Assembly: GCF_900105385.1 (NCBI RefSeq)
Contig: NZ_LT629772.1
Span: 434,001-498,000, forward strand
Direction of reading: 5' to 3'
DNA: 64,000 nt
From: Microlunatus soli
GTDB lineage: Bacteria > Actinomycetota > Actinomycetes > Propionibacteriales > Propionibacteriaceae
How positions within the stretch are numbered: the stretch's first letter is position 1; each line of letters begins with the position of its first letter. Made by a program: the position numbers and the translations under genes. Below are positions 1-64,000 of this stretch, piece after piece. The notes under the pieces were generated by a model, which was given only the letters and a program-made list of their open reading frames with translations, was not told where the DNA came from and searched no databases.

Positions 1-825
1 CTGTCGGTGCGACGAGTGCTGGAGGAGGCCTTCAATGACGGAGTGGAAGACGTTTCTGCCAAACACGTCGCACCGCTGATCGATGTCGAGCCGGACGACT
101 TCCCGGATCGGCTGTTCGAGCTGGTGGAGACCTTCCCCGGCCCGTCGCTGGCCGAATACGTGCAGCGGCGCGCCGACCGTGACCAAGTCCGCGAGATGCT
201 GTTGCATCGCAGCGTCTACCACCTCAAGGAAGCCGATCCGCACAGCTTCGCCATCCCGCGGCTGACCGGGGCTGCGAAAGCTGGCCTGGTCGAACTGCAG
301 TACGACGAATACGGCGACGGCGTGGCCGATCGTGTCCACCAGGACCTGTTTGCTCGGGCGTTACGAGCCGCCGGGCTTGATGCCGAATACGGCAGCTATG
401 CCGACGTCGTCCCTGCCGAAGTCCTGGCGATCAGCAACGTGATGTCGCTGTATGGCCTTCATCGCGCCCGCCGTGCAGCGGCGATGGGCCATCTGGCTGC
501 ATTCGAAGCCAGCAGTTCGGTTCCGTGTCGTAGATATGCCGCAGGTATCCGCCGGGTTGGCCTTGGCGACGAGGTGGCCCAGTATTTCGACGAACACGTC
601 GAAGCGGACGCCGTCCACGAGCAGCTCGCGGTCCGCCGGATCTGCGGCGCTCTGATCGCCGAAGACCCCCGGCTGCAACGCGATGTTGCCGTCGGTGCGG
701 TGGCCTGTCTGGCGCTCGATGCTCGCGCCGCAGCTCCGCTGCTGGAGGCCTGGAAGCATGATCGACACCTGGTCCTCCCTCCCACTGAGACGGCACACCT
801 GGACCGAGCGGTGCCGGCGTCATGA
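1..825 (+). CDS. Iron-containing redox enzyme (haem-oxygenase-like diiron fold), 5'-partial
   Basis: The frame is open from base 1, with a GTG at 7, and the protein lacks the extra N-terminal helices usual for this family, so the true start probably lies outside the window. The conserved patches are LQYDEYGDG near residue 97 and HVEADAVHE near residue 198, which supply the Glu/His/Asp ligands of a non-haem diiron site in the haem-oxygenase-like diiron superfamily. The fold is all-helical and soluble. The stop overlaps the ATG of the CDGSH gene (ATGA), so the two are translationally coupled. Substrate is unknown; relatives oxidise or cleave small amine or acyl substrates. Family is confident, reaction is not. 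Confidence 0.85.
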   Translation: MSVRRVLEEAFNDGVEDVSAKHVAPLIDVEPDDFPDRLFELVETFPGPSLAEYVQRRADRDQVREMLLHRSVYHLKEADPHSFAIPRLTGAAKAGLVELQYDEYGDGVADRVHQDLFARALRAAGLDAEYGSYADVVPAEVLAISNVMSLYGLHRARRAAAMGHLAAFEASSSVPCRRYAAGIRRVGLGDEVAQYFDEHVEADAVHEQLAVRRICGALIAEDPRLQRDVAVGAVACLALDARAAAPLLEAWKHDRHLVLPPTETAHLDRAVPAS

Positions 826-1091
826 CGCAGATCGGTGTCGACGTTGACGGATACAGCGTCCGCTGCATCGGACCGGCAACCATCGAGACGATGCCGACAC
901 CCGACGGACCGCTGCTGGTCCGTGGGGCTACCCGTGTGGTGGACGACGACGGGGACGATCATCGGGTGCAACGACCGGTCGTCGCAGTGTGCCGCTGCGG
1001 CACCTCGACCCGGCCGCCGTGGTGTGACGGCATGCACAAACTTCTCCAGAACCGAGATCGGCAACGACAGAACGACCGAGCAGACCGCTGA
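822..1091 (+). CDS. CDGSH-type iron-sulfur protein
   Basis: An 89-residue protein with the [2Fe-2S] motif C57-R-C59, C68-D-G, H72 in the order C-x-C-x8-C-D-G-x-H, the 3Cys-1His ligand set of the CDGSH (mitoNEET-like) family. There is no membrane segment or signal. The start ATG overlaps the stop of the diiron protein by four bases. A small cluster protein coupled to a diiron enzyme suggests an electron donor or redox partner; this is inferred from position only. Confidence 0.9.
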   Translation: MTQIGVDVDGYSVRCIGPATIETMPTPDGPLLVRGATRVVDDDGDDHRVQRPVVAVCRCGTSTRPPWCDGMHKLLQNRDRQRQNDRADR

Positions 1092-1182
1092 CCGCCAACC
1101 GTCGGATGACCGTCGGATCACAGCTTCTGGGTGCTCGATCGCGCAGATGGTAGGCGATGATCAACCGGGGTACGGCATCGAT

Positions 1183-2613
1183 ATGGACCAGAGCGCAACC
1201 CCGATCCTTGACGCGATAACACGAATCCGGGATGAAGGGATCCAATCCTTCGCGCTACCGGGACACCGGTTCGGACGCGGAGTTGATGACCGGACGGCAG
1301 CCGTGCTCCCGCGCGAGGCGTACGGAGCCGACGTGATGATGGCCAAATCCGCCGTGCCCGATTCCGAGGGTCTGTATGCCGAGGCGCTCGGCGCTCGTGC
1401 TGCCATCTTCTCCACGTGTGGATCGACGACATCGATTCACACCGCCGTGCTGACGCTGATCGGGCCCGGCGACAAGGTCCTCGTCGACCGGAACGTCCAC
1501 AAATCGGTGGTTGCCGGTCTGATCATCGCCGGCGGCGTTCCGGTGTGGTTGGCGCCGTCCTGGGACCACGAGAACCAGATCGCCCACCCGGCGACCCGGG
1601 ACATGGTCGCCGCCGCCTTGGAGCGCGACCCCGATGTTAAGGCGGTGATCATGATCACGCCGACCGAGTACGGGACCGGTGCCGACGTCGCCGGGATAGC
1701 GGAGCTGAGCCATGCGCGCGGCCTTCCACTGCTAGTCGATGAAGCCTGGGGCGGCCACTTCGGATTCCATCCCGACCCGCCGACTGAGGCCATCGCTGCC
1801 GGTGCCGACCTTGCGGTGCAGAGTCTGCACAAGGCCGGCGGAGGCCTGTGCCAGGCATCGGTGATTCTGATCGGTGGTGACCTCATCGATCCGGTCGATG
1901 TCCGGCTCCGGCTCGACCTGATGACGACCACCAGTCCCGCGGCGCTCCTGTTCGGTTCGATCGACGGTTGGCGGCGCCAGTTCGCGCTCGACGGCGAACG
2001 GTTGATCGACAAGGCACTTGTCCGCGCCGAATCGGTCCGCGGTCGGCTGGACAAGATCGCCGACATCACCGTGATCGACGAAGCGATCCACCAGACTGAG
2101 GGGGTCGCCGAGTGGGATCCGCTCAAGCTGTCTGTCGACGTATCAGCCCTCGGAGTGACCGGTTACAGCGCCGAAAAATGGTTGCTGGACCAGGGCCGGA
2201 TCGCCGTGCAGCTGTCCGACGCACGAAGGGTCCTACTGTCCATGACCTACGCCGACGAGGACGGTGATCTCGACGCGTTCGTCGACCTGATCGAGCGACT
2301 GGCGTCCGATCCTCCGACACCCGACACGGAAGCCTTGCCGGTGCTGCCACCGTTGGGGCAGTTGGAGCTGGAACAAGTACTCGCTCCGCGTGATGCCTTC
2401 TTCTCTTCGACCGAGCAGGCGACCGATCCGGTCGGCAGGATCGCCGCCGAGATGGTCAGCCCCTATCCACCGGGTGTCCCGACCATCCTTCCCGGCGAAC
2501 GCATCAACGCCGCGGTCACCGAGTACCTGCGGGCTGGCCGCAGGGCCGGCATGACGATCCCGGATGCCTCCGACCCGTCGCTGGACACGTTCCGGGTCGT
2601 TCGCAACGGCTGA
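1183..2613 (+). CDS. Orn/Lys/Arg decarboxylase-family PLP enzyme
   Basis: A 476-residue fold-type I PLP enzyme of the Orn/Lys/Arg decarboxylase group. The N-terminal FALPGHRFGRG matches the family's PGH motif, and SLHK with Lys217 is the expected Schiff-base lysine. Asp in LLVDEAWGGHFGF is the pyridine-nitrogen partner. A C-terminal decarboxylase domain follows from about residue 360. I chose ATG 1183 because it lies 12 nt after a GGGG stretch and begins just before the first conserved block; ATG 1147 in the same frame is possible. The next gene starts 8 nt downstream. Substrate (Lys, Arg, Orn or another) cannot be told from sequence; decarboxylation would yield an amine for the neighbouring oxidoreductases. 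Confidence 0.85.
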   Translation: MDQSATPILDAITRIRDEGIQSFALPGHRFGRGVDDRTAAVLPREAYGADVMMAKSAVPDSEGLYAEALGARAAIFSTCGSTTSIHTAVLTLIGPGDKVLVDRNVHKSVVAGLIIAGGVPVWLAPSWDHENQIAHPATRDMVAAALERDPDVKAVIMITPTEYGTGADVAGIAELSHARGLPLLVDEAWGGHFGFHPDPPTEAIAAGADLAVQSLHKAGGGLCQASVILIGGDLIDPVDVRLRLDLMTTTSPAALLFGSIDGWRRQFALDGERLIDKALVRAESVRGRLDKIADITVIDEAIHQTEGVAEWDPLKLSVDVSALGVTGYSAEKWLLDQGRIAVQLSDARRVLLSMTYADEDGDLDAFVDLIERLASDPPTPDTEALPVLPPLGQLELEQVLAPRDAFFSSTEQATDPVGRIAAEMVSPYPPGVPTILPGERINAAVTEYLRAGRRAGMTIPDASDPSLDTFRVVRNG

Positions 2614-2620
2614 GTCGAAC

Positions 2621-4975
2621 ATGATCAACACTCACGGGAACCGCATCGCAGACCGTGTCGACGACCTGTGGGGTGATCGGCGACCCTACGACGCAGGCGA
2701 GTTCTGGCCGGCTCGTCAGGACGCCTTACTGAGCGTCGATCCGTCCACCGTCGAACAGTGGGTGCGGTCGGCGTCCTTGTTGCATTCCAACGGTGACGCG
2801 ATGGACATCGCCGTCGCCGGCGGGAAGATCGTCGGTGTCCGCGGACGCACGACCGACCGAGTGAATCGCGGCCGGCTGGACATCAAGGATCGCTACGGCT
2901 GGCAAGCCAACCACGCCGCCGATCGGCTCACCCAACCGCTGATCCGAGAGAACGCGACGTTGGTCGGCAGCGACTGGGACACCGCCGTGAGCCGGATCGT
3001 CGATCGGTCCCGGGCGCTGCTGCGCGAACATGGTCCTGGGGCGATCGGCTTCTACACCAGCGGGCAGCTGTTCGCCGAGGACTACTGGACGCTGACCACG
3101 ATCGCACGGGCTGGGATCGGCACCAACCACCTCGACGGCAACACCCGGCTGTGTACGGCGACCGCTGGCGAGGCTCTGAAGGAGAGTTTCGGCTGCGACG
3201 GGCAGCCCGCGTCGTACGCCGATGTCGATCATGCTGACGTGATCGCGCTCTTCGGACACAATGTCGCCGAGACCCAATCCGTGCTCTGGATGCGCATCCT
3301 CGACCGCCTTGCCGGCACCCGCCCTCCGCGGCTGCTGGTCGTCGATCCGCGGCGTACGCCGACCGCCGAGCAGGCAGCCATCCATCTGGCCATCCGTCCC
3401 GGCACCAACCTGGCGCTGCTCAATGCCCTCCTGCACGAACTGATCTCGCGCGATCTGATCGACCACGACTACATCGACCGGCACACCGTCGGCTTCGACG
3501 AGCTCCAAAGTCGCCTCCAGGGGTGCACCGCTGCCTGGGCAGCGCAGATCTGTGGTGTACCGGCCGACAGCATCCGAGCGGCCGCCGAGTTGCTCGGATC
3601 GTCCCGACGGTTGCTCTGCACGGTGCTGCAGGGCGTCTATCAATCACATCAGGCGACGGCAGCGGCGGTCCAGGTGAACAACCTCGTCCTGATCCGCGGG
3701 ATGCTCGGCCGGCCCGGCTGTGGAGTACTGCAGATGAACGGTCAGCCGACGGCCGAGAACACCCGCGAATGCGGAGCCGACGGCGATCTGCCGGGGTTCC
3801 GGAACTGGAACAACCCGCAGCACGTAGCCGAGCTCGCCGACATCTGGAATGTAGCCGTCGAACAGATCCCCCATTTCGGCCCGCCGACCCACGCGATGCA
3901 GATGTTCCGCTACGCCGAACAGGGCAGTCTGAAGTTCCTCTGGATCAGCGGCACCAATCCGGCCGTCTCGCTGCCGGAGCTTGCCCGAGTGCGCTCGATC
4001 CTCAAGCAGCAAGGACTCTTCGTGATCGTGCAGGACCTGTTCCTGACCGAGACCGCCGAGCTCGCCGATGTCGTGCTTCCTGCCGCTACCTGGGGTGAGA
4101 AGACCGGAACGTTCACCAACGCCGATCGGACCGTGCACCTGTCCGAGCAGGCGATCGAACCGCCCGGCGAGGCACGGTCCGACCTGGCCATCTTCCTGGA
4201 CTACGCCCGCCGGATGGACTTCCGCGACCAGGACGACCGGCCACTGGTGCACTGGCACGATCCGGAGTCGGCATTCGAAGCCTGGAAGCGATGCAGCGCC
4301 GGCCGACCCTGCGACTACACCGGCATCAGCTACCAAGGCCTGCGGGGTCCCAGCGGCATCCAGTGGCCCTGCACCGAGCTGGCTCCCGGTGGCACCGAAC
4401 GCCTCTACACCGACGGCGACTTCCGCGCCGGCCCGGACGACTGCGAGAGCTACGGCCGCGATCTGATCACCGGCGCACCGGTCGAAGACGTCGAGTACCG
4501 TGCGCTCAACCCGCATGGCAAGGCGATCATCAAAGCCGCCGAGTACCTGCCGCCACACGAGGACGTCGGTCCGCGCCATCCGTATCAGCTGATCACCGGT
4601 CGGACCGTCTACCACTTCCATACCCGGACCAAGACCGGACGCTCTCCCGAGCTGAATGCCGCGGCCCCACGAGTCTGGGCCGAGCTGTCTCCTCGATCCG
4701 CAGCGCGGTTGGGCGCCGAGCCGGGAGACCTGTTGGAGGTCACCTCGGCTCGGGGGCGACTGCAGGCAACACTGCGGGTCCGCGAGATCGCGGACGACAC
4801 CGTGTTCATCCCGTTCCACTACGGCTATTGGGACACCGACGGTCCACCGGCAGCCGACGAGCCGGGCTCGGCTGCCAACGAACTCACCATCACCGACTGG
4901 GATCCCGCATCCAAACAACCTCTCTACAAGACATCGGCGGCACAGGTCCGCGTTGTACGGAAGCAGAAACCATGA
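2621..4975 (+). CDS. Molybdopterin oxidoreductase, nitrate reductase/formate dehydrogenase-like
   Basis: A 784-residue protein of the large molybdopterin-binding family, nearest in my judgement to assimilatory nitrate reductase-like enzymes. Cys178 in NTRLCTA sits where NapA/NasA enzymes ligate molybdenum. Further blocks are FGHNVAETQ, VVDPRRTPTA, ISGTNPAVSLPE and the dinucleotide-binding C-terminal domain with HFHTRTKTGRSP. The unusual feature is the N-terminus: relatives open with a CxxC..C [4Fe-4S] motif, whereas this protein has SASLLHSNGD there and no cysteine at all before Cys178. Start ATG 2621 avoids most of the decarboxylase gene. The stop overlaps the next ATG. Cytoplasmic, with no Tat signal. 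Family confident, substrate unknown. Confidence 0.88.
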   Translation: MINTHGNRIADRVDDLWGDRRPYDAGEFWPARQDALLSVDPSTVEQWVRSASLLHSNGDAMDIAVAGGKIVGVRGRTTDRVNRGRLDIKDRYGWQANHAADRLTQPLIRENATLVGSDWDTAVSRIVDRSRALLREHGPGAIGFYTSGQLFAEDYWTLTTIARAGIGTNHLDGNTRLCTATAGEALKESFGCDGQPASYADVDHADVIALFGHNVAETQSVLWMRILDRLAGTRPPRLLVVDPRRTPTAEQAAIHLAIRPGTNLALLNALLHELISRDLIDHDYIDRHTVGFDELQSRLQGCTAAWAAQICGVPADSIRAAAELLGSSRRLLCTVLQGVYQSHQATAAAVQVNNLVLIRGMLGRPGCGVLQMNGQPTAENTRECGADGDLPGFRNWNNPQHVAELADIWNVAVEQIPHFGPPTHAMQMFRYAEQGSLKFLWISGTNPAVSLPELARVRSILKQQGLFVIVQDLFLTETAELADVVLPAATWGEKTGTFTNADRTVHLSEQAIEPPGEARSDLAIFLDYARRMDFRDQDDRPLVHWHDPESAFEAWKRCSAGRPCDYTGISYQGLRGPSGIQWPCTELAPGGTERLYTDGDFRAGPDDCESYGRDLITGAPVEDVEYRALNPHGKAIIKAAEYLPPHEDVGPRHPYQLITGRTVYHFHTRTKTGRSPELNAAAPRVWAELSPRSAARLGAEPGDLLEVTSARGRLQATLRVREIADDTVFIPFHYGYWDTDGPPAADEPGSAANELTITDWDPASKQPLYKTSAAQVRVVRKQKP

Positions 4976-5430
4976 CCTCCGGACCGGAATTCGCCCTGGG
5001 ACGCGTCCACCACGGAGAGCATCGACTGCTCGCCCTGTTCACGACGATTCGCCGCCAGCACCCCGACGAGCACGAGGTCTATCATGTCTGCGGTGATCTG
5101 GCACGCTGGTCGACCCGACATCTCCAGCTGATCAACGAACAAGCCCGACGTCTGGGGATCGAGGTCGCAGACGACTCACCGGACACCGAACAGCTCCTCG
5201 ACGACAGTGACGAACCGGGGCTCCGGCTGCTCAATGATCTTGTCGCTGTTCATCTCCAAGCCGCCGACAACTCCGTGAGTTGGGAACTCCTCGGCCAGCT
5301 CGCACAAGCCACCCGCCGATCAGAGCTGCTCGGCCTCACCGAGAGCTGCCATCCGCAGAACCTGCGCCAGCTGCGCTGGGCGAACAGCATGATCAAGATC
5401 TTGTCCCCGCAGATCCTCAGCTCGCTGTGA
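4972..5430 (+). CDS. Hypothetical helical protein coupled to the molybdoenzyme
   Basis: A 152-residue soluble, probably all-helical protein with scattered histidines (RVHHGEHR near residue 11, STRHLQL near 47). It could be ferritin-like or a chaperone-like partner, but I recognise no family. Its ATG overlaps the stop of the molybdopterin oxidoreductase, so it is translationally coupled and probably acts with it, for example in maturation or electron transfer (inference). It ends the plus-strand cluster; the next gene is convergent. Confidence 0.75.
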   Translation: MTSGPEFALGRVHHGEHRLLALFTTIRRQHPDEHEVYHVCGDLARWSTRHLQLINEQARRLGIEVADDSPDTEQLLDDSDEPGLRLLNDLVAVHLQAADNSVSWELLGQLAQATRRSELLGLTESCHPQNLRQLRWANSMIKILSPQILSSL

Positions 5431-5493
5431 CACACCCCTGGCAGGACCAGCTGGCGACCACTCGGCCTGACTGTCGGGGGAAGGGGAGGTCGT

Positions 5494-6411
5494 TCAACCC
5501 GTCGACGCGTCGCGACGCGCCAGATCGTTCTCCTCCTTGATCGCTCGTAGGTGGGACCATGACTCGACGGTCCTGACTCCGGGCAGCGCGCGGATGCGTT
5601 CGAGTGTTGCAAAGACCTCATCGTCATTGCCGACCCGAATAGTGCCGATGGCATTGCACCAGCCGACTCCGACGACCAGCGAGTCGACCTCCTCGAATCC
5701 GCAGATCTTGTCCGCAACGGGGCCGGCCTCGCCGTGCAGCTGGAGGGCGAAGCCGACCGTTCTGCCGTCACCCAGCGGATCGAGTCGAACCAACGCACCG
5801 ATGTGCACCAGGCCGGAATCCAGGAGTCGGAGGACACGACTCCTCGCCGTACCTGCAGTGATTCCGGTCGCTGCGGCGAGCTCGGTGAAGGAGGCGCGAC
5901 CGTCGCGCCGCAGCGCCGTCAGCAGGGCGTGGTCGGCGGCATCGAGGTCGATCGACTGCAGCGTTCCCGGAGGGAAGTACGGGTCCTTCCAGATGTGGAG
6001 GTAGTTCAGGACCTGAACGGTGTGGACGCCGGCGATGCCCTGGATCTCGGACACCGCGACAGCGAAACTCGGCAGGTCAACCGTCCGGAGTTCCGCTGTC
6101 AGGGCGAAGCGGCCGGTGGTCGTGGTGACGAATGACGATTCGGGCATCGCCGCCACCGCGGCGGCGATCTCCTGCACCGGGCCGTCGGCCCGGACAGTGA
6201 CGTGCCCGAGCTGTTCGAGCCCGAAGACCGAGGGGTGAATCGCTCCGATCACGCGCACCTGACGAGCGTCCACCAGGCGCTGCACCCTGGTTCGAACGCT
6301 CGACCGGGCGAGCCCGACGTGGCGGGCAAGGGTCTCGAAAGACACCCGGCCGTCCCGCTGCAGCTCCCGGACCAATCGTTCATCAACGTCGTCAACGCCG
6401 TCCACGCTCAA
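5494..6411 (-). CDS. Lrp/AsnC-family regulator with tandem domains
   Basis: About 305 residues with two Lrp/AsnC modules in tandem: a helix-turn-helix at residues 6-60 (VDERLVRELQRDGRVSFE), a ligand-binding RAM domain, then a second helix-turn-helix from about residue 150 (LDAADHALLTALRRDGRAS) and a second RAM domain. I chose TTG 6411 because GAGG lies 9 nt upstream; GTG 6405 is nearly equivalent. It is divergent from the peptide transporter-amidohydrolase operon starting at 6558, the usual arrangement for a regulator of uptake and breakdown of amino acids or peptides. Confidence 0.85.
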   Translation of the reverse strand: MSVDGVDDVDERLVRELQRDGRVSFETLARHVGLARSSVRTRVQRLVDARQVRVIGAIHPSVFGLEQLGHVTVRADGPVQEIAAAVAAMPESSFVTTTTGRFALTAELRTVDLPSFAVAVSEIQGIAGVHTVQVLNYLHIWKDPYFPPGTLQSIDLDAADHALLTALRRDGRASFTELAAATGITAGTARSRVLRLLDSGLVHIGALVRLDPLGDGRTVGFALQLHGEAGPVADKICGFEEVDSLVVGVGWCNAIGTIRVGNDDEVFATLERIRALPGVRTVESWSHLRAIKEENDLARRDASTG

Positions 6412-6557
6412 GTTGTAGCACCTCGACCGAACGGTCCCCGCACCGCCCGACACGACGCACCTGATCGCCAATTACCCATTATTCGGCGCCTATTCTGCCA
6501 GATAGCCGCCGATTCCTGTCTTGTCATGCGGCAATAGGAACTGTATCGTCGCCGCGC

Positions 6558-8066
6558 ATGAGACGAGCACCGTTGTTCGCCGGGCATCCCCGTGGACTCG
6601 GAGGACTGTTCTTCACCGAAGCCTGGGAGAGGTTCTCCTACTACGGGATGCGGGCGATCCTGCTCTATTACATGTACGGCCGGATCTCCGAAGGTGGGCT
6701 CGGCTTCCCCAGCGACACGGCGAAGTCACTGATCGCGGTCTACGGGTCGGCGATCTATCTCGCGGCGATCGCCGGCGGCTGGGTCAGCGATCGGCTGTTG
6801 GGGGCTCGCCGCTCGACCCTGCTCGGCGGCCTGCTGATCATGTGTGGCCACGTGTGCTTGGCGCTGCCGGCCGGACGTCCCGCGCTGTTCGCCTCGATGA
6901 TCTTCATCGTTCTCGGCACCGGACTGCTGAAACCGACGATCTCCTCATCGGTCGGTGACCTCTATTCCGACGACACCGCTCGGCGCGACGCCGGCTTCAG
7001 CATCTACTACATGGGCATCAGCGTCGGCGCGGTGGTTGCACCGTTTGCCGTCGGCACGGTGGGACAACGGTGGAACTATCACCTCGGATTCAGTTTGGCG
7101 GCCGTCGGGATGGCGATCGGACTGGTCGTCTATCTGGTGACCTCGCGACATCTGAGTCCGGTGAGTCGGTCACCGAAGAACCCGATCGAACTGCAAGCGG
7201 TCCCGGCGGGACGCAAGGTCATCGTCGGTGCGGCCGGTTGCGCAGTTGTCGCAGCGGTTCTGATTGCCGCCGTGTCCGGTGCGCTGACCGCCGACCGGGT
7301 GGTCGATCTGGTGAGTGCGCTGTCCATCGTCCTGCCGATCGCGTACTTCGTCGTGATGTTGCGCAGTCGGCGGACTTCGAGAGCTGAACGCGCCAGGGTG
7401 CGGGCCTACATTCCCCTGTTCGTCGCCGCGATGGTCTTCTGGGTCATCCAGGAACAGGGCGCCACGGTGATCGCTCAGTATGCCGAACAGAGCGCCGATC
7501 TCCAGGCCCTCGGGTTCTCCATGCCCGCCTCTTGGTTCCAATCGGTCGGGTCACTGACGTTGATCATCTTGACCCCGGCCGCTGCGGTCCTGTGGGTGCG
7601 GCTCGGCCGTCTGCGGCGGCCCCCGACAACCGGAACGAAGTTCGCCGCCGGTCTCGCCATCGCCGGTCTGTCCTACCTGTTGCTGGTGATCCCGTCCTTG
7701 CAAGCAGGGAAGAGCAGCCCCGGATGGTTGGTGGCCAGTCTGGCAGTGGTGACCGTCGGCGAGATGTGCCTCTCGCCGATCGGCTTGGCAGCGACCAGCC
7801 GACTGGCCCCGGCCGCGTTCGCGACTCAGACGATGGGGTTGTGGCTGGCTTCGAACGCGGCCGGTCAGGGCGTCTCGGCGCAGATCGTCAGGTTCTATCA
7901 CCCGGACCACGCCGCCGGCTACTTCGCTGCGGTCGGTGCTGGTGCCGTGATAGCCGCCGTCCTGCTGCTGGCAGCCGTCCCGTTGCTGCGGCGGCATACC
8001 GAGGAGGACGACGGCGGCGACACCTCGCACCAACGATCGGACGAGCCTCAGGAAGGACATCAATGA
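6558..8066 (+). CDS. POT/PTR2-family proton-coupled peptide transporter
   Basis: A 502-residue membrane protein with about 14 helices. The proton-coupling signature ExxERFxYY is present as EAWERFSYY at residues 23-31, followed by GGWVSDRLLGARR, the MFS-type loop. It imports di- or tripeptides or related compounds with protons. The stop overlaps the ATG of the amidohydrolase (ATGA), so uptake and hydrolysis are coupled. It is divergent from the AsnC regulator across about 146 bp. Confidence 0.9.
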   Translation: MRRAPLFAGHPRGLGGLFFTEAWERFSYYGMRAILLYYMYGRISEGGLGFPSDTAKSLIAVYGSAIYLAAIAGGWVSDRLLGARRSTLLGGLLIMCGHVCLALPAGRPALFASMIFIVLGTGLLKPTISSSVGDLYSDDTARRDAGFSIYYMGISVGAVVAPFAVGTVGQRWNYHLGFSLAAVGMAIGLVVYLVTSRHLSPVSRSPKNPIELQAVPAGRKVIVGAAGCAVVAAVLIAAVSGALTADRVVDLVSALSIVLPIAYFVVMLRSRRTSRAERARVRAYIPLFVAAMVFWVIQEQGATVIAQYAEQSADLQALGFSMPASWFQSVGSLTLIILTPAAAVLWVRLGRLRRPPTTGTKFAAGLAIAGLSYLLLVIPSLQAGKSSPGWLVASLAVVTVGEMCLSPIGLAATSRLAPAAFATQTMGLWLASNAAGQGVSAQIVRFYHPDHAAGYFAAVGAGAVIAAVLLLAAVPLLRRHTEEDDGGDTSHQRSDEPQEGHQ

Positions 8067-9283
8067 GTCGCACCGTCTTCAGCAACGGAATGATCTTCGA
8101 CTCGTCGGCGCGGTCGACGTATCAGGCGGACGTGGCGATCGACGGCGACCAGATCGTCGAGATCGGCGCCGGACTCGACGGCGACGTCGAGATCGACTGC
8201 GCAGGACTAACGGTCGTTCCCGGCATGATCGACTGTCACGTTCATCTGACCATGTCCACCACCGACCTGTTCGAGACCGTGCAGCAGCCCTTCTCCCTGC
8301 AGTTCTACGAGGGTGCCCGCAACATGGCACGAACGCTTGCGGCCGGTGTCACCACCGTCCGGGACGCGGCCGGCGCCGACCAAGGAATGCGTGTCGCACA
8401 ACAACGTGGTCTGATCCTCGGTCCACGGATGCAGGTCTCACTCAACATGCTGAGCCAAACCGGTGGGCATGGGGATCCGTGGTGGCCCTCGACCTGCACG
8501 ATGGACCTGCTGCCGCCGCACCCCGGACGGCCGGCGATCGTCGTCGACGGCCCGGAGCAGATCCGGCACAAGGTCAGAGAACTCGTCCGGGCCGGCGCCG
8601 ATGTGATCAAGGTCGCAACCAGCGGCGGGCTGGTGTCAGGCGGCGCGGGCCCGAACATCGCCCACTTCCGCGATGACGAGATCACGATGATGGTGACCGA
8701 GGCAGCGTCTGCCGGCTTGTTCGTGATGGCGCATGCCAGCGGGCCAGGTGCGAAAGCTGCGGTCCGCAATGGTGTTCGGTCGATCGAGCACGGCCACGGG
8801 TTGGACGATGAAACCCTCTCGATGATGGTCGACCACGGGACGTGGTTGGTCCCCACACTGTCCTCGGGGCTCGGCCTCCAGAACGCGATCGCCGGCGGAG
8901 CAAACCTTCCGGCCGTCGTGATCGCCAAGATCGAGGAGACTGCGGCACAGGCCGAAGACGATCTTCGTCGTGCGATCGACGCGGGAGTCCGGATCGCGAT
9001 GGGCACCGACGCTCCGCTGTATCCGCACGGTCGCAATCTCGACGAGATCACGTTGATGACGCAGCACGGCATGAGTGCGGCCGACGCACTGTACGCCGCG
9101 ACCGCATCGGCCGCCGAATTGTTGGGCGTGGAGGAAGATAGGGGGTCTCTCCGCCCGGGATGTCGCGCGGACCTGGTGATCATCGAGGGCGACGCCCTGG
9201 ACGTCGCCCGGCTGCAGGACCGCGTCCGCGCTGTCTATCAGGACGGAATCGACCGCACGGGATCAGTGGTCGTCGACCGCTAG
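8063..9283 (+). CDS. Metal-dependent amidohydrolase
   Basis: A 406-residue amidohydrolase-superfamily TIM barrel. The metal ligands are H59-x-H61 in MIDCHVHL, a likely carboxylated Lys in DVIKVATSGG, His in MAHASG and SIEHGH, and Asp in GTDAP. It resembles Xaa-Pro dipeptidase or imidazolonepropionase-like hydrolases. AGGAAGG upstream of ATG 8063 and the four-base overlap with the transporter fix the start. A cytoplasmic dipeptidase-like role on imported substrate is likely but inferred. Its 3' end overlaps the convergent permease gene by four bases. Confidence 0.88.
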   Translation: MSRTVFSNGMIFDSSARSTYQADVAIDGDQIVEIGAGLDGDVEIDCAGLTVVPGMIDCHVHLTMSTTDLFETVQQPFSLQFYEGARNMARTLAAGVTTVRDAAGADQGMRVAQQRGLILGPRMQVSLNMLSQTGGHGDPWWPSTCTMDLLPPHPGRPAIVVDGPEQIRHKVRELVRAGADVIKVATSGGLVSGGAGPNIAHFRDDEITMMVTEAASAGLFVMAHASGPGAKAAVRNGVRSIEHGHGLDDETLSMMVDHGTWLVPTLSSGLGLQNAIAGGANLPAVVIAKIEETAAQAEDDLRRAIDAGVRIAMGTDAPLYPHGRNLDEITLMTQHGMSAADALYAATASAAELLGVEEDRGSLRPGCRADLVIIEGDALDVARLQDRVRAVYQDGIDRTGSVVVDR

Positions 9284-10650
9284 CCGTCATCCACCGATGC
9301 TGTGGTGTCCGAGCGGCTCCCGATCATGGTCAGCAGGAAAAGCACGACTCCGACGGCAACGGCGATGCCCCCGAACAGCCAGACGATCGGTTCCTGCTGG
9401 GTCAGCAGCAGAATGCACGAGGCGATACCGAGAATGGGCAACGGGGTCCAGGTGCGGAAGTGCCGATGGCCGACCCGGTCACGGCGGAGCACGAGGACAG
9501 CCAGGTTGGTGCTCAGGAACACGAATAGGAGCAGCAACACCACAGTCGAAGCCAAGGTGTCCAGATCGTTCACGATAGTCAACGCCATCGCGATGACCGT
9601 TGTCGCCACGATTGCCACCCAGGGCGTTCGTCGACGGGGCAGCACCCGGCTGAGCAGTCCGGGGAGGAGTCGCTGCTCGGCCATTCCGTAGGCCATCCTG
9701 CTGGCCATGATCATGGTCAGCAGGGCTCCGTTCGCCACCGCCACCAACGCCACTAGGCTGAACCCCCAGGCCGGGATGCCGACCCCGGCGGCCTTCACCA
9801 CTTCCAGCAACGGGCCGGACGAGGCAGCCAGCCGCTCGGGTGGCAGGACCCAGCTGCTGATCAGGGCCACACCGACGTACACGGCTCCGGCGGCAGCCAA
9901 CGCTCCGAACAGCGCCCGCGGGTAGACACGGGTCGGCTCACGGACCTCCTCGGCGACGTTGGCCGAGGTCTCGAAGCCGACGAAGGAGTAGTAGGCGATG
10001 ATCGCCCCACCGAGCACGGCGGTCGCCGGATTCACCTGGGACGGAAAATCCACGACACGGAGCAAATCACCGTCGCCGCGTCCAACGAAGATCAGACCGG
10101 CGACGATAACCACGAGCAGTCCGCCGACCTCGACCGCGGTCATCACCAGATTGGACCGCACCGACTCACTGATCCCGCGAGCGTTCAATGCCGCCACCAA
10201 GATCAGGAACAGCATCGCCGCCGGAACGCTGGGGATGTCAACCAATGTCCGCAAGTAGTCGCCGGCGAAGGCTAGTGCCAGGCCTGCTGCGCTCACCACC
10301 CCGGCGGCCAACATCGCGAACCCGACCAGAAACGCGATGAGCGGTGAACCGAACGCCTTCTGCGCGAACACCGACGACCCACCGGCGCGTGGATACTTGG
10401 TGACCAACTCGGCGTACGAGCTGGCGGTCAGCAGCGCCAAGCCGAGTGCGACGATCAACGGGACCCACAGCGCTCCACCGACCTCGTCGGACAGGACACC
10501 CATCAGGGCATAGATCCCTGCGCCGAGGACGTCACCGAGAATGAACGTGAAGAGCAGTGGACCGGTAACGGTACGCCGCAGCGCCGAGCCTTGGCTCGAC
10601 GCCGAACTGCTGCCGTTGGCTGCAATCTCTGTCTCCCTCAGGTCACCCAT
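9280..10650 (-). CDS. APC-family amino acid permease
   Basis: A 456-residue, 12-helix transporter. GDVLGAGIYALMG near residue 40 is the substrate-binding unwound segment of helix 1 in the APC superfamily, and YYSFVGFETSANVAEEVREP near residue 215 is the helix 6-7 block typical of cationic or neutral amino acid permeases. I chose ATG 10650 (MGDLRETEI) over an upstream alternative. A stress-type promoter motif at 10661-10686 would start transcription only a few bases ahead, giving an almost leaderless mRNA. Confidence 0.88.
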   Translation of the reverse strand: MGDLRETEIAANGSSSASSQGSALRRTVTGPLLFTFILGDVLGAGIYALMGVLSDEVGGALWVPLIVALGLALLTASSYAELVTKYPRAGGSSVFAQKAFGSPLIAFLVGFAMLAAGVVSAAGLALAFAGDYLRTLVDIPSVPAAMLFLILVAALNARGISESVRSNLVMTAVEVGGLLVVIVAGLIFVGRGDGDLLRVVDFPSQVNPATAVLGGAIIAYYSFVGFETSANVAEEVREPTRVYPRALFGALAAAGAVYVGVALISSWVLPPERLAASSGPLLEVVKAAGVGIPAWGFSLVALVAVANGALLTMIMASRMAYGMAEQRLLPGLLSRVLPRRRTPWVAIVATTVIAMALTIVNDLDTLASTVVLLLLFVFLSTNLAVLVLRRDRVGHRHFRTWTPLPILGIASCILLLTQQEPIVWLFGGIAVAVGVVLFLLTMIGSRSDTTASVDDG

Positions 10651-10660
10651 GTGCGAGCAG

Positions 10661-10686
10661 ATACCCCGGACGGTTCGGCGGCAAAC
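10661..10686 (-). promoter_or_regulatory. Candidate stress-sigma promoter of the APC permease
   Basis: On the minus strand GTTT, 16 nt, GGGTAT. It matches the actinobacterial SigB/SigF-type consensus and lies directly upstream of the permease start. Confidence 0.5.
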
Positions 10687-10698
10687 CACTGCCCCGAA

Positions 10699-10723
10699 GA
10701 TTCACCGCCCACCGACGGGGTAA
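10699..10723 (+). promoter_or_regulatory. Candidate stress-sigma promoter of the 10775 gene
   Basis: GATT, 15 nt, GGGTAA, about 50 nt upstream of the next plus-strand gene. The -35 half is a weaker match than in the other copies. Confidence 0.4.
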
Positions 10724-10774
10724 CCCTCTGATCAGCAGGTGTCGCTGCCGAACGGGAGGACGGAGGTGGACGCG

Positions 10775-11251
10775 GTGCTCGACACCAAACGAAGGGAATT
10801 CCTGTCGCGTGGTCTGCGGGGCGCACGCAACGGCGCCGAGGCGACCGGGGCCATGACAGCGGCCTTCGCCGCGTTTGATCTGCTCGGTTGGCTCGGGCGG
10901 CTACCACCACGGCAGATCATCGAACGGCTACTCCCCGGTTCCTCCGAGCACACCCGACGGATCGCGACCGTAATCAGCCATACCGGTTACGGCGCCTTCT
11001 TCGGCGCCGGCTACGCATTCCTCCCGGGTCGCCGTTCCACCACGTTCGGAGTGATCTTCGGCCTTGCGATCTGCGCCGGCAACTACGAGGCACTGCTGCC
11101 CGCATTGAAGATCAGGCCACCTTTGCACGCCGATGACCGACGAGAGATCGCGGCAATGGTGCTCGCGCACATCGTGTACGGAGTGACCCTGCAACGGCGG
11201 ATCTCACAACGCGAGCGGTCAGTCGACTTGCACTCTGATACCGACAGCTGA
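10775..11251 (+). CDS. Small multi-pass membrane protein, unknown function
   Basis: About 158 residues with hydrophobic stretches around YGAFFGAGYAFLP, TTFGVIFGLAICAGNY and MVLAHIVYGVTL, giving three or four membrane helices. I do not recognise a defined family with certainty; it resembles DUF1440/DUF6789-type inner-membrane proteins. GTG 10775 is chosen because GGAGG lies 8 nt ahead; an in-frame GTG at 10739 is an alternative. It precedes the GlsB-like gene by 25 bp on the same strand. Confidence 0.7.
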   Translation: MLDTKRREFLSRGLRGARNGAEATGAMTAAFAAFDLLGWLGRLPPRQIIERLLPGSSEHTRRIATVISHTGYGAFFGAGYAFLPGRRSTTFGVIFGLAICAGNYEALLPALKIRPPLHADDRREIAAMVLAHIVYGVTLQRRISQRERSVDLHSDTDS

Positions 11252-11276
11252 TCCAGCACGTAATCAAGGAGGAACC

Positions 11277-11552
11277 ATGGGAACGATCATCGGCTACATC
11301 GTCATCGGTCTGCTGGGCGGCGTCATCGCCAAGCTGATCATCCCGGGCAAGCAGCCGGGAGGCATCATCGTCACCATGTTGCTGGGGATCGTCGGGGCGC
11401 TCCTCGGCGGCTTTCTCGGCGGACTGATCTTCCACGTCAAGTACAGCTCGATCTGGAGCTGGTCGGGTCTGATCACCTCGATCATCGGAGCGCTGATCGT
11501 GCTGCTGATCTACGGCCTGATCCGCGGCCGTACGGCGCGGCGGGCCGCCTGA
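11277..11552 (+). CDS. GlsB/YeaQ/YmgE-family stress membrane protein
   Basis: A 91-residue transglycosylase-associated protein family member with three glycine-rich membrane helices (MGTIIGYIVIGLLGGVIAK, then GIIVTMLLGIVGALLGGFLGG, shown here as landmarks). These are small envelope proteins induced by acid, osmotic and general stress. AAGGAGG lies upstream of the ATG. Probably co-transcribed with the preceding membrane gene. Confidence 0.9.
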   Translation: MGTIIGYIVIGLLGGVIAKLIIPGKQPGGIIVTMLLGIVGALLGGFLGGLIFHVKYSSIWSWSGLITSIIGALIVLLIYGLIRGRTARRAA

Positions 11553-11655
11553 TGATATGACGCCAGCCGAACGAAGGGCGTGGGTGCCTACGGTCGTATC
11601 GGAGCCACGCTCCTTCTCGGCCGACGGAGCGTCAGCCCGGACATCCGGATGATGA

Positions 11656-11838
11656 TCATGCTTCGCCGATCTCCTGATCCTCGTCTGGCGGTACCTCGTG
11701 TGCCTGGTCGAGTTGGTCGGCGACGTCGGCTGCCGATGAATCGATCTCGCGATCAGGATCGTTCGTCGGCTGCGCAGGCCAGGCTTCCTGTTCCTGTTCG
11801 GCCCTGTCTGCTTCCGGAATGTCGGGGTGCTCGGTCAT
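11656..11838 (-). CDS. Small acidic hypothetical protein
   Basis: A 60-residue, very acidic and probably disordered protein (MTEHPDIPEADRAEQEQ at the N-terminus, EVPPDEDQEIGEA at the C-terminus). The ATG at 11838 is preceded by a perfect AAGGAGG. It lies downstream of the VOC gene on the same strand, the last gene of the stress operon. Function unknown. Confidence 0.7.
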   Translation of the reverse strand: MTEHPDIPEADRAEQEQEAWPAQPTNDPDREIDSSAADVADQLDQAHEVPPDEDQEIGEA

Positions 11839-11894
11839 CTCAGCCTCCTTGTTGGGAACGCGGCCGTCGTTGTTCGCGATCCTTCTACTGCTGT

Positions 11895-12275
11895 TCAGTC
11901 CCAGCGCGTCGCCTGCTCGTCGAAATCCGTAGTGTGCGGCGGGATCACGCAGAATACGAGTCCGCCGGGATCGACCATCTGCCAATAGCGTCCTGCATCG
12001 CAGCTTCGCAGACGCCTGGCGCCGAGCGTCTCCAACCGATCGGCCTCTGCGTCGACGTCGTCTGTATCGACATCGAGGTGGACGCGCGGTCCGGTGTCGT
12101 CCTCCAGTCGCTGCAGTTCGATCACGATCTGTCCGGAGAACGTGCCGAGGGAGAAGTACGGGTCGCAGTCCTGTTCACCCGTTCTGCCCATCGCAGCAGC
12201 CCAGAACGCGCGACTGGCTTCGAATGACGTCGCGGGATGATCGATGAAGATTCCGCCGATCCGACTCTTGTGCAT
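11895..12275 (-). CDS. VOC (glyoxalase/bleomycin-resistance) family protein
   Basis: A 126-residue vicinal-oxygen-chelate protein with paired beta-alpha-beta-beta-beta modules: HKSRIGGIFIDHPA at the start, VHLDVDTDDVDAEADRLE in the second half and MVDPGGLVFCVIPP at the end. It could bind a metal and act on a small electrophile or simply bind a ligand. It lies 11 bp downstream of the SDR gene, same strand. Confidence 0.85.
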   Translation of the reverse strand: MHKSRIGGIFIDHPATSFEASRAFWAAAMGRTGEQDCDPYFSLGTFSGQIVIELQRLEDDTGPRVHLDVDTDDVDAEADRLETLGARRLRSCDAGRYWQMVDPGGLVFCVIPPHTTDFDEQATRWD

Positions 12276-12286
12276 GGTGCTCCTCC

Positions 12287-13189
12287 TCAGAAGACGGCCT
12301 TGCCGCCGGTGACGCCGATCACGGTTCCGGACACGTAGCTGGCCTCCGCCGGTGAGGCAAGGAAGACGTACGCGGGAGCAACCTCGGCAGGCTGGCCGGC
12401 TCGGCCGAGCGGGGTATCGCCACCGAAGGTCTCCAGGTGCTCGCCCTCTTGGGTGGCCGGCTGCAGCGGCGTCCAGATCGGGCCCGGCGCGACGGCGTTG
12501 ACCCGGATACCCCGCGATCCCAGCTCACCCGCAAGATTGACCGTGAAGTTGTTGATCGCGGCCTTGGTCGCTGCGTAGTCCAACAAGGTGGTGGACGGCT
12601 CGTAGGCCTGGATCGAGGTGGTGTTGATGATGCTCGACCCGCGCTGCAGCAACGGCACCGTTGCCCGGGTCAGCCAAAACAGGGCCTGCAGGTTCGTCGT
12701 CAGCACCCGGTTCAGGTCCTCGTCGCGCAGTTCTTCGATTCCCGGTGTCCGTGCCATCTGGAAACCGGCGTTGTTGATCAAGACGTCCACACCGCCGAGC
12801 GCCTGCACAGCACGCCCTGGCAACTCGCCGCACACCGTACGCTGCATGAGGTCACCGGGCAGCAGCGCGACCTCTTCGTCGGCGGCCCTGACCAATTCGG
12901 CGGTCTCCCGTGCGTCCTCTTCCTCGGAGTCCAGGTAGGAAAGCGCCACACTCGCACCTTCGCGGGCAAAAGCGATGGCGACGGCCCGGCCGATCCCGGA
13001 GTCGCCACCGGTGATCAACGCCCGAAGGCCTCGGAGACGTCCGTGCCCCACGTAGCTTTGCTCACCATGATCAGGGCGTGGGTTCATCTCGCCGGTCAGG
13101 CCCGGCGGCGTCTGTTCCTGTGTTGGGAACCCGCCGTTCTCATTCACCTTCCGCGCCGCCGCGGCGGCGACGTCGCTCGTTGATGCCAT
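12287..13189 (-). CDS. SDR-family oxidoreductase (general-stress type)
   Basis: A 300-residue short-chain dehydrogenase with a long N-terminal extension ending in MNPRPDHGEQSYVG, typical of the YhdG/GsiB-associated stress SDRs. TGGDSGIG is the NAD(P)-binding loop, INNAG the central motif, and Tyr-x3-Lys in LDYAATKAAI the catalytic pair. The C-terminal SYVSGTVIGVTGG closes the fold. Start ATG 13189 has GGGAG upstream. A close paralogue with the same extension lies at 62651-63541. Confidence 0.9.
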   Translation of the reverse strand: MASTSDVAAAAARKVNENGGFPTQEQTPPGLTGEMNPRPDHGEQSYVGHGRLRGLRALITGGDSGIGRAVAIAFAREGASVALSYLDSEEEDARETAELVRAADEEVALLPGDLMQRTVCGELPGRAVQALGGVDVLINNAGFQMARTPGIEELRDEDLNRVLTTNLQALFWLTRATVPLLQRGSSIINTTSIQAYEPSTTLLDYAATKAAINNFTVNLAGELGSRGIRVNAVAPGPIWTPLQPATQEGEHLETFGGDTPLGRAGQPAEVAPAYVFLASPAEASYVSGTVIGVTGGKAVF

Positions 13190-13200
13190 GGTTGCTCCCG

Positions 13201-13455
13201 TCAGCCGAGTTGGTCGTGCATCAGGTTGTCGACCGCTTCGCCTGCGCCGGCCAACCGTGCACAGTGCGCGCAGCAATACAGAGTGTTCTGACCTTCGATG
13301 CCGTGGCCGAGAATGCGGCAGCCGCAATGGGCACAATGCGGCGCGACCTTGGTGATGGCACACTCGAACGAGTCGAAGGAATAGGTCTCGCCGGTAGACG
13401 TCACGAGTTGAAAGCCGCCGACGTAGTCATTCCCGCAGGTGTCGCAGCGTGTCAT
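13201..13455 (-). CDS. Cysteine-rich zinc-ribbon protein
   Basis: 84 residues with CDTCGNDY at the N-terminus, a single Cys in SFECAITKVAP, then CAHCGCRI and YCCAHCARLAG, giving two or three Cys-pair metal sites. It resembles small prokaryotic metallothionein-like or zinc-ribbon proteins. The ATG at 13455 has GGGAAGG upstream. It lies 11 bp ahead of the SDR gene in the stress operon. Metal storage or a DNA/RNA-binding ribbon are both possible. Confidence 0.75.
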   Translation of the reverse strand: MTRCDTCGNDYVGGFQLVTSTGETYSFDSFECAITKVAPHCAHCGCRILGHGIEGQNTLYCCAHCARLAGAGEAVDNLMHDQLG

Positions 13456-13474
13456 GGTCTTGTGTCCTTCCCGT

Positions 13475-13897
13475 TTACGGTGTCGAAGCGTTCGAGACCT
13501 GGCGGATCCCTGGTTTTCTGCCTGCCCGGGGTCGCTGGGATTGGGCTTTGGCTCGACCCCGACGTCGCTGCCGAACGACGACGACCGGAACAGCGAGCGT
13601 GAGAAGGCCCGCCGCGACAACCCATAGCCGCGGACGGCCCTGGCCGTCTGCCGCCACCGACGATGCCCAGGTCGCAGCCGCGCCCAACACGGCGAGGCCG
13701 TCGCCGGACTGATGCCTGATCTGATGGGCGGCGTGTTGCGCCTGAGCCTTCACATCCAGCTTCTCCGACAACGCCTCGACGCTCTCAGTCAACCGTTCAC
13801 GAGTTGCGGTGATATCGGCGTTCAACTCGTCGGCATCGGCCTCGGGGCCTGGACGATCCAATTGACCTGGATGATCATTTGCTGGGCTTGTCGTCAT
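13475..13897 (-). CDS. DUF3618 protein
   Basis: 140 residues. ADITATRERLTESVEALSEKLDVKAQAQH at 28-56 is the DUF3618 helix signature, followed by one membrane helix (WVVAAGLLTLAVPVVVV) and a basic tail. DUF3618 proteins usually sit beside holin-like and YtxH genes, as here: its start overlaps the end of the holin-like gene. Likely membrane-associated; function unknown. Confidence 0.88.
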   Translation of the reverse strand: MTTSPANDHPGQLDRPGPEADADELNADITATRERLTESVEALSEKLDVKAQAQHAAHQIRHQSGDGLAVLGAAATWASSVAADGQGRPRLWVVAAGLLTLAVPVVVVRQRRRGRAKAQSQRPRAGRKPGIRQVSNASTP

Positions 13898-14333
13898 GGT
13901 GCCTTCCCTCCTTGACCGCGTCGACGTCGGCCTTCATACTGGCGATCAGCTGTCCCGCCGGAGGTGGCGCCTTCAGAGCTTGCCCCCTGCCGATCAAGGC
14001 GAGGATTCCGGCCACCACAAGCACCGCAAGCGAGATGATCAAGGCCGCCAGCCACCATGGCGCCACCAGTGCCAAGGCGATCATCGCAGTGGCGATCAGG
14101 CCTCCAAGCCCGAACAACGCCAGAATCCCTGCAGCCCCGAACATTCCGATGCCGAGGCCGGCGTGCCGGGCGGAATCGGCCAGGTCCACCTTGGCCAATT
14201 GCAGCTCGTCTCGGATCAGCCGCACCAGCTGGTCGGACAGGTCGGTCATCAGCCGGCCCACCGATTGATCACCTCTCGTCAGTGGTTCGCCGCCGGTGGC
14301 GCCGCGCCGTGCCGGGCTGGCATCGGCGGTCAC
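13875..14333 (-). CDS. Phage-holin-family (DUF1469-like) membrane protein
   Basis: 152 residues. RLMTDLSDQLVRLIRDELQLAKVDLADSARH is the family signature, followed by two membrane helices around residues 60-110. Despite the name these chromosomal proteins are not phage holins; they accompany DUF3618 and YtxH genes in stress loci. GTG start at 14333 overlaps the preceding gene by four bases and the 3' end overlaps the DUF3618 gene by 23 bases. Confidence 0.85.
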   Translation of the reverse strand: MTADASPARRGATGGEPLTRGDQSVGRLMTDLSDQLVRLIRDELQLAKVDLADSARHAGLGIGMFGAAGILALFGLGGLIATAMIALALVAPWWLAALIISLAVLVVAGILALIGRGQALKAPPPAGQLIASMKADVDAVKEGRHHDDKPSK

Positions 14334-14692
14334 GTTCGACCCCCATTCGAGGTGACTGTGCTGTCATCGGGGTCCGGCTCGGGCGCTCGGGGGGTGCCGT
14401 CCTCCTCGGTGAAGTAGCTCTGGTCGGCAGTGCCTTCCTGCTTGCTTTCCGGAACTCTGTCGGATGCTCTGTGCACGGCTTGGCTGGCAGTGTCCTTGGC
14501 CTTACTGGCCGCGTGGGCCGCACCGTCCTTGACGGTGTCCGCCGCCTGCGAAGCCGTGTCCTGAACCCGCGGATCGTTCCAGACCCGGCTCACTTGTCCC
14601 TTGATCTGGTCGTAGCGTTCCCGGCCGGCTCTCGCGCCGAGCAGATAGCCGATCACTCCACCCGCAACGCCGATGAGAATCTTGCCCCACAT
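14330..14692 (-). CDS. YtxH-like membrane-anchored protein
   Basis: 120 residues: one N-terminal helix with GXXXG packing (GKILIGVAGGVIGYLLGAR), then a long Ala/Asp/Lys-rich amphipathic segment (TASQAADTVKDGAAHAASK) like YtxH and LEA-type stress proteins. It probably sits on the membrane and interacts with the overlapping holin-like and DUF3618 proteins. ATG 14692 starts just before the helix. Confidence 0.82.
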   Translation of the reverse strand: MWGKILIGVAGGVIGYLLGARAGRERYDQIKGQVSRVWNDPRVQDTASQAADTVKDGAAHAASKAKDTASQAVHRASDRVPESKQEGTADQSYFTEEDGTPRAPEPDPDDSTVTSNGGRT

Positions 14693-14732
14693 GGTGCCTC
14701 CACCTTCTTCGGATCGTGCTGTTGTCTGCGGC

Positions 14733-15314
14733 CTATTCGCGTGCCCTGGCCAGCGCGTCCTTGGCCCGATCGACCAGGGCAACGAACGGGCCGATCGTCC
14801 ATTGCCTGGCCGGCGACCCGGCTGTGCCGGGATGGGGGCGAGTGGGCGCGATCTTCTCGACCGCCTCGATCCGGCGGCCCAACGTCCGGCGCTGCTGGAG
14901 ATCGAGCGCTTCCAGCACCGGCGGAAATTCCTCGTTCTCCTCGCTCTCCGCATGCGCAGCGACTGCGCCGGCGAACTGCTGGGAATCTCGATCAAACTCC
15001 GGGCTCTCCAGCTTCAACGACTCCAACTGCTCCAGGACGGCATTGGCCTCCTGCTCCTCGGCATTGCGTGCATCGGCGATGCCGGAGGCAGCGATCGTCT
15101 CCGTCACCGGACGCAGCACCATCTCCCCGGCGGTCTCGTGCACCGCCAACAGGCCACGCAGTTCCTCGAACGCCTGCTGTCGCTGTTCGCCATGTGATAG
15201 CCGCACCTCGTCCAGAAGATCATGGATTGTCGCATGCTGGTTCAGCAGGATGGTGATCACATCGCCGTCAGGCAGCTGGCCAGCCTTGCGGCGATCTTCG
15301 GCGGCGTTGTCCAT
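14733..15314 (-). CDS. Hemerythrin HHE-domain protein
   Basis: 193 residues, four-helix bundle. ILLNQHATIHDLLDEV and GLLAVHETAGEMVLRPV carry the first histidines, and AHAESEENEEFPPV the third-helix ligands, of an oxygen- or NO-responsive diiron site. ATG 15314 with GAGGAG upstream is chosen over a TTG at 15332. It is the first gene after the stress-type promoter at 15353-15376 and probably heads the operon extending to 11656. Confidence 0.85.
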   Translation of the reverse strand: MDNAAEDRRKAGQLPDGDVITILLNQHATIHDLLDEVRLSHGEQRQQAFEELRGLLAVHETAGEMVLRPVTETIAASGIADARNAEEQEANAVLEQLESLKLESPEFDRDSQQFAGAVAAHAESEENEEFPPVLEALDLQQRRTLGRRIEAVEKIAPTRPHPGTAGSPARQWTIGPFVALVDRAKDALARARE

Positions 15315-15352
15315 CGGATGCTCCTCTGTCAATCAAATCTCTGACGGGACAG

Positions 15353-15376
15353 GTACCCGGTCAGGAGGGACGAAAC
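15353..15376 (-). promoter_or_regulatory. Candidate stress-sigma promoter of the hemerythrin operon
   Basis: Minus strand GTTT, 14 nt, GGGTAC. A start near 15346 would leave a leader of about 30 nt before the hemerythrin ATG. Confidence 0.6.
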
Positions 15377-15446
15377 GTGCGGCGGGTGGAGCCGTCGTCC
15401 GAAATCCGAGACCGTACTCGGCGCGAGAGGATTCCGAGGACGTTGC

Positions 15447-16124
15447 TCACGGTGATGCAGGCCGTGCCCCCGCATCCAGAGTCGGATCGATGCCGGCGCG
15501 ATCGACCTTGCGGTGGTAGTGCATCCCGGCCAGCCCACCGAGCACCGCACCAGCCAGGCTGACTGCTGCCAGGCCGGTGGCGACGATGGTGCCCGCAGTC
15601 GTCAGAGTGCCCTCGTTGAGCGGGATCCGCGGAAAACTGTTGATCTTGGCCAGAATGTCGAACTTCGCGCCCGCGATCAGCCCGACAACGGCGATCACAA
15701 CGGCCACCAAGATCGCCCACAGCCAGACCCCGAAACCCTGCTTGACCCCGCTGAATCGGGCCATCCGGCCGGCGACGTAGCCACCGGCGAAGTAGGCCAC
15801 GAACAGCACCACCAGCAGAACGGCACCTCCGGCCAGCCCAACGGTGCCAGGATTCTTCGTCGCGTCCTGTCGAAGATCACTTCCCAGTCCGATCGCCGCC
15901 CCGGTCGCGCCGATGATCGCAGTCAGCAAGAGTGAGGCCCCGGTCGCGGTCAACCAACCGAAGAAGGCGCTACCGAATTTCATTCCACCGTAGGCTGCAC
16001 GCTGAAGCCCGACGACCGTTCGACGCCCGCTGTCAAAGTGCTCACCACCGGTGCGCGTAGCCCCGTGCTCCTCGGCCGCGATGGGGTGAGATCGCGGTCC
16101 CTGCTCGTGCCCTGCTGTGCTCAT
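15447..16124 (-). CDS. Four-helix membrane protein, unknown function
   Basis: 225 residues. After about 45 polar residues come four membrane helices: WLTATGASLLLTAIIGATG, VGLAGGAVLLVVLFVAYFAGG, VWLWAILVAVVIAVVGLIAG and a C-terminal Gly/Ala-rich helix. A GRMARFSGVKQG loop joins helices 2 and 3. I recognise no named domain. Same strand as the hemerythrin operon, separated by 130 bp containing that operon's promoter. Confidence 0.75.
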   Translation of the reverse strand: MSTAGHEQGPRSHPIAAEEHGATRTGGEHFDSGRRTVVGLQRAAYGGMKFGSAFFGWLTATGASLLLTAIIGATGAAIGLGSDLRQDATKNPGTVGLAGGAVLLVVLFVAYFAGGYVAGRMARFSGVKQGFGVWLWAILVAVVIAVVGLIAGAKFDILAKINSFPRIPLNEGTLTTAGTIVATGLAAVSLAGAVLGGLAGMHYHRKVDRAGIDPTLDAGARPASP

Positions 16125-16200
16125 AGTTCAGTGCCCTTCGAACCCCGTGGCCCGAAGCGCTGCTGCTTCGCACTGGATTTTGTTGATCATGACCTGGCCC

Positions 16201-16398
16201 CTACTTCCAGCCGTCGTCCGTGTCTCGGTCACCGGCTCGATCGGTAGCCTCGTCGACCGCCGGCTCATCGGCCCGATGGGGCGCGGTGCCGGTCGACTTG
16301 TCCGTTGAATCCGCGCCGCCACGTTGGACCTCTTCGATGTCGGAGAGTTCCGACACCTGTCGTTCACGCTTCTTCGGCTCCTCGCGTGGAGTACTCAT
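16201..16398 (-). CDS. Small charged hypothetical protein, possibly leaderless
   Basis: 65 residues, highly charged and likely disordered (MSTPREEPKKRERQVSEL at the N-terminus). There is no Shine-Dalgarno sequence, but a stress-type promoter at 16408-16432 would start transcription within a few bases of the ATG, so the mRNA may be leaderless. That promoter is the main support for the gene. Confidence 0.5.
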   Translation of the reverse strand: MSTPREEPKKRERQVSELSDIEEVQRGGADSTDKSTGTAPHRADEPAVDEATDRAGDRDTDDGWK

Positions 16399-16407
16399 AA
16401 GCGGCCA

Positions 16408-16432
16408 GTACCCGTCGTCGGAGTCTGTAACC
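16408..16432 (-). promoter_or_regulatory. Candidate stress-sigma promoter of the 65-residue gene
   Basis: Minus strand GGTT, 15 nt, GGGTAC, ending 10 bp before the ATG at 16398. Confidence 0.5.
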
Positions 16433-16448
16433 GCGTGTTCGAGACGGG

Positions 16449-17057
16449 TCAGCTGACCGCGGGATACTCGTTGGGTTGCAGGATCGAGACAAGGTGTGCC
16501 GCATTCGCGGCGAGCGTCCCGGTCGTGGTGGCCACCTTCTCCGGTACCGCCGCCAGATCCTTGAAGTCGGTGGTGTGCATCGCCTCACCATTCCAATACA
16601 CGCCGGACTGCGCGGGCACGGTGAAGCCTACGTCGTTCAGCGCCTGCAGGGCGATCGCGATGATGTGGTGCGCACCGTCCTCGTTTCCCACCACTGCGAC
16701 GACGGCGACCTTGCCGTAGGTCAGCGGCCTACCGTGATCGTCGGTCTCGGACAATTCGGCATCCAGCCTCTCGAACACCCGCTGGCAGACACTGCTGTGC
16801 TGCCCCAGCCAGGTCGGTGTGGCGAGGACCAGGATGTCGGCAGCCAACAGCCGCCGACGGATCTCCGGCCAGGCATCACCGTCGCCCATGTCGGCCTCGA
16901 CCCCTGGTCGGACATCATGATCGACGACGCGGATCATCGACCCGTTGACATCGTGTTCGGCCAGCGCATCGAGCACCTGCTGGGCGATCAGCTCGGTACT
17001 CGATGGGGTGGGTGACGGGTTGAGCGTGCAATTCAGCGCCAGTGCAGTGATAGACAT
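16449..17057 (-). CDS. NAD(P)H-dependent flavodoxin-fold oxidoreductase
   Basis: 202 residues. ALALNCTLNPSP at the N-terminus is the phosphate-binding loop of flavodoxin-like FMN reductases, and ADILVLATPTWLGQHSSV is the FMN isoalloxazine-binding loop. Usual length for NADPH:FMN reductase or quinone reductase relatives. ATG 17057 follows GGAGCAAA. Cytoplasmic. Divergent from the MFS transporter at 17174. Confidence 0.85.
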   Translation of the reverse strand: MSITALALNCTLNPSPTPSSTELIAQQVLDALAEHDVNGSMIRVVDHDVRPGVEADMGDGDAWPEIRRRLLAADILVLATPTWLGQHSSVCQRVFERLDAELSETDDHGRPLTYGKVAVVAVVGNEDGAHHIIAIALQALNDVGFTVPAQSGVYWNGEAMHTTDFKDLAAVPEKVATTTGTLAANAAHLVSILQPNEYPAVS

Positions 17058-17173
17058 CAGAGTTTGCTCCTTGGATCGTCGCGAATCTCTGCTACCCCGA
17101 TCACCTGGAGCCAATCGCCTCAGCGGGCCGTCCAGAACCGGTGCCCGACGACCTGGTTGGGTAAACAGCCGGC

Positions 17174-18649
17174 ATGAGCGATGAACCGGCGGCCACGGCA
17201 ACAATCCGGACGAAGGTCCCTGCTCGGCTTGATCGACTGCCCTGGTCGCAGTTCCATCGACGGGTGCTGGTCGGCTTGGGAACCGTGTGGATCCTGGACG
17301 GACTCGAGGTGACCATGGTCGGGTCGGTTGCCTCCCGGCTCACCGAGAAGGGCAGCGGTCTAGGTCTTACGGCCGGACAGGTGGGGGTCGCCGCGGCCGT
17401 CTACATCGTCGGCTCCTGCCTCGGCGCACTCGTCTTCGGCCAACTCACCGATCGCTTCGGCCGCAAGAAGCTGTTCCTGATCACTCTGGGTCTGTATCTG
17501 TTGGCGACGGTGGCGACGGCGTTCTCCTTCTCCGCTTGGTACTTCTACCTCGTCCGGTTCTTCACCGGCGCAGGAATCGGCGGTGAATACGCCGCGATCA
17601 ACTCCGCCATCGACGAGCTGATCCCCGCACGCGTCCGGGGCCGGGTCGACCTGGTGATCAACGGAACGTACTGGCTCGGCGCCGCCGCCGGCTCGGGGCT
17701 GGTCGTCTTCCTGCTGTCCTCGATCTTTCCCGTCGATCTCGGCTGGCGGTTGGCCTTCGGCATCGGTGCTGTACTCGCCCTGCTGATTCTGGTGGTCCGC
17801 CGTCACGTTCCGGAGAGTCCGCGCTGGCTGTTCATCCACGGTCGCAAGGACGAGGCCGAGCGGATCGTGGACGACATCGAGCATGACGTCGCCGAGCACT
17901 CCGGGCAGCCGCTTTCCGTGCCGGAGCAGGAGATCGCCATCCGACAGCGGCGCAGCATCTCCTTCATCGAGATCGCCCGGACCGCGGTCACGCTGTATCC
18001 CAAGCGGACCGTGCTGGGATTGGCTCTGTTCGTCGGTCAGGCGTTCATCTACAACGGCATCACGTTCAACCTCGGAACGCTGTTCAGCGGCTTCTTCGGG
18101 ACATCGTCGGACGTCGTTCCGGTCTTCCTGGTGATCTATGCCGTCGGCAACCTGCTGGGACCGCTGCTGCTCGGCAGGCTCTTCGACACGATCGGCCGGA
18201 AGCCGATGATCAGCATTGCGTACTTCGGTTCGGCGCTGCTCACGCTCCCACTAGCCGCCGTCTTCTACTTCCAGTGGGGCGGCGAGCCGGCCTTCGTCGC
18301 CGCGCTCTCATTGACGTTCTTCCTCGCCTCCTCGGGCGCCAGTGCTGCGTACCTGACCGTCAGCGAGATCTTCCCAATGGAGACTCGGGCTCTGGCGATC
18401 GCCTTCTTCTATGCGATCGGCACTGGCCTGGGCGGCATCGTCGGACCGCTGCTGTTCGGCTCACTGATCGACACCGGAGAGCGCGGCCCGGTCGCGATCG
18501 GTTTCCTGATCTCGGCCGGCGTGATGGCACTCGGCGGCCTCGCCGAGGTGACCCTGGGTGTGCGTGCCGAGCAGACTGCACTGGAGGACATCGCCAAACC
18601 GCTCACTGCCGCCGACGCGGTCCCCTCCGATGAGCGAGCCCGTTCGTGA
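17174..18649 (+). CDS. MFS transporter (aromatic acid/sugar-type)
   Basis: 491 residues, 12 helices. MFS motif A appears as GQLTDRFGRKK (residues 92-102) and again, degenerate, as GRLFDTIGRKP in the second half, and RFFTGAGIGGEYAAINSAIDEL carries the helix 4-5 signature of the metabolite:H+ symporter group. VPESPRWLFIHGR ends the first half as in sugar and aromatic acid porters. Substrate unknown. It is convergent with the 18657 gene, leaving 7 bp between the stops. Confidence 0.88.
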   Translation: MSDEPAATATIRTKVPARLDRLPWSQFHRRVLVGLGTVWILDGLEVTMVGSVASRLTEKGSGLGLTAGQVGVAAAVYIVGSCLGALVFGQLTDRFGRKKLFLITLGLYLLATVATAFSFSAWYFYLVRFFTGAGIGGEYAAINSAIDELIPARVRGRVDLVINGTYWLGAAAGSGLVVFLLSSIFPVDLGWRLAFGIGAVLALLILVVRRHVPESPRWLFIHGRKDEAERIVDDIEHDVAEHSGQPLSVPEQEIAIRQRRSISFIEIARTAVTLYPKRTVLGLALFVGQAFIYNGITFNLGTLFSGFFGTSSDVVPVFLVIYAVGNLLGPLLLGRLFDTIGRKPMISIAYFGSALLTLPLAAVFYFQWGGEPAFVAALSLTFFLASSGASAAYLTVSEIFPMETRALAIAFFYAIGTGLGGIVGPLLFGSLIDTGERGPVAIGFLISAGVMALGGLAEVTLGVRAEQTALEDIAKPLTAADAVPSDERARS

Positions 18650-18656
18650 CGGATTC

Positions 18657-19040
18657 CTAATCGGGGCTGCGGTCTTGGTCGGTTCCCCGTTTCGGGTCGG
18701 GGTTGCTACCCCGGCCGGGCTCTTGATCTTGATCCGGTTCGAGAAGGTCGGTCAGCACATCAACCGGATCGTCCTCACGCCCAGGCAGGTCGGGTCCTGG
18801 ATCTAGGTACGGGAGTTCTGTCTCAACAAGAACTTCCTGCAAGCGTTCGTTCACAGCGTGAGCAAGGACGTCCCGCTCGAACGACGCCAACGTGCCCAGG
18901 CCTTGCAGGAACGCCTCCACGTCGAAGACGTCGGCATTTCCACCCAGCGCCACGTATCGCAGCCACAACTGTCGCAACGACAGGCCACTCAGCCGGATCG
19001 CGGCATCGAATCGCTCCGCGTCCTGCCCGTCTGCAGTCAT
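18657..19040 (-). CDS. Hypothetical protein coupled to a GAF-ANTAR regulator
   Basis: 127 residues: a helical N-terminal part (FDAAIRLSGLSLRQLWLRYVALGG and FDVEAFLQGLGTL) and a disordered Asp/Pro-rich tail. Its start overlaps the stop of the GAF-ANTAR gene (ATGA). Such small partners are common beside ANTAR sensor proteins in actinobacteria. No named domain recognised. Confidence 0.75.
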   Translation of the reverse strand: MTADGQDAERFDAAIRLSGLSLRQLWLRYVALGGNADVFDVEAFLQGLGTLASFERDVLAHAVNERLQEVLVETELPYLDPGPDLPGREDDPVDVLTDLLEPDQDQEPGRGSNPDPKRGTDQDRSPD

Positions 19041-19813
19041 TCCTCTGCCGCATCGTTCTCGAGCTGCCGTTGTGCATCAACCGAGGCGACGAGCCGCTTG
19101 GCGACCTCGGCAACTCGGCGATTCGTGCGCCGCGACACCGCAACAAGCATTCGGAACGCCGCGTCGGCGCTGCCGGCACCTTGGGCAAGCAGAATCCCCT
19201 TGGCCTGGCCGATCACGTCACGATTCTCCAAGGCCAGCGTCATTTGCTCGGCCAGCTCACGCGTCTGCGTCACCGTCTGGGTGTTGGCCAGCAAGATCGC
19301 CGCTTGATCAGCGAACAGGGCCAACAAAGCCGCCGACCGGGCGTCGAAGGCTCCGACTTCATCGGAGTAGACCTTGATGGCGCCGATCGCATCCTGGCCA
19401 GCCAACATCGGGGCGCTGAGCACCGACAGAACGCCCAATTCCCGTACAGAACCGCACCACTGCGGCCAACGTGATTCGGTCACCACGTCGTCGATCCGGA
19501 CAAGCTCATGATCACGCCACGCCGTCAAGCACGGGCCGGCGTCGAATCGGTACTGCAACGCGTCGGCCTGCTCCACGACAGCGTCGGTCGCAGCGGTCGT
19601 CCGTCGCCCTCGCTGATCGGCAATGGTGACACCCGCGCCCACACTGGCGGGGACCGTCTGCGCCGCGAGTCTGGCAACCAGATTCAACGCCGTCTCGACT
19701 GTTTCGGCGGACAGCAGCACCCCGCCCATCCGAGCTAGGACCGCAGCCAACTCCGTCGCCAGTCCATCCGCTGCAACGGCGGTTGCCTCGGGTTCCTGGG
19801 CAGGCACACTCAT
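19037..19813 (-). CDS. GAF-ANTAR regulator
   Basis: 258 residues: a GAF sensor domain at about 25-175 (RFDAGPCLTAWRDHE and MLAGQDAIGAIKVYS) and a C-terminal ANTAR RNA-binding domain at about 190-250 (ALENRDVIGQAKGILLAQG, then VAVSRRTNRRVAEVAKRLV). ANTAR proteins bind paired hairpins in leaders and act as antiterminators. A stress-type promoter lies 120 nt upstream of the start. One of four intact ANTAR genes in the window. Confidence 0.88.
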   Translation of the reverse strand: MSVPAQEPEATAVAADGLATELAAVLARMGGVLLSAETVETALNLVARLAAQTVPASVGAGVTIADQRGRRTTAATDAVVEQADALQYRFDAGPCLTAWRDHELVRIDDVVTESRWPQWCGSVRELGVLSVLSAPMLAGQDAIGAIKVYSDEVGAFDARSAALLALFADQAAILLANTQTVTQTRELAEQMTLALENRDVIGQAKGILLAQGAGSADAAFRMLVAVSRRTNRRVAEVAKRLVASVDAQRQLENDAAEE

Positions 19814-19933
19814 TGTCTGATGACTCCTTCACTCCACCACGCCCCGACGTGGCGAAGTGCTCGGCCATCGGGTGCCTCTCTGCTGTCTGACCCGGTTGCC
19901 GCGAACCGCATTCGGCCGGCGACATGCAGATTG

Positions 19934-19958
19934 TTACCCGCTCCTCAGCCGGTCAAAC
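19934..19958 (-). promoter_or_regulatory. Candidate stress-sigma promoter of the GAF-ANTAR operon
   Basis: Minus strand GTTT, 15 nt, GGGTAA, giving a leader of roughly 115 nt before the ATG at 19813. The rest of 19814-20183 shows no gene. Confidence 0.55.
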
Positions 19959-20183
19959 CGGGGACCTGTCATGGCGTTTCTCACCAGGGGCCATCATCCT
20001 GCATTCCCGACGACTCCGGTGTCCGAAGTTGATCTTCGAAAGGATGCGGCTATCGGCATCCTTGGTGGCGCCTGGGGATGGGTGTTCACCGGGAGCCGTG
20101 GCCAGGTGTTCGTCGCTGCCTCGCCCCGAGAGGCGACGCCATCAACAGGACACCGTGAGCCGTCCTGGTTCAATGGTCTGGTG

Positions 20184-21173
20184 ATGACCGACGAGATTGC
20201 AGAGGCCGTGGCAGTGCTGCGCGCCGGTGGTTTGGTCGCGTTGCCGACCGAGACCGTGTACGGGTTGGCTGCTGACGCCACCAATATCGCCGCGGTCCGA
20301 CGAATCTTCGAGGCCAAACAGCGGCCAGCGTCCCATCCGCTGATCGTCCACATCAGCGGCGCCGACCAGCTGGCCGACTGGGTCACCGAGGTGCCACCGA
20401 CCGCCCGACGGCTTGCCGAACGCTTCTGGCCCGGGCCGTTGACCCTCATCCTCCCGCGTGGCGAACGTGTCCCGGCCGAGACCGCCGGCGGCCTGGCGAC
20501 GGTGGCGATTCGGGCTCCTGACCATCCGCTCGCGCAAGCGCTTCTGACCGCCTTCGGCGGCGGGATCGCCGCACCATCGGCCAACCGGTTCGGATCGATC
20601 AGCCCAACCACAGCCGACGACGTTCGGACCGAACTCGGCGACGCCATCGATTTCGTTCTCGACGGCGGCCCCTGCCAGGTCGGGGTCGAATCAACCATCG
20701 TCCAGATCGTCGACCACACACCCAGCATCCTGCGGCCGGGCGGAGTCAGCCGAGAACAGCTCGAAGCGATCTTGGGTGAACCGGTCGCGGTCCCGGCAAC
20801 CAGCCCGACCCCGGTGCCCGGACAGCACCCAACACACTACGCACCCCGGGCCAAGGTCGTCCTGGTCAAAGCCGGGCAGCTGATCAGCGCAGCCGTCCGA
20901 GCCCACCAGCAGGGCCATCGCGTCGGCGTCCTGATCCCACCCGACGTTTCCGACACTGCCCTCACCACGGCACATGCACAGATCACGGTCCCCGAATCGA
21001 TGCAGACCTACGCCCACGAGCTCTACCGATTCCTGCGCGAGTTCGACCATCAGGGGTGTGACCTGATCATCGCCTCACTCCCCCAGTCTCGCGGCCTCGG
21101 ATTGGCGATCGCCAACCGCCTCACCCGCGCCGCCGGCCCCCGGAACGACCACGGACCGGCGACCGATCTCTAA
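20184..21173 (+). CDS. L-threonylcarbamoyladenylate synthase (Sua5/YrdC)
   Basis: 329 residues. The YrdC domain (1-200) has ALPTETVYGLAADA, EAKQRPASHPLIVH and PSANRFGSISPT, binding threonine, bicarbonate and ATP; a C-terminal Sua5 domain follows, joined by the PGQHPTHYAPRA linker that gates the active site. It makes threonylcarbamoyl-AMP for the t6A37 modification of ANN-decoding tRNAs. ATG 20184 starts at the conserved EIAEAVAVLRAGGLVALPTE block. It stands alone on the plus strand. Confidence 0.92.
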   Translation: MTDEIAEAVAVLRAGGLVALPTETVYGLAADATNIAAVRRIFEAKQRPASHPLIVHISGADQLADWVTEVPPTARRLAERFWPGPLTLILPRGERVPAETAGGLATVAIRAPDHPLAQALLTAFGGGIAAPSANRFGSISPTTADDVRTELGDAIDFVLDGGPCQVGVESTIVQIVDHTPSILRPGGVSREQLEAILGEPVAVPATSPTPVPGQHPTHYAPRAKVVLVKAGQLISAAVRAHQQGHRVGVLIPPDVSDTALTTAHAQITVPESMQTYAHELYRFLREFDHQGCDLIIASLPQSRGLGLAIANRLTRAAGPRNDHGPATDL

Positions 21174-21560
21174 CGGGTTACGCTGCCCGACTGCCCGACT
21201 CCTCGGCTGTCTGGGGCGGGCCCCTCCGACACGGGCCGATCAGGGCGCACAGGAACCTGCAGCATCCCGACAAACGAACGGCCCCGCCAGATGATCAAGG
21301 AGATGACGAGGCCGCTCTGTGGCAGGACCAGTGCCACAGCGAAGACGATACCCGCAGGCGACAAGCTCAAGATCAACTTCTTCGACACGGAGGGTGTCCC
21401 GGAGTTCGGTGATCGCGATCTCGGCTCGGCGGTAAACCTGTCGACCGCCCACCTACCAAGATCTGGTGAGACCATCGGTGCACACCAATGAAGGAACGTG
21501 GAAGAGGGGGCCGACGACCGGATGGACCGTCGACAGGTCAGGTACTGTTCCGGTGGGCCG
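21174..21560. other. No confident gene
   Basis: Frames on the minus strand give short hydrophobic and acidic stretches that could be relics, but I can assign nothing. Confidence 0.3.
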
Positions 21561-21614
21561 GATCGGCCCGTGCCGGACGGTTCCGTCTCCGTGAGACCGT
21601 GACGGAACCGTCCA
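21561..21614 (+). repeat. Dispersed palindromic repeat, copy 1
   Basis: GATCGGCCC leads into a hairpin with arms GACGGTTCCGTC (21576-21587) and GACGGAACCGTC (21601-21612), with a smaller GTCTC/GAGAC stem inside. It is closely similar to the reverse complement of 27617-27669. The arms look like a repressor operator of the TetR kind (inference). Confidence 0.65.
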
Positions 21615-21788
21615 CCGAAACCGTCACCTGCCGCATGTCGTGGCGCCACACCGAGCCGTTCTTACATCCGTAGACGGCTGCATCGAGTGGCGTCGAAGAC
21701 TGCGAGATTGACAGCTCTCCATAATCCGCGCATAGCATCGCGCCAGTCGCTTGGTGTTGTGCTTCGGCGCACGGGAAGGTTGTCGGTG

Positions 21789-21989
21789 ATGACGAATTCC
21801 ACAGCCATCGAACGTACCGGGGTCTCTACACGCGACCCGGACGAGGCCAACGCGTTGATCGAGCAGATGTATGTCGGTCACGTCCCGGGACGCCCTCTCA
21901 CCAGGCCGGCACCGAGTTCCCGGTGTTGTCGGCAACGGCCGGAGACCTCTCGTCTGACCGGGTCCGGCAGGGCATATCGGCCCGCACCG
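21789..21989 (+). pseudogene. AraC-family regulator, N-terminal fragment
   Basis: ATG 21789 opens a frame with STRDPDEANALIEQMYVGH, which I recognise as the start of AraC-type regulators with an AraC-binding-like domain. About 35 codons on, the frame is lost, and the next domain piece (VLSATAGDLSSDRVRQG) continues in another frame. The match ends near 21989, where a different gene fragment begins, and the DNA-binding domain is absent. Fragment identity rests on my recollection of the family. Confidence 0.5.
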
Positions 21990-22226
21990 TGCAGATCGCG
22001 ACGTACTGGTCACCGGGGATGCACTGGTCACCTTCGACCCCCTATGCAAACGCGTCGGACCGCAGATCGTCGCGCCGGCAGCCACCGCCGACCGCGCTCA
22101 GAACCTCGCGTCGCTGGACACATCGGCCGACACCGATGCGCGGACCGTGCTGCCGAAGCAGGGCCGACGTGGGCCCAGGGCATTCGCAGTGCCCTCGATC
22201 GAACCACCAGCCGTTCCAGGCGATGA
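21990..22226 (+). pseudogene. MBL-fold hydrolase, C-terminal fragment
   Basis: A frame reading RDVLVTGDALVTFDP, then GPQIVAPAATADRAQNLASLD, then RTVLPKQGRRGP matches the C-terminal third of MBL-fold hydrolases, where TGDALV carries a metal-binding Asp and VLPGHG the last His. Here the His motif is changed to LPKQG. No N-terminal HxHxDH part is present. It directly abuts the AraC fragment. Confidence 0.5.
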
Positions 22227-22282
22227 TCAGAGAAATTCGTCCTCATCCGTGACATGCTCGTTCTCCTGCACGATCGCGCTGA

Positions 22283-22963
22283 TCAGCCGCAGGGTGTGCT
22301 CGGTCTGAGCGGGCGGAAGTGGCCGACCGTGGGCAGGACGATGTTGCGTGCTCCGGCCAGCCGGCCGGTCTCGGGGACGTGCGGATCGAACACGCTGTAG
22401 AGCGAACTGATCCGGCCGTTGACAGCGGTTTCCGAGCTCAGCGCCTGGATGATCGGAGCGCTCGGACCGAACATCCGGACACTGGAAAGCAGAAACAGGT
22501 TCGCATACCGGGACCCGGAGAAGGGTGTGTTGATGGTGATCACGTGCCGGATCCGGTCAAGCGCATCGGTTTGGCCCAGGACCTGCTTGGCGATCAATCC
22601 GCCCTTGCTGTGAGCGATGACGGTCAGGTCGCGGAGTTTCTCGCGCTCGATGTAGTCGCCAGCGATCGCAGCCATGTCAGGAATCGCTCCGGTGTTGTAA
22701 CCCAGCTTGTCCAGCACATGGACCGGTCGCCCATCCCGGAACAGGTGTTCGGCGACGGGCTGCATGAATCGCCAGCTCTCGAAAACGCCTGGAATCAGCA
22801 GTACCGGCGATCGCGGTGCCGTCAGGGGATGCAGACGCAGGTCCGGCTTTCCTCGCCCCGCGACCGCACGAAACATCCAGTAGGCCGCGTAGCCGTAGTC
22901 CATCAGCCAACCGGACAACTTCTGCCCGATTGTCGGGGACGAAGCCGTCGTCACCTTAGCCAT
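22283..22963 (-). CDS. Alpha/beta hydrolase (lipase-like), C-terminus probably frameshifted
   Basis: 226 residues with VLLIPGVFESWRFMQP as the oxyanion region, AHSKGG with the nucleophilic Ser, and VGHFRPL carrying the catalytic His. ATG 22963 follows a good GAGGAAGGA. Just after the His, the annotated frame ends as RPSTPCG, but one base further the frame reads EHTLRLISAIVQENEHV and runs to a stop at 22227, as expected for the family's final helix. A single missing base around 22300 would explain this. No signal peptide; likely cytoplasmic. Confidence 0.8.
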   Translation of the reverse strand: MAKVTTASSPTIGQKLSGWLMDYGYAAYWMFRAVAGRGKPDLRLHPLTAPRSPVLLIPGVFESWRFMQPVAEHLFRDGRPVHVLDKLGYNTGAIPDMAAIAGDYIEREKLRDLTVIAHSKGGLIAKQVLGQTDALDRIRHVITINTPFSGSRYANLFLLSSVRMFGPSAPIIQALSSETAVNGRISSLYSVFDPHVPETGRLAGARNIVLPTVGHFRPLRPSTPCG

Positions 22964-23159
22964 CTGCGAGTCCTTCCTCGATCGACCGCGCACCGCACCG
23001 GACCACGCGACGCGACCGGCGGTGCGTGTCGGCGAAGCTTGCGCCGCCGACGCCGTCGGTGTCGCCATGGTCGGCCGTCGAGGAACCTTCGGCGGGCTTC
23101 CGTTCGCCGCCGAACGCGTGTGTCGAGACCACGACATGGTGGACGGGCGGTCGCTGCGG

Positions 23160-23320
23160 TCGTTGTCGATCGGTCGACGGATGAACCTTCCGAAGTGGTG
23201 TTGATTCCTGGCCTGTGCGCTCCGCCGTATCTGTACCCATGGATCCGGTGCCTCGCACGCTGGCACGCGCTACTGTTCTCGACCTGCCGGGTTGTCGAGC
23301 TGGGCGATTCTGGATTTCGG
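23160..23320 (+). pseudogene. Alpha/beta hydrolase relic
   Basis: A short stretch reads VVLIPGLCAPPYLYPWIRCLARW and then, one frame over, ATVLDLPGC, like the beta-strand and oxyanion loop at the start of alpha/beta hydrolases. Nothing with a nucleophile follows. Divergent from the intact hydrolase at 22283. Confidence 0.35.
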
Positions 23321-23639
23321 CCAGTCGGCCGGTCCGATAGGCCCGCCGGAGAAAGCCGTAGTCCTGAGGACTCGAGGCAGATCGCGACAGAACCTTTGGC
23401 TCACGACACCCGATCTGACCTGAGGTCAGTGGCCACCGTGCGACAGTGCGGTCCGACTGGCATACTTGCTGCTATCCGCGTGTCAAGAAGGCGCATGCGC
23501 GACCGGTAACAAGTCCCGTTGAGAAGCGAACTGGCTCGATTCGGCAGTGGCGGCACTGCGACTGCCGGATGATCATGCGCTGTTTTCATCGGGTCTGGTG
23601 ACTGCGGCCGGCACGTTCTCGGCCCGGAACGAGGCTGAG

Positions 23640-24404
23640 ATGACATTCCAGGAGTTCTCGCTGAGCCAGGCCGACGACTTCGCCCAACTCGCGGCGCAGC
23701 TACTGGCCGAACAGCAGGAACAACCCACCCTGGCCCGCATCGTCACATCCGCAGTACAGACCGTCGACGCCTGCGACTACTGCAGCATCAGCCTGCACGA
23801 CACCGATGGCAACCTCACCGTGCCCGCCTCAACTGGACCCATCGCCGAACAAGCCATGACACTCCATAACGACCTCAACGAGGGACCGGGACTGGACACC
23901 ACACCTGCGCTGGGCATCCTCAACATCGATGACGTGGCCGGAGACCACCGCTGGTCACAGTGGGGACCCACGGCCGCCGGCCTCGGCGTGGGATCGATGC
24001 TGGGCATCCACCTCGAGACCGCCCGGCCGACACCAACGGCAACTCTGAACCTGTTCGCAGAGAAACCCCATGCATTCGACGCCACCGACCTCGCCGTGGC
24101 CGGCATCTTCGCCCGCCTGGCCGCGACGGCGATCAACACCGCACGCCACGAAGAAGGACTCCGGGCAGCGGCGCTGTCCCGACAAACCATCGGCATCGCC
24201 CAAGGACTACTGATGCAACGCTTCGGGCTCACCATCGACCAGTCCTTCGAACTTCTCCGCCGCTACTCCGCCGACCGCAACATCAAACTCCGCGTCCTGG
24301 CCGAACGACTCGCCGACACTGGAGGCATTCCCACCGTCGGCAACGCCTCCGACAGCCTGGAACAGGCCTTCGGACTCCGCCCACCCGACCGCGACCCTGC
24401 CTGA
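23640..24404 (+). CDS. GAF-ANTAR regulator
   Basis: 254 residues: GAF domain at about 25-165 (DACDYCSISLHDTDG, NEGPGLDTTPALG) and ANTAR at about 180-235 (LSRQTIGIAQGLLMQRFGL, then RRYSADRNIKLRVLAERLA). The tail is short and Pro-rich. ATG 23640 is chosen because it opens at the usual distance ahead of the GAF domain. Probably a stress-sensing antiterminator; its ligand is unknown. Confidence 0.88.
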   Translation: MTFQEFSLSQADDFAQLAAQLLAEQQEQPTLARIVTSAVQTVDACDYCSISLHDTDGNLTVPASTGPIAEQAMTLHNDLNEGPGLDTTPALGILNIDDVAGDHRWSQWGPTAAGLGVGSMLGIHLETARPTPTATLNLFAEKPHAFDATDLAVAGIFARLAATAINTARHEEGLRAAALSRQTIGIAQGLLMQRFGLTIDQSFELLRRYSADRNIKLRVLAERLADTGGIPTVGNASDSLEQAFGLRPPDRDPA

Positions 24405-24477
24405 CAACTGCCCGCCGATCCGCCCAGGTGCCGTGATCACGATGTGATGGTCCGTGAGCCGGTCGCAGCGCCGGCTT

Positions 24478-27084
24478 CTACCCGGTGTTCTGCAGACCGG
24501 CAGCGACGCCATTGACGCTGAGCAGAAGGATCCGGCGCCATTTGGCCTCCTCGGAGTCGTTGCTCGACCCAGCCCTGAGTCCCCGCAGTGCTCGCAGCTG
24601 GATCAATGAGAGTGCATCCACGTAGGGGGACCTCAGCTGCACAGCCCGCCCAAGTGTCCTGTGTCCCGCCAGCAACCGCTCTTGACCGGTGATCTCAACG
24701 ATCCAGTTCCGAGTGAGTTCCATTTCGTCGAGGACGAGCTGGGCGAGGTCGGGGCGCTCACCGAGCGCGAGATAGCGTTCAGCGATTCTGCTGTCGGTCT
24801 TGGCCAAGGACATCTCGACGTTGTCGATCATGGTCGAGAAGAGGGGCCAGCGCCTGTATGCATCCCGCAGCCGTTGACTATCGCCGACGCTCTCCAATGC
24901 CGTCCCCAGTCCGAACCAGCCAGTGAGATTGATGCGTGCCTGCGTCCAGGCGAACACCCACGGAATCGCCCGCAAGTCCTCCAGCGACTCCATGGAAAGC
25001 CCTCGCCGTGCAGGGCGCGAACCGATGGCCAGCCACCCGATCTCTTCCTGAGGTGTGACGGTGGCGAACCACTGCGGGAATCCGTCTGCTCTGACCAGCT
25101 CGAAGAAACGCCGCCGCGAGCTTTCGTCCATGATCGCGGCGATGTCGGCGAAGTCGTTCGAGGCGGTCGCATTGCGCTCTGAGATCGACGGCGTCGACTG
25201 CAGCAGCGTCGCCGCGACGACCTGCTCGATGTGGCGAGCTGCGATCGTCGGGTCGCCGTACCGGGCGAAGATCACCTCGCCCTGCTCGGTCAACTTGAAC
25301 CGGCCGTCGACCGAGCCCGGCGGCTGTGCCAGGACAGCGCGGTTGGCTGGGCCACCACCACGACCGAGCGCGCCGCCACGGCCATGGAAGAGGGTCAGGA
25401 CGATCTCGTGTTCCTTGGCCCAGGCCGCAATCCTGCTTTGCGCGTCGTACAGGGCCAATGTTGCCGACACTGGGCCGACGTCCTTGCTGGAGTCGGAATA
25501 GCCCAACATCACCTCAAGCCGGCGGCCGGTCGCGGCCAGTCGGTCCCGCACCTGCGGCAACTCGATCAGGCCGTCGAGAACCGTCGTCGCGTTCTGCAGG
25601 TCTGCAAACGTCTCGAACAGAGGAACCACGTCCAGCACCGGAGCCTCGGCGGCCGACCCGAGCGCGACGTCGGCCAACCGGTACACGTTCGCGAGATCCT
25701 CGGCGCTGCGAGTGAAGGAGACGATGTACCGCCTCGCTGCCGACGGACCGTACCGATCCTGGACCGCGGCGATCGCGCGGAAGGTCTCCAGGACCTCTTC
25801 GCTCTGATCCGACAGCGAATCGCCACCGGCGATCTCGGCCAAGGCTGCGGCGTGGACGGCCGAATGCTGCCGGACCTCGAGCTCCGCCAAGTGGAAGCCG
25901 AAGGTCTCGACCTGCCAGATCAGATCCTGCACATCGCCGTAGGCTCTCCGGACGTCACTCGAGGCCAACGAATCCTGAACCACATGCAGATCCGACAACA
26001 ACTCCTCGACCGACGCGTAGGCGAGATCAGCATCCCGCCTCCGGGTAGCAGCGATTCGTTCAGCAATAGCCAGCAGAACTCGACGATGTGGTTCGTCGGG
26101 TGATCGGCTGGCGATCTCGTCGGTGATGTCGCCCGCCATCCGCCGCTGCCGCGACCAGAGCCTAGAGAGTCCATCCGACGGAGGCGTGGTCGCGGCCTCG
26201 AGCGTCAACGATCGACCGATCCGAGTCGCGGCCCGTTCCAGCCCCAACAGCACATGCTCGGCGCCGATGGCTGCTGCACTACGGGTGATGGTCGCGGTGA
26301 CGTTGGGGTTACCGTCCCGGTCTGCACCGATCCATGACCCCAGCCGCAGAAACGCGGGTACCACCGGCGGATGCGGGACGGTCGGATCGTCGGCGACCAG
26401 GTCGTCCAGCGCCCGATAGATTCTCGGCAGTGCGGTGAACAACGTCTCGTCGAAAATGCCCATCGCCGTACGCACCTCGTCCAGCGGAGTCGGCTTGTCC
26501 AGTCGCAGCGGTGACGTTCGCCAAAGCGTGTCGATCTCCGACAGCAGGTCGCGAGTGTTGACCGCCAGTGCCGGACCACCGGTCCTCGGGTCGTCGCGTC
26601 TGGCGATCAGCTCGCTGATCCGCCGAATGCAGGCGGCAACCGCACGACGACGCGCTTCGGTCGGATGGGCCGTGAACACCGGACGGAACTCCAGCGCAGC
26701 GACCCGGTTGAGTGTCTCCCGGTTGCCCAATTCTGCACGCAGCTTGGCGATCGCGGCGGCGGTCGAGTCCTCCTGGCCCGAACCGTTGCCGGATGTGGCT
26801 CGAGCACGCAACACGCGAATTCTGTGGTACTCCTCTGCCAGATTGACCAGATGGAAGTAGCAGGTGAACGCCCTCGCCACTGCTTCGGCTCGATCCATTG
26901 ACAGCCCGCCGACAAAGGCCTCCGCTGCGTCGAACGCCGCAGAACCGGCTTCGGTGTAGGCGCGGATGGCCAGTTCGCGCAGACGCTCGACATCAGCGAG
27001 CAGGTCCGGCCCGCCGCTCTCGGCGATCACCGTTCCCAGCAGCTCTCCCAGCAGATGCACATCCTGCCGCAGCGCCTCTGGCAT
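24478..27084 (-). CDS. ppc: Phosphoenolpyruvate carboxylase
   Basis: 868 residues from ATG 27084, the normal size for bacterial PEPC. FTAHPTEARRR holds the catalytic His, GADRDGNPNVT and GYSDSSKDVGP are conserved substrate loops, LFHGRGGALGRGGGP is the glycine-rich mobile loop and the chain ends QNTG as it should. It carboxylates PEP to oxaloacetate, replenishing the TCA cycle. An upstream in-frame GTG at 27198 would add 38 residues of low-complexity acidic sequence; there is no strong Shine-Dalgarno at either start. Monocistronic. Confidence 0.93.
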   Translation of the reverse strand: MPEALRQDVHLLGELLGTVIAESGGPDLLADVERLRELAIRAYTEAGSAAFDAAEAFVGGLSMDRAEAVARAFTCYFHLVNLAEEYHRIRVLRARATSGNGSGQEDSTAAAIAKLRAELGNRETLNRVAALEFRPVFTAHPTEARRRAVAACIRRISELIARRDDPRTGGPALAVNTRDLLSEIDTLWRTSPLRLDKPTPLDEVRTAMGIFDETLFTALPRIYRALDDLVADDPTVPHPPVVPAFLRLGSWIGADRDGNPNVTATITRSAAAIGAEHVLLGLERAATRIGRSLTLEAATTPPSDGLSRLWSRQRRMAGDITDEIASRSPDEPHRRVLLAIAERIAATRRRDADLAYASVEELLSDLHVVQDSLASSDVRRAYGDVQDLIWQVETFGFHLAELEVRQHSAVHAAALAEIAGGDSLSDQSEEVLETFRAIAAVQDRYGPSAARRYIVSFTRSAEDLANVYRLADVALGSAAEAPVLDVVPLFETFADLQNATTVLDGLIELPQVRDRLAATGRRLEVMLGYSDSSKDVGPVSATLALYDAQSRIAAWAKEHEIVLTLFHGRGGALGRGGGPANRAVLAQPPGSVDGRFKLTEQGEVIFARYGDPTIAARHIEQVVAATLLQSTPSISERNATASNDFADIAAIMDESSRRRFFELVRADGFPQWFATVTPQEEIGWLAIGSRPARRGLSMESLEDLRAIPWVFAWTQARINLTGWFGLGTALESVGDSQRLRDAYRRWPLFSTMIDNVEMSLAKTDSRIAERYLALGERPDLAQLVLDEMELTRNWIVEITGQERLLAGHRTLGRAVQLRSPYVDALSLIQLRALRGLRAGSSNDSEEAKWRRILLLSVNGVAAGLQNTG

Positions 27085-27616
27085 CTCTGAGACCGCATCG
27101 GAGCGCGATCCGGTCGAGATCCGGTGCGATGCGGTGTCGTCGGCGTCCAGTGGCTCTTCGGTGTCGACCTGCTCATGGTCGTCGCGTGATTCAAACACGG
27201 CCTGGAGAATATCGGGGGCATCCGCGGAACCGCTCAGGTGTCTCGCCAGAGCCCGGGCCTGACCTGCGCGCGCGACGCGAACGCAGCCGGCGACAAATCC
27301 GCGTCCGATCCGGATCCACATCTGCTTGGTGCGCACGGTTCGCCGTCGTGTGGGGTGAATGGTCAAGGCTTCTGTGGGTTCTCGATAATGTAGTTGACCT
27401 TGCCACAAGGGCAGGATGCAGGCTCAGCTCCGCGGGTGCAGTCAATCCCTCGATCGGAGCAGCAAGGGAGCAAGAATATGTTCCGTTTCCTCTCAGAAGT
27501 TACCGACGTCGTCGCGAGTTAACGTCCGGAGCTTTACGCGATCCTCGGCGAGGTCGCCGCCGCCGGCTTCACCGGTATCAAACATGCGTGTGCGAGACGA
27601 ACAGGTCGGAATAGGT

Positions 27617-27669
27617 TGGACGGTCCCGTCTCGTTTCGACGAGACGAGACCGTCCGCCATGGGCCGATC
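27617..27669 (-). repeat. Dispersed palindromic repeat, copy 2
   Basis: Hairpin arms GGACGGTCCCGTCTCGT (27618-27634) and ACGAGACGAGACCGTCC (27639-27655) pair over 17 bp with one mismatch around a TTCG loop, followed by GGGCCGATC. The reverse complement matches 21561-21614. It lies in the noncoding stretch upstream of the PEPC gene. Confidence 0.65.
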
Positions 27670-28250
27670 AGGGCCATGGGAAATTCTAGCCAAGCCGTTC
27701 TGACTCACCCCGTTGGGGCCTGAATGGCGTTTCCACGAGCGACTCGCTGTGCACCCGCTGTTCCTGTGGCGTCTCGCCAACCACAGACAGCGGACTCGCT
27801 GCTCGACCATGATCATTTCGGAGCGGCTTGGAGATTTCGCTGGGTCATGAGAGACGTCTTGCTTCCGGACGGCCACTGGGGCCCGGACGTGGCGGTGCTC
27901 AAATGGGTGCTCCTCCGGCGTTGGAGTACCGGCGATGGTCATAGCCCCGGCCTTCAAGCCAGCCGCGCCGTTGAGCAATTCGAGTCGCAGACCGCAGACC
28001 ATGATCGCTGTCCTTCTCCGGCCTGTCTTGTTGAGCGAGAGAACTCCGACTCTCACGATGTTGATCTTGATATTCTCCTTGGCATTCACGATCACCGGAT
28101 GCCCTCGTTTTGGCGACCGTATGAAGCGTCGTGCCGCACATCAAGACGTTCCAGCTCGTGGGCAATCGCCTTTTAGCATGCCCACGTCAGGCGGTCAAAC
28201 GTCCGATCCTGTGCACCGAGCGACACGTCCTGATCCTTGCGCTGCTCGGA
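27670..28250. other. No confident gene
   Basis: Open frames exist on both strands but show no recognisable domain, and no ribosome site makes one convincing. Part of the accessory zone. Confidence 0.3.
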
Positions 28251-28436
28251 CTACCGATGTCCCAGCAGATCCCAGAAAACCTGATGTCGCTCGGACAGCG
28301 CCATCGCCACCTCGCGCGACACGTCCGACGAGAGACGTGCAACGAGGTCACCGGGCTCGAGCCAAACCATTTCCACGCCCACCAGCCTGTCACCGGTATC
28401 AAACCGCTCTGCGAGATTCCAGGGCGCTTCGTCCAC
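28251..28436 (-). CDS. Small acidic protein downstream of a DNA ligase
   Basis: 61 residues from GTG 28436, with coding-like composition: AERFDTGDRLVGVEMVWL, then EPGDLVARLSSDVSREVAM and FWDLLGHR at the end. It starts 14 bp after the ligase stop on the same strand, so it may be the last gene of the DUF2188-ligase operon. No family recognised; start uncertain. Confidence 0.5.
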   Translation of the reverse strand: MDEAPWNLAERFDTGDRLVGVEMVWLEPGDLVARLSSDVSREVAMALSERHQVFWDLLGHR

Positions 28437-28449
28437 GTCGGTCTTCTTG

Positions 28450-29469
28450 TTAGGTGGAGAGGTCGAGATCGGTGGGGACCTCCTCGACGGCCAGGTCGGT
28501 GCGTAGCCGCAGGTAGCGCAGCCTATGGCGCCAATGATCGGGGCGGCCGTCGGCATAGGCGGCGGCAACGTCGACGCGAATTTCAGCAACGACGTCCGGC
28601 ACGACGCGCTGGTAGTCGCGGGCGGTCCGCTCCTGCCATGACGGCGGCAGCTGCGCCGGCCAGGGATGGTCATCAGCCGCTGTCCGGATCGCCGCTGCGA
28701 CAGCCGATGCCTCGGCTGGTTGCAGATCGACACTGCGGCCGGCGATGTGGAGCTCGCCGTCGGTGGTGTGGATGCGGCCGAAGACCAGCCCGTCGGGAGC
28801 CTCGAGAGGGCCGGTAATGGCGCCGATGATCACGTCGGTGGTGTCGTAGTGTTTGATCTTTTCCCAGCCACGCTGCCCCGGTCGGTACAGTTCATCGGCA
28901 CGTTTGGCCACGATGCCTTCGACCCCAACCGACGCCAGCCTGTCCAACCACTGCAGAGCAGTGTCTCGGTCATCGGTCTGCATGCCGACCATGATCATCT
29001 TGGAATCCGGGGAGATCAGTTCTTCCAATCCACGACGGCGGTGACGCAACGGCAATCGGATCTGTGCGACACCTGCGGTCTGCAGCAGGTCGAAGGCGAT
29101 CAGGTGGCAGGGTTCGCGACGAGACAGCCGCGCGGCGCCGACGGGGGTGGTCCGATTCCGCCGTTGTAGGGCCTCGAAGTCGAGATATCCCTCGTCCGCC
29201 CAACGCACGATCTCACCGTCGAGCACACTTGTCGGCGGCAGCTGGTCGGCCACCGCGCCGGCAATCTCGGGGAAGGCCGCGGTCAAGCTGGTTCCCCGGC
29301 GTGACCACAAACCAGGATTGCCTTCGGAGTCGGTCGCGGCGATGCAGCGGAAGCCGTCCCACTTCGGCTCGAACAGCCACCCCTTCCCCGCCGGAAGCCG
29401 ACCTACCATCGCCGCCAACATCGGCCGGGTATCGGCCGGCGACACCACGGGCCGGGCCGCCATCGTCAT
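28450..29469 (-). CDS. ATP-dependent DNA ligase (LigC-like)
   Basis: 339 residues. The adenylated lysine is K36 in EPKWDGFR; LWSRRGTSLT, LDGEIV, and GVEGIVAKRADE and EKIKH are the later nucleotidyltransferase motifs, followed by an OB-fold C-terminal domain. Size fits LigC-type repair ligases, which act in base-excision and end-joining repair. Its ATG overlaps the DUF2188 stop, so both share the stress promoter at 29723-29747. Confidence 0.9.
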   Translation of the reverse strand: MTMAARPVVSPADTRPMLAAMVGRLPAGKGWLFEPKWDGFRCIAATDSEGNPGLWSRRGTSLTAAFPEIAGAVADQLPPTSVLDGEIVRWADEGYLDFEALQRRNRTTPVGAARLSRREPCHLIAFDLLQTAGVAQIRLPLRHRRRGLEELISPDSKMIMVGMQTDDRDTALQWLDRLASVGVEGIVAKRADELYRPGQRGWEKIKHYDTTDVIIGAITGPLEAPDGLVFGRIHTTDGELHIAGRSVDLQPAEASAVAAAIRTAADDHPWPAQLPPSWQERTARDYQRVVPDVVAEIRVDVAAAYADGRPDHWRHRLRYLRLRTDLAVEEVPTDLDLST

Positions 29470-29687
29470 CCGCGTGGCGGGAACGGATCGTCACCGTAGG
29501 TCGACTCGTCCTGAATCCGCCCATCGCGGCCATGGATGATCACCTGCGACGGTCGCACCGTCTGCGCACGATGTCGGGCATCATCGATCGCTTCCTGCTG
29601 GGTCTGATGCGTGCTCAACTCCTGTCCGTTCTCCTCAACCCTCCAAACACCATCGTCGGGAACGACGTGAAACTGCGCGTGCGCCAT
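29466..29687 (-). CDS. DUF2188 protein
   Basis: 73 residues: MAHAQFHVVPDDGVWRVE, a central helix (AIDDARHRAQ) and VIIHGRDGRIQDESTYG, the DUF2188 pattern of a small antiparallel sheet with a strand from a His-Gly-Asp-Gly turn. One of three copies here (also 31454 and 63668). Coupled to the ligase gene by a four-base overlap. Confidence 0.88.
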   Translation of the reverse strand: MAHAQFHVVPDDGVWRVEENGQELSTHQTQQEAIDDARHRAQTVRPSQVIIHGRDGRIQDESTYGDDPFPPRG

Positions 29688-29722
29688 GACCTTCCCTCCC
29701 AGTCGGATCCATCGACCACGCG

Positions 29723-29747
29723 TTACCCACTCTGAGGATGCGGGAAC
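29723..29747 (-). promoter_or_regulatory. Candidate stress-sigma promoter of DUF2188-ligase operon
   Basis: Minus strand GTTC, 15 nt, GGGTAA, 36 nt ahead of the DUF2188 ATG. Confidence 0.55.
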
Positions 29748-30081
29748 GGGCGACCGCACCGCTCAATGTTGCACGCGTACAACAGCCCACGGCTAGCGCC
29801 GAGCGCTGTCCGACAAATCCCGAAGCGTCGCATGTTGCGTTCAGATGACGGTCTGGAGCGAACCTCATCGCCACCATGGTCCCGACCGGCATTCTGGCAG
29901 GCACCGCTGCGGAAGTGGTCAGAAGCATGACCGACAGTGCCTGCGGAGCAAGAGGATGCACCTAAATGAGTCAAGCCAGAACGGCACCTTCGGCGAGCAC
30001 TGCGTCGAGCACATCCGGACGAGCGCGGAGCCGCTAGTCGGAGAGATCGCTTCGTCGATCTCGACGGAGGATTCGAGCCGA
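29748..30081. other. No confident gene
   Basis: About 330 bp between the DUF2188 promoter and the IS3 element; nothing recognised. Confidence 0.3.
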
Positions 30082-30142
30082 GGGGACTGCTGCACGAGTA
30101 GGTGACATCTGATCTGTGATGTCTGTGGGCATCACTGGAAGG

Positions 30143-30439
30143 ATGTTGATCGTGCCCAAACCCCATCCACGAGAGTTCCGCGATGATGTCGTGGCCGTCG
30201 CCCGCAAGGGTGATGCTCCGATCAGTCAGGTCGCGAAGGACTTCGGCATCAGTGATTCCTGCCTGCGGAACTGGCTGGCTAAAGCCGATATCGAGGACGG
30301 CCGCCGGCCCGGGACGAGTTCGGCGGAGTCATCTGAGTTGAAGGAGTTGCGGCGTCGGAATCGGCTGCTGGAGCAGGAGAACGAGGTGTTGCGTCGGGCC
30401 GCGGCGTATCTGTCCCAGGCGAACCTGCCGGGGAAATGA
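30143..30439 (+). CDS. IS3 transposase OrfA
   Basis: 98 residues: a helix-turn-helix (APISQVAKDFGISDSCLRN) followed by a leucine-zipper-like helix (LKELRRRNRLLEQENEVLRR), the DNA-binding subunit of IS3 transposases. ATG 30143 has GGAAGG directly upstream. Its stop overlaps the orfB ATG; IS3 elements make the fused transposase by programmed frameshifting at this junction. Confidence 0.9.
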   Translation: MLIVPKPHPREFRDDVVAVARKGDAPISQVAKDFGISDSCLRNWLAKADIEDGRRPGTSSAESSELKELRRRNRLLEQENEVLRRAAAYLSQANLPGK

Positions 30440-31322
30440 TGTACCCGCTCGTCCGCGAGTTGGCCGTCGACGGCATCCCCGTCACGGTGACGTGCCGGGT
30501 CCTCAAGATCGCCCGCCAGCCCTATTACCGGTGGCTGGCCGATCCGATCACCGACCAAGAACTGTCCCGGGCCTATCTGGCCGACGCCGTTTTCGATGCT
30601 CACCGAGACGACCCGGAGTTCGGGCATCGCCTGTTGGCCGACGAAGCCCGCGCCGTCGGACAAGCCGGTTGTGACCGGACGGTGTGGCGGATCTGTCGAG
30701 ATCAGCAGTGGTGGTCGGTGTTCGGTAAGAAACGCGGCAAGAACGGCAAGAAGCCTGGCCCACCGGTCCACGACGACCTGGTCCACCGCGACTTCACCGC
30801 TGCCGGGCCGAACCAGTTGTGGTTGACCGATATCACCGAACATCCCACCGGTGAGGGCAAGGTGTATCTGTGCGCGGTCAAGGACGTCTACTCCAACCGG
30901 ATCGTCGGCTATTCCATCAGCGACCGGATGAGGTCCCGACTAGCCATTCAGGCGCTGGAGTCAGCGGTCCGACGACGCCAACGTGACGGTGACGACGTGG
31001 CCGGCTGCGTTCTGCATTCGGACCGAGGATCGCAATTCCGTAGCCGGAAGTTCGTTCGAGCGTTGCGCCGTCATGACCTGGCCGGATCGATGGGTCAGGT
31101 CGGAGCCGCCGGCGACAACGCGGCGATGGAATCGTTCTTCGCCCTGCTGCAAAAGAACGTCCTGACCGCCACATCTGGACAAGCCGTGTCCAGTTGCGGA
31201 TCGCGATCATCACCTGGATCGAACGCACCTACCACCGCCGACGACGCCAAGACCGACTCCACGGGTTGACACCCATCGAACGCGAGCTGATCATGAACAC
31301 ACCCGCCACACAGGCGGCCTAA
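30436..31322 (+). pseudogene. IS3 transposase OrfB, frameshifted near the C-terminus
   Basis: The rve-type integrase core is intact: Asp in WLTDITEH, Asp in LHSDRGSQF and Glu in AMESFFALLQKN. At about 31168 one base is missing (CTGACC for an expected CTGAACC). Translation then ends at 31269, while the alternative frame gives the expected tail HIWTSRVQLRIAIITW and TYHRRRRQDRLHGLTPIE to a stop at 31322. Possibly inactive, or an assembly error. Confidence 0.85.
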
Positions 31323-31453
31323 CCCAACTGTCACCAGTTCGTGCAGCAGTCCCCCCGCCGCCCCTGAGCCCGTGGGCGAGCAACGATGTCCACGCTCACC
31401 TGAACATTCATCCCGACTGGCCTTTGGGTGGCCATGTCCGTGTCCTCTTGTGG

Positions 31454-31717
31454 TCACCCCTGACAGCGGCGGGCCTCATTCGGGCCGGGCTGTTGGCTGT
31501 GGCTGTGTCCGAACCGATCGCCTGAGTAACTGGCCGTGTCGTAAATCTGGCCATCTGCACCATGCACCAAGACCTCCGATGGCACCTCAGCCTGGGCACG
31601 CTGCCTGGCTAAGCTCACCGCTCCAGTTTGCGTGTCGTGTTCGCTGATCATTACGCCGTCGACCTCAATCTGCCAGCGTTGTCCCGCCTGCGTTACGTGG
31701 AACTTTCGACCCGCCAT
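31454..31717 (-). CDS. DUF2188 protein
   Basis: 87 residues, beginning MAGRKFHVTQAGQRWQIE and continuing SEVLVHGADGQIYDTASYSG, the same pattern as the copies at 29466 and 63668, with an extra C-terminal tail (HSHSQQPGPNEARR). A stress-type promoter lies about 62 nt upstream. Probably an independent transcript. Confidence 0.85.
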   Translation of the reverse strand: MAGRKFHVTQAGQRWQIEVDGVMISEHDTQTGAVSLARQRAQAEVPSEVLVHGADGQIYDTASYSGDRFGHSHSQQPGPNEARRCQG

Positions 31718-31778
31718 CGGCCCGTCGCCTCCCCTGCCTCCGTCGTCAACTTGACCATCCCCGGCCCACGCCATCGCC

Positions 31779-31802
31779 ATACCCAGTGGGCAAGTTCAAA
31801 AG
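31779..31802 (-). promoter_or_regulatory. Candidate stress-sigma promoter of the 31454 DUF2188 gene
   Basis: Minus strand CTTT, 14 nt, GGGTAT; the -35 first base deviates from G. Confidence 0.45.
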
Positions 31803-32389
31803 CGTCGCAGCCGGATGAAGGTACGCAGCGCTCGGCGGACGACCAGCCCGAGCACGGTAGCTACGACCGCGGGGAGAGCATGCGGGGAGTGCTGGGCTGG
31901 GGGCGTTGTTCCTTCTCTTGGCTGGGTACGGAGGGAATAGCGCTCAAGCAACGAAGAGGTCTTGAGAGTTGATCGCACGCAGCCTCAACGGCTACCGCGA
32001 GATGACGGTCCGGCGCACATCCCCTGGATGGGCGTCGGACCGTCTTTTGTGGTGGCCCGTATCGCTCTCAGCGACGCGCTGCGGCAGAACTTGACCCAGC
32101 CCCAAGTATCGCTGCTCGACCCCGGCATGACGGCCACACCGTCCGAAGACGTGGCGTAAAAGGTCCATTCTCGATCTCCAACACGATCTGCCTGAGCGCG
32201 GCGGCTCGTATCGATCGAGTCTGGAAGCGCGGCGGACGTATCACCAGCGCAACAGCAGCCCGACGGTCAGTGGGTGCCGATCGACAGCTCAAGATTTGGC
32301 ATCTTGGGGCGCGCCGCCGACACCGAGCATCGGGCGATAGCCCAGCAGCCGCCAGCACAGACCAATGATGCGACGAGCTTGACGCGACA
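31803..32389. other. No confident gene; contains a strong hairpin
   Basis: The only clear structure is the terminator-like hairpin at 32003-32048. A 60-codon minus-strand frame has no ribosome site or recognisable fold. Confidence 0.3.
32003..32048 (+). terminator. Intrinsic terminator-like hairpin without an obvious gene
   Basis: GACGGTCCG (32004-32012) pairs with CGGACCGTC (32036-32044), with inner CGC/GCG and CATCC/GGATG pairs, then TTTT. Reading direction is plus. No plus-strand gene is recognisable for 680 bp upstream, the nearest being IS3. Confidence 0.55.
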
Positions 32390-33064
32390 CTAGCCTTCTA
32401 CGCCAGTGCTGTCATGCGGTGCTCCGACAGGCTTTGACTCGGGGGAACCGCGGTGACGAAGGAAGATCGCGAATACTGCCATCGCTGCTACTGCCAGGAA
32501 CTCTGACTGCCAATTCTGCAAGGTGCGGCTCCAAAAGTCAGCAGAGCTGACATAGCCCAGCCAGCTCTCGGGATCTTCGTACTCACTCAGCTGTTGGGCG
32601 TTGTAGGCGGCGCGGCCGGCAACCGACTGCGCCAGCCAGGACAGGAGGAAGATGGTCCCCATCACCAGTGTCAACGACCGAGAGTAGAGGCCCAGCCGCC
32701 AGCCGCCCGCTCGCGCCCATGCCGGCGACCGATCCGTGGCGTAGCGGCCGACCTGCTGATCTTGGTCTGATTCGGGTCCAGACTTGCCGAGCTCCTTTGA
32801 CTCGCTCGATCCGCGCTGGTACAGCCACACGGTTGCATAGATGTAGAGCAGGAACTGCAGGAACTCCGACTGCCAGTTCTCAGCGACATCGACTGCGAAG
32901 TCCGAGCTCAGGAGATAGTCCCCCAAGGTCACGGGGTGCAGACCGGAGGTGAGTTGCTGCTGGTTGATCTCGGCCAACCCGGCGATCGCCTGCCCGGCCA
33001 GAGCAAGGATAAGAATGGTCCCGAAGAACAGGCTCAGACTGTTCTCCCGCAGGAAAGTTCTCAT
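32390..33064 (-). CDS. DUF6766 membrane protein with duplicated halves
   Basis: 224 residues with two repeated units. Each has a hydrophobic helix, then a Q-rich loop (INQQQ; NAQQ), a Gly/Tyr region (GDYLLSSDF; GYVSSADF) and NWQSEFL followed by another helix. This internal duplication is characteristic of DUF6766. Four membrane helices in all; the central 30 residues are polar. Stress-region neighbour of the lipoprotein gene. Confidence 0.85.
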   Translation of the reverse strand: MRTFLRENSLSLFFGTILILALAGQAIAGLAEINQQQLTSGLHPVTLGDYLLSSDFAVDVAENWQSEFLQFLLYIYATVWLYQRGSSESKELGKSGPESDQDQQVGRYATDRSPAWARAGGWRLGLYSRSLTLVMGTIFLLSWLAQSVAGRAAYNAQQLSEYEDPESWLGYVSSADFWSRTLQNWQSEFLAVAAMAVFAIFLRHRGSPESKPVGAPHDSTGVEG

Positions 33065-33107
33065 CCACGACCCTCCCCTCTCAACCCAATGAGTTGGCGT
33101 GGCGTGA

Positions 33108-33191
33108 TCATCGTTGCAACAATCCGATGATGATCATGTAGGCCAGCCCGGCGGCGATGAACGACACTGTGAAGGTGAACACGATGCGCAT
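33108..33191 (-). CDS. 27-residue membrane micropeptide
   Basis: MRIVFTFTVSFIAAGLAYM followed by a short hydrophobic tail. ATG 33191 lies 1 bp after the stop of the lipoprotein gene, consistent with translational coupling. Single helix; function unknown. Support is positional, so moderate to low. Confidence 0.4.
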   Translation of the reverse strand: MRIVFTFTVSFIAAGLAYMIIIGLLQR

Positions 33192-33192
33192 G

Positions 33193-33612
33193 TCAGCTCC
33201 GCACCGCACACGAGTAGCGATCCTCCGGTTCGGCCTCGCACTCGGCCCCGGTGATTTTCCAGCCAGCGGGGAACTTGGCCAAGAACAAGACACCGTCCGG
33301 CAGCCGGGCCTGCGCGTTGTCACCCCACACTTCAACGGTGCGCGGGGCTCCCGTCGTCAGATCCAGTGCCTTTAGCGCCACGGCGCAGGGCTGCGTGCTG
33401 GTCTGTTCCAGCGCGCTGCGTGATTCCTGCGACAACAGGTTGCAGGCCGCTTCGGTGTCGTGATTGTGAACGGCGGCTTGAAAATTTGCTGCGGCATGCT
33501 GTGCAGGGAGCTGAGCCGAAGAAGCGCACCCTGACAGCAGCAATAACGACGGCACAATGACAGCACTGGACAGGAGCCCGCATCGCAGGCCGGGCTTTGC
33601 GAGCCAAGTCAT
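33193..33612 (-). CDS. Putative lipoprotein
   Basis: 139 residues. The signal sequence has a basic start, a hydrophobic core (LLSSAVIVPSLLLL) and a lipobox LSGC with Cys at about residue 26, so it is lipidated and anchored to the outer face of the membrane. The mature part has two paired Cys and no known domain. ATG 33612 has GGAAGGAAGG upstream. Operon with the micropeptide and possibly DUF6766. Confidence 0.75.
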   Translation of the reverse strand: MTWLAKPGLRCGLLSSAVIVPSLLLLSGCASSAQLPAQHAAANFQAAVHNHDTEAACNLLSQESRSALEQTSTQPCAVALKALDLTTGAPRTVEVWGDNAQARLPDGVLFLAKFPAGWKITGAECEAEPEDRYSCAVRS

Positions 33613-33734
33613 GCTTGCCTTCCTTCCCGAGCGGCGTTGTCCGCGCGTGAACTCAGACGACCCATTGGGCGCGCCAGCTGCCAATCGCAATCGCACCGAT
33701 GCGATGTCCGCTTGGAGTGCCTCCTACGTTGTGT

Positions 33735-33760
33735 ATACCCCACAACGGGCGGCTCACACC
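33735..33760 (-). promoter_or_regulatory. Possible stress-sigma promoter of the lipoprotein gene
   Basis: Minus strand GGTG, 16 nt, GGGTAT, about 120 nt ahead of the lipoprotein ATG; the -35 half is weak. Confidence 0.3.
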
Positions 33761-33813
33761 TTCAGTAGCATTTCGGCAGTTCGGTCCGGCAGAAGACGAG
33801 TCAGCGCGGGGCC

Positions 33814-33819
33814 CCTAGA
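33814..33819. repeat. IS481 target-site duplication, left copy
   Basis: CCTAGA, identical to 34924-34929 on the far side of the element. Confidence 0.75.
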
Positions 33820-34807
33820 TGTGATGTCCAGGGAGGTTGGTCAGCCGGGTGAGTGGTGGTTTGCCTCCGATGGCGGAGTGGGCTCGGTGGTGATTGTAGA
33901 AGTGCAGCCAGCCCGGGAGTGCGGCGCGGCGTTCGGTTTCTGAGGTGTAGAGACGGGCGTAGGCCCAACCATCGGCCAGGGTGCGGTGGAAGCGTTCGAT
34001 CTTGCCGTTGGTCTGGGGCCGGTACGGCCGAGTCCGTTTGTGGACGATGCCGAGCTCGCCGCACGCATTCCGCCAGGCACGGGAGACATAGGCCGACCCG
34101 TTGTCGGACAGCACTCGTTCTACCGTGACCCCGCAGTCGTTGAACCAGTCAACCGCCCGGCGGAGCACACCGATCGCGGTGATCGCCTTTTCGTCGGTGC
34201 AGATCTCGGCATAGGCGACGCGGGAATGATCGTCGATGACGGTGTGGAGATAACAGGTGCCCAGCAGTGGGTTGCGGTGCTTGCTCTGGGGCCTGTCTGG
34301 CGTGCCGGCACGGTTCTTCAGACCCTGTTGGCGCCCGACGAACCGGTGCCCGCCGCCGTCAGGGATGTTGCCGAACTTGGTCACATCGACATGGATCAAC
34401 GACCCGGGATGATCATGCTCATAGCGGCGGAGGGGCTCACCGGTGACTCGGTCGATGTGGGAGAGCCGGTTAATCCGACAGCGGACCAGCACCGCGTGCA
34501 CCGTCGAGGCTGGCATGTTGAGGCGGCCGGCGATCTGGACCGGTCCGAGCCGGTGCCGCCAACGCGCCCGCACGATCTGACGAACCGTGTCCGGGCTGGT
34601 CCGGGTCGGACTCTTGTGTGGACGAGAACTACGGTCCGACATCCCCGCGGTCCCCTCCGCCCGGTAGCGATCGGCCCACTTCTTCGCCGTCTTCGGGGCG
34701 ACCATGAACATCTTGGCCGCCGTCGTATACGTCCAACCGGCATCGACAACGAGTCGGGCCAGCCGCAGACGAGCGCGCGGGGTCAAAGCAGCGTTAGCGT
34801 GGGACAC
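33815..34807 (-). CDS. IS481-family transposase
   Basis: 330 residues. A helix-turn-helix (WTYTTAAKMFMVAPKTAKKW) precedes an rve integrase core with Asp in HVDVTKF, Asp in LSDNGSAY and Glu in KIERFHRTL. GTG 34807 has AGGAGG 5 nt upstream. The reading frame runs through the inverted repeat, and its TAG stop (33815-33817) falls in the duplicated target sequence, so the stop codon is supplied by the insertion site. Confidence 0.9.
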   Translation of the reverse strand: MSHANAALTPRARLRLARLVVDAGWTYTTAAKMFMVAPKTAKKWADRYRAEGTAGMSDRSSRPHKSPTRTSPDTVRQIVRARWRHRLGPVQIAGRLNMPASTVHAVLVRCRINRLSHIDRVTGEPLRRYEHDHPGSLIHVDVTKFGNIPDGGGHRFVGRQQGLKNRAGTPDRPQSKHRNPLLGTCYLHTVIDDHSRVAYAEICTDEKAITAIGVLRRAVDWFNDCGVTVERVLSDNGSAYVSRAWRNACGELGIVHKRTRPYRPQTNGKIERFHRTLADGWAYARLYTSETERRAALPGWLHFYNHHRAHSAIGGKPPLTRLTNLPGHHI

Positions 34808-34923
34808 GAAGGCCTCCTGGTCAGTGAAGCGGTGAACTAGACAGCTCCACTTCACAACCGGAGGCCTTCACTTGTCCCGCCGACTCACCGAACCAAAGCG
34901 GTACAACCTCCCTGGACATCACA
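33820..34923 (-). mobile_element. IS481-family insertion sequence
   Basis: 1104 bp bounded by perfect 20-bp inverted repeats starting TGTGATGTCCAGGG (33820-33839 and 34904-34923) and flanked by the direct repeat CCTAGA. The intact transposase and clean duplication point to a recent insertion. Confidence 0.9.
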
Positions 34924-34929
34924 CCTAGA
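34924..34929. repeat. IS481 target-site duplication, right copy
   Basis: CCTAGA, matching 33814-33819. Confidence 0.75.
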
Positions 34930-34940
34930 CTGGCGGGCGG

Positions 34941-35309
34941 TCATGCTCGGCGGAGACGACCATGAATTGAGCGTCCTAGATTGGGTGCCGATACCAGAGC
35001 GATAGCGCCGCTGAGGACTGCTGCTCGACGACGCTGAGGGTGCATCGCCGCGTCGATGATCATGGTCGCGGCGTGGACGATGTCAACCACCGTATGCAAA
35101 CCAACGAATCTGGTAGGTGAAGCAAGTTGCAGGCTGCCTTGTAGTAGGTGCCGGACGCCGAGGAGATGGACGGCGGCTCGTTCGGCCCGGTCAGGGCTGC
35201 GGCCCTCCAGCCGGGAGAACAGGACCGGGCCTTTTGCCAGCAGGACTGTGCCCCAGCCGATTCCCAGTGCGCCGGTTGGTCGCAGCGAGCCGTTGCGTTG
35301 CCGGCTCAC
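34941..35309 (-). CDS. Small membrane protein coupled to an SDR
   Basis: 122 residues with hydrophobic segments around GALGIGWGTVLLAKG, LLQGSLQLASPT and VLSGAIALVSAP. GTG 35309 overlaps the SDR stop (GTGA), so it is translationally coupled. No family recognised beyond a resemblance to DUF4267-like membrane proteins. Its 3' end lies 12 bp from the IS481 element. Confidence 0.65.
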   Translation of the reverse strand: MSRQRNGSLRPTGALGIGWGTVLLAKGPVLFSRLEGRSPDRAERAAVHLLGVRHLLQGSLQLASPTRFVGLHTVVDIVHAATMIIDAAMHPQRRRAAVLSGAIALVSAPNLGRSIHGRLRRA

Positions 35310-36313
35310 CGAGCGGCCCTGCGGATGATCCCAGCAACACCTGCCGCCACTGCCGCTGTCGCTGCGGCAGCGAGCTTGTACTTGTGGTGCGCCAGCCACA
35401 GCTGCGGCGCTCGAGTCTTGGCGCGCTGGTCAAAGACGCCGTGAGATCCGAAATCCTTCCCGTCGGTTCCATCGGCCGGCTCCCACAGGTTCACCGGCGC
35501 GTCAGGGTCGCTCGGCTCCTTGGTCTGCTGACTCTTGAAACCGGTGATGGCGAGATAGTGATCCAGTAGTGCCGGTGCGATCTTGTTGCCCAGGATCGTC
35601 CCCACCGTGCTCGAGCCGACCCAGTACTCACGCTGGCGCGGATGATCAGCGGCGAACATCACTGCCTCGGCAGCAATCTCTGGTTGGTAGATCGGCGGCA
35701 CGGGCTGGGCCTTGTCCGGCATCCGCGACAGCACCCAGCGGAATTGTGGCGTGTTCACACCAGGCATGTGGACCATGGTGACGTTGACGTTGCTCTTCTG
35801 ATGGAGCAACTCCACGCGCAACGACTCATGGAATCCGCGGATGCCGTGTTTGGCGCCGCAGTAGGCCGACTGCAACGGAATCGACCGGTAGGCCAGCGCC
35901 GAGCCGACCTGGATGATCGTCCCCCGATCTCGTTCCATCATCCTGCGCAGCACCGACCACGTGCCGTACACGAAGCCCAGATAGCTGACCTCGGTGGCTC
36001 GGCGGAACTCATCGGTCGTCATCTTCCAGAACGGGGCGAACACCGATGTGAACGCGGTATTGACCCAAACGCTGATCGGGCCGATTTCGTTCTCGACACG
36101 GTCCACTGCTGCTTCGACCGCGTCGGCATCGGAAACATCGACTGGAAGGACGAACGGTGTGCCGCCGTGTCGCCGCACATCATCGGCAGCCCCTTGCAGG
36201 CCCTGCTCGCCCCGCGCGATCAAGACAATCGCAGCACCACGCTCAGCGAACGCCACCGCGCACGCGCGACCAATACCGCCGGAAGCACCGGTAACCACCA
36301 CAACGGACGACAC
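35306..36313 (-). CDS. SDR-family oxidoreductase, possibly membrane-anchored
   Basis: 335 residues. TGASGGIG is the NAD(P) loop and Tyr-x3-Lys in YCGAKHGI the catalytic pair, with the Ser upstream in QVGSALAYRS. The region VNTAFTS replaces the usual NNAG. The C-terminus carries a hydrophobic Ala-rich helix (LAAAATAAVAAGVAG) that could anchor it in the membrane. GTG 36313 with AAAGGAGA upstream. Coupled to the 34941 gene. Confidence 0.88.
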   Translation of the reverse strand: MSSVVVVTGASGGIGRACAVAFAERGAAIVLIARGEQGLQGAADDVRRHGGTPFVLPVDVSDADAVEAAVDRVENEIGPISVWVNTAFTSVFAPFWKMTTDEFRRATEVSYLGFVYGTWSVLRRMMERDRGTIIQVGSALAYRSIPLQSAYCGAKHGIRGFHESLRVELLHQKSNVNVTMVHMPGVNTPQFRWVLSRMPDKAQPVPPIYQPEIAAEAVMFAADHPRQREYWVGSSTVGTILGNKIAPALLDHYLAITGFKSQQTKEPSDPDAPVNLWEPADGTDGKDFGSHGVFDQRAKTRAPQLWLAHHKYKLAAAATAAVAAGVAGIIRRAAR

Positions 36314-36927
36314 GGCATCTCCTTTCGTGCGCCGCCGCCGGCGCATCACCGTCCATGCCGTACCCGACCTGTGGCCACCTCACGCAGGTACCAGACCGCC
36401 GAGCCATCGAAGTCTGAGCAACGCAAGAAGTCCTGAACAACCCAGACAGGTCGAGCCGACCCGAATGAGACCGAAGGCTCAAAAATTGCTCGATGCTCAC
36501 TCTTGGTATCCCGGTGGTCGGAGTGACAGACCTTTCTCGAGCCGTTGAGTTTGGTCTTCAGCGCTGGACCTGACGACCAGCCACGAGCACGAGCGGAACA
36601 GCGCCGACTGGCAGACCTTGTGGCGGCGCGACGGTTCGGCCCGAAAGCTCGGGCTGATGCGCAGCGAACCTCCAGCTGCACCCCCGTCCGCGCGAGTGCA
36701 CCTGGATCTGTTGTGGATTCGCGTCACGACCGTTTCAACTCTCTTGGCTGTCGCGGGGCGGCCCGTGCAACGGTGCGGGGCCCTCCCCCGCCTCCGTGCA
36801 GATCTCGAAACGGATGGGCTGCGTCGGCGCTGCACCGAGGCGAGACTTCGGCATGATTGTTGATCTTGGTTCAGGGCCATGGTGTCGGCATGCCAGACGC
36901 GAGAGTGGTGCTGATATCGTCCGGCGC
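36314..36927. other. No confident gene
   Basis: Several overlapping frames on both strands but none with a recognisable motif; may hold gene remains. Confidence 0.3.
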
Positions 36928-37473
36928 ATGGTGGAGCAGCCTGCGGAGGAAGCGCGAGACGAGGCGCCCTCGTCCTACGTGGACAACACCGGGCCCAGCA
37001 AGCGCGAGCGCAAACGGATCCGTCAGTACGTCAAAGAGACTTGCGACCACCGGCTCTACCAGATCATCGATCCGTACCAAGATCGCGACGGCCAGGGGCC
37101 CACGGTCAACCTGCTCGTCGGCGGCACACTGGTGTGCGGCACGGTCTGCTCCGCCCGCGAGTGGGCCATCGCACTGAACGACATCCACGAATCGGGAGCC
37201 GGCGCCACCAGCACCCTCCTCACCGGGTGGGCCGACGAGTTCCAAGAGCGGTCCGACGCCTACCGACAGGCCTGGGAGACCGAGGATGCCGCTCTGACCA
37301 ACGACGCCATTGACGCCCGGTGGGCAGCCATCCCCCACGTGCACCTCGTCGACGCCTACGTGATGCTCAGCGCCGGAACACCCGCCCCGAGCACAGGTAT
37401 GCCGTATCGGGTCCGGCTCAACGAAGTCCAAGCCTGGGGGCTCGGAAGTCTCTCACTCGGTCAGGCGACCTAA
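36928..37473 (+). CDS. Hypothetical protein, unrecognised
   Basis: 181 residues from ATG 36928, soluble, with coding-like third-position GC. Landmarks are SKRERKRIRQYVKETCDHR near residue 28, NLLVGGTLVCGTVCSAREWA near 65 and DARWAAIPHVHLVDAYVML near 130. I recognise no family. It is isolated, with no neighbour on its strand. Confidence 0.65.
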   Translation: MVEQPAEEARDEAPSSYVDNTGPSKRERKRIRQYVKETCDHRLYQIIDPYQDRDGQGPTVNLLVGGTLVCGTVCSAREWAIALNDIHESGAGATSTLLTGWADEFQERSDAYRQAWETEDAALTNDAIDARWAAIPHVHLVDAYVMLSAGTPAPSTGMPYRVRLNEVQAWGLGSLSLGQAT

Positions 37474-37525
37474 ATCATGTCGTCTAACTCGGTCGCCGAT
37501 GCCGGGGTGGGCATGAGCATTTCGA

Positions 37526-37690
37526 TCACTTCACGACCGTCCACGGAGAGATCATTCGAGTGAGCAGGATGCCCTCGGTCTCTTCGGCAACTCTCTTGGC
37601 GTAGGTCTTGTCGAAGATGATGCCGCTCTCATTGCGTGAATCAATCTTGCCCGGCTTCCTCATCTGGACGACCTTGTACTCGGTCCTCAT
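37526..37690 (-). CDS. 54-residue peptide (MRTE family), intact copy
   Basis: ATG 37690 to TGA 37526. The sequence begins MRTEYKVVQMRKPGKI, then ESGIIFDKTYAKRV, and ends ISPWTVVK. A second copy with the same N-terminal pattern (MRTEFQVSQIRK) lies at 46652-46747, where it is broken by an IS256 element. Having two copies with the same start supports translation. Function unknown. Confidence 0.55.
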   Translation of the reverse strand: MRTEYKVVQMRKPGKIDSRNESGIIFDKTYAKRVAEETEGILLTRMISPWTVVK

Positions 37691-37970
37691 CCCACGTGCC
37701 TCGTCCCTGGATCAGAAGTCCTGACCTTGAACACCGACACATCAACCTCCGCCGGGTTAGCCGACTGTGCTGACATAGCGGTTCTGCAGCCGATCGATGT
37801 GCTGGATGCATCAGCTCTGCTGAGGTTGGCAGGTATCTGTTCACCGGCTTCCTTGGGCAGGGTGTCCAAACAGCTGCGCTGAGCACCGGCCATCGGCCCG
37901 TTCCACCTTGCCCTGTCGTCCGGATCGCGTTCCAGCCCTTCACGCCAACCTTGAAGGCTGGCAACGATCC

Positions 37971-38559
37971 TTATTGTCGGCGCGGAGCCCCGAAGGGAAA
38001 GTCGCTGCGGTCGAACTGCCAGGTGTGGCACGTCTTGCCGTAGGCCAGCGCCGGATCCGCCAGAAAGGCGTGTTCGACGGTCTGCGCCACCGGGTGCGGC
38101 CAGATGCCTAAGTTCTTTACCTCTTATTGGTAGCTGTGCCACAACCGCTTCTCTCCTCCGGCACGTCTCGAGCCGGTACTTGCTGAAGATGTACTCGATC
38201 CCCGATCCGCCGGACGTCGGGAGCTTCCTGTCGAATCTCACACGCTGATGCCGATCGTGCCGCAGAGGGTACCGAAGCGTGTTGCTCCCATCGCCACCGA
38301 CGATCAGGCCGCGATCTTCCACCCGCCGGCCGGTGACGTCGGCGTACACGCGGATGCCGTCACGACGGGTGCTCATCGCATCCAGTGGTTGCTTTCGCCG
38401 CAGCACAGCTAATCCCAGATCGAGCACCGGACATTTGAGCCGATGCCCGGCCCTCAGTGTCCCTGTAGCCACGGCTTTGCGCCCAAACGCCATGCCGGCA
38501 GCACCGGCCACGCCAGCGGCGACACCGACCCCGATCGCTCCGATTGAACTTGCGACCAT
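37971..38559 (-). pseudogene. DUF1264 (OBAP-like) protein, multiply broken
   Basis: Read in mixed frames the minus strand gives a DUF1264-like order: LDAMSTRRDGIRVYADVTGR, then GIEYIF, then KRLWHSYQ, an in-frame TAA, EVKNLGIWPHPVAQ and YGKTCHTWQFDRSDFPFG. At least two further base shifts are present between these blocks. GKTWHTWQ-like text is characteristic of the family, as I recall it. A stress-type promoter still lies upstream at 38600-38624. Confidence 0.6.
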
Positions 38560-38599
38560 GCATGGCGAGACGCGAACCGTGTACACCCATGGCGGCTCT

Positions 38600-38624
38600 T
38601 TACCCCAATTGGGAGGAGGGAAGC
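38600..38624 (-). promoter_or_regulatory. Candidate stress-sigma promoter of the DUF1264 pseudogene
   Basis: Minus strand GCTT, 15 nt, GGGTAA, 41 nt ahead of the ATG at 38559. Confidence 0.45.
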
Positions 38625-39087
38625 GTGCAGCTGCGCGGCAACGGACCGGCTTGCTGCTGCTTCGAAATCACAAGGTCGGCCGACTAGTCAACCCGTGCCC
38701 TTATGCAGTCGACGCTTCTGTTCAATCTCGATTGGTTGGCCCCAGATGGACATGCGGCCCAGATCACGGCCGCGTGACACAGCAGTCGGCGGCCAGCAAA
38801 GCCAGGAGCGTCGCGGTGCCGGAGCTCTCAAGGGTCAGCGAAAGCTCGATCGGTTGGCGCACTGCCGCAGCGCATCTCGGCGCCGCTCCTGCGAAGGTGA
38901 CGGCGCCGACGCCGATGCCCAGCCGGGCCGCAATGACTCTGCCTAACCTGTCCGAGTGGCGCTGCGCAACCAGGTCGGTCCCCGGCAAAGCCGGAAGAGA
39001 TCAGTGGACCGAGTAATGGGGTTGGTCGCAACGATGTGCTCCTGGTGGCTCCGCTGCCGACGTCACCGTGGTTAGCGGGCACGTTAG
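38625..39087. other. No confident gene
   Basis: A 24-codon plus-strand frame from 38704 has some coding character but is too short to claim. Nothing else seen. Confidence 0.3.
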
Positions 39088-39127
39088 ATCGGGCGCCCCA
39101 CCCCAAACGCCAGGGTGGGGGCCCGAT
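39088..39127 (-). terminator. GC-rich hairpin downstream of the small acidic gene
   Basis: ATCGGGCGCCCCACCC pairs with GGGTGGGGGCCCGAT with one bulged base. It lies 20 bp after the 39148 stop on the minus strand. No T-run, as is common in actinobacteria. Confidence 0.5.
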
Positions 39128-39147
39128 TCTGGTTCTCCCAAGCAGAT

Positions 39148-39276
39148 TCAGCTTGGCACCAGCGGCTCTGGATCCTTGTAGGAGTCGGGGAGATCGTCGA
39201 CCTCTTCGTCGTCATCCCAAACATCGTCGAACACCGGAAATTGTTCGAACTCACCCTCGATGCTGACGCTAGTCAC
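39148..39276 (-). CDS. 42-residue acidic protein, copy 1
   Basis: GTG 39276 to TGA 39148: MTSVSIEGEFEQFPVFDDVW, then DDDEEVDDLPDSYKDPEPLVPS. The 47-residue protein at 55840-55983 has the same layout (MTSADVEGSFE..., DDEEVDDLPDSYT..., EPEPLLPG). Two independent copies keeping an acidic core and start strongly suggest a real gene family. Hairpin follows. Confidence 0.6.
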   Translation of the reverse strand: MTSVSIEGEFEQFPVFDDVWDDDEEVDDLPDSYKDPEPLVPS

Positions 39277-39692
39277 AGCGAGCCACACTTCCCTTCACAG
39301 GGGATACCGGCGAATGCTGGCACACTAGTTCTACCCCATGGGAAGGTAAAGCGCTAGTGCTGGTCAAGCACGATTCTGTTCGTCGGGCGCGACCCGCAAA
39401 GACCGCCGCTCTGCCCGTGCACGGGGGTCTCTGGATGTAGCTGAACTCGAGCTCGGTGGTTCACGACCCAGCCGAGATTCGAGACAACTCCGGGCCGCAC
39501 GCCAGTCGTAGCAACGCCCAGTCGCACCGAGCGCCACCTCACCGCGGCCTCGCCAAGCCCTTTTCGCTGAATGGGCGGCGAAAGGCCGACCGCCCCAACT
39601 TTCGTCGCCGCCCTGCTTACGCCGATTGCTGATGCATGAATGTTGCGAGGGTAGAGCGCCACTCCCGGGACGAACTGCCAGCGTCCCGGGCG
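39277..39692. other. No confident gene
   Basis: About 415 bp with no recognised coding frame. A GGGTAG upstream of the acidic gene lacks a correctly spaced -35. Confidence 0.3.
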
Positions 39693-40193
39693 CTATTCGG
39701 CGCTCGTTTCACGCGGAGGCTCGGCGGGCACGCGTCTGGTGACGAGCCCGCTGATGATCATGATCGTCGCGAGCCCGAGGTGCAGCCAGTTGTCGGCGGC
39801 GTTGACGGGTATGACATTGGCTGTCGAAGCCAGTTTGACGATCAGCCCGTATCCGGCGAGGGCAAAGTAGACGCAACCGCCGAGAAGAAGGTAGCGCCAA
39901 GCTCGATGGTGGTGACGCACCGCGCCCAGTCCGAACAATCCGAAGATCAAGTGGACCAGATTGTGGAGCACCGATACCTGAAAGAGACCGAGGAGTAGGG
40001 CACCCGAGTGATGCGACGCGAACGCCAGCCGGCCGTAGTTGCTGGTGATGCCAGGAATGAACCCGAGCACACCGACGAGCAGGAAGATGCCCGACATAGC
40101 CAGTGTGACGAGCTGCGCCCGGGTCATGTCGGGCACACTGGCGCGGTTGGGGATGCTGGTTCTTTCTCTTGGGTCGTTGCCGGTGTCCGCCAT
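39693..40193 (-). CDS. DUF4383 membrane protein
   Basis: 166 residues, four helices. LLVGVLGFIPGITSNYG, then LLGLFQVSVLHNLVHLIFGL and VNAADNWLHLGLA are the DUF4383 hallmarks. A paralogue with the same motifs lies at 43277-43828. It is downstream of the 40232 helical protein on the same strand, 38 bp apart. Confidence 0.9.
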   Translation of the reverse strand: MADTGNDPRERTSIPNRASVPDMTRAQLVTLAMSGIFLLVGVLGFIPGITSNYGRLAFASHHSGALLLGLFQVSVLHNLVHLIFGLFGLGAVRHHHRAWRYLLLGGCVYFALAGYGLIVKLASTANVIPVNAADNWLHLGLATIMIISGLVTRRVPAEPPRETSAE

Positions 40194-40231
40194 CAGCTTC
40201 TCCTGTCATTCCGCACGGGATGCTGAGAGAG

Positions 40232-40465
40232 TCAACCCTGGAGGCGCCCCGCCAGGAGCTGCTTGCCCTGCTCGGCACCCTTCCGGCTCTCGGCCTGCGC
40301 CTTGCGGAAAAGCTCGGCGACCTCGCTGTCGCCGTCCCGGTCGGCATCATGGATGTACTCCTCGAGCCGGAGCGCATTGCTCAGGCATGCTTCGGTGAAC
40401 CACAAGAGGTTGTAGATCTTGTCCTTGGTCCCTGTAACGTTGCCTGTTTCAGCGTTGCTGCTCAT
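40232..40465 (-). CDS. Small helical hypothetical protein
   Basis: 77 residues from ATG 40465, probably a helical hairpin: KIYNLLWFTEACLSNALRLE and EVAELFRKAQAESRKGAEQ. A decayed relative (VTYDLLSVQYHAL, YGQYVRDARNAGQH) lies at 42755-42980. It may be transcribed with the DUF4383 gene. Function unknown. Confidence 0.72.
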   Translation of the reverse strand: MSSNAETGNVTGTKDKIYNLLWFTEACLSNALRLEEYIHDADRDGDSEVAELFRKAQAESRKGAEQGKQLLAGRLQG

Positions 40466-40506
40466 TTCGGATCTCCTATCCCGGTTTCTGATGTCTGTTG
40501 TCACGT

Positions 40507-41042
40507 TCAGATCAGGCGCCAGTCATCGATTCGCAGGTGGGAGCCGGCTTGCGGCCCCATCTGTAGTCTTCCGCCGTCGACCGGCCAGCTGGCGCCGGTG
40601 ACGTAGCCAGCTCGTTCGCTGCTCAGGAAGGCGATGACTGCCGCGATCCCCAGGCACTTGCCGGATCGGTTGAGCGGACGACCTGGGCGGCGCTTGGCGC
40701 TCGGCTCTTCGTCGTCTTGGCCGGTCATCGGCGTTGGCGATCGTTAGTTGACTGTCTGCTTCCGGTGCCGGCACTGTTCACAAACACGTCGACACCGCCA
40801 AGCCTGCTGGCACGATCGTGAATAGCGGCGCCGCAGTTGTCCAAGTCGGCGGCATCGAGTTCAGCCACCTCAGCCCGCTGCCCCGCTGCGCGGACTTCGT
40901 CAGCGGTTTGGGCGGCGCCTTGCTCATCGCTATGCCACGTGACGCCGATATCGAGTCCAACCTTGGCCAGCGCTACGGCTGTGGCGCCGCCGATACCGGA
41001 ATCTGAGGCTGTGACGATGGCATGGTGCGGTATGAAAACCAT
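40507..41042 (-). pseudogene. SDR oxidoreductase with its middle deleted
   Basis: The N-terminal half has the coenzyme loop (TASDSGIGGATAVALAK, normally TGxxxGIG) and VNSAG; the C-terminal half has VIAFLSSERAGYVTGASWPVDGG. They lie in different frames, joined at about 40725, and the catalytic Ser and Tyr-x3-Lys region between them is absent. Nonfunctional. Confidence 0.7.
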
Positions 41043-41105
41043 GACCCGTTCTTGCCCCCGGAGCAGCGGGCTAAACAGCCCCAGATGTTCAGTCCCGCTG
41101 ATGGT

Positions 41106-41432
41106 CTAGCTCTGATGCATGGCCGCCGCGGCGACACCAAAGCCAAGGATGGCCGCGACATCCATCATCGTGACCCACAGCCAGAAGATGGCCATGCGTG
41201 GCGGATTGACCCAAGCGGCCCCGTCGGCCGTGTAGCCGACGGTTCCGCCCGTCGACGTCGGTTCCGCGGTGGCCACGAGCCCAATGATTCCGGCCACAAG
41301 GATCATCAGCAGCAGCACCCCGATCGCCAACAAGATCAAGTCCGCTCGATGCCGCTTTTGCAGCTTCGCGCGGCTAGTGCTCGCGGCCCCTCGCCGGGAG
41401 AGCGGTGACGAATGCGCATGTGTGGCAGACAT
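41106..41432 (-). CDS. Two-helix membrane protein, unknown function
   Basis: 108 residues: a polar N-terminus rich in Ser/Arg, a helix at DLILLAIGVLLLMILVAGII, a loop with GGTVGYTADGAAWVNPPRM, and a second helix near the C-terminus. A stress-type promoter lies about 90 nt upstream and GAAGGAAGG precedes the ATG. No named family recognised. Confidence 0.65.
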   Translation of the reverse strand: MSATHAHSSPLSRRGAASTSRAKLQKRHRADLILLAIGVLLLMILVAGIIGLVATAEPTSTGGTVGYTADGAAWVNPPRMAIFWLWVTMMDVAAILGFGVAAAAMHQS

Positions 41433-41524
41433 GGAGCCTTCCTTCGTGATCGTCTTCGAACCCTCGGTTCACGGCGAGCGCGCTGCGGCGGACTTCGCCC
41501 GCCATCAGCGGCGTTCCTGATGTG

Positions 41525-41549
41525 GTACCCAGATCTCTGCCGATCCAAC
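41525..41549 (-). promoter_or_regulatory. Candidate stress-sigma promoter of the 41106 gene
   Basis: Minus strand GTTG, 15 nt, GGGTAC. Confidence 0.5.
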
Positions 41550-41675
41550 ATGTCACCTGATCGCGCGCTCTACGGCACCGACGATCCGTACGGCTATGCG
41601 CCGCACGACCTGTCCCCGCTGGAGTCCCGACGTCATGTCCCGCCTCGGGCGAGCCCACCCAACTGTGCGCCGCAA

Positions 41676-42049
41676 CTAGTAATTCGGGCGGCAATGATTT
41701 GATCTCGGCGGCGGCGCCAACAGATCGCCGGAAACGATCAAATCGGCGGCGATATCGTGCAACGTACGATTGGAGTTCCGGCTGGCTCGGCGCAACACCT
41801 CGAACGCTGCCTCCGGCACAACACATAACGTTCGATCAATCGCCCGATCGCCATCGCGATCGTCCGGTTGGACGACAACCCGGCCCGCGGCCTCCTCACC
41901 TCGCGGCGCGCCTCCGCAAGTTGGACAGCGGCCGCGCCAGCCACAACGGCAGCGTTGTCGGTGCTGACGGAATCGCCCACGATCTCGTTCAAAGTCCGCC
42001 GTTCTGTCCGGTAGTCGGCTGCAAGAGCGGTCAGCAGCGCTGTGCACAT
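41676..42049 (-). pseudogene. ANTAR-domain protein, frameshifted
   Basis: A start at 42049 opens LAEARREVRRPRAGLSSNRT and AMAIGRLIERYVLC; the frame then changes, and the rest (PEAAFEVLRRASRNSN, RTLHDIAADLIVSGDL) continues in another. A single C missing near 41820 (TGCCGG for TGCCCGG) joins them into a complete ANTAR domain like that at 57528. No GAF domain remains. Confidence 0.65.
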
Positions 42050-42754
42050 TCACGTTGTCACGCGAACGATCATTCAGCCACACACCAAACGAAACCAGTC
42101 CTTTCCGAAAAGCCATGAAACGAAGCGCCCTGAGGTCTCTAGTCGGAAGGACGTCACCGGCTCCATGATCGTCGACTGGCCGGTCACACTGATCGGACGA
42201 CAAAGGAAGGTGGGAAGGAGCCGGCCCGGTCGCGCGGTGAGTGGGCCCGAGCTTGATGCCCGTGGTCGGCCGCCCTGCGTCCGACGCTGGCCGACCGCGA
42301 GTCGTTCAACTTCGCCCTTGTCGAGCCCGCGCGAGCGTTGTTGGCCGTGTAGTGATGAAGCAAGGCGTCGGCCCCGCAGAGACTCGGTGGAGGCCGACAT
42401 CCTTGCGGCGCCTCGGTGCATCGCCTGGTCGCTTGTAAAGCCGGGTGCTGTTCCGCGTCTCCACCGTTCCTCCTCGCGGGTCGATTTTTGTGGTGAGCGG
42501 CCCGAGCAGCATCCGTGCCCTGACAGCTACCCGATCCCGGCTTTTCAACGCCCGGAGATCCACAGCCAGCTGCCCGCGGTGGCCACGTCCTTCTTCGGCC
42601 CTGGCCGCGCCCTCGGCATCGTGCAACGGTCGAGTTCGCTCCGCCGGTCTTCACTCCTCGGTCTGACTGGCGGCGTGTCACGTCAGCGGGCGGGAGTACT
42701 GCATTTTCCCGGCCACAACGGCGGCTTTCATGATCGGCAGAAGCCATGCACTCG
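42050..42754. other. No confident gene
   Basis: Long open frames occur on both strands but with arginine- and serine-rich translations typical of non-coding GC-rich DNA. Confidence 0.3.
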
Positions 42755-42980
42755 ATGGCGAGGGGTGAAACAGGTTTGGATGATGTCACCTACGACCTGC
42801 TGTCCGTGCAGTATCACGCGTTGAGGCCGGCCATGACTACGGCCAGTATGTGCGTGATGCCCGGAACGCCGGCCAGCATCAGATCGCTGAGTTCTCCGAG
42901 CGTGCATGGCTGAACATTCGACACGAGCCCATCAATGCCACGACTTCCTCCGCCAGCCGGGTGGAACCGACAACACGTAA
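42755..42980 (+). pseudogene. Relative of the 40232 helical protein, frameshifted
   Basis: ATG 42755 begins MARGETGLDDVTYDLLSVQY; after HAL one base is missing (TTGAGG for TTGGAGG), and the next frame reads GHDYGQYVRDARNAGQHQIA. A second shift restores QCHDFLRQPGGTDNT and a stop at 42980. It matches a small-protein family that includes the intact 77-residue neighbour. Confidence 0.5.
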
Positions 42981-43276
42981 CCGCTGTAGGACAGCGACAC
43001 CGGTGCACGCTGTGCGGCCCAGGTCGGGCGTGCCCGGGCCCGATTGCCGGTTGATCAGCCACTACCGACAGCCCTCGGACCGACCCGCGACAACACGTCG
43101 CGACATCGAGGGACGTCGCCATGACGGACGGCCGCGACGTCTCGTGTGTCCAGCGCTCGCTCCCGGCTTTCGGGTCGAGCTGCTAGCCAGTCTGCGACCC
43201 GCACGAGATCTCGCTTCTCGACCCACCGGCCAACTCAACCAACATGATCACCGGTCATCAAGTCTTGTGACGCGCG
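42981..43276. other. No confident gene
   Basis: About 300 bp without a recognisable frame. Confidence 0.3.
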
Positions 43277-43828
43277 TCAGGTAGCAGCGGCGCCGCTGAT
43301 GGCCGCCCGGCCAAGGACGATCCCAACGATTGACATGCCGCCGCCAAGGACGAGATGGAGCCAGTTGTCCGCGCCGTTCACGGGGACGAAGTTGGCCATC
43401 GAGCTCATCGCCGTGCCGACCACAACAATGCCGTAGATGAACAACACGAGGTAGACGGCTCCGCTGATCAAGAAGTACAGCCGGGCACTCCTCGGACCGC
43501 GGGCGGCGAACAGTCCGGCCATGCCGAACAACAGATGCACGACGTTATGCAACACCGACACCTGGAACAGGCCCAGAAGCTTGGCCTGGGACATATGGCT
43601 GGCGAACGACATCGCGCCATAGTTGGTGGTGATCCCGGGGACGAACCCCAGCACACCGACGAGCAGGAAAACCAACCCAACAGCCACGGCAGCCTTCTGC
43701 ACCGTCGTGCTTGCCGACGATGAACCCGGGGTCCGCGTCGAACTCTGACGGCCGTTGCCGGCCGTCAAGTCGGGGGTCGTCATGGTTGGATTTGGATCGT
43801 TGTCGGGATCCCCGTTCGATGCTGACAT
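43277..43828 (-). CDS. DUF4383 membrane protein
   Basis: 183 residues, four helices: FLLVGVLGFVPGITTNYG, LGLFQVSVLHNVVHLLFGMA and VNGADNWLHLVLG. Paralogue of 39693-40193. A polar N-terminal tail of about 45 residues precedes helix 1. A stress-type promoter lies about 60 nt upstream. Confidence 0.9.
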   Translation of the reverse strand: MSASNGDPDNDPNPTMTTPDLTAGNGRQSSTRTPGSSSASTTVQKAAVAVGLVFLLVGVLGFVPGITTNYGAMSFASHMSQAKLLGLFQVSVLHNVVHLLFGMAGLFAARGPRSARLYFLISGAVYLVLFIYGIVVVGTAMSSMANFVPVNGADNWLHLVLGGGMSIVGIVLGRAAISGAAAT

Positions 43829-43888
43829 GTTCTCTCCCCTCTCCGGGGAATCGTTGGAGACGGCGCACAGCGCGGCCTGTCGATGCGA

Positions 43889-43912
43889 GTACCCAACCCA
43901 CGACCCGATAAC
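43889..43912 (-). promoter_or_regulatory. Candidate stress-sigma promoter of the 43277 DUF4383 gene
   Basis: Minus strand GTTA, 14 nt, GGGTAC. Confidence 0.5.
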
Positions 43913-44362
43913 AAGATCCTGGCCTGATCTCGCCAGTTGATTGTGCCGTGACCTCCCGGGTACCCGGCATTCATGACGTGGCGGGACGAACGATTCGAGA
44001 TGGGCACGCCACTTTTGACTGTGCCGCCTGCGACGGCCGACTCGGATGTGTAGCCGGCAGCAGCACGGAGGGCGGCCCGGCGAGCGCGTGGTTTGAACTC
44101 ACCGGGCCTCGGCAGACATCCGCCCCTGGGCCTCGGAGGCTGCCTGGTCCCCTTATACCCGCAACGAACTCACCTACGACCTATTTCCGGATTACTGTCG
44201 TCGAGTGCCGGAAGCGTTTGAGGCGCGCCGGCCAAACCGTCGACTGGCTGGACTCGGCGGCGCGTCGGGGCCGTGGTCTCGTCGCAACGCATCTTGGCGG
44301 CCTCACTCGGACGATTCGTCGTGGTCTGGACGACGGCGAGCTTTCGTTGCATCGTAGGAATC
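43913..44362. other. No confident gene
   Basis: About 450 bp upstream of the GAF-ANTAR gene; nothing recognised. Confidence 0.3.
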
Positions 44363-45064
44363 ATGCGTGCTCAAGCTCCGGGCGACCGGTTCGCGGCAAT
44401 CGCGCGTGAACTGTTGAGTCAGCCCTCCCCGACAGCAACCCTTGATCGCATCTTTGCGGTGGCGGTGGAATCGATTCGCGGGTGTGACCATGCTGGAATC
44501 AGTTTCATCCAGCATCGTCGAATCGAGACCGTCGCGGCCAGTGACGACGTCGTCGCCAAGGGCGACGAGCAGCAGTACCAGTTCGACGAGGGTCCGTGTC
44601 TCGACGCGATCCGTGACGAGGAAACAGTTCGCTCGAACCATCTGATGGATGAGTCGCGGTGGCCCCGCTGGGCTCCCTGGGTGCACGACAATCTCGGCGT
44701 GGAAAGCATGCTCTGTTTCCAACTCTTCACCAGCGAACACTCTTACGGTGGTTTGAACCTCTATTCCGATCACGTCAACGGATTCGACACCCATGATCAG
44801 ACGATGGGCCTGGCCTTGGCGGCCCATGCCGCCGTAGCAATCGCCTCCAGCCAAGAGATAGAAGGGCTGACTGTCGCGCTGGCTAACCGGACAGTGATCG
44901 GTCAGGCCGAAGGCATCCTGATGGAGCGCTACGGCCTGTCAGCTGAACGCGCATTCGCCTTTCTGGTCAGGGTTTCTCGACAGGAGAACCGTCGACTCGT
45001 CCGAATCGCCGAGGACTTCGTCAAGACCCGCCACACACCCGGCGAGTCATCTGCATCGAACTGA
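44363..45064 (+). CDS. GAF-ANTAR regulator
   Basis: 233 residues: GAF at about 15-155 (GCDHAGISFIQHRRIE, FDEGPCLDAIRDEETV) and ANTAR at about 170-225 (LANRTVIGQAEGILMERYGL, then RVSRQENRRLVRIAEDFVK). ATG 44363 opens the frame. Same class as 19037 and 23640. An antiterminator-type regulator responding to an unknown signal. Confidence 0.88.
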   Translation: MRAQAPGDRFAAIARELLSQPSPTATLDRIFAVAVESIRGCDHAGISFIQHRRIETVAASDDVVAKGDEQQYQFDEGPCLDAIRDEETVRSNHLMDESRWPRWAPWVHDNLGVESMLCFQLFTSEHSYGGLNLYSDHVNGFDTHDQTMGLALAAHAAVAIASSQEIEGLTVALANRTVIGQAEGILMERYGLSAERAFAFLVRVSRQENRRLVRIAEDFVKTRHTPGESSASN

Positions 45065-45255
45065 GCCGGGGCAACCGCTGCTGTAGCCACCGGACGGCTT
45101 TTAGCTGACACCGAAATGCCCGTCGCCCGCACGAGACCTCGACGAGCGACTGTGCCGCACACAATTGACATCACAACTGTCGTGCTACTTCACGACCGCC
45201 GCGCAGAGTTTGCGGCGATTGAGTAGCAGTCATCTGCTCAATTCGGCAGTCCTCT

Positions 45256-45265
45256 TCGTCGCCTT
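45256..45265. repeat. IS256 target-site duplication, left copy
   Basis: TCGTCGCCTT, identical to 46655-46664. Confidence 0.7.
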
Positions 45266-46654
45266 GTGTGAGTCCCTTGGAGTGGTGGGGTTTCGGGGTT
45301 CGGTGAGTCGTCGCTGTTGAGGGCGCCACCGGCGGGATTCTCGGTGTGTACCGCCAAGTACTCACTGAAGGATGGTCCCACCGATGGCGTTGTCCCAGTC
45401 TGTCGCATCTGAGCTGCTTGCAGCGTTTCGTGCCGGTGAAGGCGTTGACCTGATCCGGGAGTCGGTTCGGATGGTGATGCAGGAATTGATCGAGACCGAA
45501 GCGACCGAACAGATCGGCGCCGGCCCTTATGAACGCACCGACACACGCACGACTCAGCGCAACGGATCTCGTCCGCGGCTGGTCTCCACCCAGGCCGGTG
45601 ATGTTCAGCTCCAGATCCCGAAGCTGCGGCAGGGATCGTTCTTCCCGGTGATCTTGGAACGCCGACGGCGGATCGATCAGGCCTTGCATGCGGTGGTGAT
45701 GGAGGCCTGGGTGAACGGCGTCTCGACCCGTGCAGTCGACGATCTTGTCGTCGCTCTGGGCATCGGAACCGGCATCTCCAAGTCGGAGGTGTCGCGGATC
45801 TGTGCCGGTCTGGACGAGCAAGTCACCGCGTTCCGGACCCGGCCCTTGCACCACACCAGCTTCCCGTATGTGTTCCTCGACGCGACCTACCTGCATGTCC
45901 GACGCACCGGACAGGTCACCTCGATGGCCGTGGTGGTGGCGACCGGGGTGACCGCCAGCGGCGGCCGGGAGATCCTCGGTATCGACGTCGGCGACAGCGA
46001 GGACGAGGTGTTCTGGCGCGGTTTCCTCCGCACCCTGCGCGAGCGTGGCCTGTCCGGAGTCCAACTGCTCATCTCCGACCAACACGCCGGTCTGGTCGCC
46101 GCTCTGGACCGGCAGTTTCAAGGGGTGGCGCATCAACGCTGCCGGGTCCACTTCGCTCGCAACCTGCTCGCGCTGGTGCCCAAGTCCCACAAGGACATGG
46201 TCGCCTCGGTGTTCCGAACCGCGTTCGCCCAACCCGACGCAACAGCAGCTGCAGCGGTCTGGGACCAAGTCCGAGACCAACTCGCGCAAACCTTTCCCAA
46301 GATCGGTCCGCTGATGGACGACGCGAAAGCCGAAGTCCTTGCCTTCACCACGTTCCCCCGTAGTCACTGGGCCAAGATCTGGTCGACCAACCCGATCGAA
46401 CGGATCAACCGCGAGATCAAACGCCGCGCCCGCGTCGTCGGAATCTTCCCCAACGAGGCCAGCGTCATCCGCCTCGTCGGCGCCGTGGTCAACGACCTCC
46501 ACGACGAATGGCAAGTCGCCGAACGCCGCTACCTCTCCGAAACCAGCATGGCCAAACTCCGTCCCGACAGCGATACTGGACCCGTTGCCGCGATCGAGAC
46601 CGGCAACTAGACACCGAGAATCAACTCGAAAACCCACCACTCAGCGGGGCTCTA
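45266..46654 (+). mobile_element. IS256-family insertion sequence
   Basis: About 1389 bp with imperfect terminal inverted repeats (left GTGTGAGTCCCTTGGAGTGG, right end reads TAGAGCCCCGCTGAGTGG) and a 10-bp direct repeat on both sides; the exact edges could be 1-2 bp different. One intact transposase gene inside. It splits a small peptide gene. Confidence 0.85.
45384..46610 (+). CDS. IS256-family (Mutator-type) transposase
   Basis: 408 residues. DDE residues: Asp in FLDATY, Asp in ISDQHAGL, and Glu in NPIERINREIKRR; the C-x2-H motif CRVHFARNLL lies between. Full length for the family. ATG 45384 is preferred to ATG 45372 because GAAGGATGG sits just ahead. Appears intact. Confidence 0.92.
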   Translation: MALSQSVASELLAAFRAGEGVDLIRESVRMVMQELIETEATEQIGAGPYERTDTRTTQRNGSRPRLVSTQAGDVQLQIPKLRQGSFFPVILERRRRIDQALHAVVMEAWVNGVSTRAVDDLVVALGIGTGISKSEVSRICAGLDEQVTAFRTRPLHHTSFPYVFLDATYLHVRRTGQVTSMAVVVATGVTASGGREILGIDVGDSEDEVFWRGFLRTLRERGLSGVQLLISDQHAGLVAALDRQFQGVAHQRCRVHFARNLLALVPKSHKDMVASVFRTAFAQPDATAAAAVWDQVRDQLAQTFPKIGPLMDDAKAEVLAFTTFPRSHWAKIWSTNPIERINREIKRRARVVGIFPNEASVIRLVGAVVNDLHDEWQVAERRYLSETSMAKLRPDSDTGPVAAIETGN

Positions 46655-46664
46655 TCGTCGCCTT
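46655..46664. repeat. IS256 target-site duplication, right copy
   Basis: TCGTCGCCTT, matching 45256-45265. Confidence 0.7.
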
Positions 46665-47007
46665 CTCGCAACGATGATCCCGTTCTCACCGCCGGCGTCG
46701 ATCGTGCGAGCCTTCCTGATCTGAGAAACTTGAAATTCAGTCCTCATCTTCCGGCTCCCTCTCAGAGGCTGATTTGCAGACTGTCTGATGTTGATCAGGG
46801 CGGATCGGTCCACGAAGCATCTCTCTCCATGCTTGGCCTTACCCACCGATGCACCCCCGGAAGCTGGACACACCGCGCTTCTGGGATCGAGCATCGCGCC
46901 GCCTGCAGACCGAGACGACGCTCGACGTCCAATTCGGTTCGCGTGGTCAGTGACCGATGGTCGCAACCGGGTACAGGACGGGCATCGACGATGACAGGAG
47001 TGGGAAC

Positions 47008-47592
47008 ATGGCTGAGCGGAACACCCTCGTGCGGAGTTTGCATGATCTTGGTCTGGCGGCGTGGTTCGGTGGCTCGCTGATGGGGGCAACCGGTCTCAAC
47101 GGCGCGGCCTCCGATGCCGACGACCCGACGGAACGGCTACGGCTGTCCACCAGTGGCTGGGCGCGCTGGCTCCCCTGGCAGATCGCGGCCATCGGTGCCC
47201 ACACGATCGGCGGTGTCGGCCTCCTCATCACTAGCCGGACCCGGCTGAAGAGACAATCTGGCGCATTGCCGCTGACCATAACGAAGCTCGCGGTCACCGG
47301 ACTGGCGGCGGGCAGTACGGCGTGGTCGGGATATCTCGGCGCGCAGGTCAAGGCACACCAGGACCAAGGAGCGGAGGGCCCCACCGAGGCCGACGCAACC
47401 GCCGATGCGGAACTGCAGGCCGCGCAGCGGCGGCTGAGAGCACTGCAGTGGATCACTCCTGCGCTGACCGGGACAGCGATCGCACTGGCCGCGGCACACG
47501 GCGAGCAGCAGCGCGGTCCCGCCGGCCTGATGGAGTACGCCGCTCAAGGCTTGCGTTCCCGGGCGCACCGGACGGTTGCGAAGGTCGGCTGA
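47008..47592 (+). CDS. Membrane protein, unknown function
   Basis: 194 residues. Hydrophobic segments include WFGGSLMGATGLNGAA, WQIAAIGAHTIGGVGLLI, KLAVTGLAAGSTAWSGYLG and WITPALTGTAIALAA, giving three or four helices. The N-terminus MAERNTLVRSLHDLGLAAW is typical of small actinobacterial membrane proteins. AGGAG upstream of ATG 47008. No named domain recognised; not obviously part of an operon. Confidence 0.7.
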   Translation: MAERNTLVRSLHDLGLAAWFGGSLMGATGLNGAASDADDPTERLRLSTSGWARWLPWQIAAIGAHTIGGVGLLITSRTRLKRQSGALPLTITKLAVTGLAAGSTAWSGYLGAQVKAHQDQGAEGPTEADATADAELQAAQRRLRALQWITPALTGTAIALAAAHGEQQRGPAGLMEYAAQGLRSRAHRTVAKVG

Positions 47593-47637
47593 CCGCACCG
47601 AAGTGGACCGCCGTGAGGGCGTGCGGCTTCGTCGACG

Positions 47638-48747
47638 GTGGATCGACGGCCGAGAGGGGAGGCAAGGGGAACGTGCATCGCGACAGCCGGAAGGCGGTTC
47701 AAGTACAACCGCCGGCTTGCTGAACCGAGCACGCAAACCGATCTGCAGCAGCTGGTGAAATCGGCGGGCGCCGCCGCTGCCGCCTGGTTGCTCGCCACCG
47801 AGGTCTTCGGCCTGAGCCAACCCTTCCTTGCACCGTGGACCGCTCTGTTGGCTGTGCACGCAACCGCCTACCGCACCTTGTCTCGGGGCGTGCAGTCGGT
47901 GCTGTCCACCGGGATGGGAATCCTGGTGTCCTCCTGGCTGCGCTGGCTCGGGGCAACGGTACAGCCGCGATCGCGGTCGCGCTGCTCGTCGGCCTCAGCA
48001 TCGCTCGGCTCGGAGTCCTCCGCGCCGAGGGCATCACGGTCGCCACCACGGCACTCTTTGTGCTGACCACCATTGGAACCGGCTCCCCGATCATGCTGCT
48101 GGAACGGATTTTCGACACGGGTCTGGGTGTCGGGGTCGGTGTGCTCGTCAACCTGATCGTCCTTCCACTCTTGAACAATCGGAGCGCTCAGCAGCGAGTC
48201 GATGACATCAATGACAACTTGGCCAGCTGCTGACCACGATGGCGGGACAGCTCCGATCCGAGCAAGCGGAGGAACGATCCCGTTCCTGGGTTGAACGTAC
48301 CCGGCCGATCGATCAGGATCTCGGGGAGGCATGGCAGGTGGTCCGGTCAGCCCACGAGTCCCGCCACTTCAACGTCCGGTATCGACTGTCGCGGCGAGCG
48401 GTCGGCCCAGCAACTTGCGTGATGTGTTGATCAGGCTGGAAGACGGCATTGCGGAGACTCGGGCGATCGCTCGGACCGTGGACGCATCCACCAGGACGGC
48501 GACCGAGTGGGATCGTCGCTTCCGCGAGCCGTGGCTTGAGCTGATGACCGAATCCGGACGCCGCATCGCCGACCCGGACGCCGACGTCGCTCCCCTTCGG
48601 CGGCGGGCCGAACGGCTCGCCCACGAACTGTCAGGTGAGGAACTGACGGGTCTGCTGTGGCCCACCTACGGAGCGCTGATCTCCAACTTGATCAACATCA
48701 TCGACGTCGTCGACGATGTCGCCAGCTCGATACCGGTCCGGACCTGA
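47638..48747 (+). pseudogene. FUSC/aromatic acid exporter-family protein with three frameshifts
   Basis: Successive frames give one protein in order: LLATEVFGLSQPFLAPWTAL and VHATAYRTLSRGVQSV, then ALLVGLSIARLGVLRAEGIT and TTALFVLTTIG, LLERIFDTGLGVGVG, then SWVERTRPIDQDLGEAWQVV, then RLEDGIAETRAIARTVD. Shifts fall near 47950, 48230 and 48405. The layout, membrane helices then a soluble helical domain, fits the FUSC/ArAE exporters. Probably inactive. Confidence 0.7.
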
Positions 48748-48902
48748 AGATTCAGTCTCTTAGCAGAGTAGCCAGGACTTGTTTAGCGTTCTTGATACCG
48801 TAACAGCGCCTCGCCTGGGTATTGACCCTGTTGAAGCACGAGCAGCCGATGGCCGACTGCCGACCCTGCGACAAGCACAGCGACCTTCTCGATCCAATGA
48901 CC
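48748..48902. other. No confident gene before the 48903 promoter
   Basis: 48748-49063 has no clear gene; an 81-codon plus-strand frame ends on the LigD ATG (ATGA) and could be a coupled leader peptide, but its composition is not convincing. Confidence 0.3.
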
Positions 48903-48928
48903 GTTTGGGCACGCGCGGTTACGGGTAC
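48903..48928 (+). promoter_or_regulatory. Candidate stress-sigma promoter of the LigD PE-type gene
   Basis: GTTT, 16 nt, GGGTAC, 136 nt ahead of the ATG at 49064. Confidence 0.55.
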
Positions 48929-49063
48929 TGCCGACCTGCATGTTGATCACGCCACTGATCGTCGGACCGAACGTCGACTCCGCTTCCACTCCGCGTCCCA
49001 AGTGCACGCCTTTCTCGTCGACCGGCACGACGAAGCCGGCAGGACTGAGGGGATCTACTGGTC

Positions 49064-49681
49064 ATGACACGCGACGGCAACCGGCGAGCCAAGGACGGGC
49101 GCGACCAGGCCGAATTGACCGAGTACCGTCGGCGACGCGACGTAGACCGCTCCGGCGAACCTACCGGTTCCGGGGCCATCGGTGACGAACCACAATTCGT
49201 GGTCCAGCGCCATGACGCATCGTCTCTACACTTCGACTTCCGGCTGCAGATCGGCGATGTCCTCGTGTCCTGGGCGGTACCCAAGGGCCCCTCATTGGAC
49301 CCACGGGAGAAGCGACTGGCGACCCGCACCGATGATCATCCGCTAGCCTACGCCGACTTCGAAGGCAGCATTCCCCCCGGCGAGTACGGAGCCGGCACCG
49401 TTGTCGTCTGGGATCGTGGCCCCCTGCAGAACCGGACCCGACACGATGAGCAGGACATCAGCTTGGAGGACGCGCTTGTCGCTGGACATCTCCGGGTCGA
49501 ACTGTTCGGTGAGAAACTGACCGGACAGTTCTCCCTCACGCAGACCCGGATCCGAGGCAATGATCGGAACTGGCTGTTGGTGAAGGTGGATGACGACGAT
49601 GCCGACCGGCGTCGTAAGCCTGAACGCACTCAGCCCGAGTCGGTGCTCAGTGGCCGGACGAACGATGATCTCAAGGACTGA
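49064..49681 (+). CDS. LigD 3'-phosphoesterase-domain protein
   Basis: 205 residues. The DNA polymerase/ligase N-terminal (PE) fold is shown by FVVQRHDASSLHFDFRLQIG, SWAVPKGPSLDPREKRLA, FEGSIPPGEYGAGTVVVWD and LTGQFSLTQTR; conserved His residues and Asp in the first block bind metal. It trims 3'-ribonucleotide or phosphate ends during non-homologous end joining. The first 50 residues are a charged linker. In full LigD this domain is fused to polymerase and ligase; here it is separate and convergent with them (4 bp between stops). Confidence 0.9.
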   Translation: MTRDGNRRAKDGRDQAELTEYRRRRDVDRSGEPTGSGAIGDEPQFVVQRHDASSLHFDFRLQIGDVLVSWAVPKGPSLDPREKRLATRTDDHPLAYADFEGSIPPGEYGAGTVVVWDRGPLQNRTRHDEQDISLEDALVAGHLRVELFGEKLTGQFSLTQTRIRGNDRNWLLVKVDDDDADRRRKPERTQPESVLSGRTNDDLKD

Positions 49682-49685
49682 CGCC

Positions 49686-50570
49686 TCACTGCAGTTGGTC
49701 GACCACCTGATCGAGCCGCTGAGCCCGTCGTTCGAAGTCCTGCCACGGATCGTCGCGCTGCGCCAGCCGCCGGCGCACCGAACCGTGATCGAAATGGTCC
49801 GGCTCCACCCGGGACAATTCGTCCCACTCGATCGGGGTCGCCACCGGGGCCCCCGGGCGCGCTCGCAATGCATACGGTGGAACCGCAGTCTGCCCGTACC
49901 CGTTGCGGAGCCAATCGATGAACACCCGATCCCCCCGCTTGTCCTTCCGCATCTCGACGGTGAACCGATCGGGATCCTGCTCCGAGACCAGCTGCGCGAT
50001 GTGCCGGGCCACGGCTCGGACCACGTCATAGTCTTGGTCGGGTTGTAACGGCACGGTCACGTGGTAGCCGCGTGATCCACTCGTCTTCAGCATGCTGTAC
50101 AGCTGAAGCTCGTCCAACACACTCCGGATCGCGCGGGCCGCTCGTCGCAGCAGAGCAAGATCATCGGTGCTCGGATCCAGATCGAAGATCATCTGATCGG
50201 GGCGGCCCAGATGTTGGGCCCGGGACAGCCAGGTGTGTGGGACGAGGCATCCTTGCCCAACCAGGTAGACCAGCGTTTCGGGTGAGTCGACGCTGATCTG
50301 ATCTTGCGCGCCGTTCTCGGTCTGCACCCGAACCGTATCGACCCAGTCGGGAAAGTGGTCCGGGCGGCGCTTCTCGAAGAATCCGTCGGATGCGATGCCA
50401 TCGGGAAACCGTTGCATCGAGATCGGCCGGCGCCGAAGATGCGGCAGCATCACCGCGGCAATCTCGGAGTAGTAGGTCGCGACATCCGTCTTGGTCAGCC
50501 GTTCCGTGGGGTACATGATCTTGTCGGGTCGGGGTATCTCCACCCCGGCCACGTCCACCTTCGGCGTCAT
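49686..50570 (-). CDS. LigD polymerase-domain (primase-like) protein
   Basis: 294 residues of the archaeo-eukaryotic primase fold. Asp pair in MIFDLDPS and Asp in VFIDWLRN are the metal ligands, SGSRGYHV binds nucleotide. DKIMYPTERLTKTDVATYY opens the conserved region. It adds nucleotides at broken DNA ends. ATG 50570 overlaps the ligase stop, so the two are coupled. Normal length for a stand-alone LigD-Pol. Confidence 0.9.
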   Translation of the reverse strand: MTPKVDVAGVEIPRPDKIMYPTERLTKTDVATYYSEIAAVMLPHLRRRPISMQRFPDGIASDGFFEKRRPDHFPDWVDTVRVQTENGAQDQISVDSPETLVYLVGQGCLVPHTWLSRAQHLGRPDQMIFDLDPSTDDLALLRRAARAIRSVLDELQLYSMLKTSGSRGYHVTVPLQPDQDYDVVRAVARHIAQLVSEQDPDRFTVEMRKDKRGDRVFIDWLRNGYGQTAVPPYALRARPGAPVATPIEWDELSRVEPDHFDHGSVRRRLAQRDDPWQDFERRAQRLDQVVDQLQ

Positions 50571-51535
50571 CGGTACATCTCCTGTCCTTCCCGGACCACG
50601 TCTCGGGCCGGCTTGTCCCGGCGGAGCCCGAGGTAACGCGGATGCCGCAATTGATCGGCTCTGGTCCATTCGGTGAAGGCAACCTCGGCGACCAGCTCCG
50701 CACGAGCCCAGTGCGCGCCGCGGCTCGGTAGCCGACCGGACGTACAGGGCGAAGTCGGCACCTCGAGATCAGCCAGTCGATCGGCGAGATCCCGAAGCAC
50801 CTGCTCGGAGAACCCGGTCCCCACCTTGCCGGCATAGACAAGATCATCACCAGCGTTGTAGCCGAGCAGGAGTGCTCCCAGCCCGGCTCGGGAGCCTGTT
50901 GGGTCGGTCCCACCGACGATGATCAACTCTTGGCCGGCCTCGCACTTGAACTTCAGCCAGCTGGAGGTCCGGCCGGAGGGATAGCCGTCATCGGCGCGCT
51001 TGACGATCAGACCCTCCCACCCCCGGTGACAGATCCGGGAGAAGTAGTCCTCGTGGGCTTGATTGCGGTGCGGCACATAACGGATCGGGTCGGCGAATCG
51101 CACTGCCGAACGCAACAGTTGTTTGCGATCCCGCAGCGGAACAGCTGTGACGTCCTCTCCGTCGTGCCGGAGCAGATCGAAGACGTAGTAGAAGATCCTC
51201 ACGCTGGATTCCCGCGCCGGCTCGGGACGGTGGCTCTGCATTCTTCCCTGCAGTCGCGCAAAACTCGTTCGATGTCCCTCGACGGCGACGACCTCGCCGT
51301 CCAACAGCAGATCGTCTGCCGGTTGCGCTGCGACGGCGTCGGCGACCTCGGGAAAGCTGTCGGTGACGTCCCGGCTGCTGCGGGAGAGCAGGATCGCCCG
51401 GTTGCCATCACATCGTGCCACGCAGCGTTCGCCGTCCAGCTTGCGTTCGTACAGCCGACCCGGACCATAGCGGCGTTCACGACTCAAGATCGCCAGAGCC
51501 GGCCGTACACCGTGCGGATTGCTGGTCGCCGACAC
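50567..51535 (-). CDS. LigD-type ATP-dependent DNA ligase
   Basis: 322 residues. K32 in YERKLDGER is the adenylated lysine; LSRSSRDVT, LLDGEVVAVEG, WEGLIVKRADDGYP and WLKFKCEAGQE are the remaining nucleotidyltransferase motifs, and an OB fold ends the chain. Upstream of GTG 51535 a stress-type motif lies at 51603-51627. Coupled to the polymerase gene. No Ku gene is inside the window. Confidence 0.9.
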   Translation of the reverse strand: MSATSNPHGVRPALAILSRERRYGPGRLYERKLDGERCVARCDGNRAILLSRSSRDVTDSFPEVADAVAAQPADDLLLDGEVVAVEGHRTSFARLQGRMQSHRPEPARESSVRIFYYVFDLLRHDGEDVTAVPLRDRKQLLRSAVRFADPIRYVPHRNQAHEDYFSRICHRGWEGLIVKRADDGYPSGRTSSWLKFKCEAGQELIIVGGTDPTGSRAGLGALLLGYNAGDDLVYAGKVGTGFSEQVLRDLADRLADLEVPTSPCTSGRLPSRGAHWARAELVAEVAFTEWTRADQLRHPRYLGLRRDKPARDVVREGQEMYR

Positions 51536-51602
51536 CGATACGCCATCCTTCCCAAGTCAACACCGCGCGTGTTTGTCGCGATGAGGTTCGTCTCGTTGCG
51601 TG

Positions 51603-51627
51603 GTACCCAGCGCCCGCGCGTCGACAC
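51603..51627 (-). promoter_or_regulatory. Candidate stress-sigma promoter of the ligase-polymerase operon
   Basis: Minus strand GTGT, 15 nt, GGGTAC, about 68 nt ahead of the ligase start. Confidence 0.45.
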
Positions 51628-51747
51628 GACCCCAGTGAGTTTGCGTGTCGGCGGTTCCCGAATCCAGTCGTCACGGAACGGTCATCTTGGGGTACGTTGC
51701 GAAGCTATGGGCCGGCAGATCACCGAGCGGCCGGCCGAGGAGCACCA

Positions 51748-52290
51748 TTGAGGACTGCGCTACTGGTCATCGACATGCTCAATCGGTACGAACACGAAGA
51801 TGCCGGTTCGCTCGCCGAATCGGTCGCTGGGGTCGTGCCGAACATCCGGCGGTTGGTCGATGCCGCCGCTACCCAGGACGCACTCGTCGTCTACGTCAAT
51901 GACAACCACGACGACTGGGCAGCGGGACGCGACGAGTTGATCAGATGGGCGCTGGACGGTGAGCAACCCGAACTCGTCGAGCCGATCGCACCGGCATCCG
52001 ATGTCCCCCTGCTGCTCAAGGCTCGGCACTCAGCCTTCTACGCGACCCAATTGGAGTATCTGCTTCGATCCCGTGCGGTCGAACGCATCGTGCTGACCGG
52101 TCAGGTTACCGAGCAATGCATCCTGTACTCCACCTTGGACGCCCACATCCGGCACTTCGACGTCGCGGTGCCGCGCGACGCAGTTGCCCACATCCACCCT
52201 GAGTTGGGCGATGCCGCGCTGACGATGATGGAGCGCAACATGGCCGCCACGGTCCGCGACACCGATGACCTGATCGAATTCCTGACCTGA
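51748..52290 (+). CDS. Isochorismatase-family cysteine hydrolase
   Basis: 180 residues. The catalytic triad is Asp9 in LLVIDML, Lys in LLLKARHSAF and Cys in TEQCILYST, as in nicotinamidase and isochorismatase relatives. Start TTG 51748 has GAGGAG upstream and begins right at the first strand. Substrate unknown; nicotinamide or a similar amide is possible. Confidence 0.88.
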   Translation: MRTALLVIDMLNRYEHEDAGSLAESVAGVVPNIRRLVDAAATQDALVVYVNDNHDDWAAGRDELIRWALDGEQPELVEPIAPASDVPLLLKARHSAFYATQLEYLLRSRAVERIVLTGQVTEQCILYSTLDAHIRHFDVAVPRDAVAHIHPELGDAALTMMERNMAATVRDTDDLIEFLT

Positions 52291-52306
52291 ACCGGCTGCG
52301 CCGACG

Positions 52307-52330
52307 GTTGACCTGACGATGGGTGGGTAC
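52307..52330 (+). promoter_or_regulatory. Candidate stress-sigma promoter of the 52373 gene
   Basis: GTTG, 14 nt, GGGTAC, 43 nt ahead of the ATG. Confidence 0.5.
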
Positions 52331-52372
52331 GCATCCAGCGTTACCGGTCGACCAGATGGGAGCGGCGCAGCG

Positions 52373-52561
52373 ATGGACGCCAACGAGGAAGAACGCATGG
52401 CCGTGGGCAAGAAGGCCGACGCGCTGGGGCTGATCCTGACCCAGGTCGGCGAGGAATACCAGATCCACTCCGGAACACCCGACGTCGAGCACCCCGAGTT
52501 CGTGAGCCCACGACTTGCCGACGTCGAAGAGTATCTGGATCGGCTGATCACCGATCGGTGA
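52373..52561 (+). CDS. Small hypothetical protein
   Basis: 62 residues from ATG 52373: MDANEEERMAVGKKADALG, LILTQVGEEYQIHSG and SPRLADVEEYLDRLI. Probably a small alpha/beta fold. The upstream stress motif and GGGAG support it. Unrecognised. Confidence 0.65.
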   Translation: MDANEEERMAVGKKADALGLILTQVGEEYQIHSGTPDVEHPEFVSPRLADVEEYLDRLITDR

Positions 52562-52609
52562 TCGGGCCCGGTTCTCGAATGTCTCGGCTGGGTGTCTAGG
52601 CTGGCAGCC

Positions 52610-53242
52610 GTGACCGATACGCCTACCGTCCAGGAAGCTCTCGATCTGCTGCTTGCCGGCAACCAGCGCTTCATCGCCGGAGCGGCCGAGCATCCGAATC
52701 AGGACGCCGCACGGCGAGCGGAACTGGCCGAGTCGCAGCGTCCGTTCGCCGTCCTGTTGGGATGCTCGGACTCGCGGTTGGCTGCGGAGATCCTCTTCGA
52801 TCGAGGTCTGGGTGACCTGTTCGTCGTCCGCACCGCAGGACAGGTCCTCGGGGATGAAGTGTTGGGCAGCATCGAATACGGGGTCGACGTCCTCGGCTGC
52901 CGGCTGATCGTCGTCCTGGGCCACCAGGGCTGCGGAGCCGTTGCCGCGGCAACCGCACTGCTGGACGGCGGGTCGGTGCCCGGCGGATACGTCCGCGATC
53001 TGGTCGAACACGTCGCCCCGAGCGTGCTGACAGCGCGGGCCGCCGGCCGTTCGTCGCCGGACGAGGTCCTTGCCGAACACGTCAGTCGCACTGCCGATCT
53101 GCTGCTCGAACGGTCGCGATCGCTCAGCCAGCAGGTAGAAGCCGGCACCGTCGGTGTCGTCGGGTTTTGTTATCAGTTGGACGACGGCACGGTCGACCTC
53201 GTTGCCGAACGCGGTCTGGCTCGCACGCCGTCGATCGGCTGA
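52610..53242 (+). CDS. Beta-class carbonic anhydrase
   Basis: 210 residues. Zinc ligands: Cys in GCSDSR, with the Asp/Arg dyad, and His-x2-Cys in GHQGCGAV. It interconverts CO2 and bicarbonate in the cytoplasm, which would supply PEP carboxylase. Start GTG 52610 is chosen over GTG 52592 as the first conserved block begins at VQEALDLLLAGNQRF. Confidence 0.9.
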   Translation: MTDTPTVQEALDLLLAGNQRFIAGAAEHPNQDAARRAELAESQRPFAVLLGCSDSRLAAEILFDRGLGDLFVVRTAGQVLGDEVLGSIEYGVDVLGCRLIVVLGHQGCGAVAAATALLDGGSVPGGYVRDLVEHVAPSVLTARAAGRSSPDEVLAEHVSRTADLLLERSRSLSQQVEAGTVGVVGFCYQLDDGTVDLVAERGLARTPSIG

Positions 53243-53405
53243 GCTCGTCTGCTGTCGGTCGGGTGGTCAGCACCGTTTCGGGCGTCCCAGTACCTCGGCG
53301 TCGACCTGCGCGGCTTTTGCTGTGAATGCTGCGGACCAGCGGGTATGGGCCCGTCATCGGAGCCGCGACGCCAGGTCGGACACCCGATACCGAGCAGGAG
53401 ACGAC

Positions 53406-53660
53406 ATGACCGATGCGCCCGTCCGCGGACCAGCCGCCGTCACACGGGAATCTGCGGTATTCGCCATGTTCGCCGACGACGTCGAATGCCGCTGCCGGCG
53501 GCGCGGACTGACCATTCAGCCAGCGCTCGTCGACTCGGCGATCAACGGTCATCTGCGTGATGTTGCGGAACTCCTGGGGGTCACGCGTCAGGTTGCCCTG
53601 GAGCACATCGCTCCGGACTTCGGCGCCCTCCTGGCCGATGCGCTGACATGCCGTAGTTGA
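53406..53660 (+). CDS. Small hypothetical protein, possible DNA-binding helices
   Basis: 84 residues from ATG 53406 (AGGAG ahead). Two Cys in DDVECRCRRRG and a helical C-terminal half (INGHLRDVAELLGVTRQVA) that resembles a helix-turn-helix. I recognise no family. Confidence 0.65.
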   Translation: MTDAPVRGPAAVTRESAVFAMFADDVECRCRRRGLTIQPALVDSAINGHLRDVAELLGVTRQVALEHIAPDFGALLADALTCRS

Positions 53661-53758
53661 TCTTGGTGACCAGCGTGGCCGGATACAGCACGACAGATGG
53701 TTGTCGGCACATCTGGTTGTGGTACAGCACCAGAGCCAGCTATCAGCACCCGGATCGC

Positions 53759-53783
53759 GGTTCGCCCGTCCATGGCGGGGTAC
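53759..53783 (+). promoter_or_regulatory. Candidate stress-sigma promoter of the 53844 gene
   Basis: GGTT, 15 nt, GGGTAC, 61 nt ahead of the GTG. Confidence 0.5.
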
Positions 53784-53843
53784 AGCCGATGGGTGGCCAG
53801 GCCGCGCCGCGGCGCGGCCGAACGAGCAGCCCGAGGAGCGAGC

Positions 53844-54077
53844 GTGCGAGAGCCCGAATCGATCATCGATGATGTTCACGCTGCACTGGCGGAGCATTCC
53901 GCCGGAGGGATGACCGGCGCCTTCGTCATCGCCGCCGAGTTGTACGACCAGAACGGCCGCCCGCGGCTGTTCACCGCGCACTCCACCGACGGCACCAGTT
54001 GGACGTTGCTCGGCATGGTCGAGGCGTTGCGCATCGACACCCAGGCTCTCTTTCGCGGTGGCCAGGAAACCGGCTGA
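53844..54077 (+). CDS. Small hypothetical protein
   Basis: 77 residues from GTG 53844 with GAGGAG 6 nt ahead: ESIIDDVHAALAEHSAGG, FVIAAELYDQNGRPRLF and GMVEALRIDTQALF. A beta-hairpin between two helices seems likely. Unrecognised. The DMT gene follows after 12 bp. Confidence 0.65.
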   Translation: MREPESIIDDVHAALAEHSAGGMTGAFVIAAELYDQNGRPRLFTAHSTDGTSWTLLGMVEALRIDTQALFRGGQETG

Positions 54078-54088
54078 GTGGTTGTGCC

Positions 54089-54991
54089 GTGCAGCAATCA
54101 GCCGTGTTCGCAGCGTTGGCGTCCTCGGCATTGTTCGCGACCGGCAGTGCACTCCAGCACCGGGCGGCGGGTGATGCGCCGTCGGCATCCAAGCGACGGA
54201 TGCTGCGCCGCCTGCTGACCCGACCGAGCTGGTTGTTCGGTGCGCTGCTGAGCGCCGGAGCCTTTGCCCTGCACGCCACCGCCTTGCACCTGGGCGAACT
54301 CGCAGTTGTTCAACCGGTGATCTTGAGCGGCATCGTCTTTACCGTGATCGCTCGTTCCGGACTGGCGCATCGGCTGCCGTCCCGCCACGACGTGACGTGG
54401 TCGTTGATCACCTGGGCGGGTCTGTCGTTTGTTGTGGTTGCCCTGCACCCGCGCCCCGCACGCCCGCCGACAGTTTCGCGAGCGATCGCGATCGCGATCA
54501 TCGGAAGCCTGCTGGCCCTGGCCGCCGTGCTGCTTGCGACCGCCTTCACCCGAGGACGTCGCCGAGCGCTGCTGCTGGGCGGCGCCGCCGGGGTACTGTT
54601 CGGACTGGTCGCCGGTCTGGTCAAGCTGACCTTGTCCGACAACTCGAAGGTGGTCGGCGGGTCGTTGCTGCTGCCTGACAACCTGCTGGGCCGTTGGTCG
54701 CTGTGGACTCTCCTCGGATTCGGCGCCTGGGCGGTGCTGTTGAATCAGCGCGCTTACCAGACCGCCAGAGTGACCATGACGGTGCCGATCCTCAACCTCT
54801 GTCAGCTTGCGGTCGGTCTGGTCTTCGGCTGGGTCGTCTTTGCCGAACGGCCGGCCGAATCGGCGCTCCTGATGGCAGCCCAGGGCGGCGGATTGATCAT
54901 GATCAGCATCGGGGTCATCGCGTTGGCGAGATCTTCGCCCGACGATCATCCGACCAGGAGGACGGCCGATAGTCCCACCGTCACAGGGTAA
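54089..54991 (+). CDS. DMT/EamA-family transporter
   Basis: 300 residues, ten helices with two EamA-like halves: FAALASSALFATGSALQH, LGELAVVQPVILSGIVF in the first and YQTARVTMTVPILNLCQLAV, GWVVFAERPAESAL in the second. Drug/metabolite exporters of this group move amino acids or other metabolites. GTG 54089 is close behind the 53844 gene, so likely co-transcribed. Confidence 0.85.
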   Translation: MQQSAVFAALASSALFATGSALQHRAAGDAPSASKRRMLRRLLTRPSWLFGALLSAGAFALHATALHLGELAVVQPVILSGIVFTVIARSGLAHRLPSRHDVTWSLITWAGLSFVVVALHPRPARPPTVSRAIAIAIIGSLLALAAVLLATAFTRGRRRALLLGGAAGVLFGLVAGLVKLTLSDNSKVVGGSLLLPDNLLGRWSLWTLLGFGAWAVLLNQRAYQTARVTMTVPILNLCQLAVGLVFGWVVFAERPAESALLMAAQGGGLIMISIGVIALARSSPDDHPTRRTADSPTVTG

Positions 54992-55070
54992 GCAGCACAC
55001 AGACGGTCGGGTGAGCAGATGCCGCTTCTCCGATGGACAGGACGGCAACAGCGACCATGGAGGTGATGAC

Positions 55071-55592
55071 ATGACGGAGTACGACGACGCCGTGGAGCAG
55101 AACGACGCCCCGGACGATGCTCTGGATCCCAGTGAATACGCCGAGATCCCCGAGCCGTCCGAGCAACTCGATCAGGATCCGTTCCAGCCCGACGTCGGAT
55201 TCGACGACGGCGACGTCGACGACGTCCTGGACGAAGGTCTGACGACGCCCGAAGGATGGTCGGGGCTGATACGCAACGGACCGGACGAGACGATGGACCA
55301 ACGACTGGACGAAGAGCGGTCGGACGACACCGTTCCGATCGGCGAGCCACCGATTACTGCGGACCGAGGATCCGGCGATGCGACCGACGAGCTGGACAGT
55401 GCGGCCTCGGCGGCAGCTGTCGGCGACGAGCGGGCCGGCCGGTTGGTCAGCCCAGACCACGGGATCGGCGAGGGCCGGGAACCGGAACTGTTCGGTGAGG
55501 ACGTCGGCGTTGACGGCGCAGCAGCCAGTGCCGAGGAGGCCGCCGTCCATCTGACCGACGACGAGCCGGCCGAACGCGACGGTTCGGCGTGA
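55071..55592 (+). CDS. DUF5709 protein
   Basis: 173 residues, strongly acidic and mostly disordered. QDPFQPDVGFDDGDVDDVLD and TMDQRLDEERSDD are the DUF5709 signature, ending AVHLTDDEPAERD. ATG 55071 follows GGAGG. Members are stress-associated acidic proteins in actinobacteria. Compare the tiny acidic protein at 55840. Confidence 0.85.
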   Translation: MTEYDDAVEQNDAPDDALDPSEYAEIPEPSEQLDQDPFQPDVGFDDGDVDDVLDEGLTTPEGWSGLIRNGPDETMDQRLDEERSDDTVPIGEPPITADRGSGDATDELDSAASAAAVGDERAGRLVSPDHGIGEGREPELFGEDVGVDGAAASAEEAAVHLTDDEPAERDGSA

Positions 55593-55765
55593 GATGCCGA
55601 ACGGCCCCTCCGTGACGGCAGTTCCCGGAGTCTCTGCGAGGAGGTCAGCAGAGCCCCAGCTCAAAGGGTGTGTGGCTGGGGTCGAAACCCCGAGCCGGGT
55701 TCCGGCCAACGGCTCAGCGGGCGTCGGGGCGGTCGAGAAACCCAAACCCGAGCTTGGATTGCCTG

Positions 55766-55789
55766 GTTTATTGTCCTCCGACCGGGTAG
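55766..55789 (+). promoter_or_regulatory. Candidate stress-sigma promoter of the 47-residue acidic protein
   Basis: GTTT, 14 nt, GGGTAG, 51 nt ahead of the GTG. Confidence 0.5.
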
Positions 55790-55839
55790 ACCTGAGTCAC
55801 CGGAGATCGCCGGTGTGACCCGATGGGAGCGTGGCTGCC

Positions 55840-55983
55840 GTGACAAGCGCCGACGTTGAAGGCAGTTTCGAACCTGACCCGGCCTTCGTCGACGCGTGGG
55901 AGGACGACGAGGAGGTCGATGACCTCCCCGATTCCTATACGCCGGATTACTTCGCCGAACCGGAGCCGCTGCTTCCGGGCTGA
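55840..55983 (+). CDS. 47-residue acidic protein, copy 2
   Basis: GTG 55840 to TGA 55983: MTSADVEGSFEPDPAFVDAW, then EDDEEVDDLPDSYTPDYF and AEPEPLLPG. Shares its layout with the 42-residue protein at 39148-39276. A stress motif precedes it. Related in composition to DUF5709 proteins; function unknown. Confidence 0.65.
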   Translation: MTSADVEGSFEPDPAFVDAWEDDEEVDDLPDSYTPDYFAEPEPLLPG

Positions 55984-56022
55984 CGCATCGTGTGGTTGTC
56001 CAACGGCGCCAACGCGTCAAGC

Positions 56023-56187
56023 TCAGCCGATGCGGTACAACACCACGGTGGCTGCCAGTACTGCAGCGATCGCCACAATGCAGGCCACCACCATGGTCAG
56101 CAGCCGAGAGGGCTCCGGTTCCGCCGGCTGAGCGACCGAGGCCTCATTGCTGTCGAGACCCGCGTAGAGCCCCCATTGATTGATCAC
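56023..56187 (-). CDS. Single-pass membrane protein
   Basis: 54 residues from GTG 56187: a polar start (INQWGLYAGLDSNEA) and a C-terminal helix (TMVVACIVAIAAVLAATVVL). AAGGTGG upstream. Function unknown. Confidence 0.55.
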   Translation of the reverse strand: MINQWGLYAGLDSNEASVAQPAEPEPSRLLTMVVACIVAIAAVLAATVVLYRIG

Positions 56188-56606
56188 TACCCACCTTGCC
56201 TGCCACCGAAAGACCCGACGCCTCGCGGTGACTTCGTCACGACCTGGCCACCGTCCGGATGGACGCGGGCCGGAAGAACGGTGCGCCGCCAGCTGATGGC
56301 GGCGGCGCACCGCTTCAAGTCCTGGCCCGCGTGCGTGAGTTCACCCACCGACGGTGGATCGCTCTCCGGCAGGTTGCTGCAGCCCGTATCCCCCGACATT
56401 GGAGCTGCCCTGCCCACACTCGACGCCGCGACTCCCCCGAATCACGGCGTTGCCAGTCCCATTCACCGAACCGCAGAGGTCTCCCGGGCTTCTGCGGGCT
56501 CGGCGTACTTCCTGGCAGAACGCTAGCACCAAAATCCTCATTTGTCCTAAAACGGACATTTCCGGTTTCGGACACATCGAATCTTCCCTTCAGAGGCGAA
56601 GCCGGT
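56188..56606. other. No confident gene; contains a hairpin and short inverted motif
   Basis: GGTGCGCCGCC (from 56280) pairs with GGCGGCGGCGCACC, a GC-rich hairpin; near 56545 TGTCC-N6-GGACA could be a protein site. Nothing codes recognisably. Confidence 0.3.
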
Positions 56607-57248
56607 TCACCGTTCCGAGCCGGGCTGCCGGGTCGGCCGGAAGCCGTGCTCGATACCCCAGAGCACCGCGTGGGTCCGGTTCGACACCCCGATCCTCCGG
56701 TAGCAGCTGCGAATGTAGGTCTTCACCGAATTGATCGACAGGTGAGCCCGATCAGCGATCTGTTGATTGCTCAGCCCCCGGGTGATCAGCGCGAGAACCT
56801 CTGCCTCGCGAGCACTCAGGCCCTCCTCCCGTCCCGGCCAGTCACCACCGACGATCGCCGATGTCCGCCCTTCGGCACGGGCTGGGCGCACCTGCACACC
56901 GTCATGCACGGCGGTCAGCGCCGCCGCGAGCTCCCCGGCTGGCAGCGCCTTGGAAAGATAGCCGCTGGCACCGCTGCTCAGCGCCGCCGTGACCAACGAG
57001 GGGTCGAGATTCCAGGAGTAGACCGCCACCTTGCCCACTCGCGGATTCGCCGTCAGTCGGCGAATCTCCTCGCGATCGCCGCGAGGGTTGGCGAAGGTGT
57101 CATACATTGCGATGTCGACGCTTTCACCGACGGTGGTGCCCGCATCCAGTTCCACGACCGCCACCGTGTCGCGGTAGGACCGGAGCATCGTGTCGAGACC
57201 ATGGACGACGACCTCGTAGTCGTTCACCAACGCCACCCTGATGACCAT
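56607..57248 (-). CDS. NarL/LuxR-family response regulator-like protein
   Basis: 213 residues: a receiver domain (1-120) with the phosphorylatable Asp in IAMYDTF and Lys in LSKALPAGE, and a LuxR-type helix-turn-helix (143-205: LSAREAEVLALITRGLSNQQ, INSVKTYIRSCYRRIGVSNR). The acidic pocket near residue 9 reads VNDYE instead of the usual DDH, so phosphorylation may be impaired. No sensor kinase is adjacent. A nested inverted repeat lies just upstream. Confidence 0.85.
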   Translation of the reverse strand: MVIRVALVNDYEVVVHGLDTMLRSYRDTVAVVELDAGTTVGESVDIAMYDTFANPRGDREEIRRLTANPRVGKVAVYSWNLDPSLVTAALSSGASGYLSKALPAGELAAALTAVHDGVQVRPARAEGRTSAIVGGDWPGREEGLSAREAEVLALITRGLSNQQIADRAHLSINSVKTYIRSCYRRIGVSNRTHAVLWGIEHGFRPTRQPGSER

Positions 57249-57259
57249 CTGACCACCCT

Positions 57260-57300
57260 AGGCGGTCAATTTCACCCCTTGGGGTGAAGATCGACCGCCT
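57260..57300. promoter_or_regulatory. Nested inverted repeat upstream of the LuxR regulator
   Basis: AGGCGGTC (57260-57267) pairs with GACCGCCT (57293-57300); inside it TTCACCCC (57271-57278) pairs with GGGGTGAA (57281-57288). It lies 12 bp ahead of the ATG and could be an operator or leader hairpin. Confidence 0.55.
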
Positions 57301-57438
57301 CGAGAAACCTAGCTTGGTTGCTGTCGGTCCGCGGCAGGCACGGCAGCGGACCGGCGCCACCGGTCGTCGCAGCATGCTTACGGCGTCGGCCGCATTGCAC
57401 GCGTGCCTGACCAACTCAGGCGTTGCTCGCAAGGAATC

Positions 57439-57478
57439 GGTCCTCATGGAACCCCCGACCCATGAGGACCTGTTTCTT
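57439..57478 (+). terminator. Terminator-like hairpin upstream of the ANTAR gene
   Basis: GGTCCTCATGG (57439-57449) and CCATGAGGACC (57460-57470) pair perfectly around a 10-nt loop, followed by TGTTTCTT. It sits 50 bp ahead of the ANTAR ATG and could be a terminator or leader attenuator. Confidence 0.5.
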
Positions 57479-57527
57479 GTCCCGTGACGCCCGGCAGTGC
57501 GGGGAGCGACGAACGGTAGGAGAGGTG

Positions 57528-57992
57528 ATGACAGCAGGGGGCGACAACCGGGGGCCGGCGCTCGGTGTGGACGGGGACGACATTCTCGATCGGGTCCGCA
57601 ACGTCATCGGGAGTCAACAGCTGCTCGAGGGCTACCGACAGGCCTTGACCGAGGCCGAGAAGCAAATCGCCACCCTCACCGAAGCCGTACACAGCAACCG
57701 AAGCATCGGCATCGCCGTCGGGATCGTGGCCGAGCGGTACGGCATCGGTCCCGACGTCGCCTTCGACTACCTGAAGCGTCTCAGTCAGGACAACAATCGC
57801 AAGCTGCGAGACCTTGCCGCAGAACTCGTCGCCGAGGGAAAGCTCGCCGACCAGGACCCCGTCTGGAGCGGACCGCAGGCCTCGAACGGCCGGACCCGAA
57901 CAGTCACCGATCGGTCGAATCCTTCGAGCCAACATGATCGTGATGGCGCCGCCGCAACCGAGGCGACCCAGAACGCACGACGTTCCCGGTAG
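57528..57992 (+). CDS. ANTAR-domain protein
   Basis: 154 residues: a coiled helix (YRQALTEAEKQIATLTEAV), then ANTAR (SNRSIGIAVGIVAERYGI, RLSQDNNRKLRDLAAELV) and a disordered tail. There is no GAF domain, so it resembles single-domain ANTAR antiterminators regulated by partners. ATG 57528 with TAGGAGAG upstream. A hairpin precedes it; the 58059 gene follows after 66 bp. Confidence 0.85.
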   Translation: MTAGGDNRGPALGVDGDDILDRVRNVIGSQQLLEGYRQALTEAEKQIATLTEAVHSNRSIGIAVGIVAERYGIGPDVAFDYLKRLSQDNNRKLRDLAAELVAEGKLADQDPVWSGPQASNGRTRTVTDRSNPSSQHDRDGAAATEATQNARRSR

Positions 57993-58006
57993 CGATCCGA
58001 GCGACC

Positions 58007-58012
58007 GGGTAA
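58007..58012 (+). promoter_or_regulatory. Possible stress-sigma -10 of the SRPBCC gene
   Basis: GGGTAA with GGTA 15 nt upstream (57988-57991), 46 nt ahead of the ATG at 58059. The -35 half is a poor match. Confidence 0.3.
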
Positions 58013-58058
58013 GAGAACAACCGACAGCTGTTCATCGATCGACACCGCAGGAGGAGAC

Positions 58059-58508
58059 ATGGGTATCGCCCAGGACAGTATTGATGTCAACGTCCCGATC
58101 CAGAAGGCGTACAACCAGTGGACGCAGTTCGAGTCATTCCCGCAATTCATGAACGGTGTCAAGAGCGTCGAGCAGCTCGATGACAAGCATCTGCACTGGA
58201 AGATCTCTGTTGCCGGAGCATCCCGCGAGTACGACGCGGAGATCACCGAACAACGTCCGGACGAGGTGATCGCCTGGCAGTCATCCGGTGACAACGATCA
58301 TTCCGGCACGGTCACGTTCGAACAACTCGACGACACCACCACCAAGGTGACGGCGGCGATCGGTTACTCCACCGAGGGCGCGACCGAGAAGCTCGCCGAT
58401 GCCGTTAATGCACCGGAACGCCAGTTGAGCAGCGATCTCGCGCGATTCAAGAAGTTCATCGAGTCTCCAGAGCCGGAGACCGGCGCTTGGCGCGACGAGA
58501 TCCACTGA
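58059..58508 (+). CDS. SRPBCC-family (polyketide cyclase-like) protein
   Basis: 149 residues: SIDVNVPIQKAYNQWTQFES at the N-terminus and HWKISVAGASREYDAEITE with FEQLDDTTTKVTAAIGYST form the START-like helix-grip fold that binds hydrophobic ligands. Members of this type are stress- and osmotically induced. GAGGAG precedes ATG 58059. Ligand unknown. The topoisomerase starts 14 bp later. Confidence 0.88.
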   Translation: MGIAQDSIDVNVPIQKAYNQWTQFESFPQFMNGVKSVEQLDDKHLHWKISVAGASREYDAEITEQRPDEVIAWQSSGDNDHSGTVTFEQLDDTTTKVTAAIGYSTEGATEKLADAVNAPERQLSSDLARFKKFIESPEPETGAWRDEIH

Positions 58509-58522
58509 ACGGGTGGTGAGAC

Positions 58523-59527
58523 GTGCGGCTGCGACGTAGCGACCCGTCGCAGCCGGGGTGGACACGACGACGACGCGGCGCGGGATTCAGCTACCACCGC
58601 CCGGACGGCTCCCGGATTGCTGCCGGAGAAGCAGAACGGGTCCGCGGACTGGCGATCCCCCCTGCATGGCAGGAGGTCTGGATCTGCCCGTGGGACAACG
58701 GCCACTTGCAAGCCGAGGGCACCGACGCTGCCGGCCGACGCCAATATCTGTATCACCCGGACTGGCGTCGGCGGCGCGATACAGAGAAACACGCCCGTGC
58801 GATTGAGCTCGCCACAATGCTTCCACGGATTCGGCGGTCGATCGAAGAACAACTTGATGGACACGGTTGGCCGCGGCAGCGGACCCTCGCGGTAGCGCTG
58901 AGAATGCTTGATCATGGAGTGTTCCGCACCGGCGGAGAGGAATACCTCGAACAGAACGGCTCCTACGGCGTCGCCACGCTGCTCAGATCCCAGGTTCGAG
59001 TGAACGGTTCGATGCTCTCGTTCTCCTACACCGCCAAGGGCGGTATCGACAGAACGATGAGTCTGCGTGATCCCGCATTGGCCCACGCAGTCACCCGACT
59101 CCGACGGATCCGTAGCGACACAGACCGGCTGCTGGTGTATCGATCGCGCGGTGCCGTTCACCAGCTCAGGTCGGCGGACCTGAACGAGCGGTTCCAGGAA
59201 CTCGCCGGTGAACAGTTCTCCGTAAAGGACCTGCGGACCTGGAGCGCAACCGTGCTGGCGGCGGTCGAACTGGCTAAGGCAGACCCGCCACGCTCGTTGC
59301 GGGCTTCCCGGGCGATCGAGCGTTCGGTGTTGGACGACGTAGCAGATCACCTCGGCAACACACCCACAACCGCACGCAAGTCGTACGTGGACCCGCGCCT
59401 ATTCGACTTCTTCGAGCGTGGCGAGACGATCGCGGCCGGCCCGCAACGTCCCGGCCCGATCGACGAGAGCGACGCCACGGTCCGAGACAGGGCGGAACGG
59501 TCAGTCCTGCGCCTGTTACAGGGATGA
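58523..59527 (+). CDS. DNA topoisomerase IB
   Basis: 334 residues. N-terminal DNA-binding domain with WICPWDNGHLQAEGTDAAGR, then the catalytic core: RTGGEEYLEQNGSYGVATLL, Arg/Lys residues (SYTAKGG; VKDLRTWSATV), and the active Tyr in TARKSYVDPRL. It relaxes supercoils by a 3'-phosphotyrosyl intermediate. Start GTG 58523 gives normal bacterial TopIB length. Stop overlaps an in-frame ATG of the catalase frame. Confidence 0.9.
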   Translation: MRLRRSDPSQPGWTRRRRGAGFSYHRPDGSRIAAGEAERVRGLAIPPAWQEVWICPWDNGHLQAEGTDAAGRRQYLYHPDWRRRRDTEKHARAIELATMLPRIRRSIEEQLDGHGWPRQRTLAVALRMLDHGVFRTGGEEYLEQNGSYGVATLLRSQVRVNGSMLSFSYTAKGGIDRTMSLRDPALAHAVTRLRRIRSDTDRLLVYRSRGAVHQLRSADLNERFQELAGEQFSVKDLRTWSATVLAAVELAKADPPRSLRASRAIERSVLDDVADHLGNTPTTARKSYVDPRLFDFFERGETIAAGPQRPGPIDESDATVRDRAERSVLRLLQG

Positions 59528-59561
59528 GCACACCGGGACTGCTGTCCTCGCTGGCCTTCTG

Positions 59562-59585
59562 CGTTGACCATCACGAACCGGGTAT
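59562..59585 (+). promoter_or_regulatory. Candidate stress-sigma promoter of the catalase gene
   Basis: CGTT, 14 nt, GGGTAT. It lies downstream of ATG 59524 and 43 nt upstream of ATG 59629, supporting the later start. Confidence 0.5.
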
Positions 59586-59628
59586 AGCTCAAGCGGCCAG
59601 GAACGCCTCAGCCAGCGAAGGACACGCC

Positions 59629-61815
59629 ATGACCATGATTCCCGGACGCCCGAGCAGTGTGACTCCACCGGTCGACGAGCCGACCGAGCCGATTGAGCCG
59701 GCCGACTCCAAACCCGACCAGGACACACCGGAGGCACGCACGCCCACCGGAATTCCGGCCGGAACGCCCGAGGCCGGCCGCCAACAGGGTGCGCATCTCA
59801 CCACGTCCCAGGGTGCTCGACTGCGGGACAGCGATCACTCGCTGAAGGCCGGCGAGCGAGGACCGAGCCTCTTGCAAGATCATCATCTGCGAGAGAAGAT
59901 CACCCATTTTGATCATGAACGGATCCCGGAGCGGGTGGTGCATGCCCGCGGCGCCGCAGCACACGGTGTCTTCGAGGGATACGGGACTGCGGAGCCGATC
60001 ACCATGGCCGGGTTCCTGGCCAAGGGCAAACAGACTCCGGTCTTCACCCGGTTCTCCACGGTGCTGGGCTCCCGCGGGTCCGCCGATACCGTACGCGACA
60101 CCCGCGGGTTCGCCACGAAGTTCTACACCGACGAGGGAACCTTCGACTTGGTCGGCAACAACATTCCGGTCTTCTTCATCCAGGACGGCATCAAGTTCCC
60201 CGACGTGGTCCACGCAGCCAAACCGCACCCCGATCGGGAGATTCCGCAGGCCCAGAGTGCGCACGACACGTTCTGGGACTTCGTCTCACTGCACACCGAG
60301 GCACAGCACCACACCATCTGGAACATGTCCGATCGCGGCATCCCCCGCTCGTTTCGGATGATGGAGGGCTTCGGCGTGCACACCTTCCGGATGATCAACG
60401 CCGATGGCGATTCGACGCTGGTCAAGTTCCACTGGAAGCCGCGCTTGGGCGTGCACTCGGTGACCTGGGAGGAGGCCCAACTGATCAACGGGATCGACCC
60501 GGACTTCCATCGACGAGATCTCGCCGACGCGATCGAAGCCGGCGGCTACCCGCAGTGGGAGCTCGGCATCCAGACATTCCCCGACACCCCGGAGCAGACC
60601 TTCCAGGGCATCGACCTGCTCGACCCGACCAAGATCGTTCCGGAGGAGCTGGTGCCGGTTCAGCCGATCGGATTGCTGACCCTGAACAAGAATGTCAGCA
60701 ACTACTTCGCCGAGACCGAACAGGTCGCCTTCCACCCCGGCCACCTGCCGCCCGGCATCGACGTCACCGACGACCCCCTGCTGCAGGCGCGACTGTTCTC
60801 CTACATCGACACCCAGATCACACGGCTCGGTGGACCCAACTTCAACCAGATCCCGATCAACAGAGCGCATGCTCCGGTCAACGACATGCTCCGCGACGGC
60901 TTCCACCAGGACGCCGTCCACAACGGAGTCGCACCGTACAAACCCAATTCGCTGGACGGCGGCTGCCCGTTCTTCGCCGGCACAGCGGACAAGCCGTTCG
61001 TCGATGCCGCGGTCACGATCCCCGACGGTTCGGCGAAGGTTCGCGCCCAACCGGCCTCCTTCGATGATCATTTCAGCCAGCCGCGACTGTTCTGGCAGAG
61101 CATGAGTCCGGTGGAGCAGCAGCACATCATCGGCGCCTACACCTTCGAGCTGAGCAAGGTGTACGAGCAGGCGATCAAGGAACGCCAACTGATCGCGCTG
61201 GCCAACATCGATGCGACCCTCTGCGCAGAGGTCGCCGCCGGACTCGGCCTGGGCGTGCCGAAAGCCACCGAGCAGCCGGTGGAGATGTCGCCGAGCCCGG
61301 CGCTGTCCCAGGTCGGACGGGAGTGGCCGCTCGACGGCCGGTTGGTCGGCATCGTCACCGATGCCGACCCCGACGCAGCGCAGCTCCGAGAGCTGCGAGA
61401 GGAGATCAGCTCGACCGGGATGGTGCCGTTGATCATCGCGGCGCACGGCGGCAGCATCGAGGACATCCCCATCCAGCGGACGTTCAGCAACACCCGGTCG
61501 GTCGAATTCGATGCGGTGCTGCTGGCTGGCTGCCCGGCGCCCGCACCCGATGCCCAGGTCAGCCGGGACTCCAAGGCCGGTGCAACCGGCGACGATCAGC
61601 TGGATCCACGGGTGATGCTGCTGATCGCGGAGTGCTTCCGCCAGGCCAAGATCATCGGCGCCTGGGGCCCAGGCACGGATGCGCTGCGAATTGCCGGCGA
61701 CTACTCCGGGGTCGGCATCGTCACCGACCCCGCGCCGGGGGCCGTGCTGAACGAAGTCCGGCGGCTGCTGGGAACCCACCGTGCCTGGGATCGTTTCCCG
61801 GCTGTCCCTGCCTGA
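59629..61815 (+). CDS. katE: Large-subunit haem catalase (HPII type)
   Basis: 728 residues. HARGAAAHG has the distal His, [12 protein letters not shown] the distal Asn, and RLFSYIDTQ the haem-ligating Tyr. After the beta-barrel and helical catalase core comes the C-terminal DJ-1/PfpI-like domain ([29 protein letters not shown]) found in large clade-2 catalases. It breaks down hydrogen peroxide. ATG 59629 is preferred to ATG 59524 because GAAGGA and the promoter precede it and the extra residues are not catalase-like. The usual stress-induced stationary-phase catalase. Confidence 0.94.
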
Positions 61816-61866
61816 ACTCGTCTGCATCGTGGCTGTCCCAGGTGAGTCCGAGCCGTGCTGATGGGT

Positions 61867-61891
61867 GGTTCGGTTGGCAGCGATCGGGTAC
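61867..61891 (+). promoter_or_regulatory. Candidate stress-sigma promoter of the 61952 gene
   Basis: GGTT, 15 nt, GGGTAC, 61 nt ahead of the ATG. Confidence 0.55.
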
Positions 61892-61951
61892 CGGAGCACT
61901 GGAGGGCCGGTAGCGGTCCCCCAGTCAGGTCAACCGCATCGAGGAGTTGAG

Positions 61952-62278
61952 ATGCCGCAAGAAGCGTGGACCAAGAAGCAGGAGCGGCAGTACGAGCACA
62001 TCAAGGCCGGTCAGAAGAAGGAAGGCCGCTCGACCGACCGCGCCGAAGAGATTGCCGCTCGCACGGTGAACAAGCAGCGCGCCCAGGCCGGTGAGTCCCG
62101 GCAGCGGAGCAAGACGTCGACCGAGGACACCTCGGCCTACCGGCGTGGCGGCAAGCAGTCCGGGTCGGGACCTCGTGGCCGTACCCGGGACCAGCTGTAC
62201 AACGACGCCAAGAAGCAGGGCGTCAAGGGCCGGTCCAAGATGAACAAGGCACAGTTGGAGAAGGCCGTCGGACGCTGA
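61952..62278 (+). CDS. Plasmid-stabilisation/Rho-N-like basic protein
   Basis: 108 residues, basic. MPQEAWTKKQERQYEHIKAG and AEEIAARTVNKQRAQAGES match chromosomal proteins often labelled plasmid stabilisation protein; the C-terminal helix-loop-helix TRDQLYNDAKKQGVKGRSKM resembles a Rho-N/SAP nucleic-acid-binding motif. A stress promoter precedes it and a bidirectional hairpin follows. Confidence 0.82.
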   Translation: MPQEAWTKKQERQYEHIKAGQKKEGRSTDRAEEIAARTVNKQRAQAGESRQRSKTSTEDTSAYRRGGKQSGSGPRGRTRDQLYNDAKKQGVKGRSKMNKAQLEKAVGR

Positions 62279-62308
62279 TCGGCATCGATCAGGTCACTGA
62301 GGCGTAGG

Positions 62309-62344
62309 GTAGCGAGCCGTAGGTATCAGCCTCCGGCTCGCTAC
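62309..62344. terminator. Bidirectional terminator hairpin
   Basis: GTAGCGAGCCG (62309-62319) and CGGCTCGCTAC (62334-62344) form an 11-bp perfect stem between convergent genes 61952 (+) and 62356 (-). Confidence 0.6.
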
Positions 62345-62355
62345 GCAGATGATCA

Positions 62356-62547
62356 TCAGGTGTCATGCTTCTTCGTCCACTCGCGGCGGTGGCGGGCCAG
62401 GTACACCTGCCCCGCCGCGACCGCCAGCAGCACGACGCCGGCGCTGATCATCATCCACCAGCGCCCGGTCGCTATACCGACGCCACCGGCGAAGATCAGC
62501 GCCAACACGACGATCACGATTCCGACCTGTATTCCCTGCCAGGGCAT
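62356..62547 (-). CDS. Two-helix membrane protein
   Basis: 63 residues from ATG 62547 with AAAGGAG ahead: helices VGIVIVVLALIFAGGVGIA and MMISAGVVLLAVAAGQVYL, and a basic tail. Follows the SDR gene on the same strand. Function unknown. Confidence 0.7.
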   Translation of the reverse strand: MPWQGIQVGIVIVVLALIFAGGVGIATGRWWMMISAGVVLLAVAAGQVYLARHRREWTKKHDT

Positions 62548-62650
62548 CGGTCTCCTTTCATCGAATCCCTCGACTCCTTCCAGCTGCTCGCCTTCGTCAC
62601 CGGCATTGGCCCCTCGTCTTCGGTGTTCTGTGGTGCTACCGCACGCAAGA

Positions 62651-63541
62651 TCAGGAGACGGGCGTTCCGCCGGTGACACCGAGCATCTCGCCGGTGATGT
62701 AGGACGAGTCGGTTGATGCGAAGAAGACGTACACGGGTGCGACTTCCGCCGGCTGCCCCGGACGTCGCAGCGGTGTCGACTCGCCGTGCTGCTCGGCCTG
62801 GGACGGTGGCATCGTCGCCGGGATCAAGGGCGTCCAGATCGGCCCCGGCGCGACCCCGTTCACTCGGATTCCGCGGTCGGCGAGCTCGGCGGCGAGGCCG
62901 CGGGTGAAGTTGTGGATCCCTGCCTTGGTGGTGGCGTAGTCCAGCAGTTGCGCGGATGGGGCCACCGCCTGCACCGACGCGGTGTTGATGATCACCGAGC
63001 CCGGTGCCATCTGCGGCACCACCATCTTGCACAGCCAGAACATCGCGTACAGATTCGTCTTCATCACCCGATCGAACTGCTCGCTGCTGATGTCCTTGAT
63101 GCCACCCGGTTGTGCCATCTGATGGGCAGCGTTGTTGACCAGGATGTCGATGCCACCCAACTGGTCGATCACGTCGTCGACGAGCTGCTGACAGGTCGAC
63201 TCCGAGGTGATGTCGCCCGGATGTCGGACCGCCCGCCGCCCGGCCGACTCGATCAGCTCGGCGGTACGTCGGGCGTCGGTCACTTCCTCGGGAAGGTAGT
63301 TGATCGCCACATCGGCACCTTCACGGGCGAACGCGAGTGCGACGGCACGACCGATCCCGGAGTCACCGCCGGTGATCAGCGCGCGTTTGCCGACCAGTCG
63401 TGCGTTACCCCGATAGCTCTGCTCACCGTGGTCGGGCTCCTCGGTCATCTGTTCGGTGAGGCCCGGATGTTCCAGTTGATCACTGTGCGGCTCGGGCCGG
63501 CCGCTTCGGTTTCGCGGATCGTCGGTCTGCTCTGTCGGCAT
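62651..63541 (-). CDS. SDR-family oxidoreductase (general-stress type)
   Basis: 296 residues. N-terminal extension ending MTEEPDHGEQSYRG, NAD(P) loop TGGDSGIG, VNNAAHQM in place of NNAG, Tyr-x3-Lys in LDYATTKAGI and ITGEMLGVTGG at the end. Paralogue of 12287-13189. ATG 63541; a stress-type motif lies at 63568-63593. Divergent from the DUF2188 gene across 126 bp that hold both promoters. Confidence 0.92.
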   Translation of the reverse strand: MPTEQTDDPRNRSGRPEPHSDQLEHPGLTEQMTEEPDHGEQSYRGNARLVGKRALITGGDSGIGRAVALAFAREGADVAINYLPEEVTDARRTAELIESAGRRAVRHPGDITSESTCQQLVDDVIDQLGGIDILVNNAAHQMAQPGGIKDISSEQFDRVMKTNLYAMFWLCKMVVPQMAPGSVIINTASVQAVAPSAQLLDYATTKAGIHNFTRGLAAELADRGIRVNGVAPGPIWTPLIPATMPPSQAEQHGESTPLRRPGQPAEVAPVYVFFASTDSSYITGEMLGVTGGTPVS

Positions 63542-63567
63542 CGCTACTCCTCTTCCTCGGTGACCCA

Positions 63568-63593
63568 GTACCCACGGAGCTACCAGTCGAAGC
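63568..63593 (-). promoter_or_regulatory. Candidate stress-sigma promoter of the 62651 SDR gene
   Basis: Minus strand GCTT, 16 nt, GGGTAC, 27 nt ahead of the ATG. Confidence 0.45.
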
Positions 63594-63605
63594 ACTCGGC
63601 CGAGG

Positions 63606-63629
63606 GTTGGCGGTGGTCGCAGCGGGTAA
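63606..63629 (+). promoter_or_regulatory. Candidate stress-sigma promoter of the 63668 DUF2188 gene
   Basis: GTTG, 14 nt, GGGTAA, 38 nt ahead of the ATG. Back to back with the SDR promoter. Confidence 0.55.
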
Positions 63630-63667
63630 CGAGCCGTGGTAGCGCGTAGCGAGCCAAGGAGCTGACA

Positions 63668-63889
63668 ATGGGGTACGCACAGTTTCACGTTGTGCCGGAG
63701 AGCGACCTGTGGAAGGTCGAAAGCAATGGACGGTCGTCGACCGATCACAACTCACCGGCAGCCGCGATCAAGGCGGCGGAGGCCGAAGCCGACCTGGTCC
63801 GGCCCTCCCAGGTGATCATCCATGGCCACGACGGTCACATCGACCGGCAGCAGACCTACGACACCGAGCCGTTTCCGCCGAGCGGTTGA
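63668..63889 (+). CDS. DUF2188 protein
   Basis: 73 residues: MGYAQFHVVPESDLWKVE and VIIHGHDGHIDRQQTYDTE. Third DUF2188 copy in the window (also 29466 and 31454), each with a stress-type promoter. AAGGAG precedes the ATG. 63890-64000 shows nothing. Confidence 0.9.
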   Translation: MGYAQFHVVPESDLWKVESNGRSSTDHNSPAAAIKAAEAEADLVRPSQVIIHGHDGHIDRQQTYDTEPFPPSG

Positions 63890-64000
63890 ACCGCATGTGC
63901 ACCTGACGACAACCGGAGGGCGAGTTCGGCAACGGGGTTTAGAACCATCGTCGTCCGGGTATCGGCCGGCACAAGACGCCGTACAGCCAATCGAGGCAAC

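Follow-up and report, generated by a model that had tools for sequence, protein, structure and literature searches.

Do the many promoter-like sites in this DNA, for which an earlier note had proposed a SigB/SigF-type stress regulon, belong to one sigma factor, and where is that factor encoded? We put the probability at roughly 85% that the window, the whole stretch of 64,000 nucleotides analysed here, is the middle of a region that holds the gene of one SigB/SigF-type sigma factor and, clustered near it, the promoters which that factor uses. The sites, their orientation and clustering, the sigma gene and a partial conservation in relatives were computed directly, and the features are collected in Table 1.

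Placement of the sites

The pattern GTT-N13-16-GGGTA occurs 19 times in the window, and 15 of these matches precede a called start by at most 250 nt and share its strand (14 of the 15 being intergenic); the remaining four have no called gene downstream, and two are inside genes. Genes were called with our own script, no standard gene finder being used; the upstream count is 15 from both gene sets used, which disagree on one site each. The upstream zone makes up 15.7% of strand-positions, which gives a binomial p of 1.7e-9 for the window sites. Across 100 Markov-1 simulations the mean was 1.6 matches (maximum 6), with 0.3 upstream (maximum 2), and 19 other orderings of GGGTA as the -10 box gave 1-11 matches, 0-3 of them upstream.

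By using a matrix trained on 42 sites taken only from other, related genomes, with a spacing of 14-16 nt in the training set, we found 28 matches at a score of at least 12 in the window; 19 are upstream of a gene in the correct orientation, and two stand before an opposite-strand gene only. The earlier estimate of about 18 sites was therefore correct, and the five sites that it named individually exist, with the first base of the -10 box at 10666 (-), 15358 (-), 19939 (-), 48923 (+) and 53778 (+). Between 394 and 516 kb of the chromosome the same matrix gives 31 sites upstream of genes, versus two in 240 kb sampled elsewhere in the genome; sites are rare across the remainder, and 11 of the 26 genome-wide matches to GTTT-N13-16-GGGTA fall within 110 kb. 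The density comparison that had been suggested thus showed an upstream excess over genes and over simulated and permuted controls, not an equal density, and a compositional artefact is ruled out by the simulations together with the permuted -10 boxes and the sampled parts of the genome.

Table 1 Features of the locus (window positions unless marked as chromosome; scores are matrix scores)
Feature	Position	Strand	Context	Score
In-window part of the island	10662..63961	.	from mapping of sites and sigma gene	
SigB/SigF-type sigma gene	chromosome 399,213-400,163	-	left edge of the stretch, ~34 kb left of the window	
SigF-type site, GTTT-N16-GGGTA	10662..10686	-	before amino-acid permease 9280-10650 (Pfam)	21.4
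Probable operon	12287..15314	-	hemerythrin, YtxH-like (below cut-off), Holin-X family, DUF3618, 84-aa protein, SDR (Pfam)	
SigF-type site	15354..15376	-	head of hemerythrin operon	19.6
SigF-type site	16409..16431	-	before 65-aa protein 16201-16398	17.5
SigF-type site with GGGCA	17142..17166	-	before FMN-reductase-like gene 16449-17057 (Pfam)	15.1
SigF-type site	19935..19958	-	before GAF-ANTAR gene 19037-19813 (Pfam)	21.9
SigF-type site	29724..29747	-	before DUF2188 29466-29687 and ligase-domain gene 28450-29469 (Pfam)	17.1
SigF-type site	41526..41549	-	before 108-aa protein 41106-41432, without Pfam match	17.2
SigF-type site	43890..43912	-	before DUF4383 gene 43277-43828 (Pfam)	13.3
SigF-type site	48903..48927	+	before LigD 3'-phosphoesterase-type gene 49064-49681 (Pfam); overlaps a dubious gene call on the opposite strand	21.5
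Weaker site, GTGT	51604..51627	-	before LigD-type ligase 50567-51535 and primase-polymerase 49686-50570 (Pfam)	12.1
SigF-type site	52307..52329	+	before 62-aa protein 52373-52561 and carbonic anhydrase 52610-53242 (Pfam)	15.5
SigF-type site	53760..53782	+	before 77-aa protein 53844-54077	14.7
SigF-type site	55766..55788	+	before 47-aa acidic protein 55840-55983	15.4
Weaker site	56188..56212	-	before 54-aa called gene 56023-56187	12.6
Weak site, GTTG-N13-GGGTA	59563..59584	+	before catalase 59629-61815 (Pfam)	11.6
SigF-type site	61868..61890	+	before 108-aa protein 61952-62278	17.7
Site with GCTT	63569..63593	-	before SDR 62651-63541 (Pfam)	14.1
SigF-type site	63606..63628	+	before DUF2188 gene 63668-63889 (Pfam)	18.1
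SigF-type site	63937..63961	+	heads gene run past the window end into gas-vesicle genes; first gene of the run has no Pfam match	20.9

Extent and content of the locus

The site-rich stretch covers about 396-514.5 kb of the chromosome, roughly 118 kb, and sites continue beyond the window on the left and on the right; the proposal of a dedicated stress locus is thus upheld, but the 53 kb originally assigned to it are too short by about half. Because some 120 kb hold a large share of the sites, with the sigma gene at the edge, the general-stress response seems to be packed in one place. The sigma gene is the genome's best SigB/SigF/SigG match at 204 bits, the next best reaching at most 134 bits. 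Its protein scores 203.8-204.5 bits against TIGR02980 and 215 bits against PRK07122, under the curated cut-offs of 234.35 and 372; the TIGR02980 model is strict, since only one of 14 control genomes passes it. Among NCBIfam models, SigF (PRK07122) and SigBFG score highest on this protein, ahead of RpoD and others, and judging from these matches the protein is named SigF-type and not entered as a TIGR02980 member. No site scores at least 9.5 within 250 nt upstream of sigF; by eye we noticed GATT-N13-GGGTAT about 390 nt upstream.

The stretch includes gas-vesicle genes (at chromosome 498,055-503,338, beyond the window end), ergothioneine-type and LigD-type genes, and its unnamed small proteins include acidic ones of 46-47 aa. 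A search of the window found no tRNAs and no Rfam families. Some details of the earlier note needed amending: the gene downstream of its 10661 site is an amino-acid permease, and DUF2188, counted three times, is found by Pfam in two genes of the window, with one further gene at 411.7 kb. The sites claimed for the catalase, the LigD-type ligase and the right-end SDR are present, but the first is weak and the other two have GTGT and GCTT as their -35 elements. Once produced, the sigma factor would direct RNA polymerase to start transcription at GKTT(T)-N14-16-GGGTA promoters, and the hemerythrin, catalase, DNA-end-repair, ergothioneine-type, gas-vesicle and many small-protein genes would be switched on jointly; their products, we infer, guard against oxidative, osmotic and DNA damage.

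Conservation in relatives

Positions were listed for 14 of the 20 genomes of the genus (left out were G001, G005, G008, G013, G014 and G015), and 12 of these 14 have a site no more than 10 kb from their best SigF homologue, where about one is expected; this 10-kb rule and the island borders were chosen post hoc, with the data already seen. Two genomes have no cluster. Two of the three closest SigF homologues belong to G007 and M. endophyticus, and in each of these genomes a single upstream site was found near sigF, in the 80 kb and 21 kb covered, respectively. Homologues of island genes carry a site in relatives in 11 of 23 cases where the island gene has its own site, versus 14 of 90 where it has none (p 0.0034); for the other 12 of the 23, the partner in the relative is without a site. 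Sites also precede relatives' homologues of the SDR, 84-aa and hemerythrin genes of the hemerythrin operon, of the catalase (in G006 and Mycolicibacterium), of the 77-aa protein 53844-54077 (G006) and of the 108-aa protein 61952-62278 (G009).

Alternative explanations

Operators, too, may gather near the gene of their own regulator, and the motif could be read as a repressor or activator operator and not a sigma-factor promoter. We regard this as very improbable: the motif is asymmetric and follows the orientation of the genes, 31 of the 43 matrix matches in the island being correctly oriented upstream and two standing only before an opposite-strand gene, the spacing of the 42 training sites keeps to 14-16 nt, and the motif equals the SigF/SigB promoter form in the published excerpts used here. 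It is also unlikely that copying produced the sites as a side effect, through duplication of a few promoter segments or their arrival with imported genes, most of the sites now being out of use. The low coding density (0.72 versus 0.917 in genome samples) and GC3 (0.776 versus 0.861) of 444-498 kb, its three transposase genes and the sequence shared in two pairs of the 31 upstream flanks would suit such an origin, but no more than these two pairs match each other, sites are present also in flanking parts of normal coding density, and they are retained at homologues in other genomes.

Finally, another sigma factor, or several, might read the sites, with the 399-kb gene a mere neighbour. Several SigB paralogues of S. 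coelicolor share promoters (PMC8346170, in part), and the sigma gene here is without a clear site of its own; the gap in bit score to the next SigB/F/G-type matches and the finding that 12 of 14 genomes have a site close to their best SigF homologue nevertheless make this very improbable, too. We thus infer that the 399-kb sigma factor reads these sites.

Control of the sigma factor

No HATPase_c_2 match, as an RsbW-type gene would give, was found in 374-558 kb, and a hidden RsbW elsewhere in the genome was rejected, all 13 HATPase_c_2 matches sitting in called genes of 392-827 aa; the same search recovers RsbW-like frames of 154-158 aa in Mycolicibacterium. STAS matches number six in the genome, five in called genes of 510-609 aa, which by eye resemble SulP-type transporters, and one in a 198-aa gene. 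From these searches, the island's sigma factor may be controlled without the usual RsbW brake.

A conserved leader of about 60 nt precedes sigF (four leaders compared), and in the 1.0 Mb searched the leader model R1 matches only the four leaders used to build it. In the modelled fold, a hairpin just before the start codon may hide the sigF Shine-Dalgarno sequence. No paired position has changed on both sides among the four sequences, and the fold is therefore plausible, unproven by covariation. ANTAR target RNAs, as described in the excerpt of PMC3369931 used, have two hairpins with hexaloops whose first base is A and whose fourth is G. The first loop of the leaders is AGCAAA, AGCAAC, AGCAAC or AGCAGC, with A4 instead of G4, and a scan of the four for AxxGxx hexaloops found none; an ANTAR target RNA was rejected on the missing G4. 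In two relatives a GAF-ANTAR gene immediately precedes sigF. We tentatively suggest that this branch could do without RsbW, with the sigF mRNA as the switch, some factor opening the leader hairpin and so firing the gathered regulon; the opener would perhaps be the GAF-ANTAR protein, or a ligand, another protein or an RNA.

Relation to known systems

A locus of this kind is already known, since a SigF-type locus in Mycolicibacterium has 13 sites, and in M. smegmatis sigF has many SigF-dependent genes as neighbours, in the run MSMEG_1758-1804 (PMC4694148; here and below, papers are cited from excerpts). SigF-dependent by microarray in that species, from promoters like those of the island, are hemerythrin, catalase, dehydrogenase/reductase, topoisomerase I and ChaB genes (Table 1 of PMC4694148); the last three families are common to the island and the sigF run, whereas hemerythrin and catalase, common to the island and the regulon, lie away from that run. 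This match, the sigma gene in the same stretch and the scarcity of sites elsewhere bear out the SigB/SigF-type stress reading of the earlier note. The island sites also fit the mycobacterial promoter forms GGWWT-N16-17-GGGTAY and GTTT-N14-19-GGGTA, the latter that of the M. smegmatis regulon, spacing being counted differently between the papers (PMC7693655, PMC4694148), and those of the S. coelicolor SigB family, with a GNNT to GTTT -35 and a GGGTA(C/T)-like -10 (PMC8346170). That species has nine SigB paralogues with common promoters (PMC8346170), whereas here one clear gene of the type is present, and in M. smegmatis sigF and the anti-sigma gene rsbW share a transcript and control works by partner switching (PMC7693655), whereas no RsbW-type gene was recognised in the island. 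The island is longer than the M. smegmatis run, to which it adds the gas-vesicle, ergothioneine-type and LigD-type genes. The SigB regulon of B. subtilis, unlike the island, has scattered targets and RsbW/RsbV control. Its promoters, GTTTAA-N12-14-GGGWAW, are like those of the island (quoted in PMC8346170).

The island is set apart by its size, the extra modules, the lack of a recognisable RsbW and the conserved leader before sigF. We found no open-licence paper joining SigF and DUF2188 or sigma B and gas vesicles, and the open-licence papers on Microlunatus, sigma factors and stress, judging by their titles, describe no SigF regulon. The stress regulon is so dense here that raw sequence alone reveals it, yielding about 30 candidate promoters and flagging many unnamed small proteins, among them DUF2188, DUF4383 and acidic ones of 46-47 aa, as probable products of stress genes. 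It also raises two questions: for what reason the targets cluster around the sigma gene and, if there is no anti-sigma factor, what keeps the SigF-type factor in check. The sigF leader offers a small and concrete test object.

Promoter-like sites in the window and the genome

On the single 6.73-Mb contig, of which the window is positions 434,001-498,000 of the forward strand, the rule GTT-N13-16-GGGTA finds 19 matches in the window. For 15 of these, a called start with the same orientation follows within 250 nt; the upstream zone so defined covers 15.7% of the window's strand-positions (p = 1.7e-9 for upstream placement). One hundred Markov-1 simulations gave a mean of 1.6 matches, 0.3 of them upstream, and when the -10 box was permuted into each of its 19 other orders, no version exceeded 11 matches in total or 3 upstream. 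The remaining four sites have no called gene downstream and two of them lie within genes, which counts against the reading. The cluster of promoter-like sites, proposed in the earlier note from the sequence alone, is real.

The form GTTT-N13-16-GGGTA occurs 26 times in the genome (9 in the reversed control). The window contains 6 of these matches, and the span from 404.8 to 514.5 kb contains 11, of which 5 are in flanks that the earlier note had not seen; when 26 matches were placed at random 20,000 times, the real count in 64 or 120 kb was never equalled. Of the 8 genome-wide matches to GGTT-N14-16-GGGTAC (control 6), the window holds 4, and one more lies at 396.5 kb. Outside the window, upstream sites by the GTT rule number 0 at 374-394 kb, 4 at 394-434 kb, 4 at 498-518 kb and 0 at 518-558 kb, and 2 across twelve evenly spaced 20-kb genome samples. 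A matrix trained on 42 sites, all from other genomes, and applied at a score of 12 or more gave 43 matches in 394-516 kb (31 upstream), 6 in the other 62 kb of the 374-558 kb stretch (1 upstream) and 13 in the 240-kb samples (2 upstream); 31 of the 43 are oriented with the downstream gene, and 2 stand only before a gene on the opposite strand.

The sigma gene and its relatives

The genome's top SigB/SigF/SigG match reaches 204 bits, against 134 bits or less for the four others, and is encoded at 399 kb on the minus strand. Its gene sits at the island's left edge, adjoining a ferritin-domain, Dps-like gene. The match falls below the curated cut-off of 234.35, and we therefore call the protein SigF-type; its best named match is from Microlunatus endophyticus (62% identity).

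Site positions were listed for 14 of 20 same-genus genomes, and in 12 of these 14 the best SigF homologue has a GTTT-type site no more than 10 kb away; the count takes G041 and G012 as one species, the M. endophyticus entry, because their SigF coordinates agree. In a 13-genome test, with the 10-kb limit chosen after the first site listings, 12 genomes had such a site against 0.97 expected (p = 1.6e-13); in the fourteenth, M. endophyticus, the nearest is about 65 kb from SigF. The homologues in 10 of 13 relatives share only 39-46% identity with the M. soli sigma factor. In regions selected for listed sites or the SigF gene, GTT-rule upstream sites number 8 in 80 kb (G006), 9 in 80 kb (G010) and 6 in 20 kb (G019); away from SigF, 7 in 40 kb (G018) and 9 in 80 kb (G009, which has 2 in 20 kb at SigF); they are few in G007, with a single one in 80 kb, and in M. 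endophyticus, with one in 21 kb.

The 113 reciprocal best pairs come from several genomes and hence are not independent; in these pairs, the relative has a site in 11 of 23 cases where the M. soli gene has its own, versus 14 of 90 where it has none (p = 0.0034); by operon, the figures are 23 of 47 versus 13 of 66 (p = 0.0019). In a SigF-type locus of Mycolicibacterium, 20.7 kb contain 13 sites. Of these, 11 precede genes, including homologues of the island's catalase, hemerythrin, iron-redox, Dps-like and TPP-enzyme genes. Site statistics, sigma gene and relatives taken together, the SigB/SigF assignment made in the earlier note is well supported by computation.

Gene content of the island

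By Pfam domains, genes with a matrix site directly before them or heading their run comprise the hemerythrin operon, a GAF-ANTAR gene, a DUF2188 gene together with a ligase-domain gene, a DUF4383 gene, a LigD phosphoesterase, a LigD-type ligase and a primase-polymerase, carbonic anhydrase, catalase (weak site), FMN reductase, SDRs, an iron-containing redox enzyme, a gas-vesicle run, a TPP enzyme, an AI-2E-family transporter, a CsbD gene, a pyridoxamine-oxidase-like gene and a glutamate-cysteine-ligase-family gene heading EgtB-, EgtC- and EgtD-like genes (the Egt names being our own reading of the domains). No site scoring 9.5 or more lies directly upstream of the island's Ku, phosphoketolase, K+ transporter and topoisomerase IB genes, or of DUF2188 at 411.7 kb. 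A phosphoenolpyruvate carboxylase gene (window 24478-27321) also lies inside the island without a strong site. Two acidic paralogues of 46-47 aa share the stretch DDEEVDDLPDSY; a SigF-type site was found for the one at 55840-55983 and none for that at 39148-39288. A weak GvpU-like match (36928-37473; 30.6 bits, cut-off 70) lies far from the gas-vesicle run.

Coding density at 444-498 kb is 0.72 (sample mean 0.917) and GC3 0.776 versus 0.861 in the samples, while genes shorter than 120 aa make up 36% in 444-515 kb versus 10%. With three transposase genes in the window, this middle part appears to be a zone that is growing and was in part imported. An SDR at window 40507-41042 is split into two called genes, with Pfam matching the second part only, and is probably a broken gene.

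Coordinates of transposase genes (window) and of sigF leaders (DNA stretches, L)
Feature	Location	Strand	Basis
Transposase, rve type, sparse middle part	window 30143-31269		Pfam
Transposase, IS481 type, sparse middle part	window 33815-34807		Pfam
Transposase, Mutator type, sparse middle part	window 45384-46610		Pfam
sigF leader, directly before start codon	L015:6161-6223	-	alignment of four genomes
sigF leader, directly before start codon	L034:9913-9973	+	alignment of four genomes
sigF leader, directly before start codon	L045:19861-19919	-	alignment of four genomes
sigF leader, directly before start codon	L042:684-741	-	alignment of four genomes

Control of sigF

No recognisable RsbW-type anti-sigma factor was found in the M. 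soli genome: each of the 13 HATPase_c_2 matches falls within a called gene, these genes being 392-827 aa long, and the best has E = 1e-8. For Mycolicibacterium the same search gave 1e-28, 1e-23 and 5e-22, the second and third of these from frames of 158 and 154 aa, and for G010 it gave 6e-20; G006, G007, G009, G012 and G019 had no match better than 3e-9, with one of the 17 in G006 lying in a 136-aa frame. A diverged anti-sigma factor may be present in M. soli. In G010, a SpoIIE plus HATPase_c_2 gene (C1:639281-640795, in L048/L049), divergent from sigF and preceded by a SigF-type site, likely encodes a one-piece partner-switch regulator.

Over the 60 nt that lead up to the sigF start, mean identity among M. 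soli, G006, G007 and M. endophyticus is 80%, compared with 59-62% for the 120 nt farther upstream and 63-65% for stretches sampled from the first 300 coding nt. Of the 64 columns in the alignment, which takes in the start codon, 39 are the same in all four. Folded alone, all four leaders are predicted to form a GTGG/CCAC hairpin and a GTTCTC/GAGAAC hairpin, the latter enclosing a Shine-Dalgarno-like AGGGG or AGGCGG immediately before the start codon (folding z of -4.5 in M. soli and -2.5, -3.0 and -1.7 in the others). In longer pieces, the GTTCTC/GAGAAC hairpin was predicted in 3 of 3, and the GTGG/CCAC hairpin as drawn in M. soli only. The structure is only a proposal, because the four leaders contain no compensatory base change; a model built from them (R1) recovered only those four in 1.0 Mb searched. 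The leader is a candidate for a new regulatory RNA. In G007 and M. endophyticus, sigF is directly preceded on its own strand by a GAF-ANTAR gene or one similar to it; in M. soli the next gene upstream on that strand is a DUF222 gene.

Relation to mycobacterial SigF regulons

According to a microarray study of M. smegmatis (PMC4694148), a near-continuous SigF-dependent run lies within MSMEG_1758-1804, sigF being 1804, with a promoter form matching the sites here; it includes dehydrogenase/reductase, topoisomerase I and ChaB genes, and the SigF-dependent hemerythrins and KatA lie outside it. A second source gives the consensus as GGWWT-N16-17-GGGTAY and describes an rsbW-sigF operon (PMC7693655). 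A hemerythrin-like protein of M. smegmatis represses sigF, according to a third (PMC4295536), so the island hemerythrin might feed back on sigF. The island is a probable clustered SigF regulon of a kind known in mycobacteria; compared with the mycobacterial loci, the M. soli variant is larger, and its control seems unusual.
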